NCBI GenBank assembly: GCA_963924555.1
Contig: OZ004596.1
Coordinates: 4,164,139-4,228,138, forward strand
Direction of reading: 5' to 3'
DNA: 64,000 nucleotides
Source of the DNA: Crambe crambe
Taxonomy: Eukaryota > Porifera > Demospongiae > Poecilosclerida > Crambeidae
Shown here: in pieces, positions 1-64,000 of the stretch
How positions within the stretch are numbered: position 1 is the first letter of the stretch
How the letters are laid out: every line of letters starts with the position of its first letter
Position numbers and translations under genes: made by a program
Notes under the pieces: model-generated
The model's input: only the letters and a program-made list of their open reading frames with translations
The model's database searches: none
Told to the model about the DNA's origin: nothing

Positions 1-324
1 AATATGTATTATAACTGCATGCAAGAGAGTGAACTTAGTGAAGTGACCCTTACCCATCATCAAGTACAAGATACTATTCCTACTTCACTCCCATGATGAA
101 GGGCCAAGGGAGTGAAGTAGGAATAGTATCTCGTACTTGATGATGGGTAAGGGTCACTCCACTAAGTTCACTCTCTTGCATGCAGTTATAATACATATTC
201 CAGCTAGATTTTTGGGCCATACTGCTTCGATGCTGCAGTACTTGGTTTTCATAATGAAGCTGCAGTTATAATAGCATCCCTACTTCACATTTTTATTTCG
301 AAGAAATTTTTTGCATTCACTTGT
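1..324. repeat. Fold-back MITE, left end cut by window start
   Basis: A long imperfect palindrome with its centre near 105. The arm with gaagtaggaatagtatc is repeated in reverse, followed by an AT-rich end reaching the terminal motif ttttttgcattcacttgt. A complete copy of the same element is at 28726-29187, which shows that about 130 bp of the left end lie outside this window. There is no coding capacity. It is a non-autonomous hairpin element of unknown transposase. Confidence 0.85.
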
Positions 325-1747
325 AGATATACATGTGATGCATGCACCTCATTATTATGCTCTCATGTATGTATGTAGATGCTGTTTGAAATTGCATTAG
401 AGTTGGAATACTACAGATAGCTTGGTAGAATCGACCACCAACACCATATCCAGAGTTTTGTTCATCATCAGCAACCACACCAACAGTAGTATCCTTGGAT
501 CCACTATTCTTATATTACTTGCAATTACTCTTCTTCTAATTGTCTACATTATAAGTGATTGTACAGTGAGTAGCTAGCAGCTGCTATAGCTCAGATTAGC
601 AATGATGTAGCTGTGTCATTGTAATATGACATGACTTTATCTTTAAACTCACAGATTTGTTGAAAATTGTACAGCAGTTGATAATGCTTGCCAGTAAATA
701 ACCACAGGTGCACTCCTTTGACGTGTGATTATAAGTGGGATAAGAGTCTTGTGGCAATTCTCTAACCTTAGTAATGATTAGCTGCATCTATGCTTGCTTC
801 ATGTAAATTAGTAACTAGCTACACTAGTTAGTTACTTGTTCATTTATAGCTGCATGTAGGTATTTGGTTTACAAAAATTGGTTTATCATTTGCATAGCAG
901 CTGAACAATCAAGTAGTTAGCTCAGTGGAACCTGGATAAGTTGAAATTGTCCTTTACAGAGAGGTGACCTTATTCAGAGGTCATTTAAGTACTATGGTGG
1001 GACAGCAACAAGTGTCCTTTACAGAGAGGTGCTCTTTTATTCAGAGGTCATTTAATACACAAAGTACTATGGTAGGACAGTCCTTTACAGAGAGGTGTTC
1101 TTTATTCAGAGGTCATTTAATACACATGGTGGGACAGCAATAAGTGTAGAGAAGTGTCCTTTATTCAGAATGTCCATCATTCGGAGGTTCCACTGTATAA
1201 CGACTGTACCTGATTGTTGATGCACCTAAATGAAATAGCATCTGACATGTGAATTTCAATAGAGAAACAGTGCATTAAGCACATGGCATACGTGTCCATA
1301 TTTTCATTGCAAAAAGTGCAGACTGAAAACATATCTAGAGACTTACAATTTTACTGGCTCAAACATGTTTGAGAAATGTAAACATTGAGATCTCTACCTG
1401 GGAGTGTCATTATAATGTCAGGTACATGAGAATACTGGTAAGTCCTGAAAGTACAATAGGTCCTTGAAAGTTTGACCTTTCTGTGTCCAACCAAATTTAA
1501 TGGTCAACACAATAAAATAATGCCAGTTAGCAGTTATAATATATTAGTTATAATAATACAATACTATTAGAGATTAGAAAATAAAATACAGAAGCTCTTC
1601 TTTAAAAAAAATTCTATAGCTAGCTACTTTTGAAATAGAGAACCAATCCATAAAAATAACAGCTATACCTATAAAATATGAGATGCATAATTGGCTATTT
1701 GTATAGTGTGTATCTAATTTTTTTGTCTACATGATGTAGCTATGCTA
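325..1747. other. Non-coding stretch downstream of the minus-strand gene
   Basis: I see no convincing gene here. The stretch contains a small TIR element at 923-1195 (separate entry) and AT-rich sequence. It follows the stop codon of the Death-domain exon at 1748-1750, so its right end should hold the 3' UTR of that minus-strand gene. I could not place a confident polyadenylation signal. Confidence 0.6.
923..1195. repeat. Small TIR element with internal tandem repeats
   Basis: The ends are CAGTGGAACCT and its reverse complement AGGTTCCACTG. Between them a unit of roughly 60-75 bp containing tcctttacagagaggt and ttcagaggtcattta is repeated about three to four times. The termini resemble those of pogo/Tigger-like MITEs, but I cannot see a clean TA duplication, so the family is open. 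Confidence 0.6.
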
Positions 1748-2022
1748 TTATTTGTGCATATATATATTTTTAATTTCTGATGCAATATCTTTACGGTTGA
1801 CTGTTGGGTCTTTCAGTGCTTCATAGAGGTTACTCCATGATGGTTTCTTTTCTGCTTTCCACTTAAACCATCCATCCACAACTTCATTTACACACTGCTT
1901 CACATCCGAGGGATTATTTGCCTTTATTGCGATAATCTCTTCTGATGGCAATCCAAGAGCCTCAGCTAAGTTTTGCCATTCCTTTATGATGCCTTTTAGT
2001 GCTATTTTCACCTCATGTACAC
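1748..2022 (-). CDS. Death domain, terminal exon
   Basis: This exon of 275 nt starts after the acceptor at 2023-2024 and ends at the TAA at 1748-1750. It encodes a Death-fold six-helix pattern: EWQNLAEALGL in the first half, then the VNEVVDGWFKWKAEKKPSW segment and the final SNLYEALKDP helix. Death domains mediate homotypic assembly in apoptosis and innate immune complexes. It is preceded by two small exons, 2083-2125 (43 nt) and 2185-2219 (35 nt), which link it to the UPA region in frame. ZU5-UPA-Death is the order seen in UNC5, PIDD and ankyrins, so this tail belongs to that supramodule. Confidence 0.8.
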
Positions 2023-5000
2023 CTTTATTTTTAAAAATTCCAATCCATGAAACAACAGTAGGTCCAGGCTATTGAAACTCACGTATAGGTTCATACACTT
2101 CACCACTTTCAATTGTGGAATTAACCTGATCATTTTTTAAAAGAATTAATTAGAGAACTTTATACTCCAATGTAAGAAACTTACAGAAACAGAAGCACCA
2201 TGAATCTGGTTGGTTGAACCTTAAAAAGGAGAAAGGAAAATATATACATAGCTAATTATTATGCTGAAAATTTGACTGCTTTGAGGTATATCTACACTGA
2301 ATACAAATATAGGTTGCTATACCTGGTGGTGGTGATATTGTAAAAGTGCATTTTTTATTAAGTCCAACTACATTCAGTTCGAGAGGTTTTGATCTATCAG
2401 CAAGGAAGGTGATATAGATTCTAGGAGGGAAGTCTGACATCCTTGAAGCGCTCCTATAGTTGGTCTCAGGGAAGTCTATCTCTTCTTTTGTTATCTATAT
2501 AAAAAGATAGATGCAAGCATGCATGCATGGACTGTAAAGACTGAAGTGTGTGGAACACACCAAGTTGTTGCAATATTCGCACCAAAAGTTGAAACTAGCG
2601 AAAACGTGACAGTTTGGTATTGGGATTGCATTATTCATATCCAGGACAACAATTATAACTATAAGTGCTTACCTCATGTTTATCCATTATACACTTTGCC
2701 ACTTCCCCTTCAAGAGTAACTGTTTCACTTTTAACTGTCAAATATTTGTGGACAGTAAGGTATTCAGCTGTATGTGTCATTCCAGAGTAATTCTCGGGGA
2801 TATACTGATTACAATGCTACATAATTCAACAGATTAGTCATTGGATCCGTAGAAAAATCAATGCACATTACCTGTATATAGTATGCATGATCAGGACACA
2901 TGCAAAACACAGCATTGTTTGCATTCAATGATTTATACAGTCTTGCTGAGTATAGGATTTGACCTGATTTGAAAAGGTTAGCAAGTTAGTAAACTAAGGT
3001 ATAGCTACATAGTATACAGTTAGCTACCTCTTATCCTCCTTCTACTAAATATTCTCCACCAACTGAAATTGATTAGTTCTATTTCCCCATATTGACTTCC
3101 GTCAGCATGAAACTTTCCTTTGATTCCTCCTTCCTCTTCCTTGAAAACATAAACTGGATCAGATCCTCTATATTCTGGAACTGAACTGGCCCTCAGAAAC
3201 ACCATACTTTTGCAATCATTTTCATTTTTTGCTCTAATATAATGTTGCATCTTCACTAAAAGTGGCTTTTTCAACTCTATTTTCTTGCTTGTTTCTATGA
3301 GATAGGCTGGACTAGCTGGCTCAAAACCCTTTGGTGTTTCAAAGATTTCATTAAAACTAGGCTGGATAACTAGCTCCACAGACTCCATTGGTGAGATTGA
3401 GCCTTCAGGGATGTCTATAAATAATCCCATATCATCTCGATGGTCTACTTCTTTTCCTGCATGTGGGATTTGTTCAATGACTCTTGCACTGTTGGTGATC
3501 ACAATTTTATCTTCACTGAGATCTTCTTTCTTATGATCCATCCCTACATTATGAGAATTTGTGTGAAGGGTCAATCAGAGGCTGCATGCATGTACTTATT
3601 TCTGGCTGCACACTTGCAGAGTGATTATAATTATTATTATACTAGCTGCAACCATATGGCATACCATCTTTAATGCAATTTTTTTTCTTGTAATAGTCCA
3701 GTAAAACATTCCATGTTTTATTATATCTCAATAGCATCTGGTTACCTGCATTATGATAGATGAAGTGGCAAGCTTGCACATGGACAGTGTAAACATATAT
3801 ACAGTATAGCACTGAGGGATTCATAAATTTCGCAAAAGGCGAGAAAATTGCAAAAAGATCTGCAGGGTGAGGCCAGCTAGCTATATGGTCCCATGACGTA
3901 CGTGACTGTGGAGACGAGTAGCCTGATTTATCTAGCTACTCTGACACAATCACCTAACTAATTTAGCTAATGATTTGTGATAGCGTTCCATTCAAGTTTA
4001 GTACATCTCAACCTCAGACAGTGGACCTCTGTCAGAGCTCGATTCCTTAGCTTGCTAGGCCTCTATAGTAGTTACGAGCTAAAAGTAAGTTGTGTATTCA
4101 TGAAACCAATGAATGATGAATGGTAGGGGAAGGGGGGCAGGCCTGGAGTGAAAAGACTGATATGTGTGGCTTTTTTGCTGGCATTTGTGAAATTAGATTC
4201 TGCGAAAAGAAAATTTGAGCTGATTTGCGAAATATGAATCTCTCGAAAATAAAGTGCTCGGTAGTAGCTATACTATACTCAGTAGATTCAACTTATTAGC
4301 AAGCTACGTACACGTGCATGCACAAAACAGATTGTGTGCTCACCGATGATGACAAGACCATACTTGCTCCTGGTGATGCCCACATTGATCTGATGCTTAT
4401 CAGTGATGAAGCCAAGATGTTCACTCAGCCACTCCGTGTCTGGCTGCACATATTGTGTATTCTTGATCTCTTCAAGAGGCAATGAGCGCACAGTAGACAG
4501 AATGACGATACCATATTCATCTCCTTAAGGAATTATAGTTATTAGCCAGTGTGGCAGCATGCTTTTCTTCTAGTCATTTGACACTAACCTTGGCTCTCGG
4601 TAATGGATGCTACTTTTAGTTGTGAAAGTGCTCCTGTCAATTTCTTTACCATTTGTATAATTGTATTCTTTTGTGCAGAATAAAAAGTCAAGACAGCAAT
4701 TTGATCTATTGGTACTTGGTGTTTCCAATGAAGAACTTGAACGATCTCAATCTATGCATGCAAAAGTTATTGTTATTGCTATAATTATCATCATTATTGT
4801 ACATTATTTTGCTGACCACTTTTTTAGCCTCTTCCTCATTGAACTTTGAATCAACACCAATGCTGGCACCTTTACTCCCTGTTAGATGCTGTCCTTCCTC
4901 TCCAACTACATCCACAAACATGATAGGAAATTCCTCCCCCTGAGGCCAAAACCCCTTCAATTTAGATTCAGGGTTTGTACGCCTCTTTACAGAATCATCT

Positions 5001-8000
5001 GTTTCCAATCCACTTTTATAGAACTGCTTAGATGGAAAAGCACATATTTCTTTGTGCTAAAGAAGCAAGAAGTTAATATAATCATATTATACCAAGATTT
5101 AAATATTCATTACCATTCTATACTGGGTTTTTAAGGAGAAAACATATCCTTCTTCTGCGAAATTCTTTGCATATCTTTCAAAAAGGGAGGTGGAGAGACC
5201 ATATTCTCTGGCTTTCCAATAATCGATCATTGGTTGGAGTTGCATGTGGTCTCCAATGAGGACTGCATGCTCACAGAGGCTAATGGGAACCATGGCTTCA
5301 GGTTCAAAAGCCATCCCACATTCATCAATAATGCACTGACGGGGGGACAGATTCCTCACTCGATCGCCTGCAGCTTCAATGCAGGTACAAAATATTATAT
5401 CAAATTTTTCCTGCGAGAAAATTTTTTTCTCAGCATCACTTAGAGCTTGTCTGTACTTGTAGCACAACTTTGCAGTGGCAATTTTACCATTCTTGTTTAT
5501 CGCTTCAATTTTTTCCTCCAAATCTCTGAGAGTTACAAATTCTTCTTCACTTCTATTAGGTTGTCGTATCATATGATGCAAGGCATACTGTTCTGCCCAT
5601 TTAGGGCAGTGAAAATCATCAGATTCTTGCTCAAGTGGATCTCTTTTGCGGTGTCTGGGCAGTGGATAATCATAACGACTCCTTTCAAAAACTTTGGTGT
5701 AAATTCTCAAAATCTTGAAATTTGAAAAATTTTCAAAGTGATAAAATTTTTCTGCAAGAAATCAAGTTAAAAGATAAAATCATGACTTATTGACATGAAG
5801 TCTACACTTCAAAATACCCCAGGAATACATAATATATTATTAATTCGCTTGTCGTTGCCCTATAGTTATGTAGGCTAACTTATGTCATACCGAAAACTAC
5901 ATCAACAGATTTATTTGTAGGTCCACAGTAGAGTACACATCTGTCATCAGATTCCTCTTTATTCTGCTTGGCCAGCTTACATGCTATATGTGCTCCAATT
6001 ATACTCTTCCCGGTACCTTTATGAAATTGTAGATAGGTATACACTCCAAAATGGCATACATACATACATACATACATACATACATACATAACATACACAT
6101 ACAGAATAATTTGATATCAATTACATGCTCTCGAAATAGAAATGGCTTCCAGTAAGTTATCTCTACTACAAAGTGCAGAACAAGTTTCAGGACCAGGGAG
6201 TGTACCATTTCAGAAATACGGAATGCAGGTAAGTCACTGGATTCTTCTCTATTACAACCATATCTTGTGAACCACTCAAGCTACAGAAGTATTGATAAAT
6301 CCACTTCAAATTCCAGTTACGATCTGTTCTACTCATCGATCCTCGAAATAAAAGGGGCAGGATAATCATTCACTGTATATAGCTTTTATTAAGTCAAGGG
6401 GGCACAAATGATTTTAAAAGTTATTTGCTCATTTGCTCGCTGTCAAACATTGCACACTGCCTAGTTATTGTTACATGTACCTGGTGGTCCCTGGATCAAC
6501 TGAAATGGCTTTTTCAGTGCTTTGGCTACAGCTTCTTTCTGGGCCTCATCACTCAACTCAGAGATGCATGACTTTGAAATTTGCTGAGATTCTTCATAAT
6601 ATTTATTAGTAGAGTCTAAAAAGAATTCAATAGTAATATATATATATATGTTATCAATCATGCAACCTTTCATTTGAGAATGATTCACTGCAACATTTTT
6701 GAATAATGGGTCCTTTTTGGATAATGAGTCCTTTTTGGGTAGTGATTCCTTAAGTGTCAATAATACTCTTAAAACTTTCCTACAGAGCAATAAAACATTA
6801 TTTCATAAATCATAATAACCATAGCACTTACGTATAGGTATAACTCAGTATGATAATCTGCACCTCACAGGTAGACTCCTTAGCTTCCAGGATTTGCTTC
6901 ATACTCTTGGATATCTTACAGTTTGCTATGCTTACAGGCTTCATGAGAATGGTTACTTCATCTGGTCTATCATCATTATCATCATTAATATGATGGACCA
7001 CAAAGTGAAAGATAGCTCTCACTGAGTCATATAAGGGGTCAGTCCCATACCTCACGCACACAAGAGTACCAATTTCCACTTGGAAAAATTCACGACACTG
7101 ATTCTTGAAATCCCTTGGAAATGCCATCTTCACATAGCCACTTGGAACATAGTATGGTTCTTCAAAGCACTCTTCTGGGATAATTAACTTAGGCCACTGC
7201 AAGTGGACATCTTGAATGATCACAGTCTGGGACTCCTTGATTGATTTCTCAGCTGCCTCTGCAAGAAGTACTGCCTTCCATAAGTCAACATACTCTTCAA
7301 TACTGGCATACTCAGCCTTGGAAGCTTGCTTCAAGTTGGGATCAGAGAAACACTCTGCTGGGTGGGAGTTGTGTTGGACACAAATACGTAGGAGAGGTGA
7401 AAGTTCCACCAACTGGATGGCAGGAGAGATCAGTGGTTCTCTCATGGACCCGGTCAGCCAGACCTTGAGAATGCTGAATGGTTCCAGAGATGCTCTTATA
7501 TTGTAATCCAGGAAGAAGTACTTCTTATGTGGTTTTATGAGATGAGTTGTAGAGGATGAAGACAAGTGAGATAAGTCTGGCAAAAACTGCCTAATTTTAT
7601 CCATTTTTCCTTTGGTAGGATTCTTTATGAACTTAAGTGCCTCTTCCCAGTTGCTTGGAGAAATTTCTACAACCTGATCTTGTTGGGAAGCTTCAAAATA
7701 TTCGATATCTAATGAATCATCTGAATATTCCAAGCTAAAGGCTTTGATATTTGAATCCTTTAAGCTAGAGGGATTAATATTCATATATTCAGAAGATGAC
7801 TTCAAAATTGATGCAGCAAGATCACTATTTAGAGATGTAACATGCACATTCCATGAGTATAACTGAGGATCAGGCTGGTCTATCACTTTTTCTGGGTCTG
7901 GGTTGAGGTGACTAGATCTCAGTTTTCTTGTTCTGATGGGTAATTGCCTGAGCTCAGATTGAGGAAATATCAATTCTATCGTCCCCTTTAGAGACTGACT

Positions 8001-11000
8001 GACAAAACAAGAGTACACTTCACTAGAGGATGTAAGATTAAAAGCAAGCTTTACTCTCTTCATCTCCTGTTCAAATTCAGAAGCACTGTGAATTTTTCTG
8101 TTCATAAAAGTGCAAAGTTTAGTGTGCTCCAGTTTCCTTTCTGCTTCAGTATCCTGCTTCAACTTTTTCAAAAGCATTCGTTGTACTTCAATATCTACAT
8201 ATCGCTGCAAAGGAGATGTGAAGTGTGTATACTTATCTAAGCAAAAGTTTTCATGATAATATGCAGATGTATCATTTTTATCTTCCTTTGTGCAATGATA
8301 CTCAGCATGGGATAATATTGAGTGTAATTTTGAACTAGCAGCAGCTAATTGTGGATAAAGCTGGTCAGTAGAGAGCAGGCTGGCGAGAAGAACTAGATTT
8401 CGATCAGATAAAGCCTTATGGATCTTTTTAAGAGTGTTGATAGGAATTTTTAAAGGAACACCAGCAGAGGGCCTTTTCATACCTGAGGTTTGCAAATAGT
8501 GGGAAAGGTACAAGGAATGAAGCATAACATGCTTGTTTTCCTCCACATATTTTCTTATCTCCTCAATGTTGGGAGATGGTTGTGCCTTCAAGATGGCTGT
8601 ATTTGGGAAGAAAGAGTGGATATTTTTGGCTGCTTCACTATTAGCCCATATCATAAGCTCTTCTACCAGCAAATGAGACTGCCAACAGAGAGACTCTTCA
8701 TAGTCACTAATATTATATACATATGCTGCATCTGACTTGAGCCTTCTATGACGCATAACACGGGTGATATCATAAAGCAAATTTATTGCTTCCTGGAGAG
8801 AAAGATTTCTATTGTCTTGATCGAACATTCTGATAGAATTAACATGCTCTGTGGGAATTTTTCCATCCAGTAGGTCTTGAGCATCTTCATAAGTTAACTG
8901 GATGGCTGACTTGATTTGTGCCGCTTTAATTTGAATATCACTCAACTCAAGTGATGTAGGGGCTCGATGGTCAATTGTGACTGTGCAGGTAACAGATATG
9001 ACATCTCTTATTTTTCCAGGAGTCAGAGAAAGACGAGATCTTGTTTCATACGGCAGCATGTGCATGATTTTACCTTTCTCTCCACCATAAACAGAAATAC
9101 CCCTACTTCTAGCGATTGCATCTGGCTCATTATTATGCTCTGTTACGTTCACTGACTCAATATGTTTAGCTGCATTCACTACATGCACACCTAATTGAAA
9201 TTCTTCAAGTCGATCTTCATCAGTACTAATTTTGACTATAGAAAGAGCATTGTCAAGGTTTTGTGCTTCTTTACTGTCAATAGTAAAGGCTTGATTGTAA
9301 AAGTTTAAATTTTGGTCTCTTTTTATGTCCTCAGCATCACCCTCACTTATGGGTTCATCTTCAATATACTCAACAGCATATTTAAGCTTTAGCAAACGCT
9401 CTGCATTGAATGGAGTATAGCATTTAGGGTATGCACCTATGACAATACCAAGAGGGCTAGGATACTGCTTATCCCACTTCACTAAGGAGACGAGAAAGAC
9501 CATGTCACGAGCCACAGACAAAGGGATGAGTTGCTTAATTTGGGGCAAAGAATCATTATCACTACTATTTACCTCAATAGAGTTAGGATCAAATACAACA
9601 ACATCAGTACATTTTAAGTCACTTTCAATCCTTTCTTTGTTTATCCCATCCTTTTTTCTTGATAAGCGAGGCAAATTAATCATGATTGGGTTCTTGTTGT
9701 CAGTAGGGTGGAACACTATAGGGTTGGTATATGATACTGTGCACACCAACCTCACCTCACTGTCCCGTTTAGCAGTTAAAATGCGTCCATAGCACTTATC
9801 CTGAAGGCTATTAGGAAATATATCCACAGTCACTTGATCACCGTCAAATGCTCCTTTCCTATTATTAATCCCTTGTATTTTCACAATTTTCTTGCTTCTA
9901 TCAATTGGAATAGCTTCTGCTTCATGTGTGGACTCTATCTTCAGAATATAGTCATAAGAATCGACATAGTCAGTATCAAGCAAAGCTTCTTTTATACTTT
10001 CCTCCTTCAAACTCCAAGAAAGATGAGCTCCTGGAGTAGTCATTAGAGTGAGCTTTGTTTTTTTATTTCCACACAATTTTTCAAATACCTTCTTATATGC
10101 TTCAATTATACTGTCCATTTTTTTTGACTTATTTTTTACACTGCCAATCTTATTGGATTTTTCAGAATATAAAAGTTGTAATAGCTTGTTGGGTTTTAAA
10201 GCTTGAAATGATTCTGAATTTCTCAGTTGCTCAGAGTAGGTGAATGTCTTGGATTCAATGCACTGTTTGATGTAAAGTGTCCAGCATTGTGCATTTTTCG
10301 GATACTTCTTCATCATGTGTTTCTCTATCTTGAGTAGCAGGAATGGGTTGCCAACAGCAACCACTAGTGATCGAGACCTGGTGATAGCAGTATTAAAGAT
10401 ATAGCGATCAGACACACTCTTGGTGTGATAGATAGATTCTCCATCCTTAGAAGTTCTTTCAGATGTAGAAAGAAATATGGCTCTAAATTCCACACCTGTA
10501 CAGTAAGCCAATGATATACACATTAACAGTATAGCTATCATCGGCTTTACCTTGAATCATATATGTTGGGAGTATCCTTATATCCTTTAAGTTCTCTATC
10601 TTTGTAACTTTCCTTCTGATAATAGAACACTGCAGAAATGAAAAATTCAATAATTCAATAGCTAGTTATTAGCTAGCTAAACTACCTGATCAGCTGAAGG
10701 AGACATGATACAGACTTTTTTAAGATCCTTTTCACCCCAGTGTTTAGGCCAACTGTTGCAATACTTCTGTACTTCCTTTATTAAAACATCTGCTTCTACC
10801 TCATTGGTCCCAGTTGTTGGCTTGTTGTGATCTGAAACATCACAGCATACAAAATTTAGGGGGAAAGGTGAAAGATGGTGGGCTTCATCATCTGACACTC
10901 CACATAACAGTGTAGAGTCATAATACAGATTGGATGGTAGCATCAGAATCTTATTGTGGCAGCGATAGTTGGTGAGCAGAGTAACTGCATGTTTACTGTA

Positions 11001-14000
11001 CAGGTGTGCAGGCATTGTGCTGTAAAGGTCATGCAGTCTCTCCAAGAGGGATTTCCCCAAACCATATTTCTGGGCTTTCTCTCCAAGCACAAGTGAACGA
11101 GGACCAACCTAAAAATAATAATAGGCACTATAATAATGTGTCAAGAAATTCATGAGGTAATCATTACCTGACAGTGATCACCAGCAATAACTATTCGTGT
11201 CTCCTTCCAGGCAAAGCAGAGAGGTCCAACGGTTTCTGGTTCTCTAGTTTGAGCCCCTTCATCAATGAAAATATCAGTGAAGAAATACTTTGGTGTCTTG
11301 TGTAGAAGAGAAGGCGCAGTATTTAGAGTGGTGATGACTAATTGCTCATTTCGTAACCACTTGATGTCATTCTTCGTTTTATAATACTTGTCATATTCTG
11401 AAGGGCGATAAGATCTACCAGGAATCACACGAATAAAATTGACTGGCCATTCTTCACTTTCATTACTTTTTATCATTGCAAAATACTCTACAAAAGTATC
11501 AACTGATGCATTATGATGAGCACAGATTAAGACTCGTCGATGACTGTTCCTTCTCAATATGTCGTAAGCAGCTCTGGCAAGTAAGCGTGTCTTACCTGTA
11601 CCAAAAGGCCCAGCAATAAGCAATGGAGTACTATTAGGAGGATGATTCAAAATTGTATTCAAAGCTCTCCTTTGAATAGAATCTAATTCCAAAATTTTAC
11701 AAATAGCATCAGGTGGTTTGGGACTAATGTAACTTGTACGTGGTGGGATTAGACTGTCCTTGCAAGGAACTAACTTCTTCAGTACTAAATCTGGAAGTTC
11801 GTTGATGAAAAAGTGAAGCCTGTTAAAATATGAATACTTCAATTTAAATTCTATTCTCCCTTGAAAATTAAAGGCTTGAAACTCTGAGCAAAATTCCATT
11901 AATTTCTGAGCCTCGCTCTTGATGAAACCAATAGTAATAGCATTGAAGTTGGCTTCATGTGGAAGATGATGATGGACATGGTCTGCATACACAGAAGATC
12001 CATCATTTAAATAAATGAATGATCCTTGACTGGCCTGCTTAGCATCACTCAAATTCTCAATCGATTGATCTCCATCATCAGAAGTGATATATCCAAAACG
12101 CATATAATTTTCCTTACCTTCATATTGCACGCCAGCAGGGATATATTTGCAACGATAAATACAGATTTTATAAATATTGTTACACCTGTCAATAATAATT
12201 ATTATATCATTATTATTACTCTTATAAGAAATACTGTATAAATACCTTTTTGCCAATTGATGAGCATGTTCTTCCTCTTCATGGCAGAGCAAATGGTGAA
12301 ATTTATCCCTGTAGTTTTTTACTGTTAACACATCCTTCAGGATATCATCATTCAACTGGTCTTTGTATTTTAAAGAATACATTATAGGCTCAGGTAGGCA
12401 TGAATTCTCTTTTCTGATCTCTTCTTTTCTTATTGCTTTTATTTCTTTCTTTGTTTTCTTAGCAGCATCTGCTAAAGACTGCATGTATACCACACATGCA
12501 TGTGTGTATCATAGCTACATATACGTAGGAAAAAAACAACAACACAAAAAAAACTTACAGGATAATCTGATTCATTGGATGGTTCACTCTCAGCTGGCTT
12601 GTTTGCATGAATTTTTGGCTCTTTATCACCAGTTAAGACATCTTGTACTAATGAAAAAATAGATATGATCAATAGCATAGTGTGAAATGAATTAATGACT
12701 CACATTGTGTTGCTGGAGTAGTGGGTCCCATGTCAGTCATATGCTCGCCAGAAGAAGCTGATGAAGATATGGTTGCTGCTATAGGCATGTTCTTTAGTGT
12801 AGGCTGTGTAACTGATGTTCTAGAAATCAAAGACATTGCAGTTAAAGAATGAAGTAACTAATCTCCTGTTAGGTAATCAATTCAATGACACAAAAAAACC
12901 AAAGCTATACGTATATAATACTCACTGAGGACTTCCAATTGAGAGTTTGCTTGCTGAATGCTGGGGGCTCACAGCTGGTGATGCACTGTAAATAAAAATA
13001 AATGAATAAATACTATAATTTCTCATTGAATCAGCTAGCTAGCTATATACTTTGAAATAGTTGCTGCAGCTGTCAAATCTCTCAATAACTTCTGCATGTA
13101 ATTTTCACTATGCTCAATGCTATTAGGAACTATAAAAGATCCTTTTTCCAAACATGTCTTCATGTAAGTGCTCCAACACTTTCCCTTCTCTCCATAGATT
13201 CTGACCATATGTTTTTCAATACCCATGAGAGCAGCTGGGCATCCCACTACCACTACTAAGGACTTGGCACGTGTCAGGACAGTATTGAAGACATATGGGT
13301 CACAGGGACTTTTGGTAGGATTGGTTGTATAACCAGTTTCATCAACCGGTTCTGTAGTGCTCATAAACAATGCTTGAAACTCCTGTCCTATAGTGAGACA
13401 TTCAACCTTATAATATAATAATATAATACTAATGTACCTTGAATATCATAAGTTGGAAGCATACGAATAGCTTTTAATTTCGGGAACTTCTCACATGCTA
13501 TATGTCTTGTGCGAACAAGCTGCATGTAAACAATAATAATAATCATAACTTATACAAGCATACATGTTTTAATTAAACCAAATAACCTGAATTCGTGAAG
13601 CTGTCACCAAACATATTTGGGTTAAATCTCTTTCACCCCAATTAGAGGGCCAAGAATGCACTGCAAATTTCTCCACTTGTTGTAGGAGAAGTTGTGCTTC
13701 CATCACATTGTCTGCTGCGGAGCTGACACTTGAGCAGATGAAGAGCAACGGAAATACAGCATCAGGATGATGGTAAACCTCCTCAAGACAAGGTTTGATC
13801 TTGTTCTCATAAAAGAGCTGGTTGGGGATTTTCATAATGTCTGGATGACAACGATAATTTGTATTGAGGGAGACAATATGGTCTAATGCTTGACCACCAC
13901 ATTTGTTGTACAAAACTTGAAGTCGCTCCAGAAGTGAATACTTCAAACCATTCTCACGAGCTTCTTCTCCTAACACAAGCAGTGATGGTCCCACCTTATA

Positions 14001-17000
14001 ATAATAATTATTCAATCATTAGGTAATACCATAGTTACTTCAACTTACTTGACATGAATCTCCTGCAAGTACTATCTTGGTATCAGGAGCAGCTAGGCAG
14101 AGTGGTGCTATGTTTTCAGGTTCTCTGCTTTGAGAGCCTTCATCCAGAAGAATATGAGTGAAAAATCCAGCCTTGAACTCAGAGAAGAGAGATGGTGCAG
14201 TTAGAAATGTAGTTACCACTACAAAATAACTCTGAGGCCTCCAGTAATTAGAACCAGTATTTCTTTTCTTGTAGTATTGTGGAAACTTTGAGTTTCTATT
14301 ATTGTATGAGCTTGAAGTTAACCGAACAAGTTTAACATCCCATGGATTATGCTCATTGGTACACATTGGACCAAAGTACTGCTCAATGTAATGATCAGCT
14401 GAAGACTGATGATGAGCACAGATGAGAACCCTCACAGGCTTATTGCTACTTTTTCCTTGTTCTACAAGACAACGTGCAGCAATAGCCAGCATTCGTGTCT
14501 TACCTGTGCCAAAAGATCCATTCACAATAACCGGAGGCGACCTTGAGTCACTAGAAAGAATCCTGTTCAGAACTTGTAGTTGATCATACAGATTGATCTT
14601 TAAATCACATGGTATTCGAGGTAATAACTGATTCATGTGATGACTAGAAATGGAAATTGGCAGAAAATCTTGAGATGATGGAATTATCCTAGCAATGACC
14701 TCTGGTTTAATTCTATCAATAGCCTTTTTTAGACTATTAAAGTAGGAATGTTTAACTTCAAACTCTATGCTCAATTTTTTAAGACTTGTTGGACTTCTTG
14801 GTAAGGGTTTGGAAATAATCTTAGACAATATCTCTTCATCTTCATCTTTAATAGCTACATACATCTTCTCATCACAATGTTCAAAATTTTCCCTGAGTAT
14901 CTCGACTTTTACTTTATCCTCTCTCCCTTCTGAGACTATAAATGCTCCTTCACTAGACTGAGTGGCATATGCTATTTCGTCTGCACTGAGGTTTGAAAAA
15001 TACCCATAACGCACACAGCAGTCTCTTTGAGACCGTAACCACCCTGGCTTGAACTTGGATTGAAATAAATATAAGTCACAATCCTGATCACACCTGCATG
15101 GATATCAAGGCAAAGTCCCCTATCAATGTGTTGTGCTTAGCTATGTACATATATTATTAATGAGTGCAAAAAATTTCTTCTAAATAAAAAGGTTAAGTAG
15201 GGATAGCCTAAAATCTAGCTGGGCTATATAATGTACTGCAGCCTCGTATGAATACAATCCCTACATTTACATCCACTACCTATAGCTAGCTATAGCAGTT
15301 GTAAAAGTAGGGATTGTATTCATACGAGGCTGCAGTACATTATATAGCCCAGCTAGATTTTAGGCTATCCTTTTTATTTAGAAGAAATTTTTTGCACTCA
15401 CTTGTTTCTATCCTTTTTTCTTAGTGCTTGAAGTTTAATATAAATTTGTGTATGTGGAAGTATTTACTGTCACTTCAACTGAGAGTATATGCATGCAGTG
15501 ATTATCAATTTGACATGAGTATCTTTTTCTTTTGTAGGTAGCAGTCTCTGGTTGAAGAATTTGTAAGTTTTGTCTATTATTTACTTTACAACAACAGCAA
15601 TGTAAACAGCAATGTAGCTAAATGACATGTGAGCGGACTACACTACAGCCAAGTACTGGCTATAATACGATGAGCATCTGTACTGTAATTCAGCAAGGAG
15701 TGACTGGAACATCATCAGATAAGACGATTAAGCTAAGCTAAACTTAAGAAGCTTACGTGGCTCCGCCCATAATCCCCGCCCCCTAACGACATGCGCTTCA
15801 AAATGGCGTCGAAAGATTAGCTAGTGTTCCGAGTGCTCGAATAGCGAAGTAGAGCCTTAGTCAAAACTAATAGCAAAAGATCAGCCTCTAGGTGCCGCTC
15901 TAACAGATGGCCAAAGCAGAATTTTGATGACTATAGCCAGTAAGTCGGTACGTCGATCTTATACATTATTATTATTATTATTATTATAAAGAAAAAGAAC
16001 AAAAGTCAATTTTAGACATCGATTTTTTCTTATGTTAGCGAATGAATTTTTGGTTTTTGAACATTCTCCTCTCTTCTTTGTAGATGTAATAATTCACTGT
16101 AGCCTTCTGAGAACCTGTAGAGTAAGGGTAGAAGAGAAAGAAGAGCTTTTAGTTTATACAGTCTTATGACCTTTGACCCGCCATCCCTACTTAGAGAGTG
16201 CTAGCGCACTCTCTGATGAGTGCAAAAAATTTAAAAAGTGAAGTAGCCATAAAATTTAGCTGCATTCCTATCACTCCTAGCCCTCCTAATTTCAATAACC
16301 ACACCCATATATATCACCCACTTAAATCCCTACTCTTCACTCCCCCTTCAGCAATAAGTGAGTCAAGTAACCCCTTACCCGTACCCTCAAGAATCACAGC
16401 AATAATGTTATTAAAAAACTACTATTCCTATACTTCACTAGGCACATAGCTACACAGTCTCTGGAAGAATTTATTTAGCTAGCTATTTAAGTTTTGTCTA
16501 TTATTTAATATCTATAAAACTTTACAATTGTAAATGACATGTGCATGGCATGGTAAGTGAGCCGACTACGCTACAGCCAAGTACTAGAAAGATTAGCCAA
16601 GTGCTATCGATGTCATTGTGAAGTAGCGCTTTAGTCGAAACTAATAGCAAAAGATCAGCCTCTAGGCGCTGCTTTAACAGATGGCCAAAACAGAATTTTG
16701 ATGACTATAGCCAGTAAGTCGGGGCATTGATTTTATATTTATTATTATCAGAGAGTGTGGTAGCACTCTCTATGTAGGGATGACTCGGACGGCTGCGCAC
16801 GCCGTCTATAGACTAATACAAAAGTGAAATTCTAGTTCCCCCACTTAGACCTAACAAAAGCTACTGTGAATAATTATCCAGCCTACTAGAGCCTACTACA
16901 ATGTGCAGACCAAGTTTCAGGACCAGGGAGCTTACCGTTTCAGAAATACGGCAAGCAGGTAAATCGCTGGATTCTTCTTCTTCTCTATTATTCTTCTTCT

Positions 17001-19215
17001 TCTTCTTCTTAGACAACCATATCTCTCGAACCACTCAAGCTACAGCTACGATTTTTGGATAAATCCACTCCAAATTCTACGAACTACGATCTTTTCTACT
17101 CGTTGATCCTCGAAAGAGTCGATGAAAAAGGAGACACTACGGAGCACAGCACTCGACTAATTCAATAAGGGAAAAATCATTTCGTGAAATGAAAAAAAGA
17201 TGTAGGGATGACCACTGCTCAAAAAAGTAAGGAAACAAGAAGGATGGAAATGGAATCAATCTTTGTTCTGTATATCCAGCCAACAATCCCTACATATACG
17301 TACATTACTACACTATAAAAGCTACCCGACGTATATGTAGGGATTGTTGGCTGGATATACAGAACAAAGATTGATCCCATTTCCATCCTTCTTGTTTCCT
17401 TACTTTTTTGAGCAGTGGTCATCCCTACATCTTTTTTCATTTCACGAAATGATTTTTCCCTTACTTGTTCCTGGTCTTTTTTCCTCTCTTTTATGGTTTT
17501 AGCTATGTATAGAGTTCATTTTTCTATGTGTATGCAGGGACAGATGAAAGAAGAATACCATACCAGCCCAATCATATCAAACCGTTGTTGAGCTATACTT
17601 GGAGGTCGAAGATGCTGAAATAGAGTCTACCGGTAGATGGATTGGTGAATCTAAATCCCCGAGTTGATGCAGTAGTTATCTAGAGCTGGCTAGCTAGCTA
17701 GCTAGAGAGATAGCTGAGTAATACTATAATTTCGAATAATTGGATATCAAATACATGCGCATGCGTATTATAGAAAAGATGGCTTCCACTAATTGAATTA
17801 GTCGAGTGCTGTGCTCCGTAGTGTCTACTTTGTCATCTACTCTTTCGAGGATCAACGAGTAGAAAAGATCGTAGTTGGTAGAATTTGGAGTGGATTTATC
17901 CAGAAATCGTAGCTGTAGCTTGAGTGGTTCGAGAGATATGGTTGTCTAAGAAGAATAATAATAATAAGAAGAATAATCAGAGTGCGGTAGCACTCTCTAT
18001 GTAGGGATGACTTGGACGGCCGCGCGCGCCGCCTATAGACTAATACAAAAGTGAAATTCTAGTTCCGACCTAATAAAAGCTACTGTGAATGATTATCCAG
18101 CCTACTAGAGCCTACTACAATGTGCAGACCAAGTTTCAGGACCGGGGAGCTTACCGTTTCAGAAATACGGCAAGCAGGTAAATCGCTGGATTCTTCTTCT
18201 CTATTCTTCTTCTTCTTCTTATTATTATTATTTTTCTTAGACAACCATATCTCTCGAACCACTCAAGCTACAGCTATGATTTCTGGATAAATCCACTCCA
18301 AATTCTATGAACTACGATCTTTTCTACCTGTTGATCCTCGATGAAAAAGGAGACACTACGGATCACAGCACTCGACTAATTCAATTAGTGGAAGCCATCT
18401 TTTCTACAAGTAAGGGAAAAAGCATTTCATGAAATGAAAAAAGATGTAGGGATGACCACTGCTCAAAAAAGTAAGGAAACAAGAAGGATGGAAATGGGAT
18501 CAATCTTTGTTCTGTATATCCAGCCAACAATCCCTACATATACGTACATTACTACACTATAATCTGAAGCTACCCGACGTATATGTAGGGATTGTTGGCT
18601 GGATATACAGAACAAAGATTGATCCCATTTCCATCCTTCTTGTTTCCTTACTTTTTTGAGCAGTGGTCATCCCTACATCTTTTTTCATTTCACGAAATGC
18701 TTTTTCCCTTACTTGTTCCTGGTCTTTTTTCCTCTCTTTTATGGTTTTAGCTATGTATAGAGTTCATTCTTCTATGTGTATGCAGGGACAGATGAAAGAA
18801 GAATAGTTCTCCAGCATACCAGCCCAATCATTATCAACGAGTCAAGGTGTTGTGTTATTGTTGAGCTATACTTGGAGGTCGAAGATGCTGAAATAGAGTC
18901 TACCGCAGTGAATCTAAATCCCCGAGTCGATACAGTAGTCTATCATCATTATCTAGAGCTAGCTAGTTAGTTAGCTAGAGACAGCTGAGTAATATTATAA
19001 TTTCGAATAATTGGATATCAAATACATGCGCATGTGTATTATAGAAAAGATGGCTTCCTAATTGAATTAGTCGAGTGCTGTGCTCCGTAGTGTCTCCTTT
19101 TTCATCGACTCTTTCGAGAATCGAGTAGAAAAGATCGTAGTTCGTAGAATTTGGAGTTGATTTATCCAGAAATCATAGCTGTAGCTTGAATGGTTCGAGA
19201 GATATGGTTGTCTAA

Positions 19216-19250
<35 letters not shown>

Positions 19251-19914
19251 TAATTTAAAAGGATGGGCTCTTTAAATGAAGTTAACAATTGCACTATTGG
19301 CCACTCCCTCGCGAGTTTAATGTGTATATGCGGGGTACATGATCACGCGTCAGTCACGCTGAAGGAGCAGGAGCAAGGCATCAACTTACTTGACTGCTGC
19401 TGATTCCTGCTGATTTTCCAGACTTATTTCTCAGACTTACAAGCGTACTTCCCCCCTGATGCCCAAACAAAGAAGACGGGGCCGTGGAGGCAGAGCTACT
19501 TGTGTTGGTCGCGCAACCAGAGCGACACGCAGCCGTACATCAACTCGGGCCTCAGTGGACGATCAACCGGCGGCGGACAGCCAGCCTACCATTGCAGATG
19601 ATACCACACTTTCATCCCTGCAGTTGGGCAGGTTTCTGGAGCTGGTGCGCGCGGAAGTGCGCGAGGAGATGCAGTCACACCAAGGCCAGCTAGCGGAGAC
19701 AGAATCATCTGCTGCTCACCAACTGACGGCTAATGGTGAGACATCCTCAGCTGCTCCAGGTCACATTGGTCATTCCTCAAATACTTCATCATCAGGTATT
19801 TGACTATAGAATTATGACTATAGCTTCTTGCCTTGGTGGTTAACACTTCATCAGGTATTAGTTATCAGCTTTGGCAGGTTGGCCACATTTATTGCAGTGC
19901 TGATTGATGTGTGT

Positions 19915-19951
<37 letters not shown>

Positions 19952-22900
19952 TGTATGTGTGTGTGTGTATGTGTGTGTGTGTGTGTGCTTCAGTAACTAA
20001 TATGTTCTGTCAGCTGCTCAGTAATCCATGCATGGGTATAACCCGTTTGTCTGGTTACAGGTGTGCATGTGTGTATGCTTGAGTGACCACAGAGCTAATA
20101 TGCACTGTCAGCTGCTGAGTAATCTATGCACTTTATCATGGGTGTATATATACTGTTTGTCTGTTCATTTCATTTGTGTCCATTGGTGGCAGCTCTGGGC
20201 TTGCTCGCACCAGCAGGATCCTTGGTTTCAGTCCCGGTGTCTTCCATGTTGGTGCAGTCACCTTTCGTGTCCTGGGCTGGGTCCATGAATACCAACACTT
20301 CCTGGTCAAGTACCACCAACCCGTTGACTGCTACTACCAACCCTTGGCCACTCAGCCTGCCCCCTGCAGCTCCTTCACACGCTGGTGTGACTCTGTCTCC
20401 GGCGTCAGAGACATTCCCTAGACGCCTGGTGGACAAGGCACGAAGTGGTCAGTTCACGGAGATGAAGGAATTATTAGCGGATAATATCTCATTGCTCGGT
20501 CAGTTGGATGCCATTCCTGGTCTCTCTGCTACCCATATGCTCGGAGCAACAAGACCTCGTTTGCGAGAGGTCACTTCCTTGCCATCCTGGTGTCACTGCT
20601 TCCTCGGCTACGTGGCACTGAGGACATCAGATCCAATCACTAGGGATCAGTTAGCCTATGCCCGTTTGCTGATAAAGGAGGCCCAGCGTCATGGTGGTTT
20701 GGGATGGTTGGATTATGATCGCGCCTTCCGGCAACAGGCTGCAGCTGATCCCACCATGCGATGGAACACGCTGCTCCCAGGCCTCCAAGCTTCCACCATC
20801 CTAGGCCAACGGCAGGCCGGTCCAGGAGTCTTTTGCACCCTCTGCAGACAGGTGGACCACACCAGAGCGCAGTGTGCGTTGGCATGTCTCGAGCCACCAG
20901 TCTCAGCACCCAATTCCCCGGCGTAAAAACCGAGGCAACTTCTGTGTCTCGTGGAATAAAGGTGCTTGTTATTTTCCAGCTGGGGAGTGCATCTATAGGC
21001 ATGAGTGCCCTGTTTGCCGATCTGCGGATCATAAGGCTAAGGATTGTGCCAGGGTGCCCGAATCATCCGCATACAAGTCACGGCTCAGTGCACCTCGGGT
21101 TCGACAGCAGCCTGCGGTGACATCTGCTCCCCATCACTGAGGGGATGTGCCCCCCCTTGAAATACTTCCTCAACTATTAGTCTAGTGTATTTGTTTCAAT
21201 CACTTCGTTCCCTGACCCAATTGTTGATTCATTGGATCATTGATTTTCTTGATGCCATCAGTGGCACACATATACATAGAGTTATATCACGGATGAATCA
21301 TGTTAATATGGGCATACATATGTGGGAAAGGGAGCACATCTGCTCTTGTACATTATGTGTGTATGCAGATAATAATTAATTATAATTTATGTGCAGGTGT
21401 ATGTATGTTGTACTGATACATGTATTTTGTACATGTATCATGTAGATATAACTATATAGGGGGCTATGGCATGTAGAGGGTTGTATAGGTTATTATTAGT
21501 GGATAATTCTGTGTGTATACTGGTATGGGTGTATACCTGCACCGGATGCTAGAAATCACTGGTCACAATTTCTTCTTCCCAGGTCCATCGGTAAAAGCAA
21601 TCTCTCTTGATTGTGCTAATATCGTCAATGGCTCTTACCGCTACACCCAGGACCTTGTCCAATTGGCAGCATTTGTGTCATCACAGCCTAGCCCCTTATG
21701 GCCACGATACCACTCACCCATTCGGATGGAGAATCTATCCCCCTTTTTAAATAGCCACCCAGATGCAACCTATGCAGCATACATCCGTGAAGGCCTGACC
21801 AAGGGGTTCCGGATCGGTTTCAACTATAGCAACACCAGTCTCCGTAGTCGAGGCTCTAATCACCCATCCACCTTGGCAAATGAGAGGGTGGTTGATGACC
21901 GGATAGCGACAGAGGTTGCTGCCGGTAGGCTTCATGGCCCACTCCCACTACACCTTAAACCACTGGCCCACACCAGTCCCATGGGCCTGGTGCCAAAACT
22001 ACATCAATTGAACAAGTTCCGCCTCATAGTGGACCTGTCTCACCCAATTGGTGCCAGTGTTAATGATGGCATTTCACCAGACCTCTGTTCTCTGCGCTAT
22101 GCATCAGTGGATGAGGCAGTCAATGTGATCAGACGTCTAGGCCGAGATGCGCAACTGACTAAACTGGACATTAAAGATGCATATCGTATTATTCCTGTTA
22201 ACCCTGATGACTACCACCTGTTAGGGATCTCGTGGAGAGGTGCAACATATATCGATCGAGCCCTCCCTTTTGGGCTTAGGTCAGCACCAAAGATATTTAG
22301 TGCAGTAGCAGACCTGGTGGCCTGGGTACTACACCAGCAAGGAATCAAGCACCAGCTCCACTACCTAGATGATTTTTTATTCCTCGACGCAGCTACCCCT
22401 CAGGGATCAACAGGGACACTGGAGCAGGTGCTAAGAATCTTTCAGGGTTTAGGCATCCCAATTGCAACCCAAAAGACCGAAGGTCCAAACACTGCCTTGG
22501 TTTTTCTAGGTATCCTTATTGACACCCACAGATTTGAGCTACGTCTTCCCCTGGAAAAACTTACACGCCTTCAGACAGCTTTACAGCACTGGAAAAAAAA
22601 GAGATCATGCACCAGGAGAGAGCTGGAGTCATTGCTTGGACACTTATCACACGCCGCAACAGTTGTCAGACAGGGTAGAACCTTTCTTAGGCAACTGTTT
22701 CCCCTATTATCCCTTAACAGGGCCCCTCACCACTGGATCCGCCTCAATGCAGGCTCCAAAGCTGATTTGCTGTGGTGGAGCACATTCCTGCAGGGCTGGA
22801 ATGGCACATCCTTCTTCCCAATTTCCACCCCCTCTACAGAGGTGACATCTGATGCATCTGGGTCCTTTGGCTGTGGTGCATTCTCCCTCTCCCATGGCTG

Positions 22901-25900
22901 GTTTCAGATCCAATGGCCTGATAACTGGCATTCTCTTAACATTGCAGCCAAGGAGTTAGTACCCATTGTTATTGCAGCAGCCCTATGGGGCCACCATTGG
23001 AAGCATAGTTGTGTATGCTTCAATTCTGACAACATGGCAGTGGTGGGGATAATCAGGAGCCGCACAGCCAAGGACCCCCTCCTCATGCACTTAGTGCGTT
23101 GTCTTGTGTTCTATGCTGCATCCTGTGGGTTTGAGTTCATAGCAGAGCATGTGCCAGGGGTGGATAATACTGCAGCTGATGCTATTTCCCGCAATAATAT
23201 ACCATTGTTCCACTCTCTTGTTCCACAGCTGTCTCATGTGACTGTACCAAAGGTAGTGCTGGATCTACTGGTCACCAGGATGCCCAATTGGGGTTCACAG
23301 GAGTGGACAGTGTTGTTAGCTCGCTCTTTAATCAGGGAATCTCAAGATCAACCAGAGCTGTGTACCAATCAGGCTGGCGCCAGTACATCCACTTCTGCAC
23401 ACAATACACCTTGTCCCCACTTCCTCTTACGGAACACACCCTCTGCCAGTTTGCCGCCGTCCTCTCACAGTCAGTGAGTGTGGGGACTATCTGATCTTAC
23501 TTGAGTGCACTGCGGTTTCAGCAAATCAGCGTAGGTCTCTCAGACCCAGCATACACATCTTTCCCAAGGCTGTCATACGTACTTAAAGGAATCCATAGGA
23601 ACAAACCAGATTGCGTGCGGGGCAAAAGGCTGCCTATCACACCATCCCTTCTTCGACAAATACATGCAATATGGTCAAAAGACCCATCGTTATTTGACAA
23701 GGCCATGCTTTGGGCAGCTTGCTGTCTTGGTTTTTTCGGTTTTATGCGGGCAGGGGAGTTTACTTGCACATCCCCTGGTGAGAATGTATTGTCAGTGTCG
23801 GATGTCACCATTGATTCAAGGAATAGCCCGCAGGTACTAATTGTGCACCTACGGCACAGCAAGACAGACCCATTTGGCATTGGTACCCATCTAAATCTGG
23901 GACGTACAGGCGATCAGACTCTTTGCCCAGTTGCAGCGGTGCTGAGTTATTTGGCCATTCGCCCCCCAGTTCCGGGGCCACTGTTCTGTTTTCAGAATGG
24001 TACACCATTGTCTCGAGTGCACTTAGTTCATCATCTGCGAGATGCTCTCTCCCAAGCTGGTGTTGATACCGCACACTATGCCGGTCACAGTTTCCGAATT
24101 GGTGCAGCAACAGCTGCAGCACAGGCTGGCTTTAGCGATTCATTCATTAAAACTCTTGGTAGGTGGAAGTCATCTGCTTTCCTAGCCTACATCAGAACCC
24201 CGCCAGGAGAAGGTGATAGCAGTAGCAAAGGAGCTCGCCAGACACTGACACACACTCCTACAATGCATTCACATTTGTATTATTGGTCAGAGATATAGTT
24301 ACATGAATAAATAACGATAATGATTGGTACAAAACTTGAACAATGATAATGATATTCATAGGATAGAGCAGAACAACAGGATCACTAGACATAACTTATA
24401 CATTACATTCATGGTTTGGAGAGTGTAGTTACACTTTGGGACATGTCTCAGACATAACACTCCCCAACATGAAGTATAGTGGCGGCAGTTATCGGTGGCT
24501 GACCCAACTGCATGAGGTAGCCATCGACGCAAGGAGGGCAAGTTATCATCCCCCCTCCTTGCAGTTATCATTACACGGGGGGCGACCCCGCTGGGGCCCC
24601 CCAGCTCTATGTTCTATGTGGGGGCGACCCTGCTGGGGCCCCCTAGCTCTATGTTCTATGTGGGGGCGACCCTGCTGGGGCCCCCTAGCTCTATGTTCGA
24701 TGTAGGGGTATGCCCTCGCTGGGCCCCCAAGATTATAAGTTGGGGGGAGTGGCCCCTGCAGCATTACCAAACCTTTATTCCACATACATGTGGAAGCTTA
24801 ACATAGGTAAATGGTAGCTAGTCCCAAGTGCAAATTGTTAAATGATAATAATACTAATAATAGAGAAGAAGAAGAATCCAACGATTTAACTGCTTGCCGT
24901 ATTTCTGAAACGGTAAGCTCCCTGGTCCTGAAACTTGGTCTGCACATTGTAGTAGGCTCTAGTAGGCTGGATAATCATTCACAGTAGCTTTTGTTAGGTC
25001 TAAGTGGGGGAACTAGAATTTCACTTTTGTATTAGTCTATAGGCGGCGCACGCGGCCGTTCGCGTCATCCCTACATAGAGAGTGCTACCACACTTTCTGA
25101 TAATACAGAAGAAGAAGAATCCAGCGATTTACCTGCTTGCCGTATTTCTGAAACGGTAAGCTCCCTGGTCCTGAAACTTGGTCTGCACATTGTAGTAGGC
25201 TGGACAATCATTCACAGTAGCTTTTGTTAGGTCTAAGTGGGGGAACTAGAATTTCACTTTTGTATTAGTCTATAGGCGGCGCGCGCGGCCGTCCGAGTCA
25301 TCCCTACATAGAGAGTGCTACTGCACTCTCTGATTAGTGGAAGCCATCTTTTCTATAATACGTATGCGCATGTATTTGATATCCAATTATTCGAAATTAT
25401 ATTATCACTCAGCTAGCTAGCTAGATAACCACAGGGGATTTAGATTCACCAATCCATCTACCGGTAGACTCTATTTCAGTATCTTTGACCACCCAGTATA
25501 GCTCAACAATAACACAACACCTTGACTCGTTGATAATGATTGGGCTGGTATGCTATTGGAGAACTATTCTTCTTTCATCTGTCCCTGCATACACATAGAA
25601 GAATGAACTTTATACATAGCTAAAACCATAAAAGAGAGGAAAAAAGACCAGGAACAAGTAAGGGAAAAATCATTTCGTGAAATGAAAAAAGATGTAGGGA
25701 TGACCACTGCTCAAAAAAGGAAACAAGAAGGATGGAAATGGGATCAATCTTTATTCTGTATATCCAGCCAACAATCCCTACATATACATCGGGTAGCTTC
25801 AGATTATAGTGCGTATATGTAGGGATTGTTGGCTGGATATACAGAACAAAGATTGATCCCATTTCCATCCTTCTTGTTTCCTTACTTTTTCGAGCAGTGG

Positions 25901-28038
25901 TCATCCCTACATCTTTTTTCATTTCACGAAATGATTTTTCCCTTATAAAGAAGTCAATTTTAGAATTCTTATGTTAGCAAATGAATTTTTTGTTTTCGAA
26001 TATTCTCCTCTCTTCTTTGTAGATGTAATAATTCACTGTAGCCTTCTGAGAACCTGTAGAGTAAGGGTAGAAGAGAAAGGAGTTTCTGTTTATACAGTCT
26101 TATGACCTTTGACCCGCCATCCCTACTTAGATAGTGCTAACGCACTCTCGATGAACAAACTGAACAAAAATCAATTTTTGATATCGTTTTTTTCTTATGT
26201 TAGCGAATGAATTTTAGTTTTTTGAACATTCTTCTACTGTGTAGGTGTAATGATTCACTGTAGCCTTCTGAAAACCTGTAGAGTAAGGGTAGAAGAGAAA
26301 GAAGAGTTTTTAGTTCATACAGTCCTATAAACTTTGACCTGCCATCCCTACTTAGAGAGTGCTAGCGCACTCTCTGATAATTAGCTATTGCTTACTTTTG
26401 TCTGAGTCGCTCAATGTGTTCCTTCTCTTCCCAACAAATAAGATCACAAAATTTCCTCTTGTAGTTAACTTTAGTAAGCTCATCTTCAATAGCTACTTTT
26501 TCTAACACCCTTTCTTCAAATTTTTCAGAATACCATCCAGTCTGAGTGACATGTCGGGGAGGATTCTGATAAGATGGAAAAAGTTGACGAGGTAGCGGAG
26601 GAGTTGGTAGGGGTCGGGGAAGATTTTGGTAAGATGGAGAAGGTAGATGAGATGGTGGAGGAATGTGTCGGGGAGAATTTTGGTAGGATGGATAAGGTAG
26701 CGGAGGAACTTGGTGGTGAGGTAAAGGTTGTTGAATTTGGCGAGGTAAACGTTGTTGAACTCGGTGGTGAGGTAAAGGTCGTTGAACTTGGTTGTAAGGT
26801 AAAGGCCGAAGTTGACGGTATGGTAAAACTTGCCGATATCGACTTGGAAAATCAGGCCCAGAGTCTTGTGGATATTGAGCATAACTTGAAGTCTATACAT
26901 ATTTGAAAAATTAACTAGCACCGTTGAACTTAATTGGATAGCTAGGACATAGTATTATAATAGGGATCAGCGACTGACTAGAGCTGGGTAGTTACGTAGA
27001 TACATAGTAATTTTGGGATTACTGTTATTGTTCAGGTTCAGGATTATGAAATAATGCTATCTGAGATTATTACAATCATGTAAAAACAAATGTGTGTACA
27101 AATTTAATGTACAAATAATGTATTCTTGGAGTGCACCCTTGATTATCCCAATACCTCTAGGTTTTAAATAAGGGTCACTTAGCTATTCAGATTCTATAGT
27201 CACTCACCCAATTTCCTGCTCCCTGATTTGAGACTGTATGCCCTAAGGATCAAAAGAAATATTCATGAATGTAGTCAACCAGCAGCTATATAGTATTGCA
27301 GTATCATTATACATATGCATGTCAACAGTTGTCTGTATAGTGATGTCATACATGATTCTGCTAGCTTTTTATTAAGCTTGCCATTCATGCATAAGCTATA
27401 GGGTGTAGATTACATAGAACAGCTACATCACATAATTCTGAAAGCAACTCATTATACTAGCAAGCTAATATTTTCATGTACCTGAATTTGCTACACGAGA
27501 CCTCAATGCTCTATTCCACTGATTTCGTTCTTCCTGTCCATGAGCATAAGTGCATTCATCCCTTCTGCAAAATATTGGTTCACACATTCCAACACTTCTA
27601 ACATGACCTGGAAAGTGTGGTGGAAATTCTCGAATAGACATCTCAGTGGTTTCCAGCCTTTTCAGCCTCTCATTCCACTTGACAAAAAAGCCATTAGTGT
27701 CATCAGGAAAGTGAGGACAGTCCACAATAGGAAAAATGCGGCGGTAGTCATAAAAGCACTTTCGGCAAATGAGAGAGGGACTGACATATCCTGACTCAGC
27801 TAGCCATTCTTTATCTCCTACAACAACACATATCAATTAAAATTTGCCTACCATGTAGCTCCATAGATGGATGGCTATAATAGCTAGTATATAAAGTAAG
27901 GAGAATGAATAAAAATTTTTTCCCCTTTATAGATATTGTACAGGCTGCAATCTAAATCAGCTGAATTTAAATATTGAAGAGTATATCATCTAGACATCTA
28001 AAATTGAAGTGCTACTGGCTGCATAGTCGATTTAACAG

Positions 28039-28089
<51 letters not shown>

Positions 28090-30579
28090 AATGCGAATCA
28101 TCTAGCTGCCGCTGAGTGGTCACGTGCACCTGGTCAAGCCAGGATGCCTGTGCACTAAGCAGGCACTAAGAGCCAGTGCTGGCAACCTCCTGGAGCCCGG
28201 GCTAGGAACTCGCAGGAGGACACACACACACACAAACCATTATGCAAGTAAGAAATGAAGAAGTGTTAAATACTACACAATTTACCACGAACTAATTATG
28301 CATGAAACTGTAAAAAGAATTTTCAAAAAAAGTACATAAAGATCCTCTTTCATCAAGTACCTAGCTTAAGATTACACTATACAATATAAGTATTTGTTAG
28401 CTAAACTTGATAGATTCAATATAAGTAGGTCAAGTTTGATTATCTAAAATCAACCAGTGTGGCAGCTTGCAAACCAGAAATGATCATGACTAAGTTATGG
28501 GTCACTTGAGGTAGTGTGAATTGCCACGTGATAGGAAACAGCTTAGGGCTTCTAATCTTTGATGCTACCGGACTCCATTAGTGGGAGTGGTCCTTCCCTT
28601 TCCAGGAGCTAGTCAGTGAGTCGGGAGATTAATTAATGGGACCAAAACCCATGGCTTAGTGGTGATTGGATTGGGTTCTCCCCTGATGACTGGTATCAAA
28701 TGCTGACAAACTCAGATCAATGGGAACAAGTGAATGCAAAAAATTTCTTCGAAATAAAAATGTGAAGTAGGGATGGCCACAAATTTAGCACATAGCTATT
28801 ATAACTGCAGCTTCATTATAAAAACCAAGTACTGCAGCATCAAAGCAGAATATGTATTATAACTGCATGCAAGAGAGTGAACTTAGTGAAGTGACCCCTT
28901 ACCCATCATCAAGTACAAGATACTATTCCTACTTCACTCCCATGATCATGGGAGTGAAGTAGGAATAGTATCTTGTACTTGATGATGGGTAAGGGGTCAC
29001 TTCACTAAGTTCACTCTCTTGCATGCAGTTATAATACATATTCCAGCTAGATTTTTGGGCCATACTGCTTTGATGCTGCAGTACTTGGTTTTTATAATGA
29101 AGCTGCAGTTATAATAGCTATGTGCTAAATTTGTGGCCATCCCTACTTCACATTTTTATTTCGAAGAAATTTTTTGCATTCACTTGTTTGCATTCTTTTT
29201 CTTTGTGATTATGAAAATTGAAGGTATAGCTAATGCTTCCTTAATTGAACTAAATTAATTTAATGATCAAATTTTATAGTATTTCATTCCGTTCAGGGAG
29301 GAGAGTTTGAAGGATGATCATCTGCAGTGTAATGGAGTACTGAAAGGAGTGAACATTTTAAAAGAGAACAGCATTAGCTAATTGTTACGTATGTGATCAC
29401 TGAAATAATTATTGAGATGGTACGTATGTCTTGCTTGAGGGAGGAGTATGGGGAGTTTATGCAGTGGCTGTGAATATTTGGTGTAGTGATCATAATAGTG
29501 GATGCCATCAAATGGCCACATCCTGTGCAGGTGTTATATGAGGAGAACTGCTATTAATTGCCCCACCCCTTTTATGAGGTAATATCGCAAAGATTATTTT
29601 CATACGAGGCCCAGTTAGATTTTAGGCTATCCCTACTTAACCTTTTTATTTGAAGAAATTTTTCATCCTATAGTAGCATTATAGCCAGTACTTTGCTGTA
29701 GTGTAGTCAGCTCACTTCACCATGCCATGCACATGTCATTTACATTGCTGTTGCTGTAAAGTTTTATATCAACAAAACTTAAATAGCTAAACAAATTCTT
29801 CAACCAGAGACACTGTATGTACCTACAAAAGAAAAAGATAAGATTTATGTAGAGCTGGCTTTGCATAGTACTGTACTGTAGCCTCCCTCATTCAACTTCA
29901 AGCACTAAGAAAAAGGATAGAAACAAGTGAGCGTAAGCATCTGTACTGTAATTCAGCAAGGAGTGACTGGAACATCATCAGATAATAAATGAAGACCTTG
30001 GCTAGCTAAACTTAAGCTTATGTGGCTCCGCCCATAAGCTTCGCCCCCTTCAAAATGGCGTAGAAAGATTAGCAGTGTTCTGAGTGCTATCGAATAGTGA
30101 AGTAGAGCCTTAGTCAAAACTAATAGCAAAAGATCAGCCTCTAGGTGCCGCTCTAACAGATGGCCAAAGCAGAATTTTGATGACTATAGCCAGTAAGTCG
30201 GTACGTCGATCTGATTATTATTATTATCCTTATTATAAAGAAATAGAACAAAAGTCAATTTTAGAACTCGTTTTTTTCTTATGCTAGCGAATGAATTTTT
30301 GGCTTTTGAACATTCTCCTCTCTTCTTTGTAGATATAATTCACTGTAGCCTTCTGAGAACCTGTAGAGTAAGGGTAGAAGAGAAAGAAGAGTTTTTAGTT
30401 TATACAGTCCTATGACCTTTGACCCGCCATCCCTACTTAGAGAGTGCTAGCGCACTCTCTGATATTAGGCTTTACTATATAAATAGGCTGTAACTTGGTC
30501 TCAATCAGCAGCGCAGTGGACAAGATCATTTCCAAAGTTATATTTCATTTTCATTTTTTGTTTCTACTAAAAAAAAACC

Positions 30580-30618
<39 letters not shown>

Positions 30619-33600
30619 GAGTATTATAACCCCTGCATATCCACTGAGGGTTAAAAATGTGTTGGGCCATTCCATATAAATTAATAATTATGACATGCAT
30701 CTAGCTAGCTCATCACGGAATAGTGACATCGTATAAACTTACTGGCTGCTAGCCATAAATAATGCAATTGCACTGGCAACTACAATTACAGTGTTCATGT
30801 TCCAGTTGCTACAAAAGGCCTCAAAGTGCTGTATAGTGACTCTAATTATTTAATTCTTCAATTCTACGGATGGCACAAAACCAGAGCTATAAAAACTGTT
30901 AATTCAGTTCTATAGATAGAACTATTTATGTCTTACTTTTATCTGAGCCTGTGGACACACACTTTTGAGGGGCAGGTTTGTGTACAGCTGCAGGGAGAAT
31001 GCTCCTGGATCCTACATAGTTATCTGTTGAGTTGGTAGCACCTAAAGTTCGTCGTGGGGGAAGAGGGGAAGGTGGTTCCTCTTCTTCTTCCTTTACACCT
31101 CTCTTATTATTGACTTCAGAATCTGGTTGAGGTGCATAACAGTTCTGTTTGGGCTGAGGGTGTGGTAAGGGGGGCTTGGAATCAACTTTGAATCCTGGAC
31201 CACCAATAAACTCCACATAAGCCCCCGCATGTTCATCAAGAGGCCTAGTACATAGAATGAATCATGTGGATCATGTGACATGAGAGTACAATCACATACC
31301 ATATACCACAAATTTTTGTTGCTTTACAAATCAAAATGTGAACCATAATTCCCTGTATTAATCATATGGTTAATATTTACTAGCACATTTACCCTCATTA
31401 GTTCGAGTGAAATTAATCCCTAATTTCATTTGTAGTTCATATTTTTTCACTCCTACCTACTGCGCATGTGTAAGTAACAACATTTAAATTTCTGAAGATG
31501 ATAGGCAAGCTTGATTGATTTCTATAGCATACTTTCAGGGTGAATTGTAGGTGCTAGGCTTATCTAAGTGGATTGTTGGCCTAGTAGGCCACCACTAGGC
31601 TAAAGTAAGCGTTTTGTGGCAAGCATTACAGGTTCACATAAACAGCTTCCTACATGCAGCTGCCGGGCTGATACAAGTAATCTACCATATGATTTTCATG
31701 CAATTTGGGCATAATTGCATGAGAAACTGGCTAGGTAATTGCACGAGGCGAAGCCGAGTGCAATTTAGACAGTTTTGAATCAAAGCATGTGATTACCTAT
31801 ACTAAAAACTAGAGCAATGTGTATAACATTTGACAGCGAGCAAGCAAGAAGCAAGTATAGTATTCCTATGGCTTAGAGCTGATAGGCTGTAATTCATTTG
31901 TGCTTCAAATCTTTGCTGTTGAGCGATGTAAGTAGCAGGCAGCTGCATGCATAGAAAGCTGTAGTATTTACCATAAAGCACTTAGATAAGTCTGGTGCCT
32001 ACAATCCACTTGATCTGATGCATGCGCAAGCAGTGTATACCAGGCCCTATTTTTCCCCTCCCCCCAAAATTATATACCAAGTAGAAAAAAAAAAAAAAAA
32101 AAAAAAGAGAAGAAATACGTAATGTAATAAATAATCTGCGTTTCTTCCCTGAGTACCTCAGCACTTTGTTGCCATCACGGATCTCTCAATTTAGACAGTT
32201 TCGAATCAAAGCATGTGATTATCTATACTAACTACTAGAGCAATGTGTAACATTTGACAGCGAGCAAGCAAGAAGTATTCCTATGGCTTAGAGCTAATTC
32301 ATTTGTGGTTCAAATCTTTGCTGTTGAGCGATGTAAGTAGCAGGCAGCTGCATACATAGAAAGCTGTAGTACTTACTTAGATAAGTCTACTGCCTACAAT
32401 CCACTTGATCTGATGCATGCGCAAGCAGTGTATACCAGGCCCTATTTTTTCCTCTCCCCCCGAAATTATATACCAAGTAGAAAAAAAAAGAGAAGAAATA
32501 TGTAATGTAATAAATAATCTAATCAAAGCGCGTTTCTTCCCTGAGTACCTCAGCACTTTGTTGCCATCACGGATCTCTAAAGCAACTTTGTCCTTCTTCA
32601 TGCTATTAACTTAGAGCGCCTAACTCGACTTCGTTTTGGACTGCACATCAGGTCAGAAATTGTACTATAGTCTCCATGTTGACGATCTTTACCATACGAT
32701 TTAAGAACACGTGTAAGCAGAGTTCTTTAGCTTTCTCCTGTAGTGGCAAGCCTTGATTGCAGACAGAGATGAGACTCTGCTAAGCAGTGTAGGCATTATG
32801 TGGTTCAGGTGAGTATCTAGTCAGCTTTATTATCATCGGTAATTGTCTCCATGTTGATCAATCTAAGAACACGTGCAAGCAGAGTTCTTTAGCTCTCCTG
32901 TAGTGGCAAGCCTTGATTTCAGACAGAGATGAGACTCTGTTAAGCAGTGTGTACAGGCATTATGTGGTATCTAGTCTGAGTCAGCTTAACTATCATCCGT
33001 ATTAATAGCTGACAAAAAGCTAACCAGCTGCTTGTATTATGGAACTATCTTTTATCAGCTTATGGCCTTCCAGCATCAATAATCTGTGACTTTGGACACT
33101 AGTGAGAGAGTAGAGTTGTACTTCCTGACCTTTCACCTGTTTACTTACTAGCAAAATAATACTTTTAATGATCAAATAATTATTGCCTTGACAGCTTGAC
33201 ACATCCGTAATATAAAAAAAAGCATACATTGTAAATATGAACTTGTTGCCTGCTTTTTTCTACTTGGTATGTGGTCAACTCTTGTTACATACCAAGTAGA
33301 ACAAGTTTGTCTTCAAAAAGACATGTGCCTCGGCACTGGTAGAATATGAGGTAGTACAGTGCACACTGTTGAAATTCAATTCTAGCTAAGCTTATGTATA
33401 TTATAAACATCAAATGGAATTCGAGCTCTCTGATCGGCTTTTCAAATATTCACTTCCATGCAAGACCTGTAGTTGATCTCTTGCCTTTCCTGATGTCTGG
33501 CATCATCTTGTTGAAATTGCACTCATGACTCTATAGTAGCTATCATGTCATAATCATACATACTTATTATCACATTCCTTTTTGGTCATGTGGATCATGT

Positions 33601-36600
33601 ATAGCCATGCTTTTGTTGATTCATGCTATATACTCGCTGTTAGTTAGCTGATTTCAATAGGTTATGGGCCCAGACACGACTGTCTGAACTTTTAGTCAGC
33701 TAGTAGTGAGTTTGAGAATCGGTAGATAGAAAAAGCACAATGGCAGAAGGGAAAATATTGTCTATCATACCATTGAATGGCAGTAACTATCCGACTTGGA
33801 AAGTTCAGCACTGAAGAACAACCAGATCCAGATACCAATGGGCGCTAACCATGCCAAGTACTTGTCACGGAGGGATCGGGGATTGGCCACCATTGTGTTG
33901 GCGGTCGACCCATCTCTGCTCTATCTCATCGGAACAGACCCGGAGGATCCAAAAGCAGTCTGGAGAAAGTTGTCTGGTCAATTCCAGAAGAAGACTTGGG
34001 CTAACAAGCTAAGTCTCAGAAAGAAGATGTTCACTATGAAGCGAAGTGATAGTGGGTCAATGAGAGAGTACATCAAGAAGATGACAGAGACTTTCGATGA
34101 ACTGGCAGTGATAGCAGAACCAATTTCAGATGAAGACAAAGTCATATACCTCCTTGCAGGGTTTCCAGAAAGCTATGACGTATTGGTGACTGCCCTGGAG
34201 AGTGGAGTGGACACTGTGCCACCCCTGGAAAGTGTAACCGAGCGCTTACTCAGGGAAGAACAGAAACTGAAGGACAGAGAGGAAGTAGATAACAGCAAGA
34301 AGCTTCTCATGGCAAAGAGATACTTGCCACTACTGCAAGAAGCCTGGACACTTCAAAAAGGACTGCAGGAAGTTTGCACAAGCACAGTCTAGTGAGAAGG
34401 ATGGAAAGTACAAGAATCCATCACGTCATCCCAAGAAGCAGCAACAGTCTCAGGATACCATGCTGATCAGTAACGCACTTGTGGTAAAGTCGAGAAATGA
34501 CTGGATTGTGGACTCGGGTGCCACCTGCCATATGTGCAACGACTGCGACATGTTCACAGAGTTGAAACAGCAAGGATCTCACAAGAAAGTCACATTGGGT
34601 GACTGGAGCACATTGGACGTTGCTGGGGAAGGAACAGTCGACATGGATATGCATGAGTAATGGTGTCAGAAGAGGTTGTGCACTAAAAAAAGTGCTATAT
34701 GTTCCCGAGCTGGCATACAACTTATGCAGTGTCACCAGAGCAACAGAATCCGGAAAGACAGTTCAGTTTAATGAGTCAGGGTGTGAGTTTCAGAACAAGA
34801 ATGGCGAAACTATTGCACTTGGTACACGGCAAGGAAGCCTGTACTACCTGAGCTTCAACAGGAAGTCTCAAGAAAGAGTGTATGTAGCCAGAACTAAGAA
34901 CAAAGAAAGACTCTGGCATCGCCAATTTGGTCACCTGAATGAGCAGAGCATGCAGAAGCTTGTAAAGAAAGAACTAGTCAACCATCTCGATTATGACACA
35001 ACAGAAGAAGTTGGTGTCTGTGAAGCTTGCATTGGAGGGAAACAGTGTAAGAACAGTTTCAAATCAAGTGAGACAGCGACATCGGTACCCCTGGAGCTAG
35101 TCCACTCAGATGTTTGTAGGAAGATGGGCGCAAAGTCCAAGGGAGGAGCAGAATACTTCCTGACACTACTGGATGACAAGACGCACTACACCTGGGTATA
35201 TCCTCTCAAGACCAAGGACCAGGTGTTTGAACGCTTCAAAGAGTGGCAGGCAGAAGTGGAGAATTTCACAGGCAGGAAAGTGAAGATTTTGCGAACAGAC
35301 AATGGTGGAGAGTTCACCTCCAACAGTTTCCAAGCCCACCTCAAGTCTTGTGGTGTTCGTCATGAACTGACAATACCAAAAACCCCAGAGCAGAATGGAG
35401 CTGCCGAAAGGCTCAATCGCACATTGGTGGAAACCACGAGAGCAATGCTCTTGGATGCTATGTTACCTCAGAAGTTCTGGGTGGAAGCAGTCTCCACAGC
35501 TGCATACTTGAAAAACAGAAGCCCCACCTCAGCAGTGGATGGAGCCACACCCCATCAAGCCTGGTATGGGAAGAAACCACGTGTGGAGCACTTGAGAGTA
35601 TTTGGAAGTATAGCATATGTCCATGTTCCTAAGGACGAGAGGGGAAAACTTGACTCAAAGACCAAGAAATGCATCTTACTGGGTTATGGGAGCGTGCAGA
35701 AAGGATACAGAGTATTTGATCCTCAAGGTCTTGTACAGCAGAAACGTGAAGTTCGATGAACAAGAGAGAAGAAGACCACCTGTGGAGGAGGAGGAACCTG
35801 CATAACGTCCGTTGATTCTAGACTTTGTTGATGCCCCTGAATCTGACCATGAAGGAGGAGACGTAGAAGATGACGTAAGGGAAGAATCACCTGTTGATGG
35901 AAATAACGACCTACCTACTGCTGTTGAACCCCCACTCAGACGATCTACAAGAGAACGGAGACCAGTGGACTACTGGGGTTATCCGCAAGCTCACCTCACA
36001 ATTCATCATGAGCCCATCACGTTTGGAGAAGCGACCAGTTGCTCAGAGAAAGCCAAGTGGAGTGAGGCTATGAGTAAGGAAATGAAGTCACTAAAAGACA
36101 ATGAAGTCTGGGAGCTGACCACACTGCCTCAAGGGAAAACAGCAATCGGTTGCAAGTGGGTGTACAAGGTGAAAACGAACAATAACGGTTCAGTCGAGCG
36201 TTATAAGGCTAGGCTCGTAGCACAGGGATTTGATCAGAAATGTGGCTCAGACTACGATGCAATTTTTTGTCCTGTTGTACGTTTGGAATCATTGAGGATA
36301 TTGATCGCACTTGCTGCACAACACAGATTGGAACATCATCATATTGATGTAGCCACAGCATTTCTCAATGCCACATTGAAGGAAGAGGTCTATATGAAGC
36401 AGCCAACTGGATATGAGAAAGAAGGTGATGAACACCTAGTATGCAGATTGAAGAAAAGCATATATGGACTGAAACAGTCGCCAAGGTGTTGGAACATAGC
36501 ACTTGACTCTCACCTCAAGAAGATGGGATTCACCCAATCGAAATCTGAACCCTGTATCTACATGTCAAGGAAAGATACTATTTACATTGGCATGTATGTC

Positions 36601-39600
36601 GATGATATGATCCTGGCTGGGAAAGATGAAAACAAATTGAAAATAATCAAGGAGGAGCTGTCTGCTAGGTTCGACATCAAGGACCTGGGGAAGCTGAGTT
36701 ATTTTCTGGGTATTTCTATTGTTCAGAAGCAGAATGAGACCTGCATACACAGAAAGCTCCTGATGAAGTTCGGGATGAGTGACTGCAAGCCAGTCAAGAC
36801 TCCTATGAATACAAGCAATAACCTTATGAAGGCAACTGAGGAAGAGGAAGCAGTGAACCAGCAGTTATATCAGTCTCTAGTGGGAAGTCTGATGTATCTA
36901 GCGATGTGTACGAGGCCAGACATAGCATATGCAGTGGGAAAATTGGCCAGATTCTCAAGCAAACCCAACCAAGCTCACCGGGTAGCGGCAAAACAAGTGT
37001 TGTGATACCTGCAAGGCACGCCAAGTTTTGGAATCATTTTCAGAAGAGATGAACCAGGAAGCTACGTGGGCTACTCTGATGCAGACTGGGCAGGAGATAA
37101 GGAAGACAGAAAGTCAACTTCCGGCTACATATTCCAGATTGCAGGTGGACCAGTGTCATGGAGAAGCAAGAAGCAAGATACTGTGGCTCTTTCAACCGCA
37201 GAAGCTGAGTATGTGGCATTATCTAGTGCTGCACAAGAGTGTGTATGGTTGAGAAGACTCAACTCTGAGCTAGGAAATTTGTCAGAAGGATCTACCACAA
37301 TCCTGGAAGACAACCAATCCTGTATTGCGATGGCCAGGAATCCATAATTTCATGGAAGGGCTAAGCATATCAATATTAAACATCATTTCATCAGAGAAAA
37401 AGTAAACAATGGAACGATTGAACTCAAGTACTGTCCTACTCATGAGATGGTGGCTGATATGCTGTCCAAGGGACTTGCTGAACAACAATTCTGTTTCCTT
37501 CGAGAAAGGGTAGGAATAGTACCATTAAAGGACTCTTAACTTTGAGCCATGAGTGAGGAGGAGTGTTGAAATTGCACTCATGACTCTAGTAGCTATCATG
37601 TCATAATCATACATACTTATTATCACATTCCTTTTTGGTCATGTGGATCATGTGATCTCTCTTATAGCCAGATTCATGCCATTAACTTTTTATACTTGCT
37701 GTTAGTTAGCTGATTTCAATACATCTGACATGACATGTGGTGTCTCTGTTCATTACTCTCTCTCTCTCTCTCCTGTTGCCAGCTGGCCTTCTTCACGATT
37801 AGACTGCCGTCTCTCTGTTACTGTTCTTTGCTTTCTGGCATGTAGTCTGGTGCTCTTGGCTTTCCTGTAGCCTGGCTAATCCTGCCAGATGTACACTACC
37901 TTGTTAAAATGTTCATTTGTCAATCACGAATTCGCCTAGACTGCCGTCTCTGTTGTTTATGTCCGTTACTTTCTCGCTGTCTCTTGGTCCATTGATGCTT
38001 GAATAACAGCTAGTTGTTTGCCTAACTATCTCTATCTACACGTGCAATGTAGATTGCGTGGGTGTAAGTTACATGAACGTGCGGGTGTGCTACTATTATG
38101 ACGTACATACCACCACTGTGACCACCATAGTTGATCCCGGCACTGCGCCTCGGCACTCCAGTGCCGAGGCAAAAAAAAGTAATGTAATCTAAACTAGGGT
38201 ATGTTCGTGTAACATATTCAATCGGCGAGCGAAGTAATGCTTACCACAAGTATTTAGAAAGCCAAGCGCCTCTATGACAAAATGCTGTAGAAAGCAATAA
38301 GCTCTAGCTGTTTGTTCTAAGTGCTATGGGCATGTTTCATTTGTGGGGTCAAAGGTCAAACAAATGTATGGGCATGTGTATTATTAATATACCTGCTAGC
38401 TATTGACGTACCAAATATATATATATATATATATATCACGAATCTCAATTTGCATCACAAGTGTGTGGCTCGCTCGCTTCGCTCACTCGCCTAATAAATA
38501 AATAAATATCAAAGCGCGATCCTTCCCTGAGTACCTTAGCACTTTGCTGTCATCACGGATCTCTAAAGCAACTTCATCCTTCTCCATGCTATTAACTTAG
38601 AGTGCCTAACTCTACTTCGTTTTGTACTCTGCATCAGGTCGGAAATTGTATACTACCATCTCCATGTTGACGATCTTTACCATACAATCTAAGAACACGT
38701 GCAAGCAGAGTTCTCCTGTAGCGTCAAGCCTTGATTGCAGACAGAGATGAGACTCTGCTAAGCAGTGTGTACAGGTTCAGGTGAGTATCTAGTCAACTTT
38801 AACTATTGTACTACCGTCTCCATGTTGACAATCTTTACCATACAATCTAGCCAACATATGCAGAGAGCTTTCTCCTGTAGCGGCAAGCCTTGATTGCAGA
38901 CAGAGATGAGACTCTGCTAACCAGTGTGTAAAGGCATTATGTGGTTCAGGTGAGTATCTAGTCAGCTTTAGCTAGGTCATAATCAGCTACTTGTATAGTC
39001 TGGCTGGCGACGACCCCTGGTAAAAAATAGGGGTCTGGTGACACCGCTATACCAAACCAGTTTTTACCCCATGATTCTGGGGGGGAAGTTGCGGTATCGT
39101 GAATATCATTAGCACGACCAAAGAATTCAATTAGCCAAAGAGCGACTTCTGCATGGCTGAATCTTGCTGCAATTGGGTGCCATTGGAGCCCAAGACTGAA
39201 TCTTTGAAGGTTGAGTCAGCTAAGCGCCTAGTCTGGCATAGCGGCGGGTCGCCTGAAAGATCTACAGTTGCAGGTTTCAGAGATGTTTTCGGGATCTTGC
39301 CTACGGGGTATGGTAAAAGCCTTTGCTATGGACATTCGACAAGATCAGCAGCTCTGGATCCCCTGAGTCATCTATAGTTTGTGCTGTGACTGAAGAACAA
39401 GTTATGTGCATCGCGCAGGCGGCTGACCGTGTTTTTTCGTGACCGTGATGACATCCTCAATTCGCGCTGATCGCATTCCATTAGAACTCTGGTCCGGTAT
39501 AGCAGTGTCACCAGACCCCTATTTTTTACCAGGGGTAGTCGCCCGCCAGACTACTTGTATGGAAATATTTCCCATCTTTTATCAGGTTATGGCCTTCCAG

Positions 39601-42600
39601 CTTCAATAATCTGTGACTGGGACACTAGTGTGAGAGTAGAGTTGTGCTTCCTGACCTTTCACCTGTTCACTTACTAGCAAAATAATATTTTTAATGATCA
39701 AAATAATTATTGCCTTGACAGCTTGACACATCTAAAAACAACAACATACATTATAAATATGAAGTAAACTCTTATTGCCTGTTTTTTCTACTTGGTACGC
39801 TTGAAATTACATACTAAGTAGTTACATACCAAGTAGAAAAAAAAAAGAAATACGTAATGTAATCTAAATAAATAATCAAAGCGCGTTTCTTCCCTGAGTA
39901 CCTCAGCACTTCGTTGCCATCACATATCTGCAAAGCAACTTCGCTCATCTTCATGCTATTAACTTAGAGCGCCTAACTCTACTTCGTTTTGGACTGCGCA
40001 TCAGGTCAGAAATTGTACTACCATCTCCATGTTGACAATCTTTACCATACAATTTAACATGTGCAAGCAGAGTTCTTTAACTTTATCCTGTAGTAGCGGC
40101 AAGCCTTGATTGCAGACAGAGATGAGACTCTGCTAAGCAGCAGTGTGGTTCAGGTGAGTATCTAGTCAGCTTTAGGCCTACTATCATCGGTAATTATACT
40201 ACTGTCTCCATGTTGACGATCTTTACCATGCAATCTAAGAACACATGCAAACAGAGTTCTCCTGTAGCGGCAAGCCTTGATTGTAGACAGAGATGAGACT
40301 CGTCTACAGGCATTATGTGGTTCAGGTGAGTATCTAGTCAGCTTTAACTATCATCTGTATTAATCGCTGACCAAAAGAGTTAGGTCATAATCAACTCAGG
40401 GGCGGCTCCATAGGGGGGGCAAGGGGGGCGATTGCCCCCCCAACTGGAGGGTCCCAACACAAAGTGAGGTTTCCTAAATGCCTCTATGTATGTGATGTAG
40501 CTTATCTTCGAACTTTCGCCCCCCCAATGGCAAACTCATAGAGCCTCCCCTGCAACTGCTTGTATTATGGAAATGTTTCCTATCTTTTATCAGGTTATGG
40601 CCTTCCAGCTTCAATAATCTGTGACTTGGGACACTAGTGAGAGCTCCCTGACCTTTCACCTACAAATAATTATATCAAAATAATTATTGCCTTGACAGCT
40701 TCTCTCAGTGACACATCTGTAATGTAAAAATATGAATAAGACTTATTGCCTGTTTTTTCTACTTAGCTAGTATGCGGTCGAGTCTTGAAAAAAAAAGAAA
40801 AAAAAAGAGAAAGAATGACGTAATATAATCTAAATAAATAAATAAATAATCAAAGCGCGATCCTTCCCTGAGTACCTCAGCGCTTCGCTGCCATCACCGA
40901 TCTCTAAAGCAACTTCGTCCTTCTCCGTGCTATTAACTTAGAGCGCCTAACTCTATTTCGTTTTGGACTGCGCATCAGGTCAGAAATTGTACTAACGTCT
41001 CCATGTTGACGATCTTTACCATACAATCTAAGAACACGTCCATGTTGACGATCTTTACCATGCAATATAAGAACACATGCAAGCAGAGTTCCTTAGCTTT
41101 CTCCTGTAGCGGCAAGCCTTGATTGCAGACAGAGATGAGACTCGTGTACAGGCATTATGTGGTTCAGGTGAGTATCTAGTCAGCTTTAACTATCATCTGT
41201 ATTAATACCTGACAAAAAGCAATCAACTGCTTGTATTATGGAAATGTTTCCTATCTTTTATCAGGTTGTGGACTTCCAGCTTCAATAATCTGACTTGGGA
41301 CAGTGGTGAGAGAGTAGAGTTGTGCTTCCTGTGTTAACTTGCTTCAAAATAATATTTTTTAATGATCAAAATAATTATTGCCATCTGTAATGTAAAAAAA
41401 ATCATACATTGTAAATATGAATAAGACTTATTGCCTGTTTTTTCTACTTGATGCGCAGTCCAAAACGAAGTAGAGTTAGGCGCTCTAAGTTAATAGCATG
41501 AAGAAGAGCGAAGTTGCTTTACAGATCCATGATGGCAACGAAGCGCTGAGGTACTCAGGGAAGAAACGCGCTTTGATTATTTATTTATTTATTTAGATTA
41601 TTTATTTAGATTACATTATGTATTTCTTTTTTTTTCTACTTGGTATATATATTTTTTTCAAGACTCGACCACATACTATACATTTTAAGAACATGTGCAA
41701 GCAGAGTTCTTTAGCTTTATCCTGTAGTAGCAGCAAGCCTTGATTGCAGACAGAGATGAGACTCGTCTACAGGCATTATGTGGGTCAGGTGAGTATCTAG
41801 TCAGCTTTAACTACCATCTGAATAGCTGACAAAAAGCAGTAAGGTCATAATGAACTGCTTGTATTATGGAAATGTTTTCCTTTCTTTTATCAGGTTATGG
41901 CCTTCCAGTTTCAATAACCTGTGACTTGGGACACTAGTGAGAGAGTAGAGTTGTGCTTGCTACAAAATATTTTTAATAATTATTGCCTTGACAGCTTCTC
42001 TCAGTGACACATCTGTAATGTAAAAAAAGCATACATTGTAGCTAAATATGAATAAGATTTATTGCCTGTTTTTCTACTTGGTATGTGGTCGACTCTTGAA
42101 AAAAAAAGAAAAAGAAAAAAAAAAGGCCACAGTACATAGATTGTAGGCCAATTTCTATCACCCAGACTCCTCTCTACCTCTTCCCTCATAACCCCAAGGT
42201 TGGTATGGCCTGCATTTTTACTGCAATTAATTAGCCTATACCAAAATACTAATTCAAGTGCTTACAAAGTGAGTAGCCTCGTACCCAGATTGATTGTAAA
42301 ATAACAACCTTGCACCATTTCCTATTATGCAGGCTGCAATTACAGAGCTAATAAAGATTGGTTATTCAGTACAAAGCAATGCTCTGTGTAGTATATATAT
42401 ATATATTTTTAAATTTCATTTCAGTTCATTGTTGTTTAAAGAGTAAGAGGTCAGGATACCACACTTTGTATGCATATCATACCAACCTTGGGGTTATGAG
42501 GAGAGATGGAAATGAGGTGGAGGGGAGTTTGGGTGGTGCTGGAAATTGATCTACATAATCATAGCTTTCTGCATTACTGTAAACTAAAACATAACAAAAA

Positions 42601-45600
42601 CAAATGTCAGAGTTGCCAGCTGTAACTAACCACCTTGAAAAATTTTCTGAGTTTTTCTCCCAAGGAGGGATTCCTGAGAGGCTGGGAAGAAGTGCTAGGA
42701 GAAAAGTATACATACAATATCATTAGTCAAAATTAATGGCTAAGCTAATTCCAATTTCCACCTGAGTCTGTCTCACATAACAGTAAAATTGCTTCATGTA
42801 GGGATTGTTACATTCAAGTCAATTACAGGTGTTAGATATTCCCTAAGGTGTGTGAAGTAGCTATGTTGAACATCTGCCGGTGTTTTTTTTTTTGAAGGGG
42901 GGGGTCATCCCTGCATAGAGAGTGCTACTAGCAATTACACTCTCTAGTATAATTATTGGTACCTTTAAGTATGGGGTAGTATTCATGATCTTGATCATAC
43001 ACTCTTGATACCCCAATTTCTTTAAGCTGCTTCATTTGTTCCCCATTTAACGGAAAAATTTCATCAAGCTCATGAAGAACATAGAAACCGAGCTTGACAC
43101 AACCGTCTTCCACATCTCTCAAATAGATAGGTTTGCCCAATATATTTGTTAACCTTGATTCAATGTCAAGAATTTCTTTATATGGAACATCAAAAACCTT
43201 ATCAGTCTTAACATAAAATTTCTTTCCTTCATTTTTCTCAGCAGCTGCTGCATAGATATATGGTACTTCACAAAGTCTGCGTTCACAATAATGTTTAAAG
43301 TTTGCTACATAAGTAGTTAACTTGTTTTTATCATCAGGTGTACCAAAGCGAGTAATTATATTCTTCAAAATTCTATAACTGTAAAAGAAACAGTGATCAA
43401 ATGCTTTATTCAATATCTTGGAAATTTTGTCATCAGATTCGCTTAATTTTGGTATCTTGTAAGGTTTGAGTAATAATCTCAGGGATTCTGGATCTGTTGT
43501 TTTGTTCAAAGATTCTTCAGTCTCAGATATCAGAAGTGCAAATTCATCTTGGATGTCCTCACTCTCCATACTCAGTCTTGCTTTAAGTCTACCCTTCTCT
43601 TCTTTTGATAAATGTTTACATTCTAACATTGGAAACTTCTCTTTTGCAACACCTGTGGTATAAGGTTATTCCACGAAGTTAAGGAGTTTCACTATTAAAT
43701 TTTTAGGAACGTGAGAGCTGTTGCTATTAAGGGCACAGCCCAAGGTCATTGTAGCAACAGCTCGTTATATAGCCACAATTAGATGGTAGGGCATTAACCT
43801 AAGACTATGGCAGGGTAAGCTAGTGTACTGTATATTTATACTGTCACACTTTCAGCAATATTGTTGGGTTTCTGGTAGTTCTAAAATTTTTCCTAGCCAT
43901 CATATGAAAATAGTTTTTACTTTAGACCTTGAAGAAGATAAGGAATGTGATGCTTCTCCCTGTATTATTGCATAATCTGGAGAGATGCATCCAGTGTGGG
44001 TGGGATGTGACTGTGGGGTGTGGTTTGCTGGTGTGCAAAATCATGGAGATTTCTGTGGTAAAGTGTGGTACTCTTTATAAACTTGTATGGATTACTTTAA
44101 TATTACTCTGTAATTACTTGTGTATAATTTGTGGTTTTATGTTCATCCTAGACTAGTTCTTTTAATTCATGTAAATAGTTAGTATTTGTCAGTTGTCATC
44201 TGTTGTCAATTTAATCCAATACATATTGCTGCTTCTGCGTGCTATCACTAAGTTATCACAATTTCCTTTTATGTGATATATGCAATGCCAATGCCATTTG
44301 AATTGTTTTTGGCATCCTTGATGTCCAGGGTTCTCCCTAGGCATCTTAAGGCATAGCGGGGCGCTATGCCTCAGTTCTATCCGCTATGCCTTCTTCTTGT
44401 ACCGCTATGCCTTGTAGATTGATTATTCTTGATGTAGCACACCAGATTAGTCATGCGTGGTTTGCAATAATAACATAATTCCTTATAAGGCAGGTGTTGT
44501 TATTGTAGTACACGTGTAGGTTGCAATGCATATAAATAGCAAAGAGAATTGCTCTAAAGATCTTTGTAGTCAGACCAAGGTTAGATGATAGTGGAAGTAG
44601 TAAGTGCAGCTCAGCCTCTAAACCTCTTATGGATCCATATGACTTGGTGATTAATAAGCTGTTATAGTGCAAATAGAGCTAATCTGGGACCTTATTGGAT
44701 TCGCTATATTTCAGCTTCTGCACTATGCATGGGAGGGGGAACATCCCCCTCCCGCACCCACCCCCTGTGGATGCCATACAAGCTCACCCCTATGCCTTAA
44801 GAAAATCCTGGGGAGAACCCTGATGTCACTTGAAATTTTCCTTTTTTTTCATAACAATATTTTGTACTAATAGCTAAATGTCCCCATCACACAAGCTCCA
44901 TCTGAAATGAGAGGTCATGACCATTGCAACTTCCGGCAAGTCGTGTACAGTTCTACTAGACCTGTGCACTTTTTTTTGTTGCACGCAAATAGAGGAAGGA
45001 ATACCCTTTCTATTCTTGCTTTGAAGTTCAGTTTATCCTATTCCATTCCTATTTTAGTTTGGTAATTTGATCTTCGTCCAGCAGAGGAGGTAATTGTCCA
45101 GACAAGGAGGTCTTGGGATGGCATTGCCAGAGCAACAGAATGAATGGTTAAAAGCTGAACGTCAAGTCTTTACTGATATGATAGTAGGTAGAAACTTTTG
45201 CAGTCAGCGCTGTTTCTCTCTGAATTACGGTGTCCGGAGTGTGATGGTATCCGACGGTAGATTATACCTTGGTGAAGAATGCCAATGCAGAAATACTATA
45301 GCATAAGGATCATCTGTCGCATGCACACACCATTTTTATTAGAATGAAATCTCAATGCCAGCATAATTGTAATGGAGGGGAGGGTTCAAAGGGTCTGCAG
45401 TACCCTTCTTTTCTAGTGGCATAGCGATGCATGCTATATACACTTTCAAAGGAGCCATGTAACTTTAAGCTAGCTAACAAATTTACCTTCATCTGTGCCA
45501 ACTTTGTTCTTTTGCGAATGAGAGTATGATTGAGAGACAATGCTCACTGATGTTTGAGTTTCTACATTTCCCACAGGAGTTGCAAGATCCAAAGGTAAGT

Positions 45601-47396
45601 CTATAAAATAAAATTTATAAATCCACTGAAAAAACATTCCTACAGTAATGATTAAGCAGAAATGCTGAAAGCATGCATACTCCTTTTAAGTGCATCACAT
45701 TGCATTCATGTTGATTATTCAGCAAAATTTAGAACTTTTCTACTTGGTTTATGTGGTTACCCTTGTTACAGGTTGGTTGTCATACTGGATGGTTGTCAGT
45801 AAGGATAGGTACTGTCCATTGCAGGTTGGTTGTCAGGAAGGTTTGGGGAATAGGTGGATATAAATTGTCCTATGGTTTACACAAACTGCATGGATTGTAT
45901 AGGACCATTTCTTAGGTCCTTGTAAGCCACTACCTATTTCTCATTCCTACCATCCACAAGGACCTGATCCTATACAGAATGTGCAGTTGTGTAAACCATA
46001 GAACCCCAAACCTTTTGTGCAATGGAGTATTATGGCTTCCATCTATACCAGATAGTTGAGTAGTATAGATGGAAACCATAATACTCCATTGCACAAAAGG
46101 TTTGCGGTCCTATGGTTTACTCAACTACATATCAGGGAGTGCAAGTAGGGATGGCAGGTCAAAGGTCATAAGACCTTTACCCTTACTCTACAGGTTCTCA
46201 GAAGGCTACTAGTATGAATTGCTACAAGAGGGAAGAATGTTTAAAAATCTAAAATTCATTTGCTAACATAAATACTTTTTGTTCTTTTTCTTTATAATAA
46301 TAATGATATCCCAACTTGCTAGCTTAGTCATCAAAATTCTGTTTTGGGCATCTGTTATAAGAGGCTCAGTGATATCGATAGCACTCGGACCACTAGAAGT
46401 ACTAGAGCCAAGCTTCAGTGCTCTTCAGCTAGCTAACTGCAGTTTAAATTGCTTAGCTATATAGCTGATCCGATGGTGTTCCAGTCACTCCTTAGTACAG
46501 ATGCTCATCCTATTATAGCCAGTACTTGGCTGTAGTGTAGTCTGCTTACTTCACCATGCCATGCACATGTCATTTACATAGCTGTTGTTATAAAGATTGA
46601 TATTTTAGATTATAGCAGATACTTCAGAAGAAATTTTTTTGCGCTCACTTGTTTCCATCCCTTTTCTTAGTGCTTTTCTTTCATAACTGTGATGTTAAAA
46701 GTATGTAAAGAATTGAGGGTGGCAGTATTGATTGCCTGAGAGCATGCAGTGGTTCTATGACACAAAGCAACAGTCAGACCTTATTTATCTTTGTAGGTAT
46801 GCAAGAAATGGATTGGGTGTTGCTGCTTCTTTTGGATAGTTCATTTTGAGCTTGTGTTGGAGGAACAGGGTCATATAGGAGAGAGGAGGTGCTGGTATGG
46901 GTGTGGTAATCACAGACTGAGAACATTCTATTATAGTGTATTAGTATCAAGTAGTTAGCAAGTACCTGTATAGATACTAGACTTTTGATTTGGAAAGCTC
47001 ATGATTAATTAACTACTTCACTGCATGTGTATGCTCTGGCAATATACAAGGTTAATGGGAGGAGTGAGCATGTACCTATATTTTACCTTTCCTGATGGCA
47101 GAAGCAACCCCTCCCTGACCAATATTGTCTAGGGATGTGATCAAAGATGTCCAAGATGGAGGGCCACTCATTTTCAACACACTGTCCATCCCGTTGAGCC
47201 AGGCATCCACCATATCATCGGGCAGGTCCTTCATCTTCTTAAGGTTGGAATAAAGCAATCCGAGAGCAGTGCCCAGTTGTCTTAACTGTTCATTGTTTAA
47301 GACCTTCAGACTCTTACAGACTTTAAAGTGATCTTCTGTAGACAGTCGCAAACTGGGATGTTCCCTGGCATCACTGTATTTCTTTGATTCGGCCAT
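1748..47396 (-). CDS. Giant Death-HELZ2-like-Death gene, 36-exon model
   Basis: This is the overall model; module entries give details. Exons joined in order from 47396 to 1748 keep compatible phases at all 35 junctions with GT-AG borders, giving about 4,310 codons from the ATG at 47394-47396 to the TAA at 1748-1750. Order: Death, Death-associated module, CCCH finger, helicase 1, helicase 2, RNB, helicase 3, ZU5, UPA, Death. HELZ2 proteins are helicase-RNB-helicase ATPases acting on RNA; the Death folds suggest assembly of a signalling complex. The weakest links are three: the two introns over 11 kb, and the junction 3665/3543, where an alternative reading ends the helicase protein at 3642. 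If that stop is used, ZU5-UPA-Death is a separate gene starting at the ATG near 3541. Gene finders may split this into two to four genes. Confidence 0.6.
2083..2963 (-). CDS. UPA-like domain exons between ZU5 and Death
   Basis: Five small exons: 2872-2963 (92 nt), 2673-2804 (132 nt), 2323-2494 (172 nt), 2185-2219 (35 nt) and 2083-2125 (43 nt). All have GT-AG borders and matching phases. The peptide runs from ILYSARLYKSLNANNAVFCM through TVHKYLTVKSETVTLEGE to FLADRSKPLELNVVGLNKK and ends in SPPPG. The beta-rich stretch between ZU5 and Death sits where the UPA domain sits in UNC5, PIDD and ankyrin; I assign it by position and pattern. In PIDD and UNC5 the UPA domain packs on ZU5 and Death to keep the protein closed, and the same could hold here (inference). 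Confidence 0.65.
3028..3543 (-). CDS. ZU5 domain exon
   Basis: This 516-nt exon lies between an acceptor at 3544-3545 and a donor at 3026-3027. It encodes a ZU5 fold: the stretch DDMGLFIDIPEGSISPMESV, then VELVIQPSFNEIFETPKG, then ASPAYLIET and KKIELKKPLLVKMQHYI, ending in INFSWWRIFSRRR. ZU5 domains occur in ankyrin, ZO-1, UNC5 and PIDD. If the exon belongs to a separate gene, the start would be the ATG at about 3541 (MDHKKEDLSED). If it is fused to the helicase, the donor at 3663-3664 joins it in phase after NCIKDG. No other start is obvious, and only about 100 bp separate the two coding regions. Confidence 0.8.
3642..6779 (-). CDS. SF1 (UPF1-like) helicase 3 of HELZ2-like protein
   Basis: Exons: 6667-6779, 6481-6615, 5891-6016, 5114-5751, 4820-5056, 4589-4751, 4344-4523 and 3665-3745 (or to the TAG at 3642). 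Helicase motifs are in order: I GPPGTGKS split by the intron 6017-6480; Ia region CGPTNKSVDVV; II DECGMAFEPEA; III LIGDHMQLQP; IV QYRM; V SQGDEYGIVILSTVRS; VI NVGITRSKYGLVIIG. The C-terminal WNVLLDYYKKKNC is typical of the UPF1/HELZ2 group. The enzyme should be an ATP-driven RNA or DNA unwindase; all key residues are present. The exon 4820-5056 uses a weak donor (AAAAAA then gtggtc); the stronger-looking alternative at 4803 puts the next exon out of frame. Confidence 0.85.
6017..6480. repeat. Intron with CATA microsatellite and decayed MITE
   Basis: This intron splits the Walker A motif of helicase 3. It contains a (CATA)n run at about 6055-6092. From about 6165 to 6360 lies an eroded copy of the interspersed repeat found intact at 16748-17160 and 17978-18405, recognised by caagtttcaggaccaggga and the following ttcagaaatacgg. 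Confidence 0.75.
6832..10495 (-). CDS. Helicase 2 C-terminus plus RNB exoribonuclease-like domain
   Basis: A single 3,664-nt exon. Its first 110 residues finish helicase 2: motif V VEFRAIFLST and motif VI FNTAITRSRSLVVAVG. A cold-shock-like stretch follows (NRKGAFDGDQVTVDIFP), then the RNB domain of the RNase II/R family: FTIDSKEAQNLDNALSIV, LGVHVVNAAKHIES, YETRSRLSLTPGKIRDV, LLVEELMIWANSEAA and FTSPLQRYVDIEVQRMLLKK. RNB enzymes degrade RNA 3' to 5' with four clustered Asp. The usual D-x5-D-x-DD pattern reads D-x5-N-x-DN here, so two of four acids are Asn and hydrolysis may be lost. About 350 residues after RNB belong to the inter-domain and next helicase N-terminal region. Helicase-RNB-helicase is the HELZ2 signature. 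Confidence 0.88.
10551..12478 (-). CDS. SF1 helicase 2 of HELZ2-like protein
   Basis: Exons: 12246-12478, 11168-12185, 10686-11108 and 10551-10629, continuing into 10495. Motifs: I GPFGTGKTRLLARAAYDIL; Ia LICAHHNASVDTFVEYF; II FIDEGAQTREPE; III VIAGDHCQ; IV LTNYRCHN. The next exon carries motifs V and VI. An N-terminal region with ILKDVLTVKNYRDKFHHLL and HEEEEHAHQLAKRC precedes the ATPase; the same element is found ahead of helicase 1. The domain should bind nucleic acid and hydrolyse ATP. The exon layout matches helicase 1 almost exon for exon, pointing to a tandem duplication of this module. Confidence 0.88.
12559..12985 (-). CDS. Spliced Ser/Pro/Thr-rich linker between helicases 1 and 2
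   Basis: Three tiny exons, 12926-12985 (60 nt), 12704-12819 (116 nt) and 12559-12647 (89 nt), have good GT-AG borders and keep frame between the helicase 1 exon ending at 13051 and the helicase 2 exon starting at 12478. The peptide is low-complexity (SPAVSPQHSASKLSIGSPQ, then SSSASSGEHMTDMGPTTPA, then KEPKIHANKPAESEPSNES). The chance of four junctions agreeing in phase by accident is low. This is the main evidence that helicase 1 and helicase 2 lie in one protein rather than two genes. Confidence 0.75.
13051..15093 (-). CDS. SF1 helicase 1 of HELZ2-like protein
   Basis: Exons: 14049-15093, 13587-13994, 13438-13519 and 13051-13387. Motifs: I VNGSFGTGKTRMLAIAA; Ia LICAHHQSSADHYIEQYF; II LLDEGSQSREPENIAPL; III VLAGDSCQ; IV NTNYRCHPDIMK; V DIQGQEFQALFMST; VI FNTVLTRAKSLVVVVG. 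All catalytic positions look intact. It is closer to helicase 2 than to helicase 3 in wording and in exon structure. Its N-terminal exon lies 11.3 kb upstream at 26396-26892, on the far side of a repeat-filled intron. Canonical HELZ2 has two helicases, so this third one is extra. Confidence 0.87.
15161..15400. repeat. Fold-back MITE
   Basis: The element runs from tgagtgcaaaaaatttcttc to its reverse complement gaagaaattttttgcactca. The arms pair over about 100 bp around a short loop near 15270-15305. It shares the terminal sequence (gcaaaaaatttcttc) and the GTAGGGAT-type motif with the larger element at 28726-29187, so the two families use related ends. Confidence 0.85.
15660..16215. repeat. 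Interspersed repeat ending in agagagtgctagcgcactctct
   Basis: Sequence with tagcaaaagatcagcctcta, ctgtagccttctgagaacct and gacccgccatccctacttag. Homologous copies are at 29935-30463 (near full length), 16560-16750 (left part), 25945-26151 and 26155-26381 (right parts), and inverted at 46139-46300 with more inverted pieces up to 46600. It has no coding capacity. The right end is a short perfect palindrome. Confidence 0.8.
16748..17160 (+). repeat. Interspersed repeat, copy 1
   Basis: It starts with agagagtgtggtagcactct and the motif tatgtagggatgactcggac, then runs through gcagaccaagtttcaggacc, a GAA/CTT-rich stretch and caaccatatctctcgaacca. A second direct copy is at 17978-18405 and inverted copies at 24850-25335. 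A decayed copy lies in the intron at 6165-6360. Confidence 0.8.
17167..17462. repeat. Fold-back MITE, copy 1
   Basis: This is a near-perfect hairpin of about 135-bp arms, from aagggaaaaatcatttcgtg to its reverse complement, with a loop of about 25 bp around tacgtacattactacac. Two more copies occur at 18412-18710 and 25660-25944. The arm contains agatgtagggatgaccactg and, near the loop, acaatccctacatatacg. Confidence 0.9.
17470..17960 (+). repeat. Interspersed repeat, second half, copy 1
   Basis: Follows the hairpin: ttgttcctggtctttttt, ggacagatgaaagaagaata, cttggaggtcgaagatgctg, tggatatcaaatacatgcgc, then the inverted counterpart of the gaaccactcaagctac segment. A second direct copy is at 18712-19220 and an inverted copy at 25336-25659. 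Together with the preceding repeat it forms a composite unit of about 1.2 kb with the hairpin nested inside. Confidence 0.75.
17978..18405 (+). repeat. Interspersed repeat, copy 2
   Basis: Direct repeat of 16748-17160 with small differences. It is followed by hairpin copy 2 and the second half at 18712-19220, so the whole composite unit is tandemly duplicated here. Confidence 0.8.
18412..18710. repeat. Fold-back MITE, copy 2
   Basis: Same hairpin as 17167-17462, with near-identical arms and a slightly longer loop (tataatctgaagctacccg). Confidence 0.9.
18712..19256 (+). repeat. Interspersed repeat second half, copy 2, ending in an ATA run
   Basis: Direct copy of 17470-17960, ending in a (taa)n tract at about 19217-19251 that borders the DIRS-like element. 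Confidence 0.75.
19459..21140 (+). CDS. Gag-like region of DIRS-like element
   Basis: Three open segments. 19459-19795 encodes an Arg/Thr-rich start (MPKQRRRGRGGR). 20192-20926 encodes a helical region with RRLVDKARSGQFTEMKELLA and WLDYDRAFRQQAAADP. 20930-21140, in another frame, encodes a Cys/His cluster (FCVSWNKGACYFP, then HECPVCRSADHKAKDC) typical of DIRS-type gag. Between the first two lies a possible intron, donor after TCATCATCAG and acceptor ggtggcag, containing a (TG)n run at 19909-19989. The second and third segments are in different frames, so the product needs a frameshift or the copy is broken. Confidence 0.6.
21582..23477 (+). CDS. Reverse transcriptase and RNase H of DIRS-like element
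   Basis: Open frame from 21513; the likely coding part begins after an acceptor at about 21582. RT signatures: GLVPKLHQLNKFRLIVDLSH, LTKLDIKDAYRIIPVNPDD, ALPFGLRSAPKIFSAVAD and the catalytic LHYLDDFLF. RNase H follows: EVTSDASGSFGCGAF, NIAAKELVPIVIA, FNSDNMAVVGII and HVPGVDNTAADAISR, with the expected D, E and D residues. The enzyme copies element RNA into DNA. The 3' end overlaps the recombinase frame, as is common in DIRS elements. Confidence 0.85.
   Translation, partial: GPSVKAISLDCANIVNGSYRYTQDLVQLAAFVSSQPSPLWPRYHSPIRMENLSPFLNSHPDATYAAYIREGLTKGFRIGFNYSNTSLRSRGSNHPSTLANERVVDDRIATEVAAGRLHGPLPLHLKPLAHTSPMGLVPKLHQLNKFRLIVDLSHPIGASVNDGISPDLCSLRYASVDEAVNVIRRLGRDAQLTKLDIKDAYRIIPVNPDDYHLLGISWRGATYIDRALPFGLRSAPKIFSAVADLVAWVLHQQGIKHQLHYLDDFLFLDAATPQGSTGTLEQVLRIFQGLGIPIATQKTEGPNTALVFLGILIDTHRFELRLPLEKLTRLQTALQHWKKKRSCTRRELESLLGHLSHAATVVRQGRTFLRQLFPLLSLNRAPHHWIRLNAGSKADLLWWSTFLQGWNGTSFFPISTPSTEVTSDASGSFGCGAFSLSHGWFQIQWPDNWHSLNIAAKELVPIVIAAALWGHHWKHSCVCFNSDNMAVVGIIRSRTAKDPLLMHLVRCLVFYAASCGFEFIAEHVPGVDNTAADAISRNNIPLFHSLVPQLSHVTVPKVVLDLLVTRMPNWGSQEWTVLLARSLIRESQDQPELCTNQAGASTSTSAHNTPCPHFLLRNTPSASLPPSSHSQ
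23288..24298 (+). pseudogene. Tyrosine recombinase of DIRS-like element, one in-frame stop
   Basis: One reading frame interrupted by a single TGA at 23492-23494. The N-terminal part (SRSTRAVYQSGWRQYIHFC) is a SAM-like core-binding domain. The catalytic domain after the stop carries FMRAGEF (first Arg), LRHSKTDPFG, HYAGHSFRIGAATAAAQAG (His and second Arg) and FLAYIR (nucleophile Tyr). Enzymes of this class insert DIRS circles without a DDE integrase. Apart from the stop the domain reads intact, so the copy looks recent. Readthrough or sequence error cannot be excluded. Confidence 0.8.
24578..24712 (+). repeat. 42-bp tandem repeat at 3' end of DIRS-like element
   Basis: About 3.3 units of 42 bp (gggggcgaccctgctggggc then cccctagctctatgttctatgt), starting at about 24578, 24620 and 24662. 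The period is a multiple of three, which leaves short spurious open frames on both strands. Confidence 0.85.
24850..25659 (-). repeat. Inverted copies of the interspersed repeat
   Basis: Two tandem minus-strand copies of the 16748-17160 repeat (about 24850-25090 and 25095-25335) are followed by an inverted copy of the 17470-17960 segment (25336-25659). With 16748-19256 they form a large interrupted palindrome around the DIRS-like element. Confidence 0.8.
25660..25944. repeat. Fold-back MITE, copy 3
   Basis: Same hairpin as 17167-17462, with a shortened loop (about 15 bp, tcgggtagcttcaga). Confidence 0.9.
25945..26381 (+). repeat. Two partial copies of the agagagtgctagcgcactctct repeat
   Basis: Right-hand parts of the 15660-16215 repeat in tandem (25945-26151 and 26155-26381), each ending in the ccatccctacttag motif and a short palindrome. 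They end 15 bp before the donor of the exon at 26396. Confidence 0.8.
26396..26892 (-). CDS. Pro/Gln-rich linker and N-terminal exon of helicase 1
   Basis: This 497-nt exon begins after an acceptor at 26893-26894. The correct frame gives a repetitive Pro/Gln/Tyr/Arg-rich stretch (LPYRQLRPLPYNQVQRPLP, then YPSYQNSPRHIPPPSHLP) and ends with VAIEDELTKVNYKRKFCDL and WEEKEHIERLRQK. The last part aligns well with the helicase 2 exon at 12246-12478 (VLTVKNYRDKFHHLL, EEEHAHQLAKR) and ends at the same phase-2 intron. That ties it to helicase 1 exon 15093 across 11.3 kb. A Leu/Tyr-rich open frame also exists here in another frame; it is a shadow. Confidence 0.7.
27208..27817 (-). CDS. Zinc-finger exon (CCCH type) and 35-nt microexon
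   Basis: Exon 27482-27817 (336 nt) encodes a Cys/His-rich segment: ICRKCFYDYRRIF, DCPHF, and near the end MCEPIFCRRDECTYAHG with spacing C-x4-C-x4-C-x3-H followed by ERNQW, the pattern of CCCH fingers in HELZ/HELZ2 and ZC3H7 proteins. A 35-nt microexon at 27208-27242 (HTVSNQGAGNW) bridges it in phase to the Pro/Gln exon at 26892. The domain likely binds RNA. It precedes the helicases exactly where HELZ2 carries its zinc fingers. Confidence 0.75.
28726..29187. repeat. Complete fold-back MITE
   Basis: Starts acaagtgaatgcaaaaaatt and ends with the reverse complement. The arms pair almost perfectly to the centre catga/tcatg at 28945. The copy at 1-324 is the right part of another member. Near each end is the motif gtgaagtagggatggcc. 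Confidence 0.92.
29935..30463 (+). repeat. Near-complete copy of the 15660-16215 repeat
   Basis: Direct copy with the same landmarks (gcatctgtactgtaattcag, ctaatagcaaaagatcagcc, gacccgccatccctactta) and the same terminal palindrome. Confidence 0.85.
30937..31244 (-). CDS. Tyr/Pro-rich linker exon
   Basis: This 308-nt exon lies between an acceptor at 31245-31246 and a donor at 30935-30936. The peptide reads LDEHAGAYVEFIGGPGFKVD, SKPPLPHPQPKQNCYAPQPD, an acidic EEEEEPPSPLPPRR and a Ser/Pro tail. I recognise no domain; the tyrosines and polyproline suggest a disordered adaptor-like segment. It joins in phase to the zinc-finger exon downstream and to 42487 upstream across 11.2 kb. Membership in the giant gene rests on those phases, on strand and on similar style to the exon at 42487-42576. 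Confidence 0.55.
31761..32590. repeat. 426-bp tandem duplication (two copies)
   Basis: The segment starting caatttagacagttttgaat at 31761 is repeated from 32187 with minor changes, including a shorter A-run. It forms the left end of the larger array of related repeats that continues at 32590-33400 and 38500-42120. Confidence 0.85.
32420..33400. repeat. Degenerate ~0.9-kb repeat unit
   Basis: Landmarks: gcctaactcgacttcgtttt, gacgatctttaccatacg, caagccttgattgcagacag, ttatggccttccagcatcaa and ttttctacttggtatgtggt. Further units, more or less complete, are at 38500-38990 plus 39561-39800, at 39850-40780, at 40840-41470 and at 41660-42110, with an inverted fragment at 41455-41650. The Copia element is inserted between the first unit and the rest. 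Confidence 0.75.
33509..33659 (+). repeat. 5' LTR of Copia element
   Basis: 151 bp, starting TGTTGAAATT and ending GATTTCAATA (short inverted termini). Compared with the 3' LTR it lacks a segment after tggatcatgt and carries other small differences. Confidence 0.92.
33661..33673 (+). promoter_or_regulatory. Primer binding site matching initiator Met tRNA anticodon arm
   Basis: GTTATGGGCCCAG lies one base after the 5' LTR. It is complementary to the conserved anticodon stem-loop of eukaryotic initiator tRNA-Met (CTGGGCCCATAAC). Drosophila copia is known to prime from a 5' half of this tRNA, so the same mechanism is likely here. Confidence 0.8.
33740..34420 (+). pseudogene. Copia gag, frameshifted
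   Basis: Starts at an ATG at 33740 (MAEGKILSIIPLNGSNYPTW), breaks frame near 33805, continues in another frame (LATIVLAVDPSLLYLIGTD, REYIKKMTETFDELA) and shifts again near 34310 before the CCHC zinc knuckle (CHYCKKPGHFKKDC). Gag packages element RNA. Two frame changes mean no intact product. Confidence 0.85.
34460..35810 (+). pseudogene. Copia protease and integrase, frameshifted
   Basis: The protease active-site motif DSGAT is at about 34515. A frame change near 34650 is followed by the pre-integrase HHCC-like region (LWHRQFGHLN, CEACIGGKQ) and an rve integrase core with its three acids visible: HSDV, RTDNGGEF and PEQNGAAERLN. A further frame change near 35740 leads into the spacer before reverse transcriptase. 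The integrase core itself is uninterrupted. Confidence 0.87.
35812..37539 (+). pseudogene. Copia reverse transcriptase and RNase H, with stops
   Basis: RT signatures: WVYKVKTNNNGSVERYKARL, HHIDVATAFLNATL, KSIYGLKQSPRCWN and the catalytic MYVDDMILAG. RNase H: GYSDADWAGD, STAEAEYVALS and the C-terminal CPTHEMVADMLSKGL. Two in-frame stops interrupt conserved blocks, TGA at 37003-37005 and TAA at 37345-37347. All parts remain in one frame, so decay here is by point mutation. Confidence 0.88.
37564..37721 (+). repeat. 3' LTR of Copia element
   Basis: 158 bp, same termini as the 5' LTR. A purine-rich tract (tgagtgaggaggag) ending at 37563 immediately precedes it and is the likely polypurine tract for plus-strand priming. 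Confidence 0.92.
37727..38996. other. Intronic sequence between Copia element and TIR element
   Basis: No gene seen. It begins with a CT-rich run near 37757-37772, has an (AT)n run at about 38417-38438, and from 38500 continues the degenerate ~0.9-kb repeat array. Confidence 0.5.
38997..39552 (+). mobile_element. 556-bp TIR element carrying a RecQ-like fragment
   Basis: Ends AGTCTGGC and GCCAGACT, with inverted repeats of about 55 bp that include acccctggtaaaaaataggg. The 8-bp target duplication ACTTGTAT is at 38989-38996 and 39553-39560. Sister repeat units lack the insertion, confirming the empty site. An internal open frame at 39153-39377 encodes FGILPTGYGKSLCY, the helicase motif I of RecQ-type proteins. 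An 8-bp duplication fits hAT-like superfamilies. The element cannot encode a transposase. Confidence 0.8.
39561..42120. repeat. Array of degenerate ~0.9-kb repeats
   Basis: Three to four eroded units, starting at about 39850, 40840 and 41660, with an inverted fragment at 41455-41650. The A-rich joints resemble gaaaaaaaaagaaaaa. A short insertion at 40395-40550 begins with ggggcggctccatagggggg and ends with its imperfect inverse, so it may be another small TIR element. No coding content. Confidence 0.7.
42487..43652 (-). CDS. Death-associated module and Tyr/Pro-rich linker
   Basis: Exons: 42963-43652 (690 nt), 42634-42694 (61 nt) and 42487-42576 (90 nt), all GT-AG and in phase. The first encodes about 230 residues with a recognisable pattern: ESLRLLLKPYKIPKL, ISKILNKAFDHCFFYSYRIL, TTYVANFKHYCERRLCEVPY, LTNILGKPIYLRDVEDGCVK and LFPL-like EIFPLNGEQMKQLKEIGV. 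From memory, modules of this kind accompany Death or NACHT domains in sponge, cnidarian and echinoderm proteins; it has no name that I can give with confidence. The short exons add ESYDYVDQFPAPPKLPS, a disordered Tyr/Pro linker. Confidence 0.7.
43653..45486. other. Intron with a TIR element
   Basis: Between coding exons 42963-43652 and 45487-45600. It contains the 497-bp TIR element at 44326-44822 and otherwise AT-rich unique sequence. I see no further exon needed for phase. Confidence 0.55.
44326..44822. mobile_element. 497-bp TIR element
   Basis: Starts CAGGGTTCTCCC and ends GGGAGAACCCTG. Sub-terminal inverted ccttaaggcata-type sequence adds to the pairing. It is flanked by atgtc at 44321-44325 and 44823-44827, a possible 5-bp target duplication. 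There is no transposase, and the superfamily is uncertain. Confidence 0.7.
45487..45600 (-). CDS. Linker exon after N-terminal Death domain
   Basis: A 114-nt exon with acceptor at 45601-45602 and donor at 45485-45486. It encodes LPLDLATPVGNVETQTSVSI then VSQSYSHSQKNKVGTDE. It enters and leaves in phase 1, matching the Death exon at 47087 and the module exon at 43652. No domain; a flexible Ser/Thr linker. Confidence 0.55.
46001..46105. repeat. Short fold-back palindrome
   Basis: Arms of about 40 bp, from aaccttttgtgcaatggagt to its reverse complement, around a loop near 46055. A looser inverted pair (ctatggtttacacaa) lies outside it at 45870-46130. Confidence 0.8.
46139..46600 (-). repeat. 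Inverted copy of the 15660-16215 repeat
   Basis: Minus-strand landmarks: agtagggatggcaggtcaaa, cagaaggctac, catcaaaattctgttttggg, gttccagtcactccttagta. It is more diverged than the other copies and extends further left of the unit. Confidence 0.7.
47087..47396 (-). CDS. N-terminal Death domain exon (first coding exon)
   Basis: ATG at 47394-47396; donor at 47085-47086. The 103 residues start MAESKKYSDAREHPSLRLS and contain a Death-fold pattern: VLNNEQLRQLGTALGLLY, KDLPDDMVDAWLNGM, SGPPSWTSLITSLDNIGQGG and VASAIRK. No upstream in-frame ATG lies between this and the GC-richer promoter-like stretch. Death domains form helical assemblies with other Death proteins such as adaptors and IRAK-type kinases; partner unknown. 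It could be the start of the giant gene or of a smaller Death-module gene ending near 42487. Confidence 0.75.
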
Positions 47397-47439
47397 TAAT
47401 TTTGGGCGCGTTTTATCACGATACTACCAGTCGTTACGC

Positions 47440-47495
47440 CAGCGGAACCGGAAGTCATAGGGCCCCATACAATTTTATTTGCACCGGAAGTTCTT
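47440..47495 (-). promoter_or_regulatory. Candidate promoter with two ETS-type motifs
   Basis: Upstream of the ATG at 47396 are two accggaagt motifs at 47447-47455 and 47483-47491, the consensus of ETS factors, which often mark TATA-less animal promoters. Local GC content is higher than around it. Whether they drive the minus-strand gene or also a plus-strand transcript is not visible. Confidence 0.4.
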
Positions 47496-47499
47496 CATT

Positions 47500-48586
47500 T
47501 GCTGTTTAGCTAAATTATAATTCCTGCTATAACTCTTACACTTTATACGTGTAGTAAGTAAAACACTTCACACAAACAGATCACACATAGACCTATCTAA
47601 CTATGTGAAAAAGTTGTTACTTCCAGATACACGAAGTCACGATCACTTGGAAACAAGTGCCTTGACGGTAGAGGTGCAACTGGATTTTCTGTAAGTGGCC
47701 ACGACTTAAATTCTGCACCATCTTTGAGACCATGAACTGAAGTTACATTCATGCAAAATACATTTTGTTCCCAACGGTAGAAAGCGCGCTACACATGCTA
47801 CAATTTCAGCTGTTATCAATCAAGGCAGCCAGTTGCGGTAGACTAGACATGCGTCTCTACCTTTTTTGTATGAACATCCATACCTGACCACAAGGTAATC
47901 AGTTGTTGATAATGAATTATTAAAAGAGTCATTATGAGTAGAGATACAAGGCAAATATGTAATAGCTATCACAGCCACACAAGACAATAGGTATGTGAGC
48001 CAGCTTGGGAGTATGCCCTGTCTCTCCAGAGTTGCCTCTTGATGCAGCCATCTGCACTGCCGGCCCTGTAGGGTGGATATCAATAAAGTTATGAATATGC
48101 CAACACATACCCGAAGGGCTCATTGGGTTAGAAATGCTAAGTACCAGGGTGTGAAGACACTTCATTTGTAGCCACAAAAATGAATCCACAAAGCATAGCT
48201 AGAGCTATACAGAGCAATAGATGTACCTTCACCAACCCCCATGTGCAAGTCAAACTATCATAATTATGGTGTATACCATAATTATGGTGTATAACACCCT
48301 AACACCAATATACAGTTGGTATTTATACATTTAATTGGAACTGCATATGACAAGAAATATGCCACTGGCTTTGCTAATGTATCACCGACAGCCCATTTTC
48401 TAAAATTTAGAAAGCCAAAATCAAACAAACAAACAACATTCTGAATGGTTGGAGGATATACAACAAAACACCTGGCTACACCCTCAGATGACATTGGCAA
48501 AGAACATGTTGACATGTGGCAACAAGCCGACCAAATTCTATGATTCTGGAACCACTAGTTAATCATGGGTGGGAAGTAAAGCTTAC
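47500..48586. other. Mostly unassigned stretch
   Basis: A small tandem duplication (gtgtataccataattatg) lies at 48258-48296. A possible minus-strand exon ends an acceptor-like ccaccctacag at about 48065-48075 (reverse strand) but gives two competing frames without a recognisable domain. I make no gene call. Confidence 0.4.
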
Positions 48587-49098
48587 CATTGTAAGGGTTC
48601 ACTAGCCTCTTGCTGGGTGTTGTCATCAGAGGGGGGATAGAGATTGTCACAATTCTGGCACTGGCACTCTTCGCCACACTGGGTCTGTTTCCTGAGGCAG
48701 CTGCAGCGTCTGGTAGAGCAGCCTGTGATGCACTTGTAACCACTCAGAAGAAATCATGGACATGATATTTGGAGAAGAGGACAATCAAGGTAATCTGGAG
48801 TTGGATGCAAATGAGTTCAATTAGTGTGAAACAGAGCTAGCTAATGGTGGACACGTGCAAACAAATTTTCTGTTTTCTCCTAGGTTATGAAACTTGGTAG
48901 TTACAGTCTTTACTCACACTTCCGTTGTAATATCCAATTTAGAGTTGTTCTGTCCAGCCAATGCTGCATAGCATCCTCTTCTGTTCGATCATCTTTGTTT
49001 CTAATTGTAGCACATCCACAAAAACTAGTAGTGGTACTTAGGAAAGGCTTAGTCCTGGCATCTAAAACTGGTGATAAAAGATAGAAAGCTTCCTTCAA
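48587..49098 (-). CDS. Hypothetical minus-strand exons with Cys-rich CXC-like motif
   Basis: One exon ends at a donor at 48585-48586. In the best frame it encodes KCITGCSTRRCSC then QTQCGEECQCQNCDN, a CXC/TSO1-like cysteine cluster of a kind seen at the C-terminus of transposon-related invertebrate proteins. An upstream open segment, 48918-49098, encodes FYLLSPVLDARTKPFL and LDRTTLNWILQRKC and ends in a clean donor. I could not join the two in phase, so an exon is missing or the gene is broken. Most of the region lies inside the 3,180-bp duplication and recurs at 51835-52278. Confidence 0.4.
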
Positions 49099-51834
49099 AG
49101 GAGCTACAAACTATCCAAATAATCGTAGCAATAAGCATCACACCAACAGCATCAGCCAAACACGGACACCTTCCACGCGGTCGAATAGCCATTTTTAATA
49201 AAATTATGACGTAACCGTGCAAATAAAAGTGTGCATAGATCTAAATTACCGCTGGCGTAACGACTGCTATGGTGGCCGCGCCGAGAAGGGTCATGTCGCT
49301 CTGCCGACCTAGCGGCCGCGGGGTCTGACTAAAACACGGACCGGACCGGACCACCGGACCACGATAAACTTTTGCGCACGAAGTCAAAAATGCGCATGCG
49401 CGCTTGATTGCAAAGATCTGGGACACAGCCCTGGACTTTGGCCAAAGAGGTACCAAGGCAATACAGTCACTATTCAAAGAAATGACCAGACCTGTGTTTT
49501 GGCAGCATCCCATGCAGCCTATGCGAGTCTACTACCCTATGTGAATGAACACATCCAAGGACAAGAGATGACCAAGGAAGATATCGAAAAGACCCTTCCT
49601 GGACCTTGCACCTGTTTTCCACCACACCCACCTGACGGGGGCAGTTTTCTTATTTTATCAACATTATGATAATAATAATTTCAATAAATAAATTACAATA
49701 GAAATTTATTCCCACCTTTCACGTGACTCCTGAGTACTTGACCAAGGAAGATATCAAAAAGACCCTTCCTGGACCTTCAGAGTCTAGGGTAGATCACTAA
49801 GTGAATGATAGGGTACATATGTTGTGTGCTGCAACATAATTATAACAAATCTATATACAGTATGTATATATACTGTATGCAGTAGCTATATAATATGGTT
49901 TGCTCAGATCGTAGACTTATACTTATTTTTGATTGCGGAAGAATGCAATAAGAAACTTGAAAATAGTATCTACTGTGTGTCAACTTTTTTTTTATACAAG
50001 CTCCTAGCTACTTGGATGTTCTGAAGTTGAATCTTGGATTAAAGTAATTGATAAGATAGGTAACTTAAAACTAATAATTATAGGTGGATATAGCACAGTA
50101 CAAGAAATTTATCATACCAATATTTTTGGGGTGTCATTGGACTCTCGATTTTGAGAGGGTGTATACAATTAGTGGACTGGACTACTGGACTGGACTACTG
50201 GACTGGACTACTGGACTGCCCTTTCACCTGGCACATGCGAAATTATAGAAGTGTAGCTGCGTTTGTTTACCACTAGAAGTGCATATCATCCTGTCAGACA
50301 CCCAGATACAGGTGGTGACACTGGTGTATGGTAGCTTTGAACCTGTATGTACTTCCTAGGATAGTTTTGTACGGGGAGGGAGGGAAGTGGAATGGAGTGG
50401 AGGGTAGAGTTTGCGGCAAACATGCATACCTTCATCTTGTAGCTATAGATTGTATGGCCTTACCATTTTTGTGCAAGACAACAAGTATCATTCAGAGGTA
50501 TGCAGGATGATATGCACTTCTAGTGGTAAACAAATATAGTGTAACTACCAGTAATTACTGCAATTACTAATATTACATCTTCCCTCATTAGTTCACATGC
50601 CAAATTGCAGTAGTTTATAATTGCACTCCTACATCTGAGCATGTGCAGACTAAATGACACTTGTTATCTTGCGCAAAAAATGGTATAAGGCCATACAATC
50701 TATAGCTACTAGATGAAGGTATGTTTACCGCTTGTAAAAGCTATTCATATTAGTCTGCACATGCTCAGATGTAGGAGTGTAATTATAAACTATGCATGCA
50801 AACTGATGAGGGAAGATGTAATAATATAATTGCAGTATATCATCCTGCATACGTACCTCTGAATGATACTTGTTGTCTTGCACAAAAAATGCATAAGGCC
50901 ATACAATGAAGGTATGTTTGCTGCTTGTGAAAGCTATTCAAATTTAGTCAAATTCTACCCTCCCTTTCATTCCGCTTCCCTCCCTCCCCATACAAAACTA
51001 TCACTAGGAAGTACATACAGGTTCAAAGCTACCATACACCAGTGACACCACCTGTATCTGGGTGTCTGACTGGACCACTGGACTGGAGGGAGGGAAGTGG
51101 AATGGAGGGGAGGGTAAAAATTTCCAACTAGTAGCAAATTTATTTATTTATGCTAGTTCTTATAAGCAGCAAACATACCTTCAGATTCTATGGCCTTACC
51201 ATTTTTGTGCAAGACAACAAGTGTCATTCAGAGGTATGCAGGATGATATGTACTTCTAGTGGTAGATAAATTACTAGTGTGCACAGCTACACTTCTATAA
51301 TTTCACATGTGCTGGGTGAAAGGGCAGTCCAGTAGTCCAGTCCAGTAGTCCAGTCCAGTAGTCCAGTCCACCGATTGTATACACCCATTTTGAGAAGTAG
51401 CTATGAGATCAGATAATGATTCATTATTGGGTGACAACATGAAATGCTTACAAAATGTGTAGTAAGTCAAGTAGCTATATAGCTACTCTGTCTATACCAC
51501 TAGAGGATAATATTTATGTCCACACAGCAAATATTAAATATATCATGACTAAACATCCTAGCTCAAAATGGAGATTGTTCTGATAAAGTGAGTTAAGCTA
51601 GCTGGTTGTATGTGTGGAGATCAGTACAGTGTGTTGCCATTAGCCAGTATAGCTATAGCTATAGCTATTATGGAACTATACTATTATTTCAAACATGGCC
51701 ATGATTATGGAATATTTTTGTGCTTAGTAAGTGTTACTAATAGTACAGTTGATTTAGTAAAACTTGCAACAGAGTTTTGGACTTTTGTAGCCAGTGGTTA
51801 ACCAAACTCTGGCTACATCAATGAAATATGGTAA
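48655..51834. repeat. 3,180-bp tandem duplication, unit 1
   Basis: As far as I can compare by eye this is identical base for base to 51835-55014. The junction shows a single base of overlap (c). It contains minisatellite ggactggactact runs at about 50173-50230, their inverted counterpart at about 51315-51375, and a large imperfect inverted structure between them. It includes the GC-rich segment at 49250-49620. Confidence 0.95.
49255..49640. repeat. GC-rich segment holding the empty insertion site
   Basis: Contains cgctctgccgacctagcggc followed by cgcggggtctgactaaaac. The same flanks, in reverse orientation, border the 5.6-kb element at 55823-61417. The 8-bp target GCGGCCGC is at 49312-49319 (and 52492-52499 in unit 2). 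An open plus-strand frame encodes YQGNTVTIQRNDQTCVLAA then AAYASLLPYVNEHIQGQ; it also appears on the minus strand at 55480-55800. Function unknown. Confidence 0.75.
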
Positions 51835-54800
51835 CTGGCACTGGCACTCTTCGCCACACTGGGTCTGTTTCCTGAGGCAGCTGCAGCGTCTGGTAGAGCA
51901 GCCTGTGATGCACTTGTAACCACTCAGAAGAAATCATGGACATGATATTTGGAGAAGAGGACAATCAAGGTAATCTGGAGTTGGATGCAAATGAGTTCAA
52001 TTAGTGTGAAACAGAGCTAGCTAATGGTGGACACGTGCAAACAAATTTTCTGTTTTCTCCTAGGTTATGAAACTTGGTAGTTACAGTCTTTACTCACACT
52101 TCCGTTGTAATATCCAATTTAGAGTTGTTCTGTCCAGCCAATGCTGCATAGCATCCTCTTCTGTTCGATCATCTTTGTTTCTAATTGTAGCACATCCACA
52201 AAAACTAGTAGTGGTACTTAGGAAAGGCTTAGTCCTGGCATCTAAAACTGGTGATAAAAGATAGAAAGCTTCCTTCAAAGGAGCTACAAACTATCCAAAT
52301 AATCGTAGCAATAAGCATCACACCAACAGCATCAGCCAAACACGGACACCTTCCACGCGGTCGAATAGCCATTTTTAATAAAATTATGACGTAACCGTGC
52401 AAATAAAAGTGTGCATAGATCTAAATTACCGCTGGCGTAACGACTGCTATGGTGGCCGCGCCGAGAAGGGTCATGTCGCTCTGCCGACCTAGCGGCCGCG
52501 GGGTCTGACTAAAACACGGACCGGACCGGACCACCGGACCACGATAAACTTTTGCGCACGAAGTCAAAAATGCGCATGCGCGCTTGATTGCAAAGATCTG
52601 GGACACAGCCCTGGACTTTGGCCAAAGAGGTACCAAGGCAATACAGTCACTATTCAAAGAAATGACCAGACCTGTGTTTTGGCAGCATCCCATGCAGCCT
52701 ATGCGAGTCTACTACCCTATGTGAATGAACACATCCAAGGACAAGAGATGACCAAGGAAGATATCGAAAAGACCCTTCCTGGACCTTGCACCTGTTTTCC
52801 ACCACACCCACCTGACGGGGGCAGTTTTCTTATTTTATCAACATTATGATAATAATAATTTCAATAAATAAATTACAATAGAAATTTATTCCCACCTTTC
52901 ACGTGACTCCTGAGTACTTGACCAAGGAAGATATCAAAAAGACCCTTCCTGGACCTTCAGAGTCTAGGGTAGATCACTAAGTGAATGATAGGGTACATAT
53001 GTTGTGTGCTGCAACATAATTATAACAAATCTATATACAGTATGTATATATACTGTATGCAGTAGCTATATAATATGGTTTGCTCAGATCGTAGACTTAT
53101 ACTTATTTTTGATTGCGGAAGAATGCAATAAGAAACTTGAAAATAGTATCTACTGTGTGTCAACTTTTTTTTTATACAAGCTCCTAGCTACTTGGATGTT
53201 CTGAAGTTGAATCTTGGATTAAAGTAATTGATAAGATAGGTAACTTAAAACTAATAATTATAGGTGGATATAGCACAGTACAAGAAATTTATCATACCAA
53301 TATTTTTGGGGTGTCATTGGACTCTCGATTTTGAGAGGGTGTATACAATTAGTGGACTGGACTACTGGACTGGACTACTGGACTGGACTACTGGACTGCC
53401 CTTTCACCTGGCACATGCGAAATTATAGAAGTGTAGCTGCGTTTGTTTACCACTAGAAGTGCATATCATCCTGTCAGACACCCAGATACAGGTGGTGACA
53501 CTGGTGTATGGTAGCTTTGAACCTGTATGTACTTCCTAGGATAGTTTTGTACGGGGAGGGAGGGAAGTGGAATGGAGTGGAGGGTAGAGTTTGCGGCAAA
53601 CATGCATACCTTCATCTTGTAGCTATAGATTGTATGGCCTTACCATTTTTGTGCAAGACAACAAGTATCATTCAGAGGTATGCAGGATGATATGCACTTC
53701 TAGTGGTAAACAAATATAGTGTAACTACCAGTAATTACTGCAATTACTAATATTACATCTTCCCTCATTAGTTCACATGCCAAATTGCAGTAGTTTATAA
53801 TTGCACTCCTACATCTGAGCATGTGCAGACTAAATGACACTTGTTATCTTGCGCAAAAAATGGTATAAGGCCATACAATCTATAGCTACTAGATGAAGGT
53901 ATGTTTACCGCTTGTAAAAGCTATTCATATTAGTCTGCACATGCTCAGATGTAGGAGTGTAATTATAAACTATGCATGCAAACTGATGAGGGAAGATGTA
54001 ATAATATAATTGCAGTATATCATCCTGCATACGTACCTCTGAATGATACTTGTTGTCTTGCACAAAAAATGCATAAGGCCATACAATGAAGGTATGTTTG
54101 CTGCTTGTGAAAGCTATTCAAATTTAGTCAAATTCTACCCTCCCTTTCATTCCGCTTCCCTCCCTCCCCATACAAAACTATCACTAGGAAGTACATACAG
54201 GTTCAAAGCTACCATACACCAGTGACACCACCTGTATCTGGGTGTCTGACTGGACCACTGGACTGGAGGGAGGGAAGTGGAATGGAGGGGAGGGTAAAAA
54301 TTTCCAACTAGTAGCAAATTTATTTATTTATGCTAGTTCTTATAAGCAGCAAACATACCTTCAGATTCTATGGCCTTACCATTTTTGTGCAAGACAACAA
54401 GTGTCATTCAGAGGTATGCAGGATGATATGTACTTCTAGTGGTAGATAAATTACTAGTGTGCACAGCTACACTTCTATAATTTCACATGTGCTGGGTGAA
54501 AGGGCAGTCCAGTAGTCCAGTCCAGTAGTCCAGTCCAGTAGTCCAGTCCACCGATTGTATACACCCATTTTGAGAAGTAGCTATGAGATCAGATAATGAT
54601 TCATTATTGGGTGACAACATGAAATGCTTACAAAATGTGTAGTAAGTCAAGTAGCTATATAGCTACTCTGTCTATACCACTAGAGGATAATATTTATGTC
54701 CACACAGCAAATATTAAATATATCATGACTAAACATCCTAGCTCAAAATGGAGATTGTTCTGATAAAGTGAGTTAAGCTAGCTGGTTGTATGTGTGGAGA

Positions 54801-55014
54801 TCAGTACAGTGTGTTGCCATTAGCCAGTATAGCTATAGCTATAGCTATTATGGAACTATACTATTATTTCAAACATGGCCATGATTATGGAATATTTTTG
54901 TGCTTAGTAAGTGTTACTAATAGTACAGTTGATTTAGTAAAACTTGCAACAGAGTTTTGGACTTTTGTAGCCAGTGGTTAACCAAACTCTGGCTACATCA
55001 ATGAAATATGGTAA
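51835..55014. repeat. 3,180-bp tandem duplication, unit 2
   Basis: Second copy; see unit 1. It ends at gaaatatggtaac, after which unique sequence resumes. Confidence 0.95.
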
Positions 55015-55470
55015 CCTGTGATAACATTGTAGTAGAAAATTTGTTGCAAGTCTTATTAAATCAACTGTACAAGCTCTAGCTATAATTATGCATATTACTG
55101 TTATGATAATAGTATGCACGCTACCAGGCTCTAAACTGGCCACTCACCTTCTCTCAGGTGGGTTGATTTAATAACCATATACTCAGATAACTATTGTTAT
55201 GGTCTCATTAATTTATCTCATACAGAATGATATTCATTTGAAAAGGAAACAGATACAATTAGAAATTGCAAGATTTTGATTTAATAATAATATTAACTAG
55301 TTCAGCAAGTGTGTGACTGTAGCTAGCTACGTAGGCTAAGTGTTACAGAAGCAACTTTATTAGTGGTCCATGGTCTGTGATTTTGTCAACCCCACCTGGC
55401 CGTGGCAATTCCAATTCAATTCAAGTTTGAATAAGCCGCAGGAGCACAAACAGGTAGGAGTGAAATAAAA
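55015..55470. other. Short unique stretch
   Basis: AT-rich sequence with no gene seen. It includes a partial inverted echo of the end of the 3,180-bp unit (caacagagttttggacttttg region), which could indicate rearrangement near the duplication border. Confidence 0.4.
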
Positions 55471-55479
55471 ATGAGAAAA

Positions 55480-55822
55480 CTGCCCCCGTCAGGTGGGTGT
55501 GGTGGAAAACAGTGCAATGATAGGTGCAAGGTCCAGGAAGGGTCTTTTCGATATCTTCCTTGGTCATCTCTTGTCCTTGGATGTGTTCATTCACATAGGG
55601 TAGTAGACTCGCATAGGCTGCATGGGATGCTGCCAAAACACAGGTCTGGTCATTTCTTTGAATAGTGACTGTATTGCCTTGGTACCTCTTTGGCCAAAGT
55701 CCAGGGCTGTGTCCCAGATCTTTGCAATCAAGCGCGCATGCGCATTTTCGACTTCGTGCGCAAAAGTTTATCGTGGTCCGGTGGTCCGGTCCGGTCCGTG
55801 TTTTAGTCAGACCCGCGGCCGC
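55480..55822 (-). repeat. Inverted copy of 49320-49640, left flank of the 5.6-kb element
   Basis: The minus strand reads the same as 49320-49640 of the duplication (cctggaccttgca, gggacacagccctgg in reverse). It ends at the GCGGCCGC target duplicate 55815-55822. Confidence 0.8.
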
Positions 55823-55882
55823 GCGGTACTTGAGCGGCCGATCGGCCGATCGAGCGGTGACGGCTAATTGGAGAGAAATTTT
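55823..55882. repeat. Left terminal inverted repeat
   Basis: 60 bp identical in reverse complement to 61358-61417. It contains nested cggccgatcggccgatcg palindromes and ends in ggagagaaatttt. The kinase ATG follows 50 bp further in. Confidence 0.85.
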
Positions 55883-55931
55883 TAAATATTGCAACCACGT
55901 GTTCACAATCAGCTCGCTTTATGCTGTATTG

Positions 55932-58900
55932 ATGGCAGACTCACACTCTCCTGGATCACTGCTACTAGAGATGAGCCAGGTGCTACACGACAAGGCAAAA
56001 TCATTAAAAGCTTTTAAGTCAAAGAAAGTCAGGTCTGTTGGCTCGGATGACACTTCTGAAGACGAGAGAGAAGGTCAGTTATATAGCTAGTTGTGGGGAA
56101 GGTTTTACTTTAAAATGAAGGTGTGTACTTTACAGATATACTTGTTAGAGCACACAAACTACAAAAAAAATTGAAGTCTAAACCTAAAATTGGCAATGAC
56201 ATTGTGCTAGTAAGTGAGGTACTGGAAAGAAGTTGCATTGATATGAATGTTGTTATTTCAATGTAGATAGCTATATGTAAGATGCAAGAAGGTCGACAGG
56301 GTGTATATAGTAAAGCCAAGTCCCCTTACATTGAAATGAGTGTCAGGCGGAGTGACTGCTATAAGGCGGTTACCAAAAAAGCCGCAAAAAAGTGCCATCT
56401 AGTTTACCATGGAAGCAACTCTCTCTCTCTTTTTAAATTGAATGGAGCACGTATTTTGGATGAGGAAATCACTGTAGGTGGCAAAACTAAACCGTGGACA
56501 ATGGGCAATTATATACTTCTAATGAAAAAGTCGCCAAATAATATAAAGTTGGGTGTTGGTTGCATTACACCGGACGATGATAGTGATGACAAGGTTAGTA
56601 CCTTGGTCCTGCTGCATGGTATAATTCTGTAGTGCATAGAATAAAGGGCTTTGTATCAATACTATAAAATTTCTCTATGCTTAGCTACTGCAAATTTAAT
56701 TTTTTTAGGAATCTGATGATGAAGCAAGTAATGGTGCATCTGGTATGCTGCATGTGAATCTTTTTTTTTTTATGTCAATTATTATGTAGGTCATAGGTTT
56801 ATGATTAGTTTTCTGTGGGGATTTATTGTAGCAGCTGATAATCAATTAAGTTGCTATTAATGATTATTGTGTAGTTTCAGAAGTGCACTATGAGACCTGT
56901 GGTGATGAAAAGTTGACTGGTAAAGCTAAGTTTTTTCTTATTCAAGTTATCAGATTGTTACCAACCTTTAGTTCTTTATACTCCTGTATTAATGGATGGA
57001 GACAGGAGGTTTATAAAGCCTGTTGATAGGAAATTCTTAGGCCAGCTTGGTGTGTATCAGCCTGAAAATGATGGTTACCAAGTAGCATCCTTTCATAAAG
57101 GTATTTGAGGGCATAATATGTAGTATCTTGGATCATAATTTTACTGGCTTTAGGAAATGAGATAATATTAAGTCCTTTCGTGGATACTGCTGATAATGTA
57201 TTAATTGCAATAATGGTAAACTTACCTGCTCCTTTAAGTTGTCTTGATGAAGGTTTGTGTGTCTGTGTAGCTAAGTCTGTGAACTTCATTTGTTATGGAC
57301 ATTTCTAGAATTTTTCATACGGTGTGAAAGTCCAGCACTAGTGATTGTTGAAAACTTCCTTGATGCAGTGACACTATATTGTGTATCATCTACACATGCT
57401 GGCTCACAGTATACTTGGTCTACCATAGTTGGAGAGCCTATGGAATTCCCCTCAACCCCTGTTATTTATGTGAATAAAGGGGGTCTATACCAATGTATTG
57501 TCAAGTTCAAAGAAAAGGAAATCAAAGGGAAATTAGTGACTGTTCGTGTTGATGTTGGTATGTTGTGTGATTATACTGCAGAAGTATTATTCAATTAAGT
57601 GATGCTCTTGCTTTTTAGCATCTCCTCAATCTTCCAGTACTGAAAAAAGACACCATGTGCATGATGGCCCCCCTTCCAGCGGAGAGCACCTGAGGGGAAC
57701 TCCCCAACAGGGTCCCAGTGTTAGTGTCAGTGCAGATTCTGCTGTGTCCAGTGCTGGATCGAGTTATGTGGCTTCCACAAAAGTGTCAGTTCCTTCCACA
57801 AAGGTGCCAATCTTAGCCACTCAAGCACCTTGCACTTCCAGTCTAGACTCCTGTCAAGGTGCACAAGTTATTTATGTTTATATGTAATTACTTCCATTGG
57901 ATAACTGTGTAGTCCTGCATTTCTCAGAGAGCGAGATTTCTAGTGCAACAAGTGGTTATGCACAAGAGAGATTGTTGGGCAGTGGAGGGTTTGGTGTTGT
58001 CTATAAAGGTATCCTCAATGGTTCATATGTTGCCATCAAGAAATTAACTGAGGTAATTCTAATAGTTATAATAATAGTGCTTTCAATTGGTCACTTTCAG
58101 GATGGTGCATTAGCTCTTGCTGGTGGTCAGGAAAAGAGGTTACCAGATTCATTCACTCTCTCTGGCCTACTTGCCAGTGAAATCAGAGCCCTGACGAGGT
58201 ATAGATAATAATGCCATAGATACATAGTTTAAATTTTGGTAGTTACTGCTTACAGATGCCGCCATCGCAATTTAGTGGACTTGATGGGATTTTGCCTTTC
58301 TCCTCCTATGTTGGTATATGAATATATGGAGCAGGGAAATCTTTATGATCAAATTTTTAACAAGGTATAGTATATTATTTTTCAAAGTCATAGATTTGAA
58401 GCTAATTTAATCACTACAGAAAGCTCCTCCCTTAACCTGGCGACAAAGATCTGTGATTTTGAAGGATGTCTGTCGTGGTTTGTTATGGCTTCATGGTGCC
58501 AATCCCCAAGTAGTTCATGGAGATATTAAAGCGTATGTGGACTCTATTACTCATTGTAATATTGCATTCATATTCTCTATCCAGGGCCAATATACTCCTG
58601 GATCAGCATTTGACTGCAAAACTGGGGGACTTTGGTTTCACCAGAGAATTTCCTCAGGTCATTGGAGGGCGAACCATGATAACTGCACCAGTAGTGGCCA
58701 AGTCATTGGGGTACTGCCCTCCAGAAATGGATACTTGCCACTTATCACCAAAGAGTGATGTTTTTTCTTATGGTGTTGTGAGTTAATAATGAAAATAGCT
58801 TATTATTATACATGCATTCTTATTCATTTAGGTAGCTCTGGAAACATTTAGTGGACAGGAAGCCTATGACAAGGGAAGGGTTGATCCACTTCTGGTAAGT

Positions 58901-59286
58901 CCATCTTATCCCATTTCTGTTCAAATATGCACAATAGTAGTTAGGTGGACAGGAATTCTGTTTATTTGTGTTCTGGTACTTAGTCTAAACATACAATAAT
59001 TATGCTAAGGCTCACCCCACAATGCAAAAAAATAATTTTGTCCAGACCGAGCATCTTGATGAAGCCAGAAAGAGTGTGAATGGGTACAAGAGCGTGGCTG
59101 ATCCAAAGGCTGGTGAGCTGCCACATTACCTGCTTCTTCTCTATTATAAAATTATAGAGCAGAGCCTCTTGAAACACAGCAAACGTCCTTCATCTAAAAT
59201 GGTAAACCTTTGTACTCTGTTCTAGATAATAATAATAATTTCAATTATTGTAGTTGATGCAGTGGTGGTGTGAAACAAACTTCTAG
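55932..59286 (+). CDS. IRAK/Pelle-like kinase with Ig-like domain
   Basis: 17 exons: 55932-56073, 56136-56209, 56267-56593, 56709-56742, 56875-56919, 56972-57100, 57154-57252, 57309-57557, 57619-57858, 57928-58052, 58101-58198, 58256-58364, 58420-58532, 58585-58777, 58832-58894, 59046-59201 and 59254-59286 (TAG). All junctions are in phase, giving 742 residues. The N-terminal 250 residues are unassigned ([19 protein letters not shown] is the clearest block). An Ig-like domain follows, with Cys in TLYCVSS, Trp in YTWS and LYQCIVKF, then a Ser-rich linker and the kinase: G-loop [23 protein letters not shown] with Tyr gatekeeper, [30 protein letters not shown]. The catalytic HRD is HGD. The family signals downstream of Toll/IL-1 receptors. 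Confidence 0.87.
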
Positions 59287-59379
59287 TATCTCTACCATTA
59301 TAAAACTCTTTCAAAACAGAATTCTGTATCAGATTCATCATAAACTTTGTGTTGTAAGAAATTTAGAATAAATCATCTG
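59287..59379. other. Convergent gene boundary
   Basis: Only 93 bp separate the kinase stop (59284-59286) from the stop of the opposite-strand integrase-like gene (59380-59382). Their 3' ends must share or overlap termination signals. Confidence 0.6.
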
Positions 59380-61295
59380 CTACCAAAGTTCAATGTGGTG
59401 AACTAGTTTGATATAAACATTCTGACAGTTATTGTGAGTGATATCACCCTCACTCAAGTGCAATTCAGTCTCCAGAGCCCTTCTTGCAACAGTCCTAAAG
59501 AAATTTGGACACAGCAATGGTGCAGGCTTTGACTCTAGCATACTCTCTGCCCACAGGCTACAATCAATGGATTGTAGCTGGTCTTCTGAGCCTTGAAACA
59601 AAACATGGTTACCAATGAAACTAAACTCAAAGCAGCAGACATACCATACAAGTCTGGCATATCATAGATGTCAATGGGACGGCCATGTGGAGTGTCTACA
59701 GTATGATTCTTTCTTATAGGATGATTATTCCAATCTCTGACGAAAGCCTCCAAATCTTTATGTAAAAGGTTTCCAAACACATAACCCAAGGTATATCTGG
59801 AGTTCAAAAGTGAGACCCAGCTATAGAAAAGACATCTGCATTATCAACCTGTGAATATTATTGTTCTTGTCGAATAGTCCATCTGTCAGAAGGTCCTTGA
59901 TCATAAACAAGACAATCAACAAAAGATCTCCCACTAACTAACTCATATACCTACCCTGCACAATGTTATCCACCAATCTGTTTTAAATCTCCTCAACTGG
60001 GCCCAAAGAGACTCAATTCTCTAATAAGATACTGTGATTACTATGTGGAAACTTTTGTAATAATTATTAACTTGCAGTATTAGATGTTGAAGGTCCATAT
60101 ATAAAACTCTTACAACCAGCCAGTGAATCATTATGGTTCATTCGGAATGCTAAGTGAACTTTAGCAAGTTTGCAATTCTCAGTTCCGCAATCACATCGCA
60201 CAACTTTAGGACAGCCTAGTCAAATACAGCTAGTTTATTCATGCAACCAAGCATTTGTACCTTAATATACCTCCACAGCTCTCCACACATTCTAAATAAT
60301 ATCGTGAAATCACCCTCGGGTCTCGATTTGTCGAGGACAGTTTCAGCCATAAAATCTTCCTAGAAAACCTAATGGATACATGAACTGTAGCTACCAAGAC
60401 TACTAAGTAAACAAGCATCAAAACATACCCATCGATGCAACCGTGAATGGAGAGTCCATACGGAGTGAGCTTATCATAACCATCAACATGCCATAATTGA
60501 TCAGGTCCCTAATTATAACAGCTATACCTTTAATAATCCATACAATGATTATGGCTAGCTCGTTAACCTTGCACTTATATGATCTTCTTTTCAGGCGCCT
60601 GCTCTTCCTCTGCTCTACTCCCTCTGGATCCAATTGTCTCAGCAGCTGCATAACTGTATCTCTATGATCAATAATTGCTAGATTCTATGAGGTTCTTTAA
60701 TTAAAGGAAGTAGTTATAAACCTTCTCAATATTATCTTATATTTAGTCCTGAGTATCCTCCACAATGCTCGATAGCCACACAACTTATCAGGTGACCGCA
60801 ATAGAAACTAGAACATGTACACATAACCATTTCATTTTAACACAACTTTACACCAATAATATTCATAAGAACTTGTATTAGAGCTTTAAGAGTATCTTCT
60901 GGTGGATCAGTAGTGCGTCTCTTAAGCCCTAGCTTTCGAAACTGCCGCTTTAACCAGGACATACTGTAAGTGGGAAAATGCAAACTCAATACATAGCAGG
61001 CAGTGGTTGTGTGCCGTTTATGCTCTCCTTTAGTGTGCCACTTCATCAAGGATCTAGAACCCCATCTATGTCTATGATAAGCTAGTGCTTGTATGACTAT
61101 GGCTGCTTCATCTATATGACATGCCATACCTTTTTGTGACTCCATGTACCAAACATAATCTTTCAAGAATTACTTTGTACGGCCTTCCAGTATAAAAATA
61201 TTCGATTAGGACTTCTGGGTAGGAAATAAACTACCATATCTAATCTAGAAGTCGCCTGCAAACATAGCCTTACCATCTGTTACAGCAGCATTCAT
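59380..61295 (-). CDS. rve-type DDE integrase-like protein
   Basis: Exons: 61130-61230, 60873-60963, 60722-60807, 60568-60661, 60429-60508, 60271-60368, 60076-60215, 59955-60019 (approximate start), 59849-59897, 59645-59820 and 59380-59590. An N-terminal HTH-like region (VLIEYFYTGRPYKVILERL, MSWLKRQFRKLGLKRR) precedes GPDQLWHVDGYDKLTPYG and IDGFSRKILWLKLSSTN (first Asp), VRCDCGTENCK (second Asp) and RIESLWAQLRR (Glu), so the DDE triad is present. RDWNNHPIRKN and PHGRPIDIYDMPDLYG follow. The intron after 60076 appears to be GC-AG. The junction 59955/59897 is out of phase and the first exon (ATG at 61295 or 61313) is uncertain, so this copy may be damaged. Confidence 0.75.
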
Positions 61296-61357
61296 TATGC
61301 ATATGATAAGCATACAGACACCGTCGCATCTATTAATGGTCGCATGCGCAGTTTTTT

Positions 61358-61417
61358 AAAATTTCTCTCCAATTAGCCGTCACCGCTCGATCGGCCGATC
61401 GGCCGCTCAAGTACCGC
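61358..61417. repeat. Right terminal inverted repeat
   Basis: 60 bp, reverse complement of 55823-55882. The integrase-like gene starts 45-65 bp inside it. Confidence 0.85.
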
Positions 61418-61477
61418 GCGGCCGCTAAGTCGGCAGAGCGACATGACCCTTCTCGGCCACCGTACGGCTCGTTGTAG

Positions 61478-63690
61478 CATAGATACTATAACCTCCGGAC
61501 ACGGGATTGGAAACGGGCTCACGTGCGCCTATGACAACCATTGAATTGCTTGCGTGCACTCCGCGTTGTAATTTTTGTTGACCGCACATAAAAAGAGAAT
61601 AAAGACATCGCTCTGAAACGGATGAATAGAGCGAGCCAGTAAGAAAACAGTTTTGTCTAATACTTTATACTACTCATTTTGATACTTAAAACAAAACTTT
61701 AAACCCTAGTTCATTGATATGGCTAGTTTTTGCCGTGGTTGGTCAATTCCTGGAGAAGAAAACTGTGTGAAAGGTTTTCTGTGTTGAATTAAGCTATTTT
61801 GCATTAAATTTTCCACCAAATGGTATACATAGAGATAAAGTTTGTTATAGGATGCTTTTTTTTCTAAGACTTAAATATTACTGGAAAAAAATCTGGGTTT
61901 TGTAAGTTCAGGAGGCCATTAATGTGTGTAATTGTGTGCTCAATTTACCAGTCTGGGAGAAGTTTACTATGAAAAATAACCAGTTGATGTTGTAGCAAAA
62001 TAAAAGTAGTTTTGCATGTGCATAGTTAGAGTAGTTGACTTTTAGTGTAGGCCTTAAGTTACACATCATAATTATGCTAGCTATAACCATAAACTTTAAA
62101 AATCCAATTTGGTCAACTCTGAACTGAATGCATGGATACTCCTACCTGTGACGATTTTTATCATTACATTTATATATAGTGGCTAAAAGAAGAGTTTCTT
62201 GTCTATTCTTGTTTATTTGGATGGAGCATAAAAGCAAGGAAAGGCTTTTCCAAAGTTGAGAAAAAGAAAATGCTCCTTAGCCCTGAGACCTTGCTGGGTT
62301 TGAAAATGACAGGTAGCTAGAGCTTCTTGTTAGCTTGCTAATATTCCTTGTTATAGTATTATCATTTATGGAATATTCTGTTTTCCATTGATGGAGTGAA
62401 AAAAAAATTGAGTGAGCACCTTCTGAAAAGTTTTTTGGGTGCCAGCGACAAAGAGGTGGAACTCATGATAATCCCAGTGTTGAGGAATTTATCAACAACA
62501 CTCAAGCACTATGGGTGATTAATACATTTTGCAGAGGTCCAGTTAGAGGCAATTGCAGGGCTCACAGTTCCAAGCCTGATTTTGAAAAAGAAAATGCAAA
62601 GCAGAGAATGATTTCCAAACATGAATGAATCATTATAACAGAAAAAAAAAGCATGCTGCATGAATTCTTGATTATTGGTGATGAGGACTTTGCGCAGTCC
62701 TTTAGAACATTGGAGGGACTTTTTCAACCCCTGCTTAAAGTTTCAACCACGCAATTCACTCATCTTGATCCACCCTTCAATGATCATTTTCAGCAACTCC
62801 TTCCCAATTTCGACATTCATATCCAGTGCAACTATAATATATAGACCAATTCATTCATCTCTCATTACTTCTTCCATGATTTCATCTTTTTTCCACATGA
62901 TATTTCTCTAGCATCATCTATATATATAGATCTAATACAAAATACAAGCCACTTCTGTTCACATTGAGGATCCAGTTGCTGAAGATTTGGACTGCTGCTT
63001 CTTCTATAGCTAGCTCGTTCCTCTAAACTCAATAACCACTCCATACATATTTTTTCACCATGGACTCTGTCCTTCACAGTTCTATAAATGTATCAAAATG
63101 GACATGCTGCTGTAACAGTAGATCCCCCATCATGTTCACCTAAAAAACCTATCAGATGATATTCTGGAAGATGGGAAATCCACCATATTTTTGTGATGAC
63201 ACCAAGAATTTCTTCCACATTAAGATGAATTCATCCAATGAATAAATGCTATAATGGTAAACCCCCACCTTTGTTTACAGCTGACTTTAAATAGTCAGAG
63301 CTGTTTCAAGTTTGCTATGGATTAAAGCAAAACTTGAAAGCTAACATTCATTCCTGCAGTCCAGGCACCATGCATATAACTCTCTTGCAGTTTGCAGAGA
63401 TGCAGAAGCGTTTGATGAAGGAAGTTTAAACCTTTTACTGCCTGAATGTATCTCAGACTCATTGAGAGGGGCCTAAAAAGTGAATTACATAGCTATAATA
63501 GCTGGATTTAAGGTTACAATCTTTGCTTACTTGTATTTCTCCTATAGCTTCAGCCATTATCGAAATACTTGCCTCAGCTATACTGTTTGGCAACGTCTTT
63601 GCTGACTCAGCAAACAACGCGGATTGTATCCTAAAATCTCGCGCGAACCACTCGTTTCCAATCCCGTGTCCGGAGGTTATAGTATCTATG
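61478..63690 (+). mobile_element. 2.2-kb TIR element with DNA transposase relic
   Basis: TIRs of 38 bp (CATAGATACTATAACCTCCG and onward) at both ends and a 7-bp duplication GTTGTAG at 61471-61477 and 63691-63697. Termini beginning CA and 7-8 bp duplications fit P-like elements. The interior has short plus-strand coding pieces (separate entry) and minus-strand open segments, none intact. Confidence 0.7.
61719..62630 (+). pseudogene. Relic of DNA transposase (P-like or related)
   Basis: Three pieces: 61719-61773 (ATG start, MASFCRGWSIPGEENCVK), 62163-62309 (WLKEEFLVYSCLFGWSIKA, KMLLSPETLLGLKMT) and about 62405-62600, whose second frame reads FFGCQRQRGGTHDNPSVEEF then FCRGPVRGNCRAHSSKP. The last matches, from memory, the C-terminal block of a transposase family common in cnidarians and arthropods, similar in style to the P-element C-terminus. 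The pieces do not join in phase and the catalytic region is missing, so it is a remnant. Confidence 0.5.
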
Positions 63691-63731
63691 GTTGTAGGCG
63701 AGCCCCGCGAGAGCTTTACGCGCATGCTCAC
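63459..63731 (-). CDS. Hypothetical exon inside and beyond the TIR element
   Basis: Open frame on the minus strand that runs through the right TIR. It ends in a good donor (ATACAAG then gtaagc) near 63530. The peptide (IAEASISIMAEAIGEIQ is the clearest part) matches nothing I know. A further open segment at 63360-63475 could follow but joins out of phase in my reading. It may be a non-functional part of the element. Confidence 0.3.
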   Translation of the reverse strand: MSMRVKLSRGSPTTIDTITSGHGIGNEWFARDFRIQSALFAESAKTLPNSIAEASISIMAEAIGEIQVSKDCNLKSSYYSYVIHFLGPSQ

Positions 63732-63824
63732 AAATTGTCTTGGTTCCCTCGCGATCGCGCGGCCCCTGACATCGACAGTAATGAGTACTAGTGCCAGAGA
63801 AACTCTTCAAGTATTTTCCACTCC

Positions 63825-63973
63825 AGGCCAAGTTCAAGTAAGTATAGATAGCTAGCTAAAGACAGCTGTCGATATCAGGGGCCGGGGCGCCACTCATAAA
63901 TTGTCATGGTTACCCCCGGCCCCTAACATCGACAGCTGTCTTTAGCTAGCTATCTATGAACTTGGCCTGGAGT
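63825..63973. repeat. Fold-back palindrome at window end
   Basis: Arms of about 64 bp, actccaggccaagttca and its reverse complement, with gctagctaaagacagctgtc inside, around a loop near 63890-63908. A hairpin element or an inverted duplication. Confidence 0.85.
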
Positions 63974-64000
63974 AGGAAGTACTAGAAGAGTTACTCTGGC

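What the first reader, a model, noticed from the sequence alone, without database searches (positions are those of the whole stretch)
1748..47396. One giant gene: Death, zinc finger, three helicases, RNB, ZU5-UPA-Death
36 minus-strand exons joined by hand have compatible phases at every junction, and the total length divides by three, from an ATG at 47396 to a TAA at 1748. The product would be about 4,310 residues: a HELZ2-like helicase/RNB machine with an extra helicase and Death-fold domains at both ends. I know of no described protein with this order. It would be a plausible cytosolic RNA sensor that signals through Death-domain assembly. The architecture is seen in sequence; the sensor role is inference.
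Basis: partly seen in the sequence, partly recalled or inferred. Interest (0 to 1): 0.95.

Follow-up and report, generated by a model that had tools for sequence, protein, structure and literature searches.

The report
Death-domain-capped HELZ2 gene, probable sponge
In what appears to be a sponge, a copy of the transposon-fighting gene HELZ2 (an RNA helicase and nuclease) has probably been joined to cell-death signalling domains at both ends, and its nuclease site is decaying, which suggests an RNA-degrading enzyme turning into an RNA alarm.

Summary
I rebuilt a clean 30-exon, 4,098-residue frame from the same ATG (47396) to the same TAA (1748). The core is HELZ2-like (CCCH finger, two SF1 helicases, RNB, third SF1 helicase); a similar core occurs in Amphimedon, so the extra helicase is not the novelty. 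The death-fold caps are. C-terminus (well supported): in all five copies of one clade (ours and four sisters) a ZU5 exon follows a donor inside the last core exon by 121-150 nt, splice sites conserved; the array-1 copies read lack it. In our copy that junction crosses 15 kb of transposon-rich sequence and needs cDNA. Matching phases are weak evidence, since these module exons begin and end in phase 1. New: RNB catalytic aspartates are lost (2 of 4 here, 3 of 4 in copies A and B) while all three helicase ATP motifs persist. Best reading: HELZ2 turning into a death-fold RNA sensor; structure fairly secure, function inferred, no transcript seen.

The parts
47087..47396 (-). Exon 1: ATG plus Death-fold domain (310 nt, ends in phase 1)
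42963..43652 (-). TRADD-N exon (690 nt, phase 1 to 1): N-terminal helices, C-terminal ferredoxin-like fold
   Evidence: Pfam TRADD-like_N E 0.0044, under the curated cut-off; secondary structure; 150 matches in the genome, a capped list that includes pieces; in sister copies A and F (also with a profile that leaves both out)
30937..31244 (-). Possible proline-rich linker exon (308 nt), coding by conservation; inclusion uncertain because of phase
   Evidence: C12:1805488-1805766, 80% identical, about 12 kb from the C12 TRADD-N relative as here
27482..27817 (-). CCCH-type zinc-finger exon, first exon of the HELZ2-like core; acceptor where the two array-1 genes read have their ATG
   Evidence: CCCH spacing read by eye, no Pfam zinc-finger hit
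27208..27242 (-). Core exon (35 nt)
26396..26892 (-). Core exon: proline-rich stretch and helical linker
13051..15093 (-). SF1 helicase 1 (exons 15093-14049, 13994-13587, 13519-13438, 13387-13051); Walker A GSFGTGKT, Walker B LLDEGSQ
12559..12985 (-). Linker exons 12985-12926, 12819-12704, 12647-12559; no paralogue match for the latter two
10551..12478 (-). SF1 helicase 2 (exons 12478-12246, 12185-11168, 11108-10686, 10629-10551); Walker A GPFGTGKT, Walker B FIDEGAQ
6832..10495 (-). 3,664-nt exon: end of helicase 2, OB_HELZ2-like region, RNB domain (catalytic motif FTIDSKEAQNLDNALS) and following region
   Evidence: dN 0.098 and dS 0.275 against copy E
4344..6779 (-). SF1 helicase 3 (exons 6779-6667, 6615-6481, 6016-5891, 5751-5114, 5056-4817, 4751-4589, 4523-4344); Walker A GPPGTGKS, Walker B IIDECGM
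3642..3745 (-). Last core exon: donor G|GTATGC at 3665/3664 leads to the ZU5 exon; unspliced it ends at the stop at 3642
   Evidence: donor in all five copies of the clade, absent in the three array-1 last exons read
3028..3543 (-). ZU5 exon (516 nt, phase 1 to 1); FSWW motif with N in place of H
2323..2963 (-). UPA-region exons 2963-2872, 2816-2673, 2494-2323
   Evidence: splice sites conserved in the 5-copy alignment. UPA named by position only
1748..2022 (-). C-terminal Death domain exon and TAA stop; exact 5' splice site uncertain
   Evidence: Pfam Death E 1.9e-7 on the open frame
33787..37347 (+). Ty1/copia-type retrotransposon inside the intron between the TRADD-N exon and the core
19414..24298 (+). 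DIRS/Ngaro-type element (reverse transcriptase and tyrosine recombinase; type named by eye) inside the intron between exons 26396 and 15093

Best explanation
The locus is one member of a tandem family of sponge HELZ2-like genes in which the CCCH-helicase-helicase-RNB-helicase core has been joined, through exons that begin and end in phase 1, to a C-terminal ZU5-UPA-Death module (most simply gained once, in the ancestor of five copies) and, in this copy, F and probably A, to an N-terminal TRADD-N exon, with a Death exon in front in ours (and, by eye only, in F). Proposed mechanism: the three SF1 helicases and the RNB channel bind foreign or transposon RNA and use ATP; binding frees the terminal Death domains, which the ZU5-UPA supramodule holds back as in UNC5 (recalled), and they recruit Death-fold adaptors to start cell death or NF-kB-type signalling. 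The RNB site has lost catalytic aspartates in three of the five copies, so capture replaces degradation there. Shown by sequence: domains, order, splice sites, clade, loss of aspartates, intact ATP motifs. Probable: the N-terminal junction in this copy. Inferred: RNA binding, assembly, signalling.
For: C-terminus: a ZU5 exon at 89-92% identity to ours lies behind four sister copies, same strand; in all five copies it is 5.1-6.1 kb from the RNB match. The donor GATG|GTATGC in the last core exon and the ZU5 acceptor are present in all five, 121-150 nt apart, and in frame. The three array-1 last exons read have no GT there and end in their own stop; the next gene's ATG follows after 198 and 259 nt at the two boundaries seen. 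The five form a 100/100 clade; cluster copy 0, without this ZU5, falls with four of the six array-1 copies. N-terminus: the CCCH exon of ours and E has an acceptor where the two array-1 genes read have their ATG. In F a TRADD-N exon (donor CGTG|GTAAGT, phase 1) ends about 260 nt before core exon 2 (acceptor phase 1) with no CCCH exon. A has TRADD-N about 1.6 kb before its CCCH exons. Death followed by TRADD-N recurs: 7 of 24 Death loci fetched, our own included, have TRADD-N within 1.5 kb 3'; ours does not, its TRADD-N lying 3.4 kb away. Function: Walker A and B intact in 3 of 3 helicases; RNB aspartates kept: 2 of 4 here, 1 of 4 in A and B, 3 of 4 in E and F. Core dN/dS about 0.36 against E.
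Against: No transcript. The stop at 3642 is a possible end, and the other four copies have a stop slightly further on, so a shorter isoform is likely. dN/dS is 0.75-0.94 among the ZU5 exons, roughly 0.4-1.3 in the UPA-region exons (A's 2494-2323 has dS 0) and about 1 for C-terminal Death against A (few changes): weak constraint or diversifying selection. The UPA-to-Death splice needs a weak acceptor. In our copy 15 kb of transposon-rich sequence separates TRADD-N from the core; similarity to a C12 locus stops at about 30767, so the 5' block could be a truncated separate gene. F's N-terminal Death exon is by eye only: no Pfam Death hit and not found by a Death profile built without it. 5' of E's core I found no TRADD-N and only two Death-type exons that I assign to F's C-terminus. 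E and F keep 3 of 4 RNB aspartates, the same as array 1; the second aspartate is also absent in Dysidea. The tree groups A/B with E/F (83/83), so the loss of the fourth aspartate in ours and in A/B may be independent.
Confidence: 0.57

Rival explanations
1. Two genes: a HELZ2-like core with the C-terminal ZU5-UPA-Death module, and a separate Death-TRADD-N gene upstream (47396 to about 30767), sharing a duplicated segment with a C12 gene and lying there by chance.
For: TRADD-N (89%) and the proline-rich exon (80%) have relatives on C12 in the same order about 12 kb apart; the similarity stops about 170 nt past the proline-rich exon; no HELZ2 RNB or CCCH exon on C12; 15 kb of transposon-rich sequence intervenes.
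Against: The core has no ATG where the two array-1 genes read have theirs, and has an acceptor instead; in F and A TRADD-N lies close beside the core; phases fit.
Confidence: 0.27
2. Three genes, the reader's own counter-case: Death-TRADD-N, HELZ2-like ending at 3642, and a small ZU5-UPA-Death gene.
For: A stop at 3642 and a stop slightly further on in the four sister copies; array-1 HELZ2 genes end at the equivalent place.
Against: The ZU5 exon opens with a conserved acceptor about 95-125 nt after that stop in all five copies, leaving little room for a promoter plus first exon; an in-frame donor is present in all five and absent in the three array-1 last exons read.
Confidence: 0.08
3. The fusion is real, but the protein is a nuclease or helicase effector kept in check by death-fold domains, or a regulator of transposon RNA, rather than a death-signalling sensor.
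For: Human HELZ2 lowers LINE-1 RNA; there the helicase mutants lost inhibition while the nuclease-dead mutant had less than twofold effects (PMC9839780, passages), so RNB decay need not end effector function; E and F keep 3 of 4 aspartates.
Against: Two death-fold ends suggest assembly; two or three of four RNB aspartates are lost in ours, A and B.
Confidence: 0.22

Closest known systems
HELZ2 (helicase with zinc finger 2)
   Same: CCCH finger, SF1 helicases on both sides of RNB, OB_HELZ2-like segment; several of the 15 hits are named HELZ2 or HELZ2-like
   Different: One more N-terminal helicase, death-fold modules at the ends, RNB aspartates replaced by asparagine
Amphimedon queenslandica RNB proteins A0A1X7UNX9 (P0001) and LOC109585133 (P0002)
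   Same: 33-35% identical to our core. P0002: two helicases, RNB, then the start of a third helicase where the model ends; P0001: an incomplete first helicase, then helicase, RNB, helicase (order partly read by eye)
   Different: No Death, ZU5 or TRADD-N in their precomputed Pfam lists; catalytic DLDD motif kept
Sponge NCOA6-clade TRADD-N proteins (Kaur et al. 2021, PMC8195603)
   Same: Death-like domain(s), then TRADD-N, then a variable C-terminus, in a lineage-specific expansion
   Different: The section read names ankyrin, SH3-LRR, kinase, MATH, SH2, PDZ, caspase, PNPase and HD as C-termini; RNB, HELZ, SF1 and UPF1 do not occur in the main text (source-data tables not seen)
ZU5-UPA-Death proteins (UNC5, PIDD, ankyrin; recalled)
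   Same: ZU5 exon, then UPA-position exons, then C-terminal Death
   Different: Attached to an RNA helicase-nuclease; the autocleavage-type HFS motif (recalled) reads NFS or DFS in this clade, HFS in paralogue L044
RIG-I-like receptors with N-terminal Death (Porifera, molluscs; PMC8998645)
   Same: Death domain plus RNA helicase in one polypeptide, diversified by domain grafting
   Different: Helicase with RIG-I C-terminal domain, not SF1 helicases with RNB

Membership tests
HELZ2 | RNB domain with SF1 (AAA_11/AAA_12) helicases on both sides | tested here: met
   RNB 2322-2698; three AAA_12 stretches; Walker A at 815, 1605 and 3221
HELZ2 | OB_HELZ2 domain before RNB | tested here: inconclusive
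   PF25049 E 9.1e-6, 25.9 bits, under the 29.3-bit cut-off
HELZ2 | N-terminal CCCH zinc finger | tested here: inconclusive
   C-H spacing by eye in 27817-27482; no Pfam zinc-finger family
HELZ2 | Four RNB catalytic aspartates | tested here: not met
   2 of 4 in our copy; so HELZ2-derived rather than shown to be an active HELZ2 exonuclease. The second position is also not D in the other 13 copies aligned nor in Dysidea
Death superfamily, N-terminal exon of our copy | Six-helix death fold | tested here: met
TRADD-N | RRM-like (ferredoxin-like) alpha+beta domain after helices | tested here: inconclusive
ZU5-UPA-Death | ZU5 domain | tested here: inconclusive
   No direct Pfam hit and no meaningful PDB sequence match; aligns with paralogues that pass PF00791
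ZU5-UPA-Death | UPA domain | tested here: inconclusive
   No Pfam UPA hit in the 398-aa tail (E up to 1); named by position only
ZU5-UPA-Death | C-terminal Death domain | tested here: met
   PF00531 E 1.9e-7 on the open frame and 5.6e-7 on the spliced tail, above cut-off
RIG-I-like receptors | SF2 helicase with RIG-I C-terminal domain | tested here: not met
   No RIG-I C-terminal domain in the Pfam list; helicases are AAA_11/AAA_12 type

The most novel reading that the evidence does not exclude
A tandem sponge gene family caught while turning a HELZ2-type RNA exonuclease into an RNA-triggered death-fold scaffold: catalytic aspartates are lost to different degrees (3, 2 or 1 of 4 kept) while the ATP-driven RNA-binding motor is kept, a ZU5-UPA-Death tail was gained once, and N-terminal Death/TRADD-N heads are exchanged between copies by segmental duplication. 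It would be a nucleic-acid sensor class built on SF1 helicases, independent of RIG-I-like receptors.
Probability: 0.35. Interest if true: 0.85.

Novelty: new variant of a known kind. Interest (0 to 1): 0.7.

Why it matters
Sponges encode hundreds of Death and TRADD-N proteins, and for many the trigger is unclear. A HELZ2-type RNA helicase-nuclease joined to these modules gives one a concrete candidate ligand (RNA) and a testable mechanism. HELZ2 is an interferon-stimulated LINE-1 restriction factor in humans (PMC9839780), so this would link a vertebrate effector to a receptor role at the base of animals. Five sister copies with different degrees of nuclease decay are a natural series for testing enzyme-to-sensor conversion.

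Tried and rejected
Splice-aware predictor without paralogue evidence or with loose splice costs (part of 35): it chained hundreds of spurious exons, many antisense to retrotransposons, and was discarded for a curated exon list. Poly(A) test: no AATAAA/ATTAAA between the stop and the ZU5 exon in 5 of 5 copies, but the two array-1 gene ends also lack one within 300 nt, so it decides nothing. Fused relatives elsewhere: 15 proteins match the core, none with Death, ZU5 or TRADD-N in its precomputed Pfam list; none of 1,988 candidates matched Death-TRADD-N within the length window of about 2,254-7,171 aa; the ZU5-UPA-Death query gave 5 short proteins. Solved-structure searches with profiles of the ZU5, Death and TRADD-N exons gave no meaningful match. 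Foldseek alone had no E below 0.001 for either model. First RNB dN/dS was out of frame and is replaced. I first took the Death exons at L030:8499 and L047:9590 for N-terminal domains of E and A; they end in stops and fit better as C-terminal Death of the neighbouring upstream copies. The Death and TRADD-N profiles contained some of the sequences they found; one search repeated the test without them: A's and F's TRADD-N, F's L046 Death and B's L041 Death stay, F's N-terminal Death exon drops out.

Full report
What was checked. The window lies at G000:C19:4164139-4228138 of a 143-Mb genome. Joining exons with GT-AG sites and paralogue support gave a 30-exon frame of 4,098 residues from ATG 47396 to TAA 1748 with no internal stop.

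The family. RNB searching gives 23 matches in the genome. Two sets on C19 matter: array 1 (0.527-0.607 Mb: six full-length copies and one partial) and cluster 2 (4.086-4.271 Mb, six copies, called 0, A, B, ours, E and F). One array-1 unit read in full has the same CCCH-helicase-helicase-RNB-helicase core. At the two gene boundaries seen, the last exon ends in its own stop and the next gene's ATG, in its CCCH exon, follows after 198 and 259 nt. So the core alone is a complete gene there. The Amphimedon protein P0002 has two helicases, RNB and the start of a third helicase where its model ends; P0001 has an incomplete first helicase, then helicase, RNB, helicase. A three-helicase core is therefore not unique to this genome.

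C-terminal fusion. A ZU5 exon at 89-92% identity lies behind four other cluster-2 copies (A, B, E, F) as behind ours. The alignment of all five shows a donor G|GTATGC inside the last core exon and an acceptor at the ZU5 exon, 121-150 nt apart, joining in frame; the three array-1 last exons read have no GT there. The splice sites of the next UPA-region exons are conserved as well. Death-type exons lie 3' of the ZU5 exon in B and F too (L041:3-245, L046:2194-2475). A tree of RNB exons puts the five copies in one clade (100/100), while copy 0 groups with four of the six array-1 copies (100/100). A single gain of the tail is the simplest history. Against it: a stop at 3642 (with stops slightly further on in the sisters) offers a short isoform, and dN/dS is 0.75-0.94 in ZU5, roughly 0.4-1.3 in the UPA-region exons and about 1 in C-terminal Death (A only), against 0.36 in the RNB exon.

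N-terminal fusion. In ours and in E the CCCH exon has an acceptor where the two array-1 genes read have the ATG. In F no CCCH exon was found and a TRADD-N exon with the donor CGTG|GTAAGT ends about 260 nt before core exon 2. An exon about 1 kb before it looks like a Death domain by eye, but Pfam and a Death profile built without it do not find it. In A a TRADD-N exon lies about 1.6 kb before three CCCH exons. A's and F's TRADD-N exons are found by a profile that leaves both out (E 1.8e-73 and 3.6e-45). In ours TRADD-N lies 15 kb before the CCCH exon, with a Ty1/copia element and other repeats between. The TRADD-N and proline-rich exons have relatives on C12 in the same order and spacing, and the similarity stops near 30767. 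So the block is shared with C12 by segmental duplication, direction unknown, and either splices into the core (my reading) or is a truncated neighbour gene. Matching phases carry little weight because the module exons start and end in phase 1. 5' of E's core I found no TRADD-N, and only two Death-type exons that I assign to F's C-terminus. B and copy 0 could not be read.

Head exchange. Our TRADD-N exon is 89% identical to a C12 exon, but 48% to A's (dS about 2.0) and 35% to F's (dS about 1.5), although A's and F's RNB exons are 79% and 81% identical to ours (dS about 0.26-0.27). Our Death exon is 91% identical to one on C10. Heads have therefore probably been replaced rather than only inherited. 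Death followed by TRADD-N recurs: 7 of 24 Death loci fetched, our own included, have TRADD-N within 1.5 kb 3' (ours lies 3.4 kb away), and 3 of 24 have ZU5 5'. Kaur et al. report 357 TRADD-N proteins in Amphimedon, with the majority of architectural types showing 1-3 Death-like domains, then TRADD-N, then a variable C-terminus (PMC8195603: passages and one section read).

Catalysis. The RNB motif of vertebrate HELZ2 has four aspartates. All 14 HELZ2-like copies aligned from this genome have N at the second (Dysidea has A there, so this position is less telling); ours also has N at the fourth; A and B have N at the third and fourth as well; E, F and the array-1 copies lose only the second. The tree groups A/B with E/F rather than with ours (83/83), so the losses in ours and in A/B may be independent. 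In human HELZ2 a mutant of the first, third and fourth aspartates was designed to be nuclease-dead; it changed LINE-1 inhibition less than twofold, while Walker A mutants lost it (PMC9839780, passages). Mapping our sites onto those numbers is by my reading of the motif. All three Walker A and B motifs are intact. Inactive RNB proteins that still bind RNA are known in fungi (PMC8097288 and PMC8934651: start of abstract in a search listing only).

How it may work. Inferred: RNA engagement by the helicases and RNB channel, ATP-coupled rearrangement, release of terminal Death domains, assembly and signalling. Death plus RNA helicase in one protein is reported for Porifera in a study of RIG-I-like receptors (PMC8998645, passages), and two HELZ2 genes of the sponge Dysidea avara fell in expression on exposure to a symbiont consortium (PMC11229196, one passage). 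These make the idea reasonable but do not show it.

Novelty. No fused relative was found among proteins of about 2,254-7,171 aa. Paper searches 'HELZ2 + sponge' (16 papers, 15 listed), 'HELZ2 + death domain' (5), 'sponge/death domain/ZU5/helicase/Amphimedon' (16, 12 listed), 'TRADD-N...' (3,112, 10 listed) and 'HELZ2/invertebrate/RNB domain/duplicated' (5,451, 12 listed) showed no title describing it; the source-data tables of PMC8195603 were not seen. I file it as a new variant of known kinds.

Noticed in passing
window 48901-55260: A 3.18-kb direct tandem duplication, 94% identical without gaps, each copy with a 118-aa plus-strand and a 95-aa minus-strand open frame.
   Followed up: partly
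window 57888-58786 (+): Kinase-domain exons (Pkinase E 2.9e-8 at 58514-58783, E 0.0023 at 57888-58208) of a divergently transcribed gene, IRAK/receptor-kinase-like by eye.
   Followed up: partly
L032:6320-5200: In the array-1 unit the last two exons of the HELZ2-like gene are tandemly duplicated (two near-identical gene ends), a possible alternative 3' end.
   Followed up: no
L047:5693-6363 and L030:3697-4733: QRICH1-like, possibly crypton-derived open frames (Pfam QRICH1 E 9e-4 in A, below cut-off) on the same strand between the C-terminal Death assigned to the upstream copy and the core of A and E, each ending FLADL and a stop.
   Followed up: no
L047:1071-2222 and L048:7595-7981: Copy A carries three tandem copies of the CCCH zinc-finger exon.
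   Followed up: partly
G000:C19:4077665-4078063: A more distant ZU5 exon (46%) lies about 8 kb behind cluster copy 0: possibly an independent tail or a neighbour gene.
   Followed up: no
window 28220-30618: Repeats found in many places of the genome (hits cover 28220-28720 and 30470-30618) lie between the C12-like block and the HELZ2 core.
   Followed up: partly
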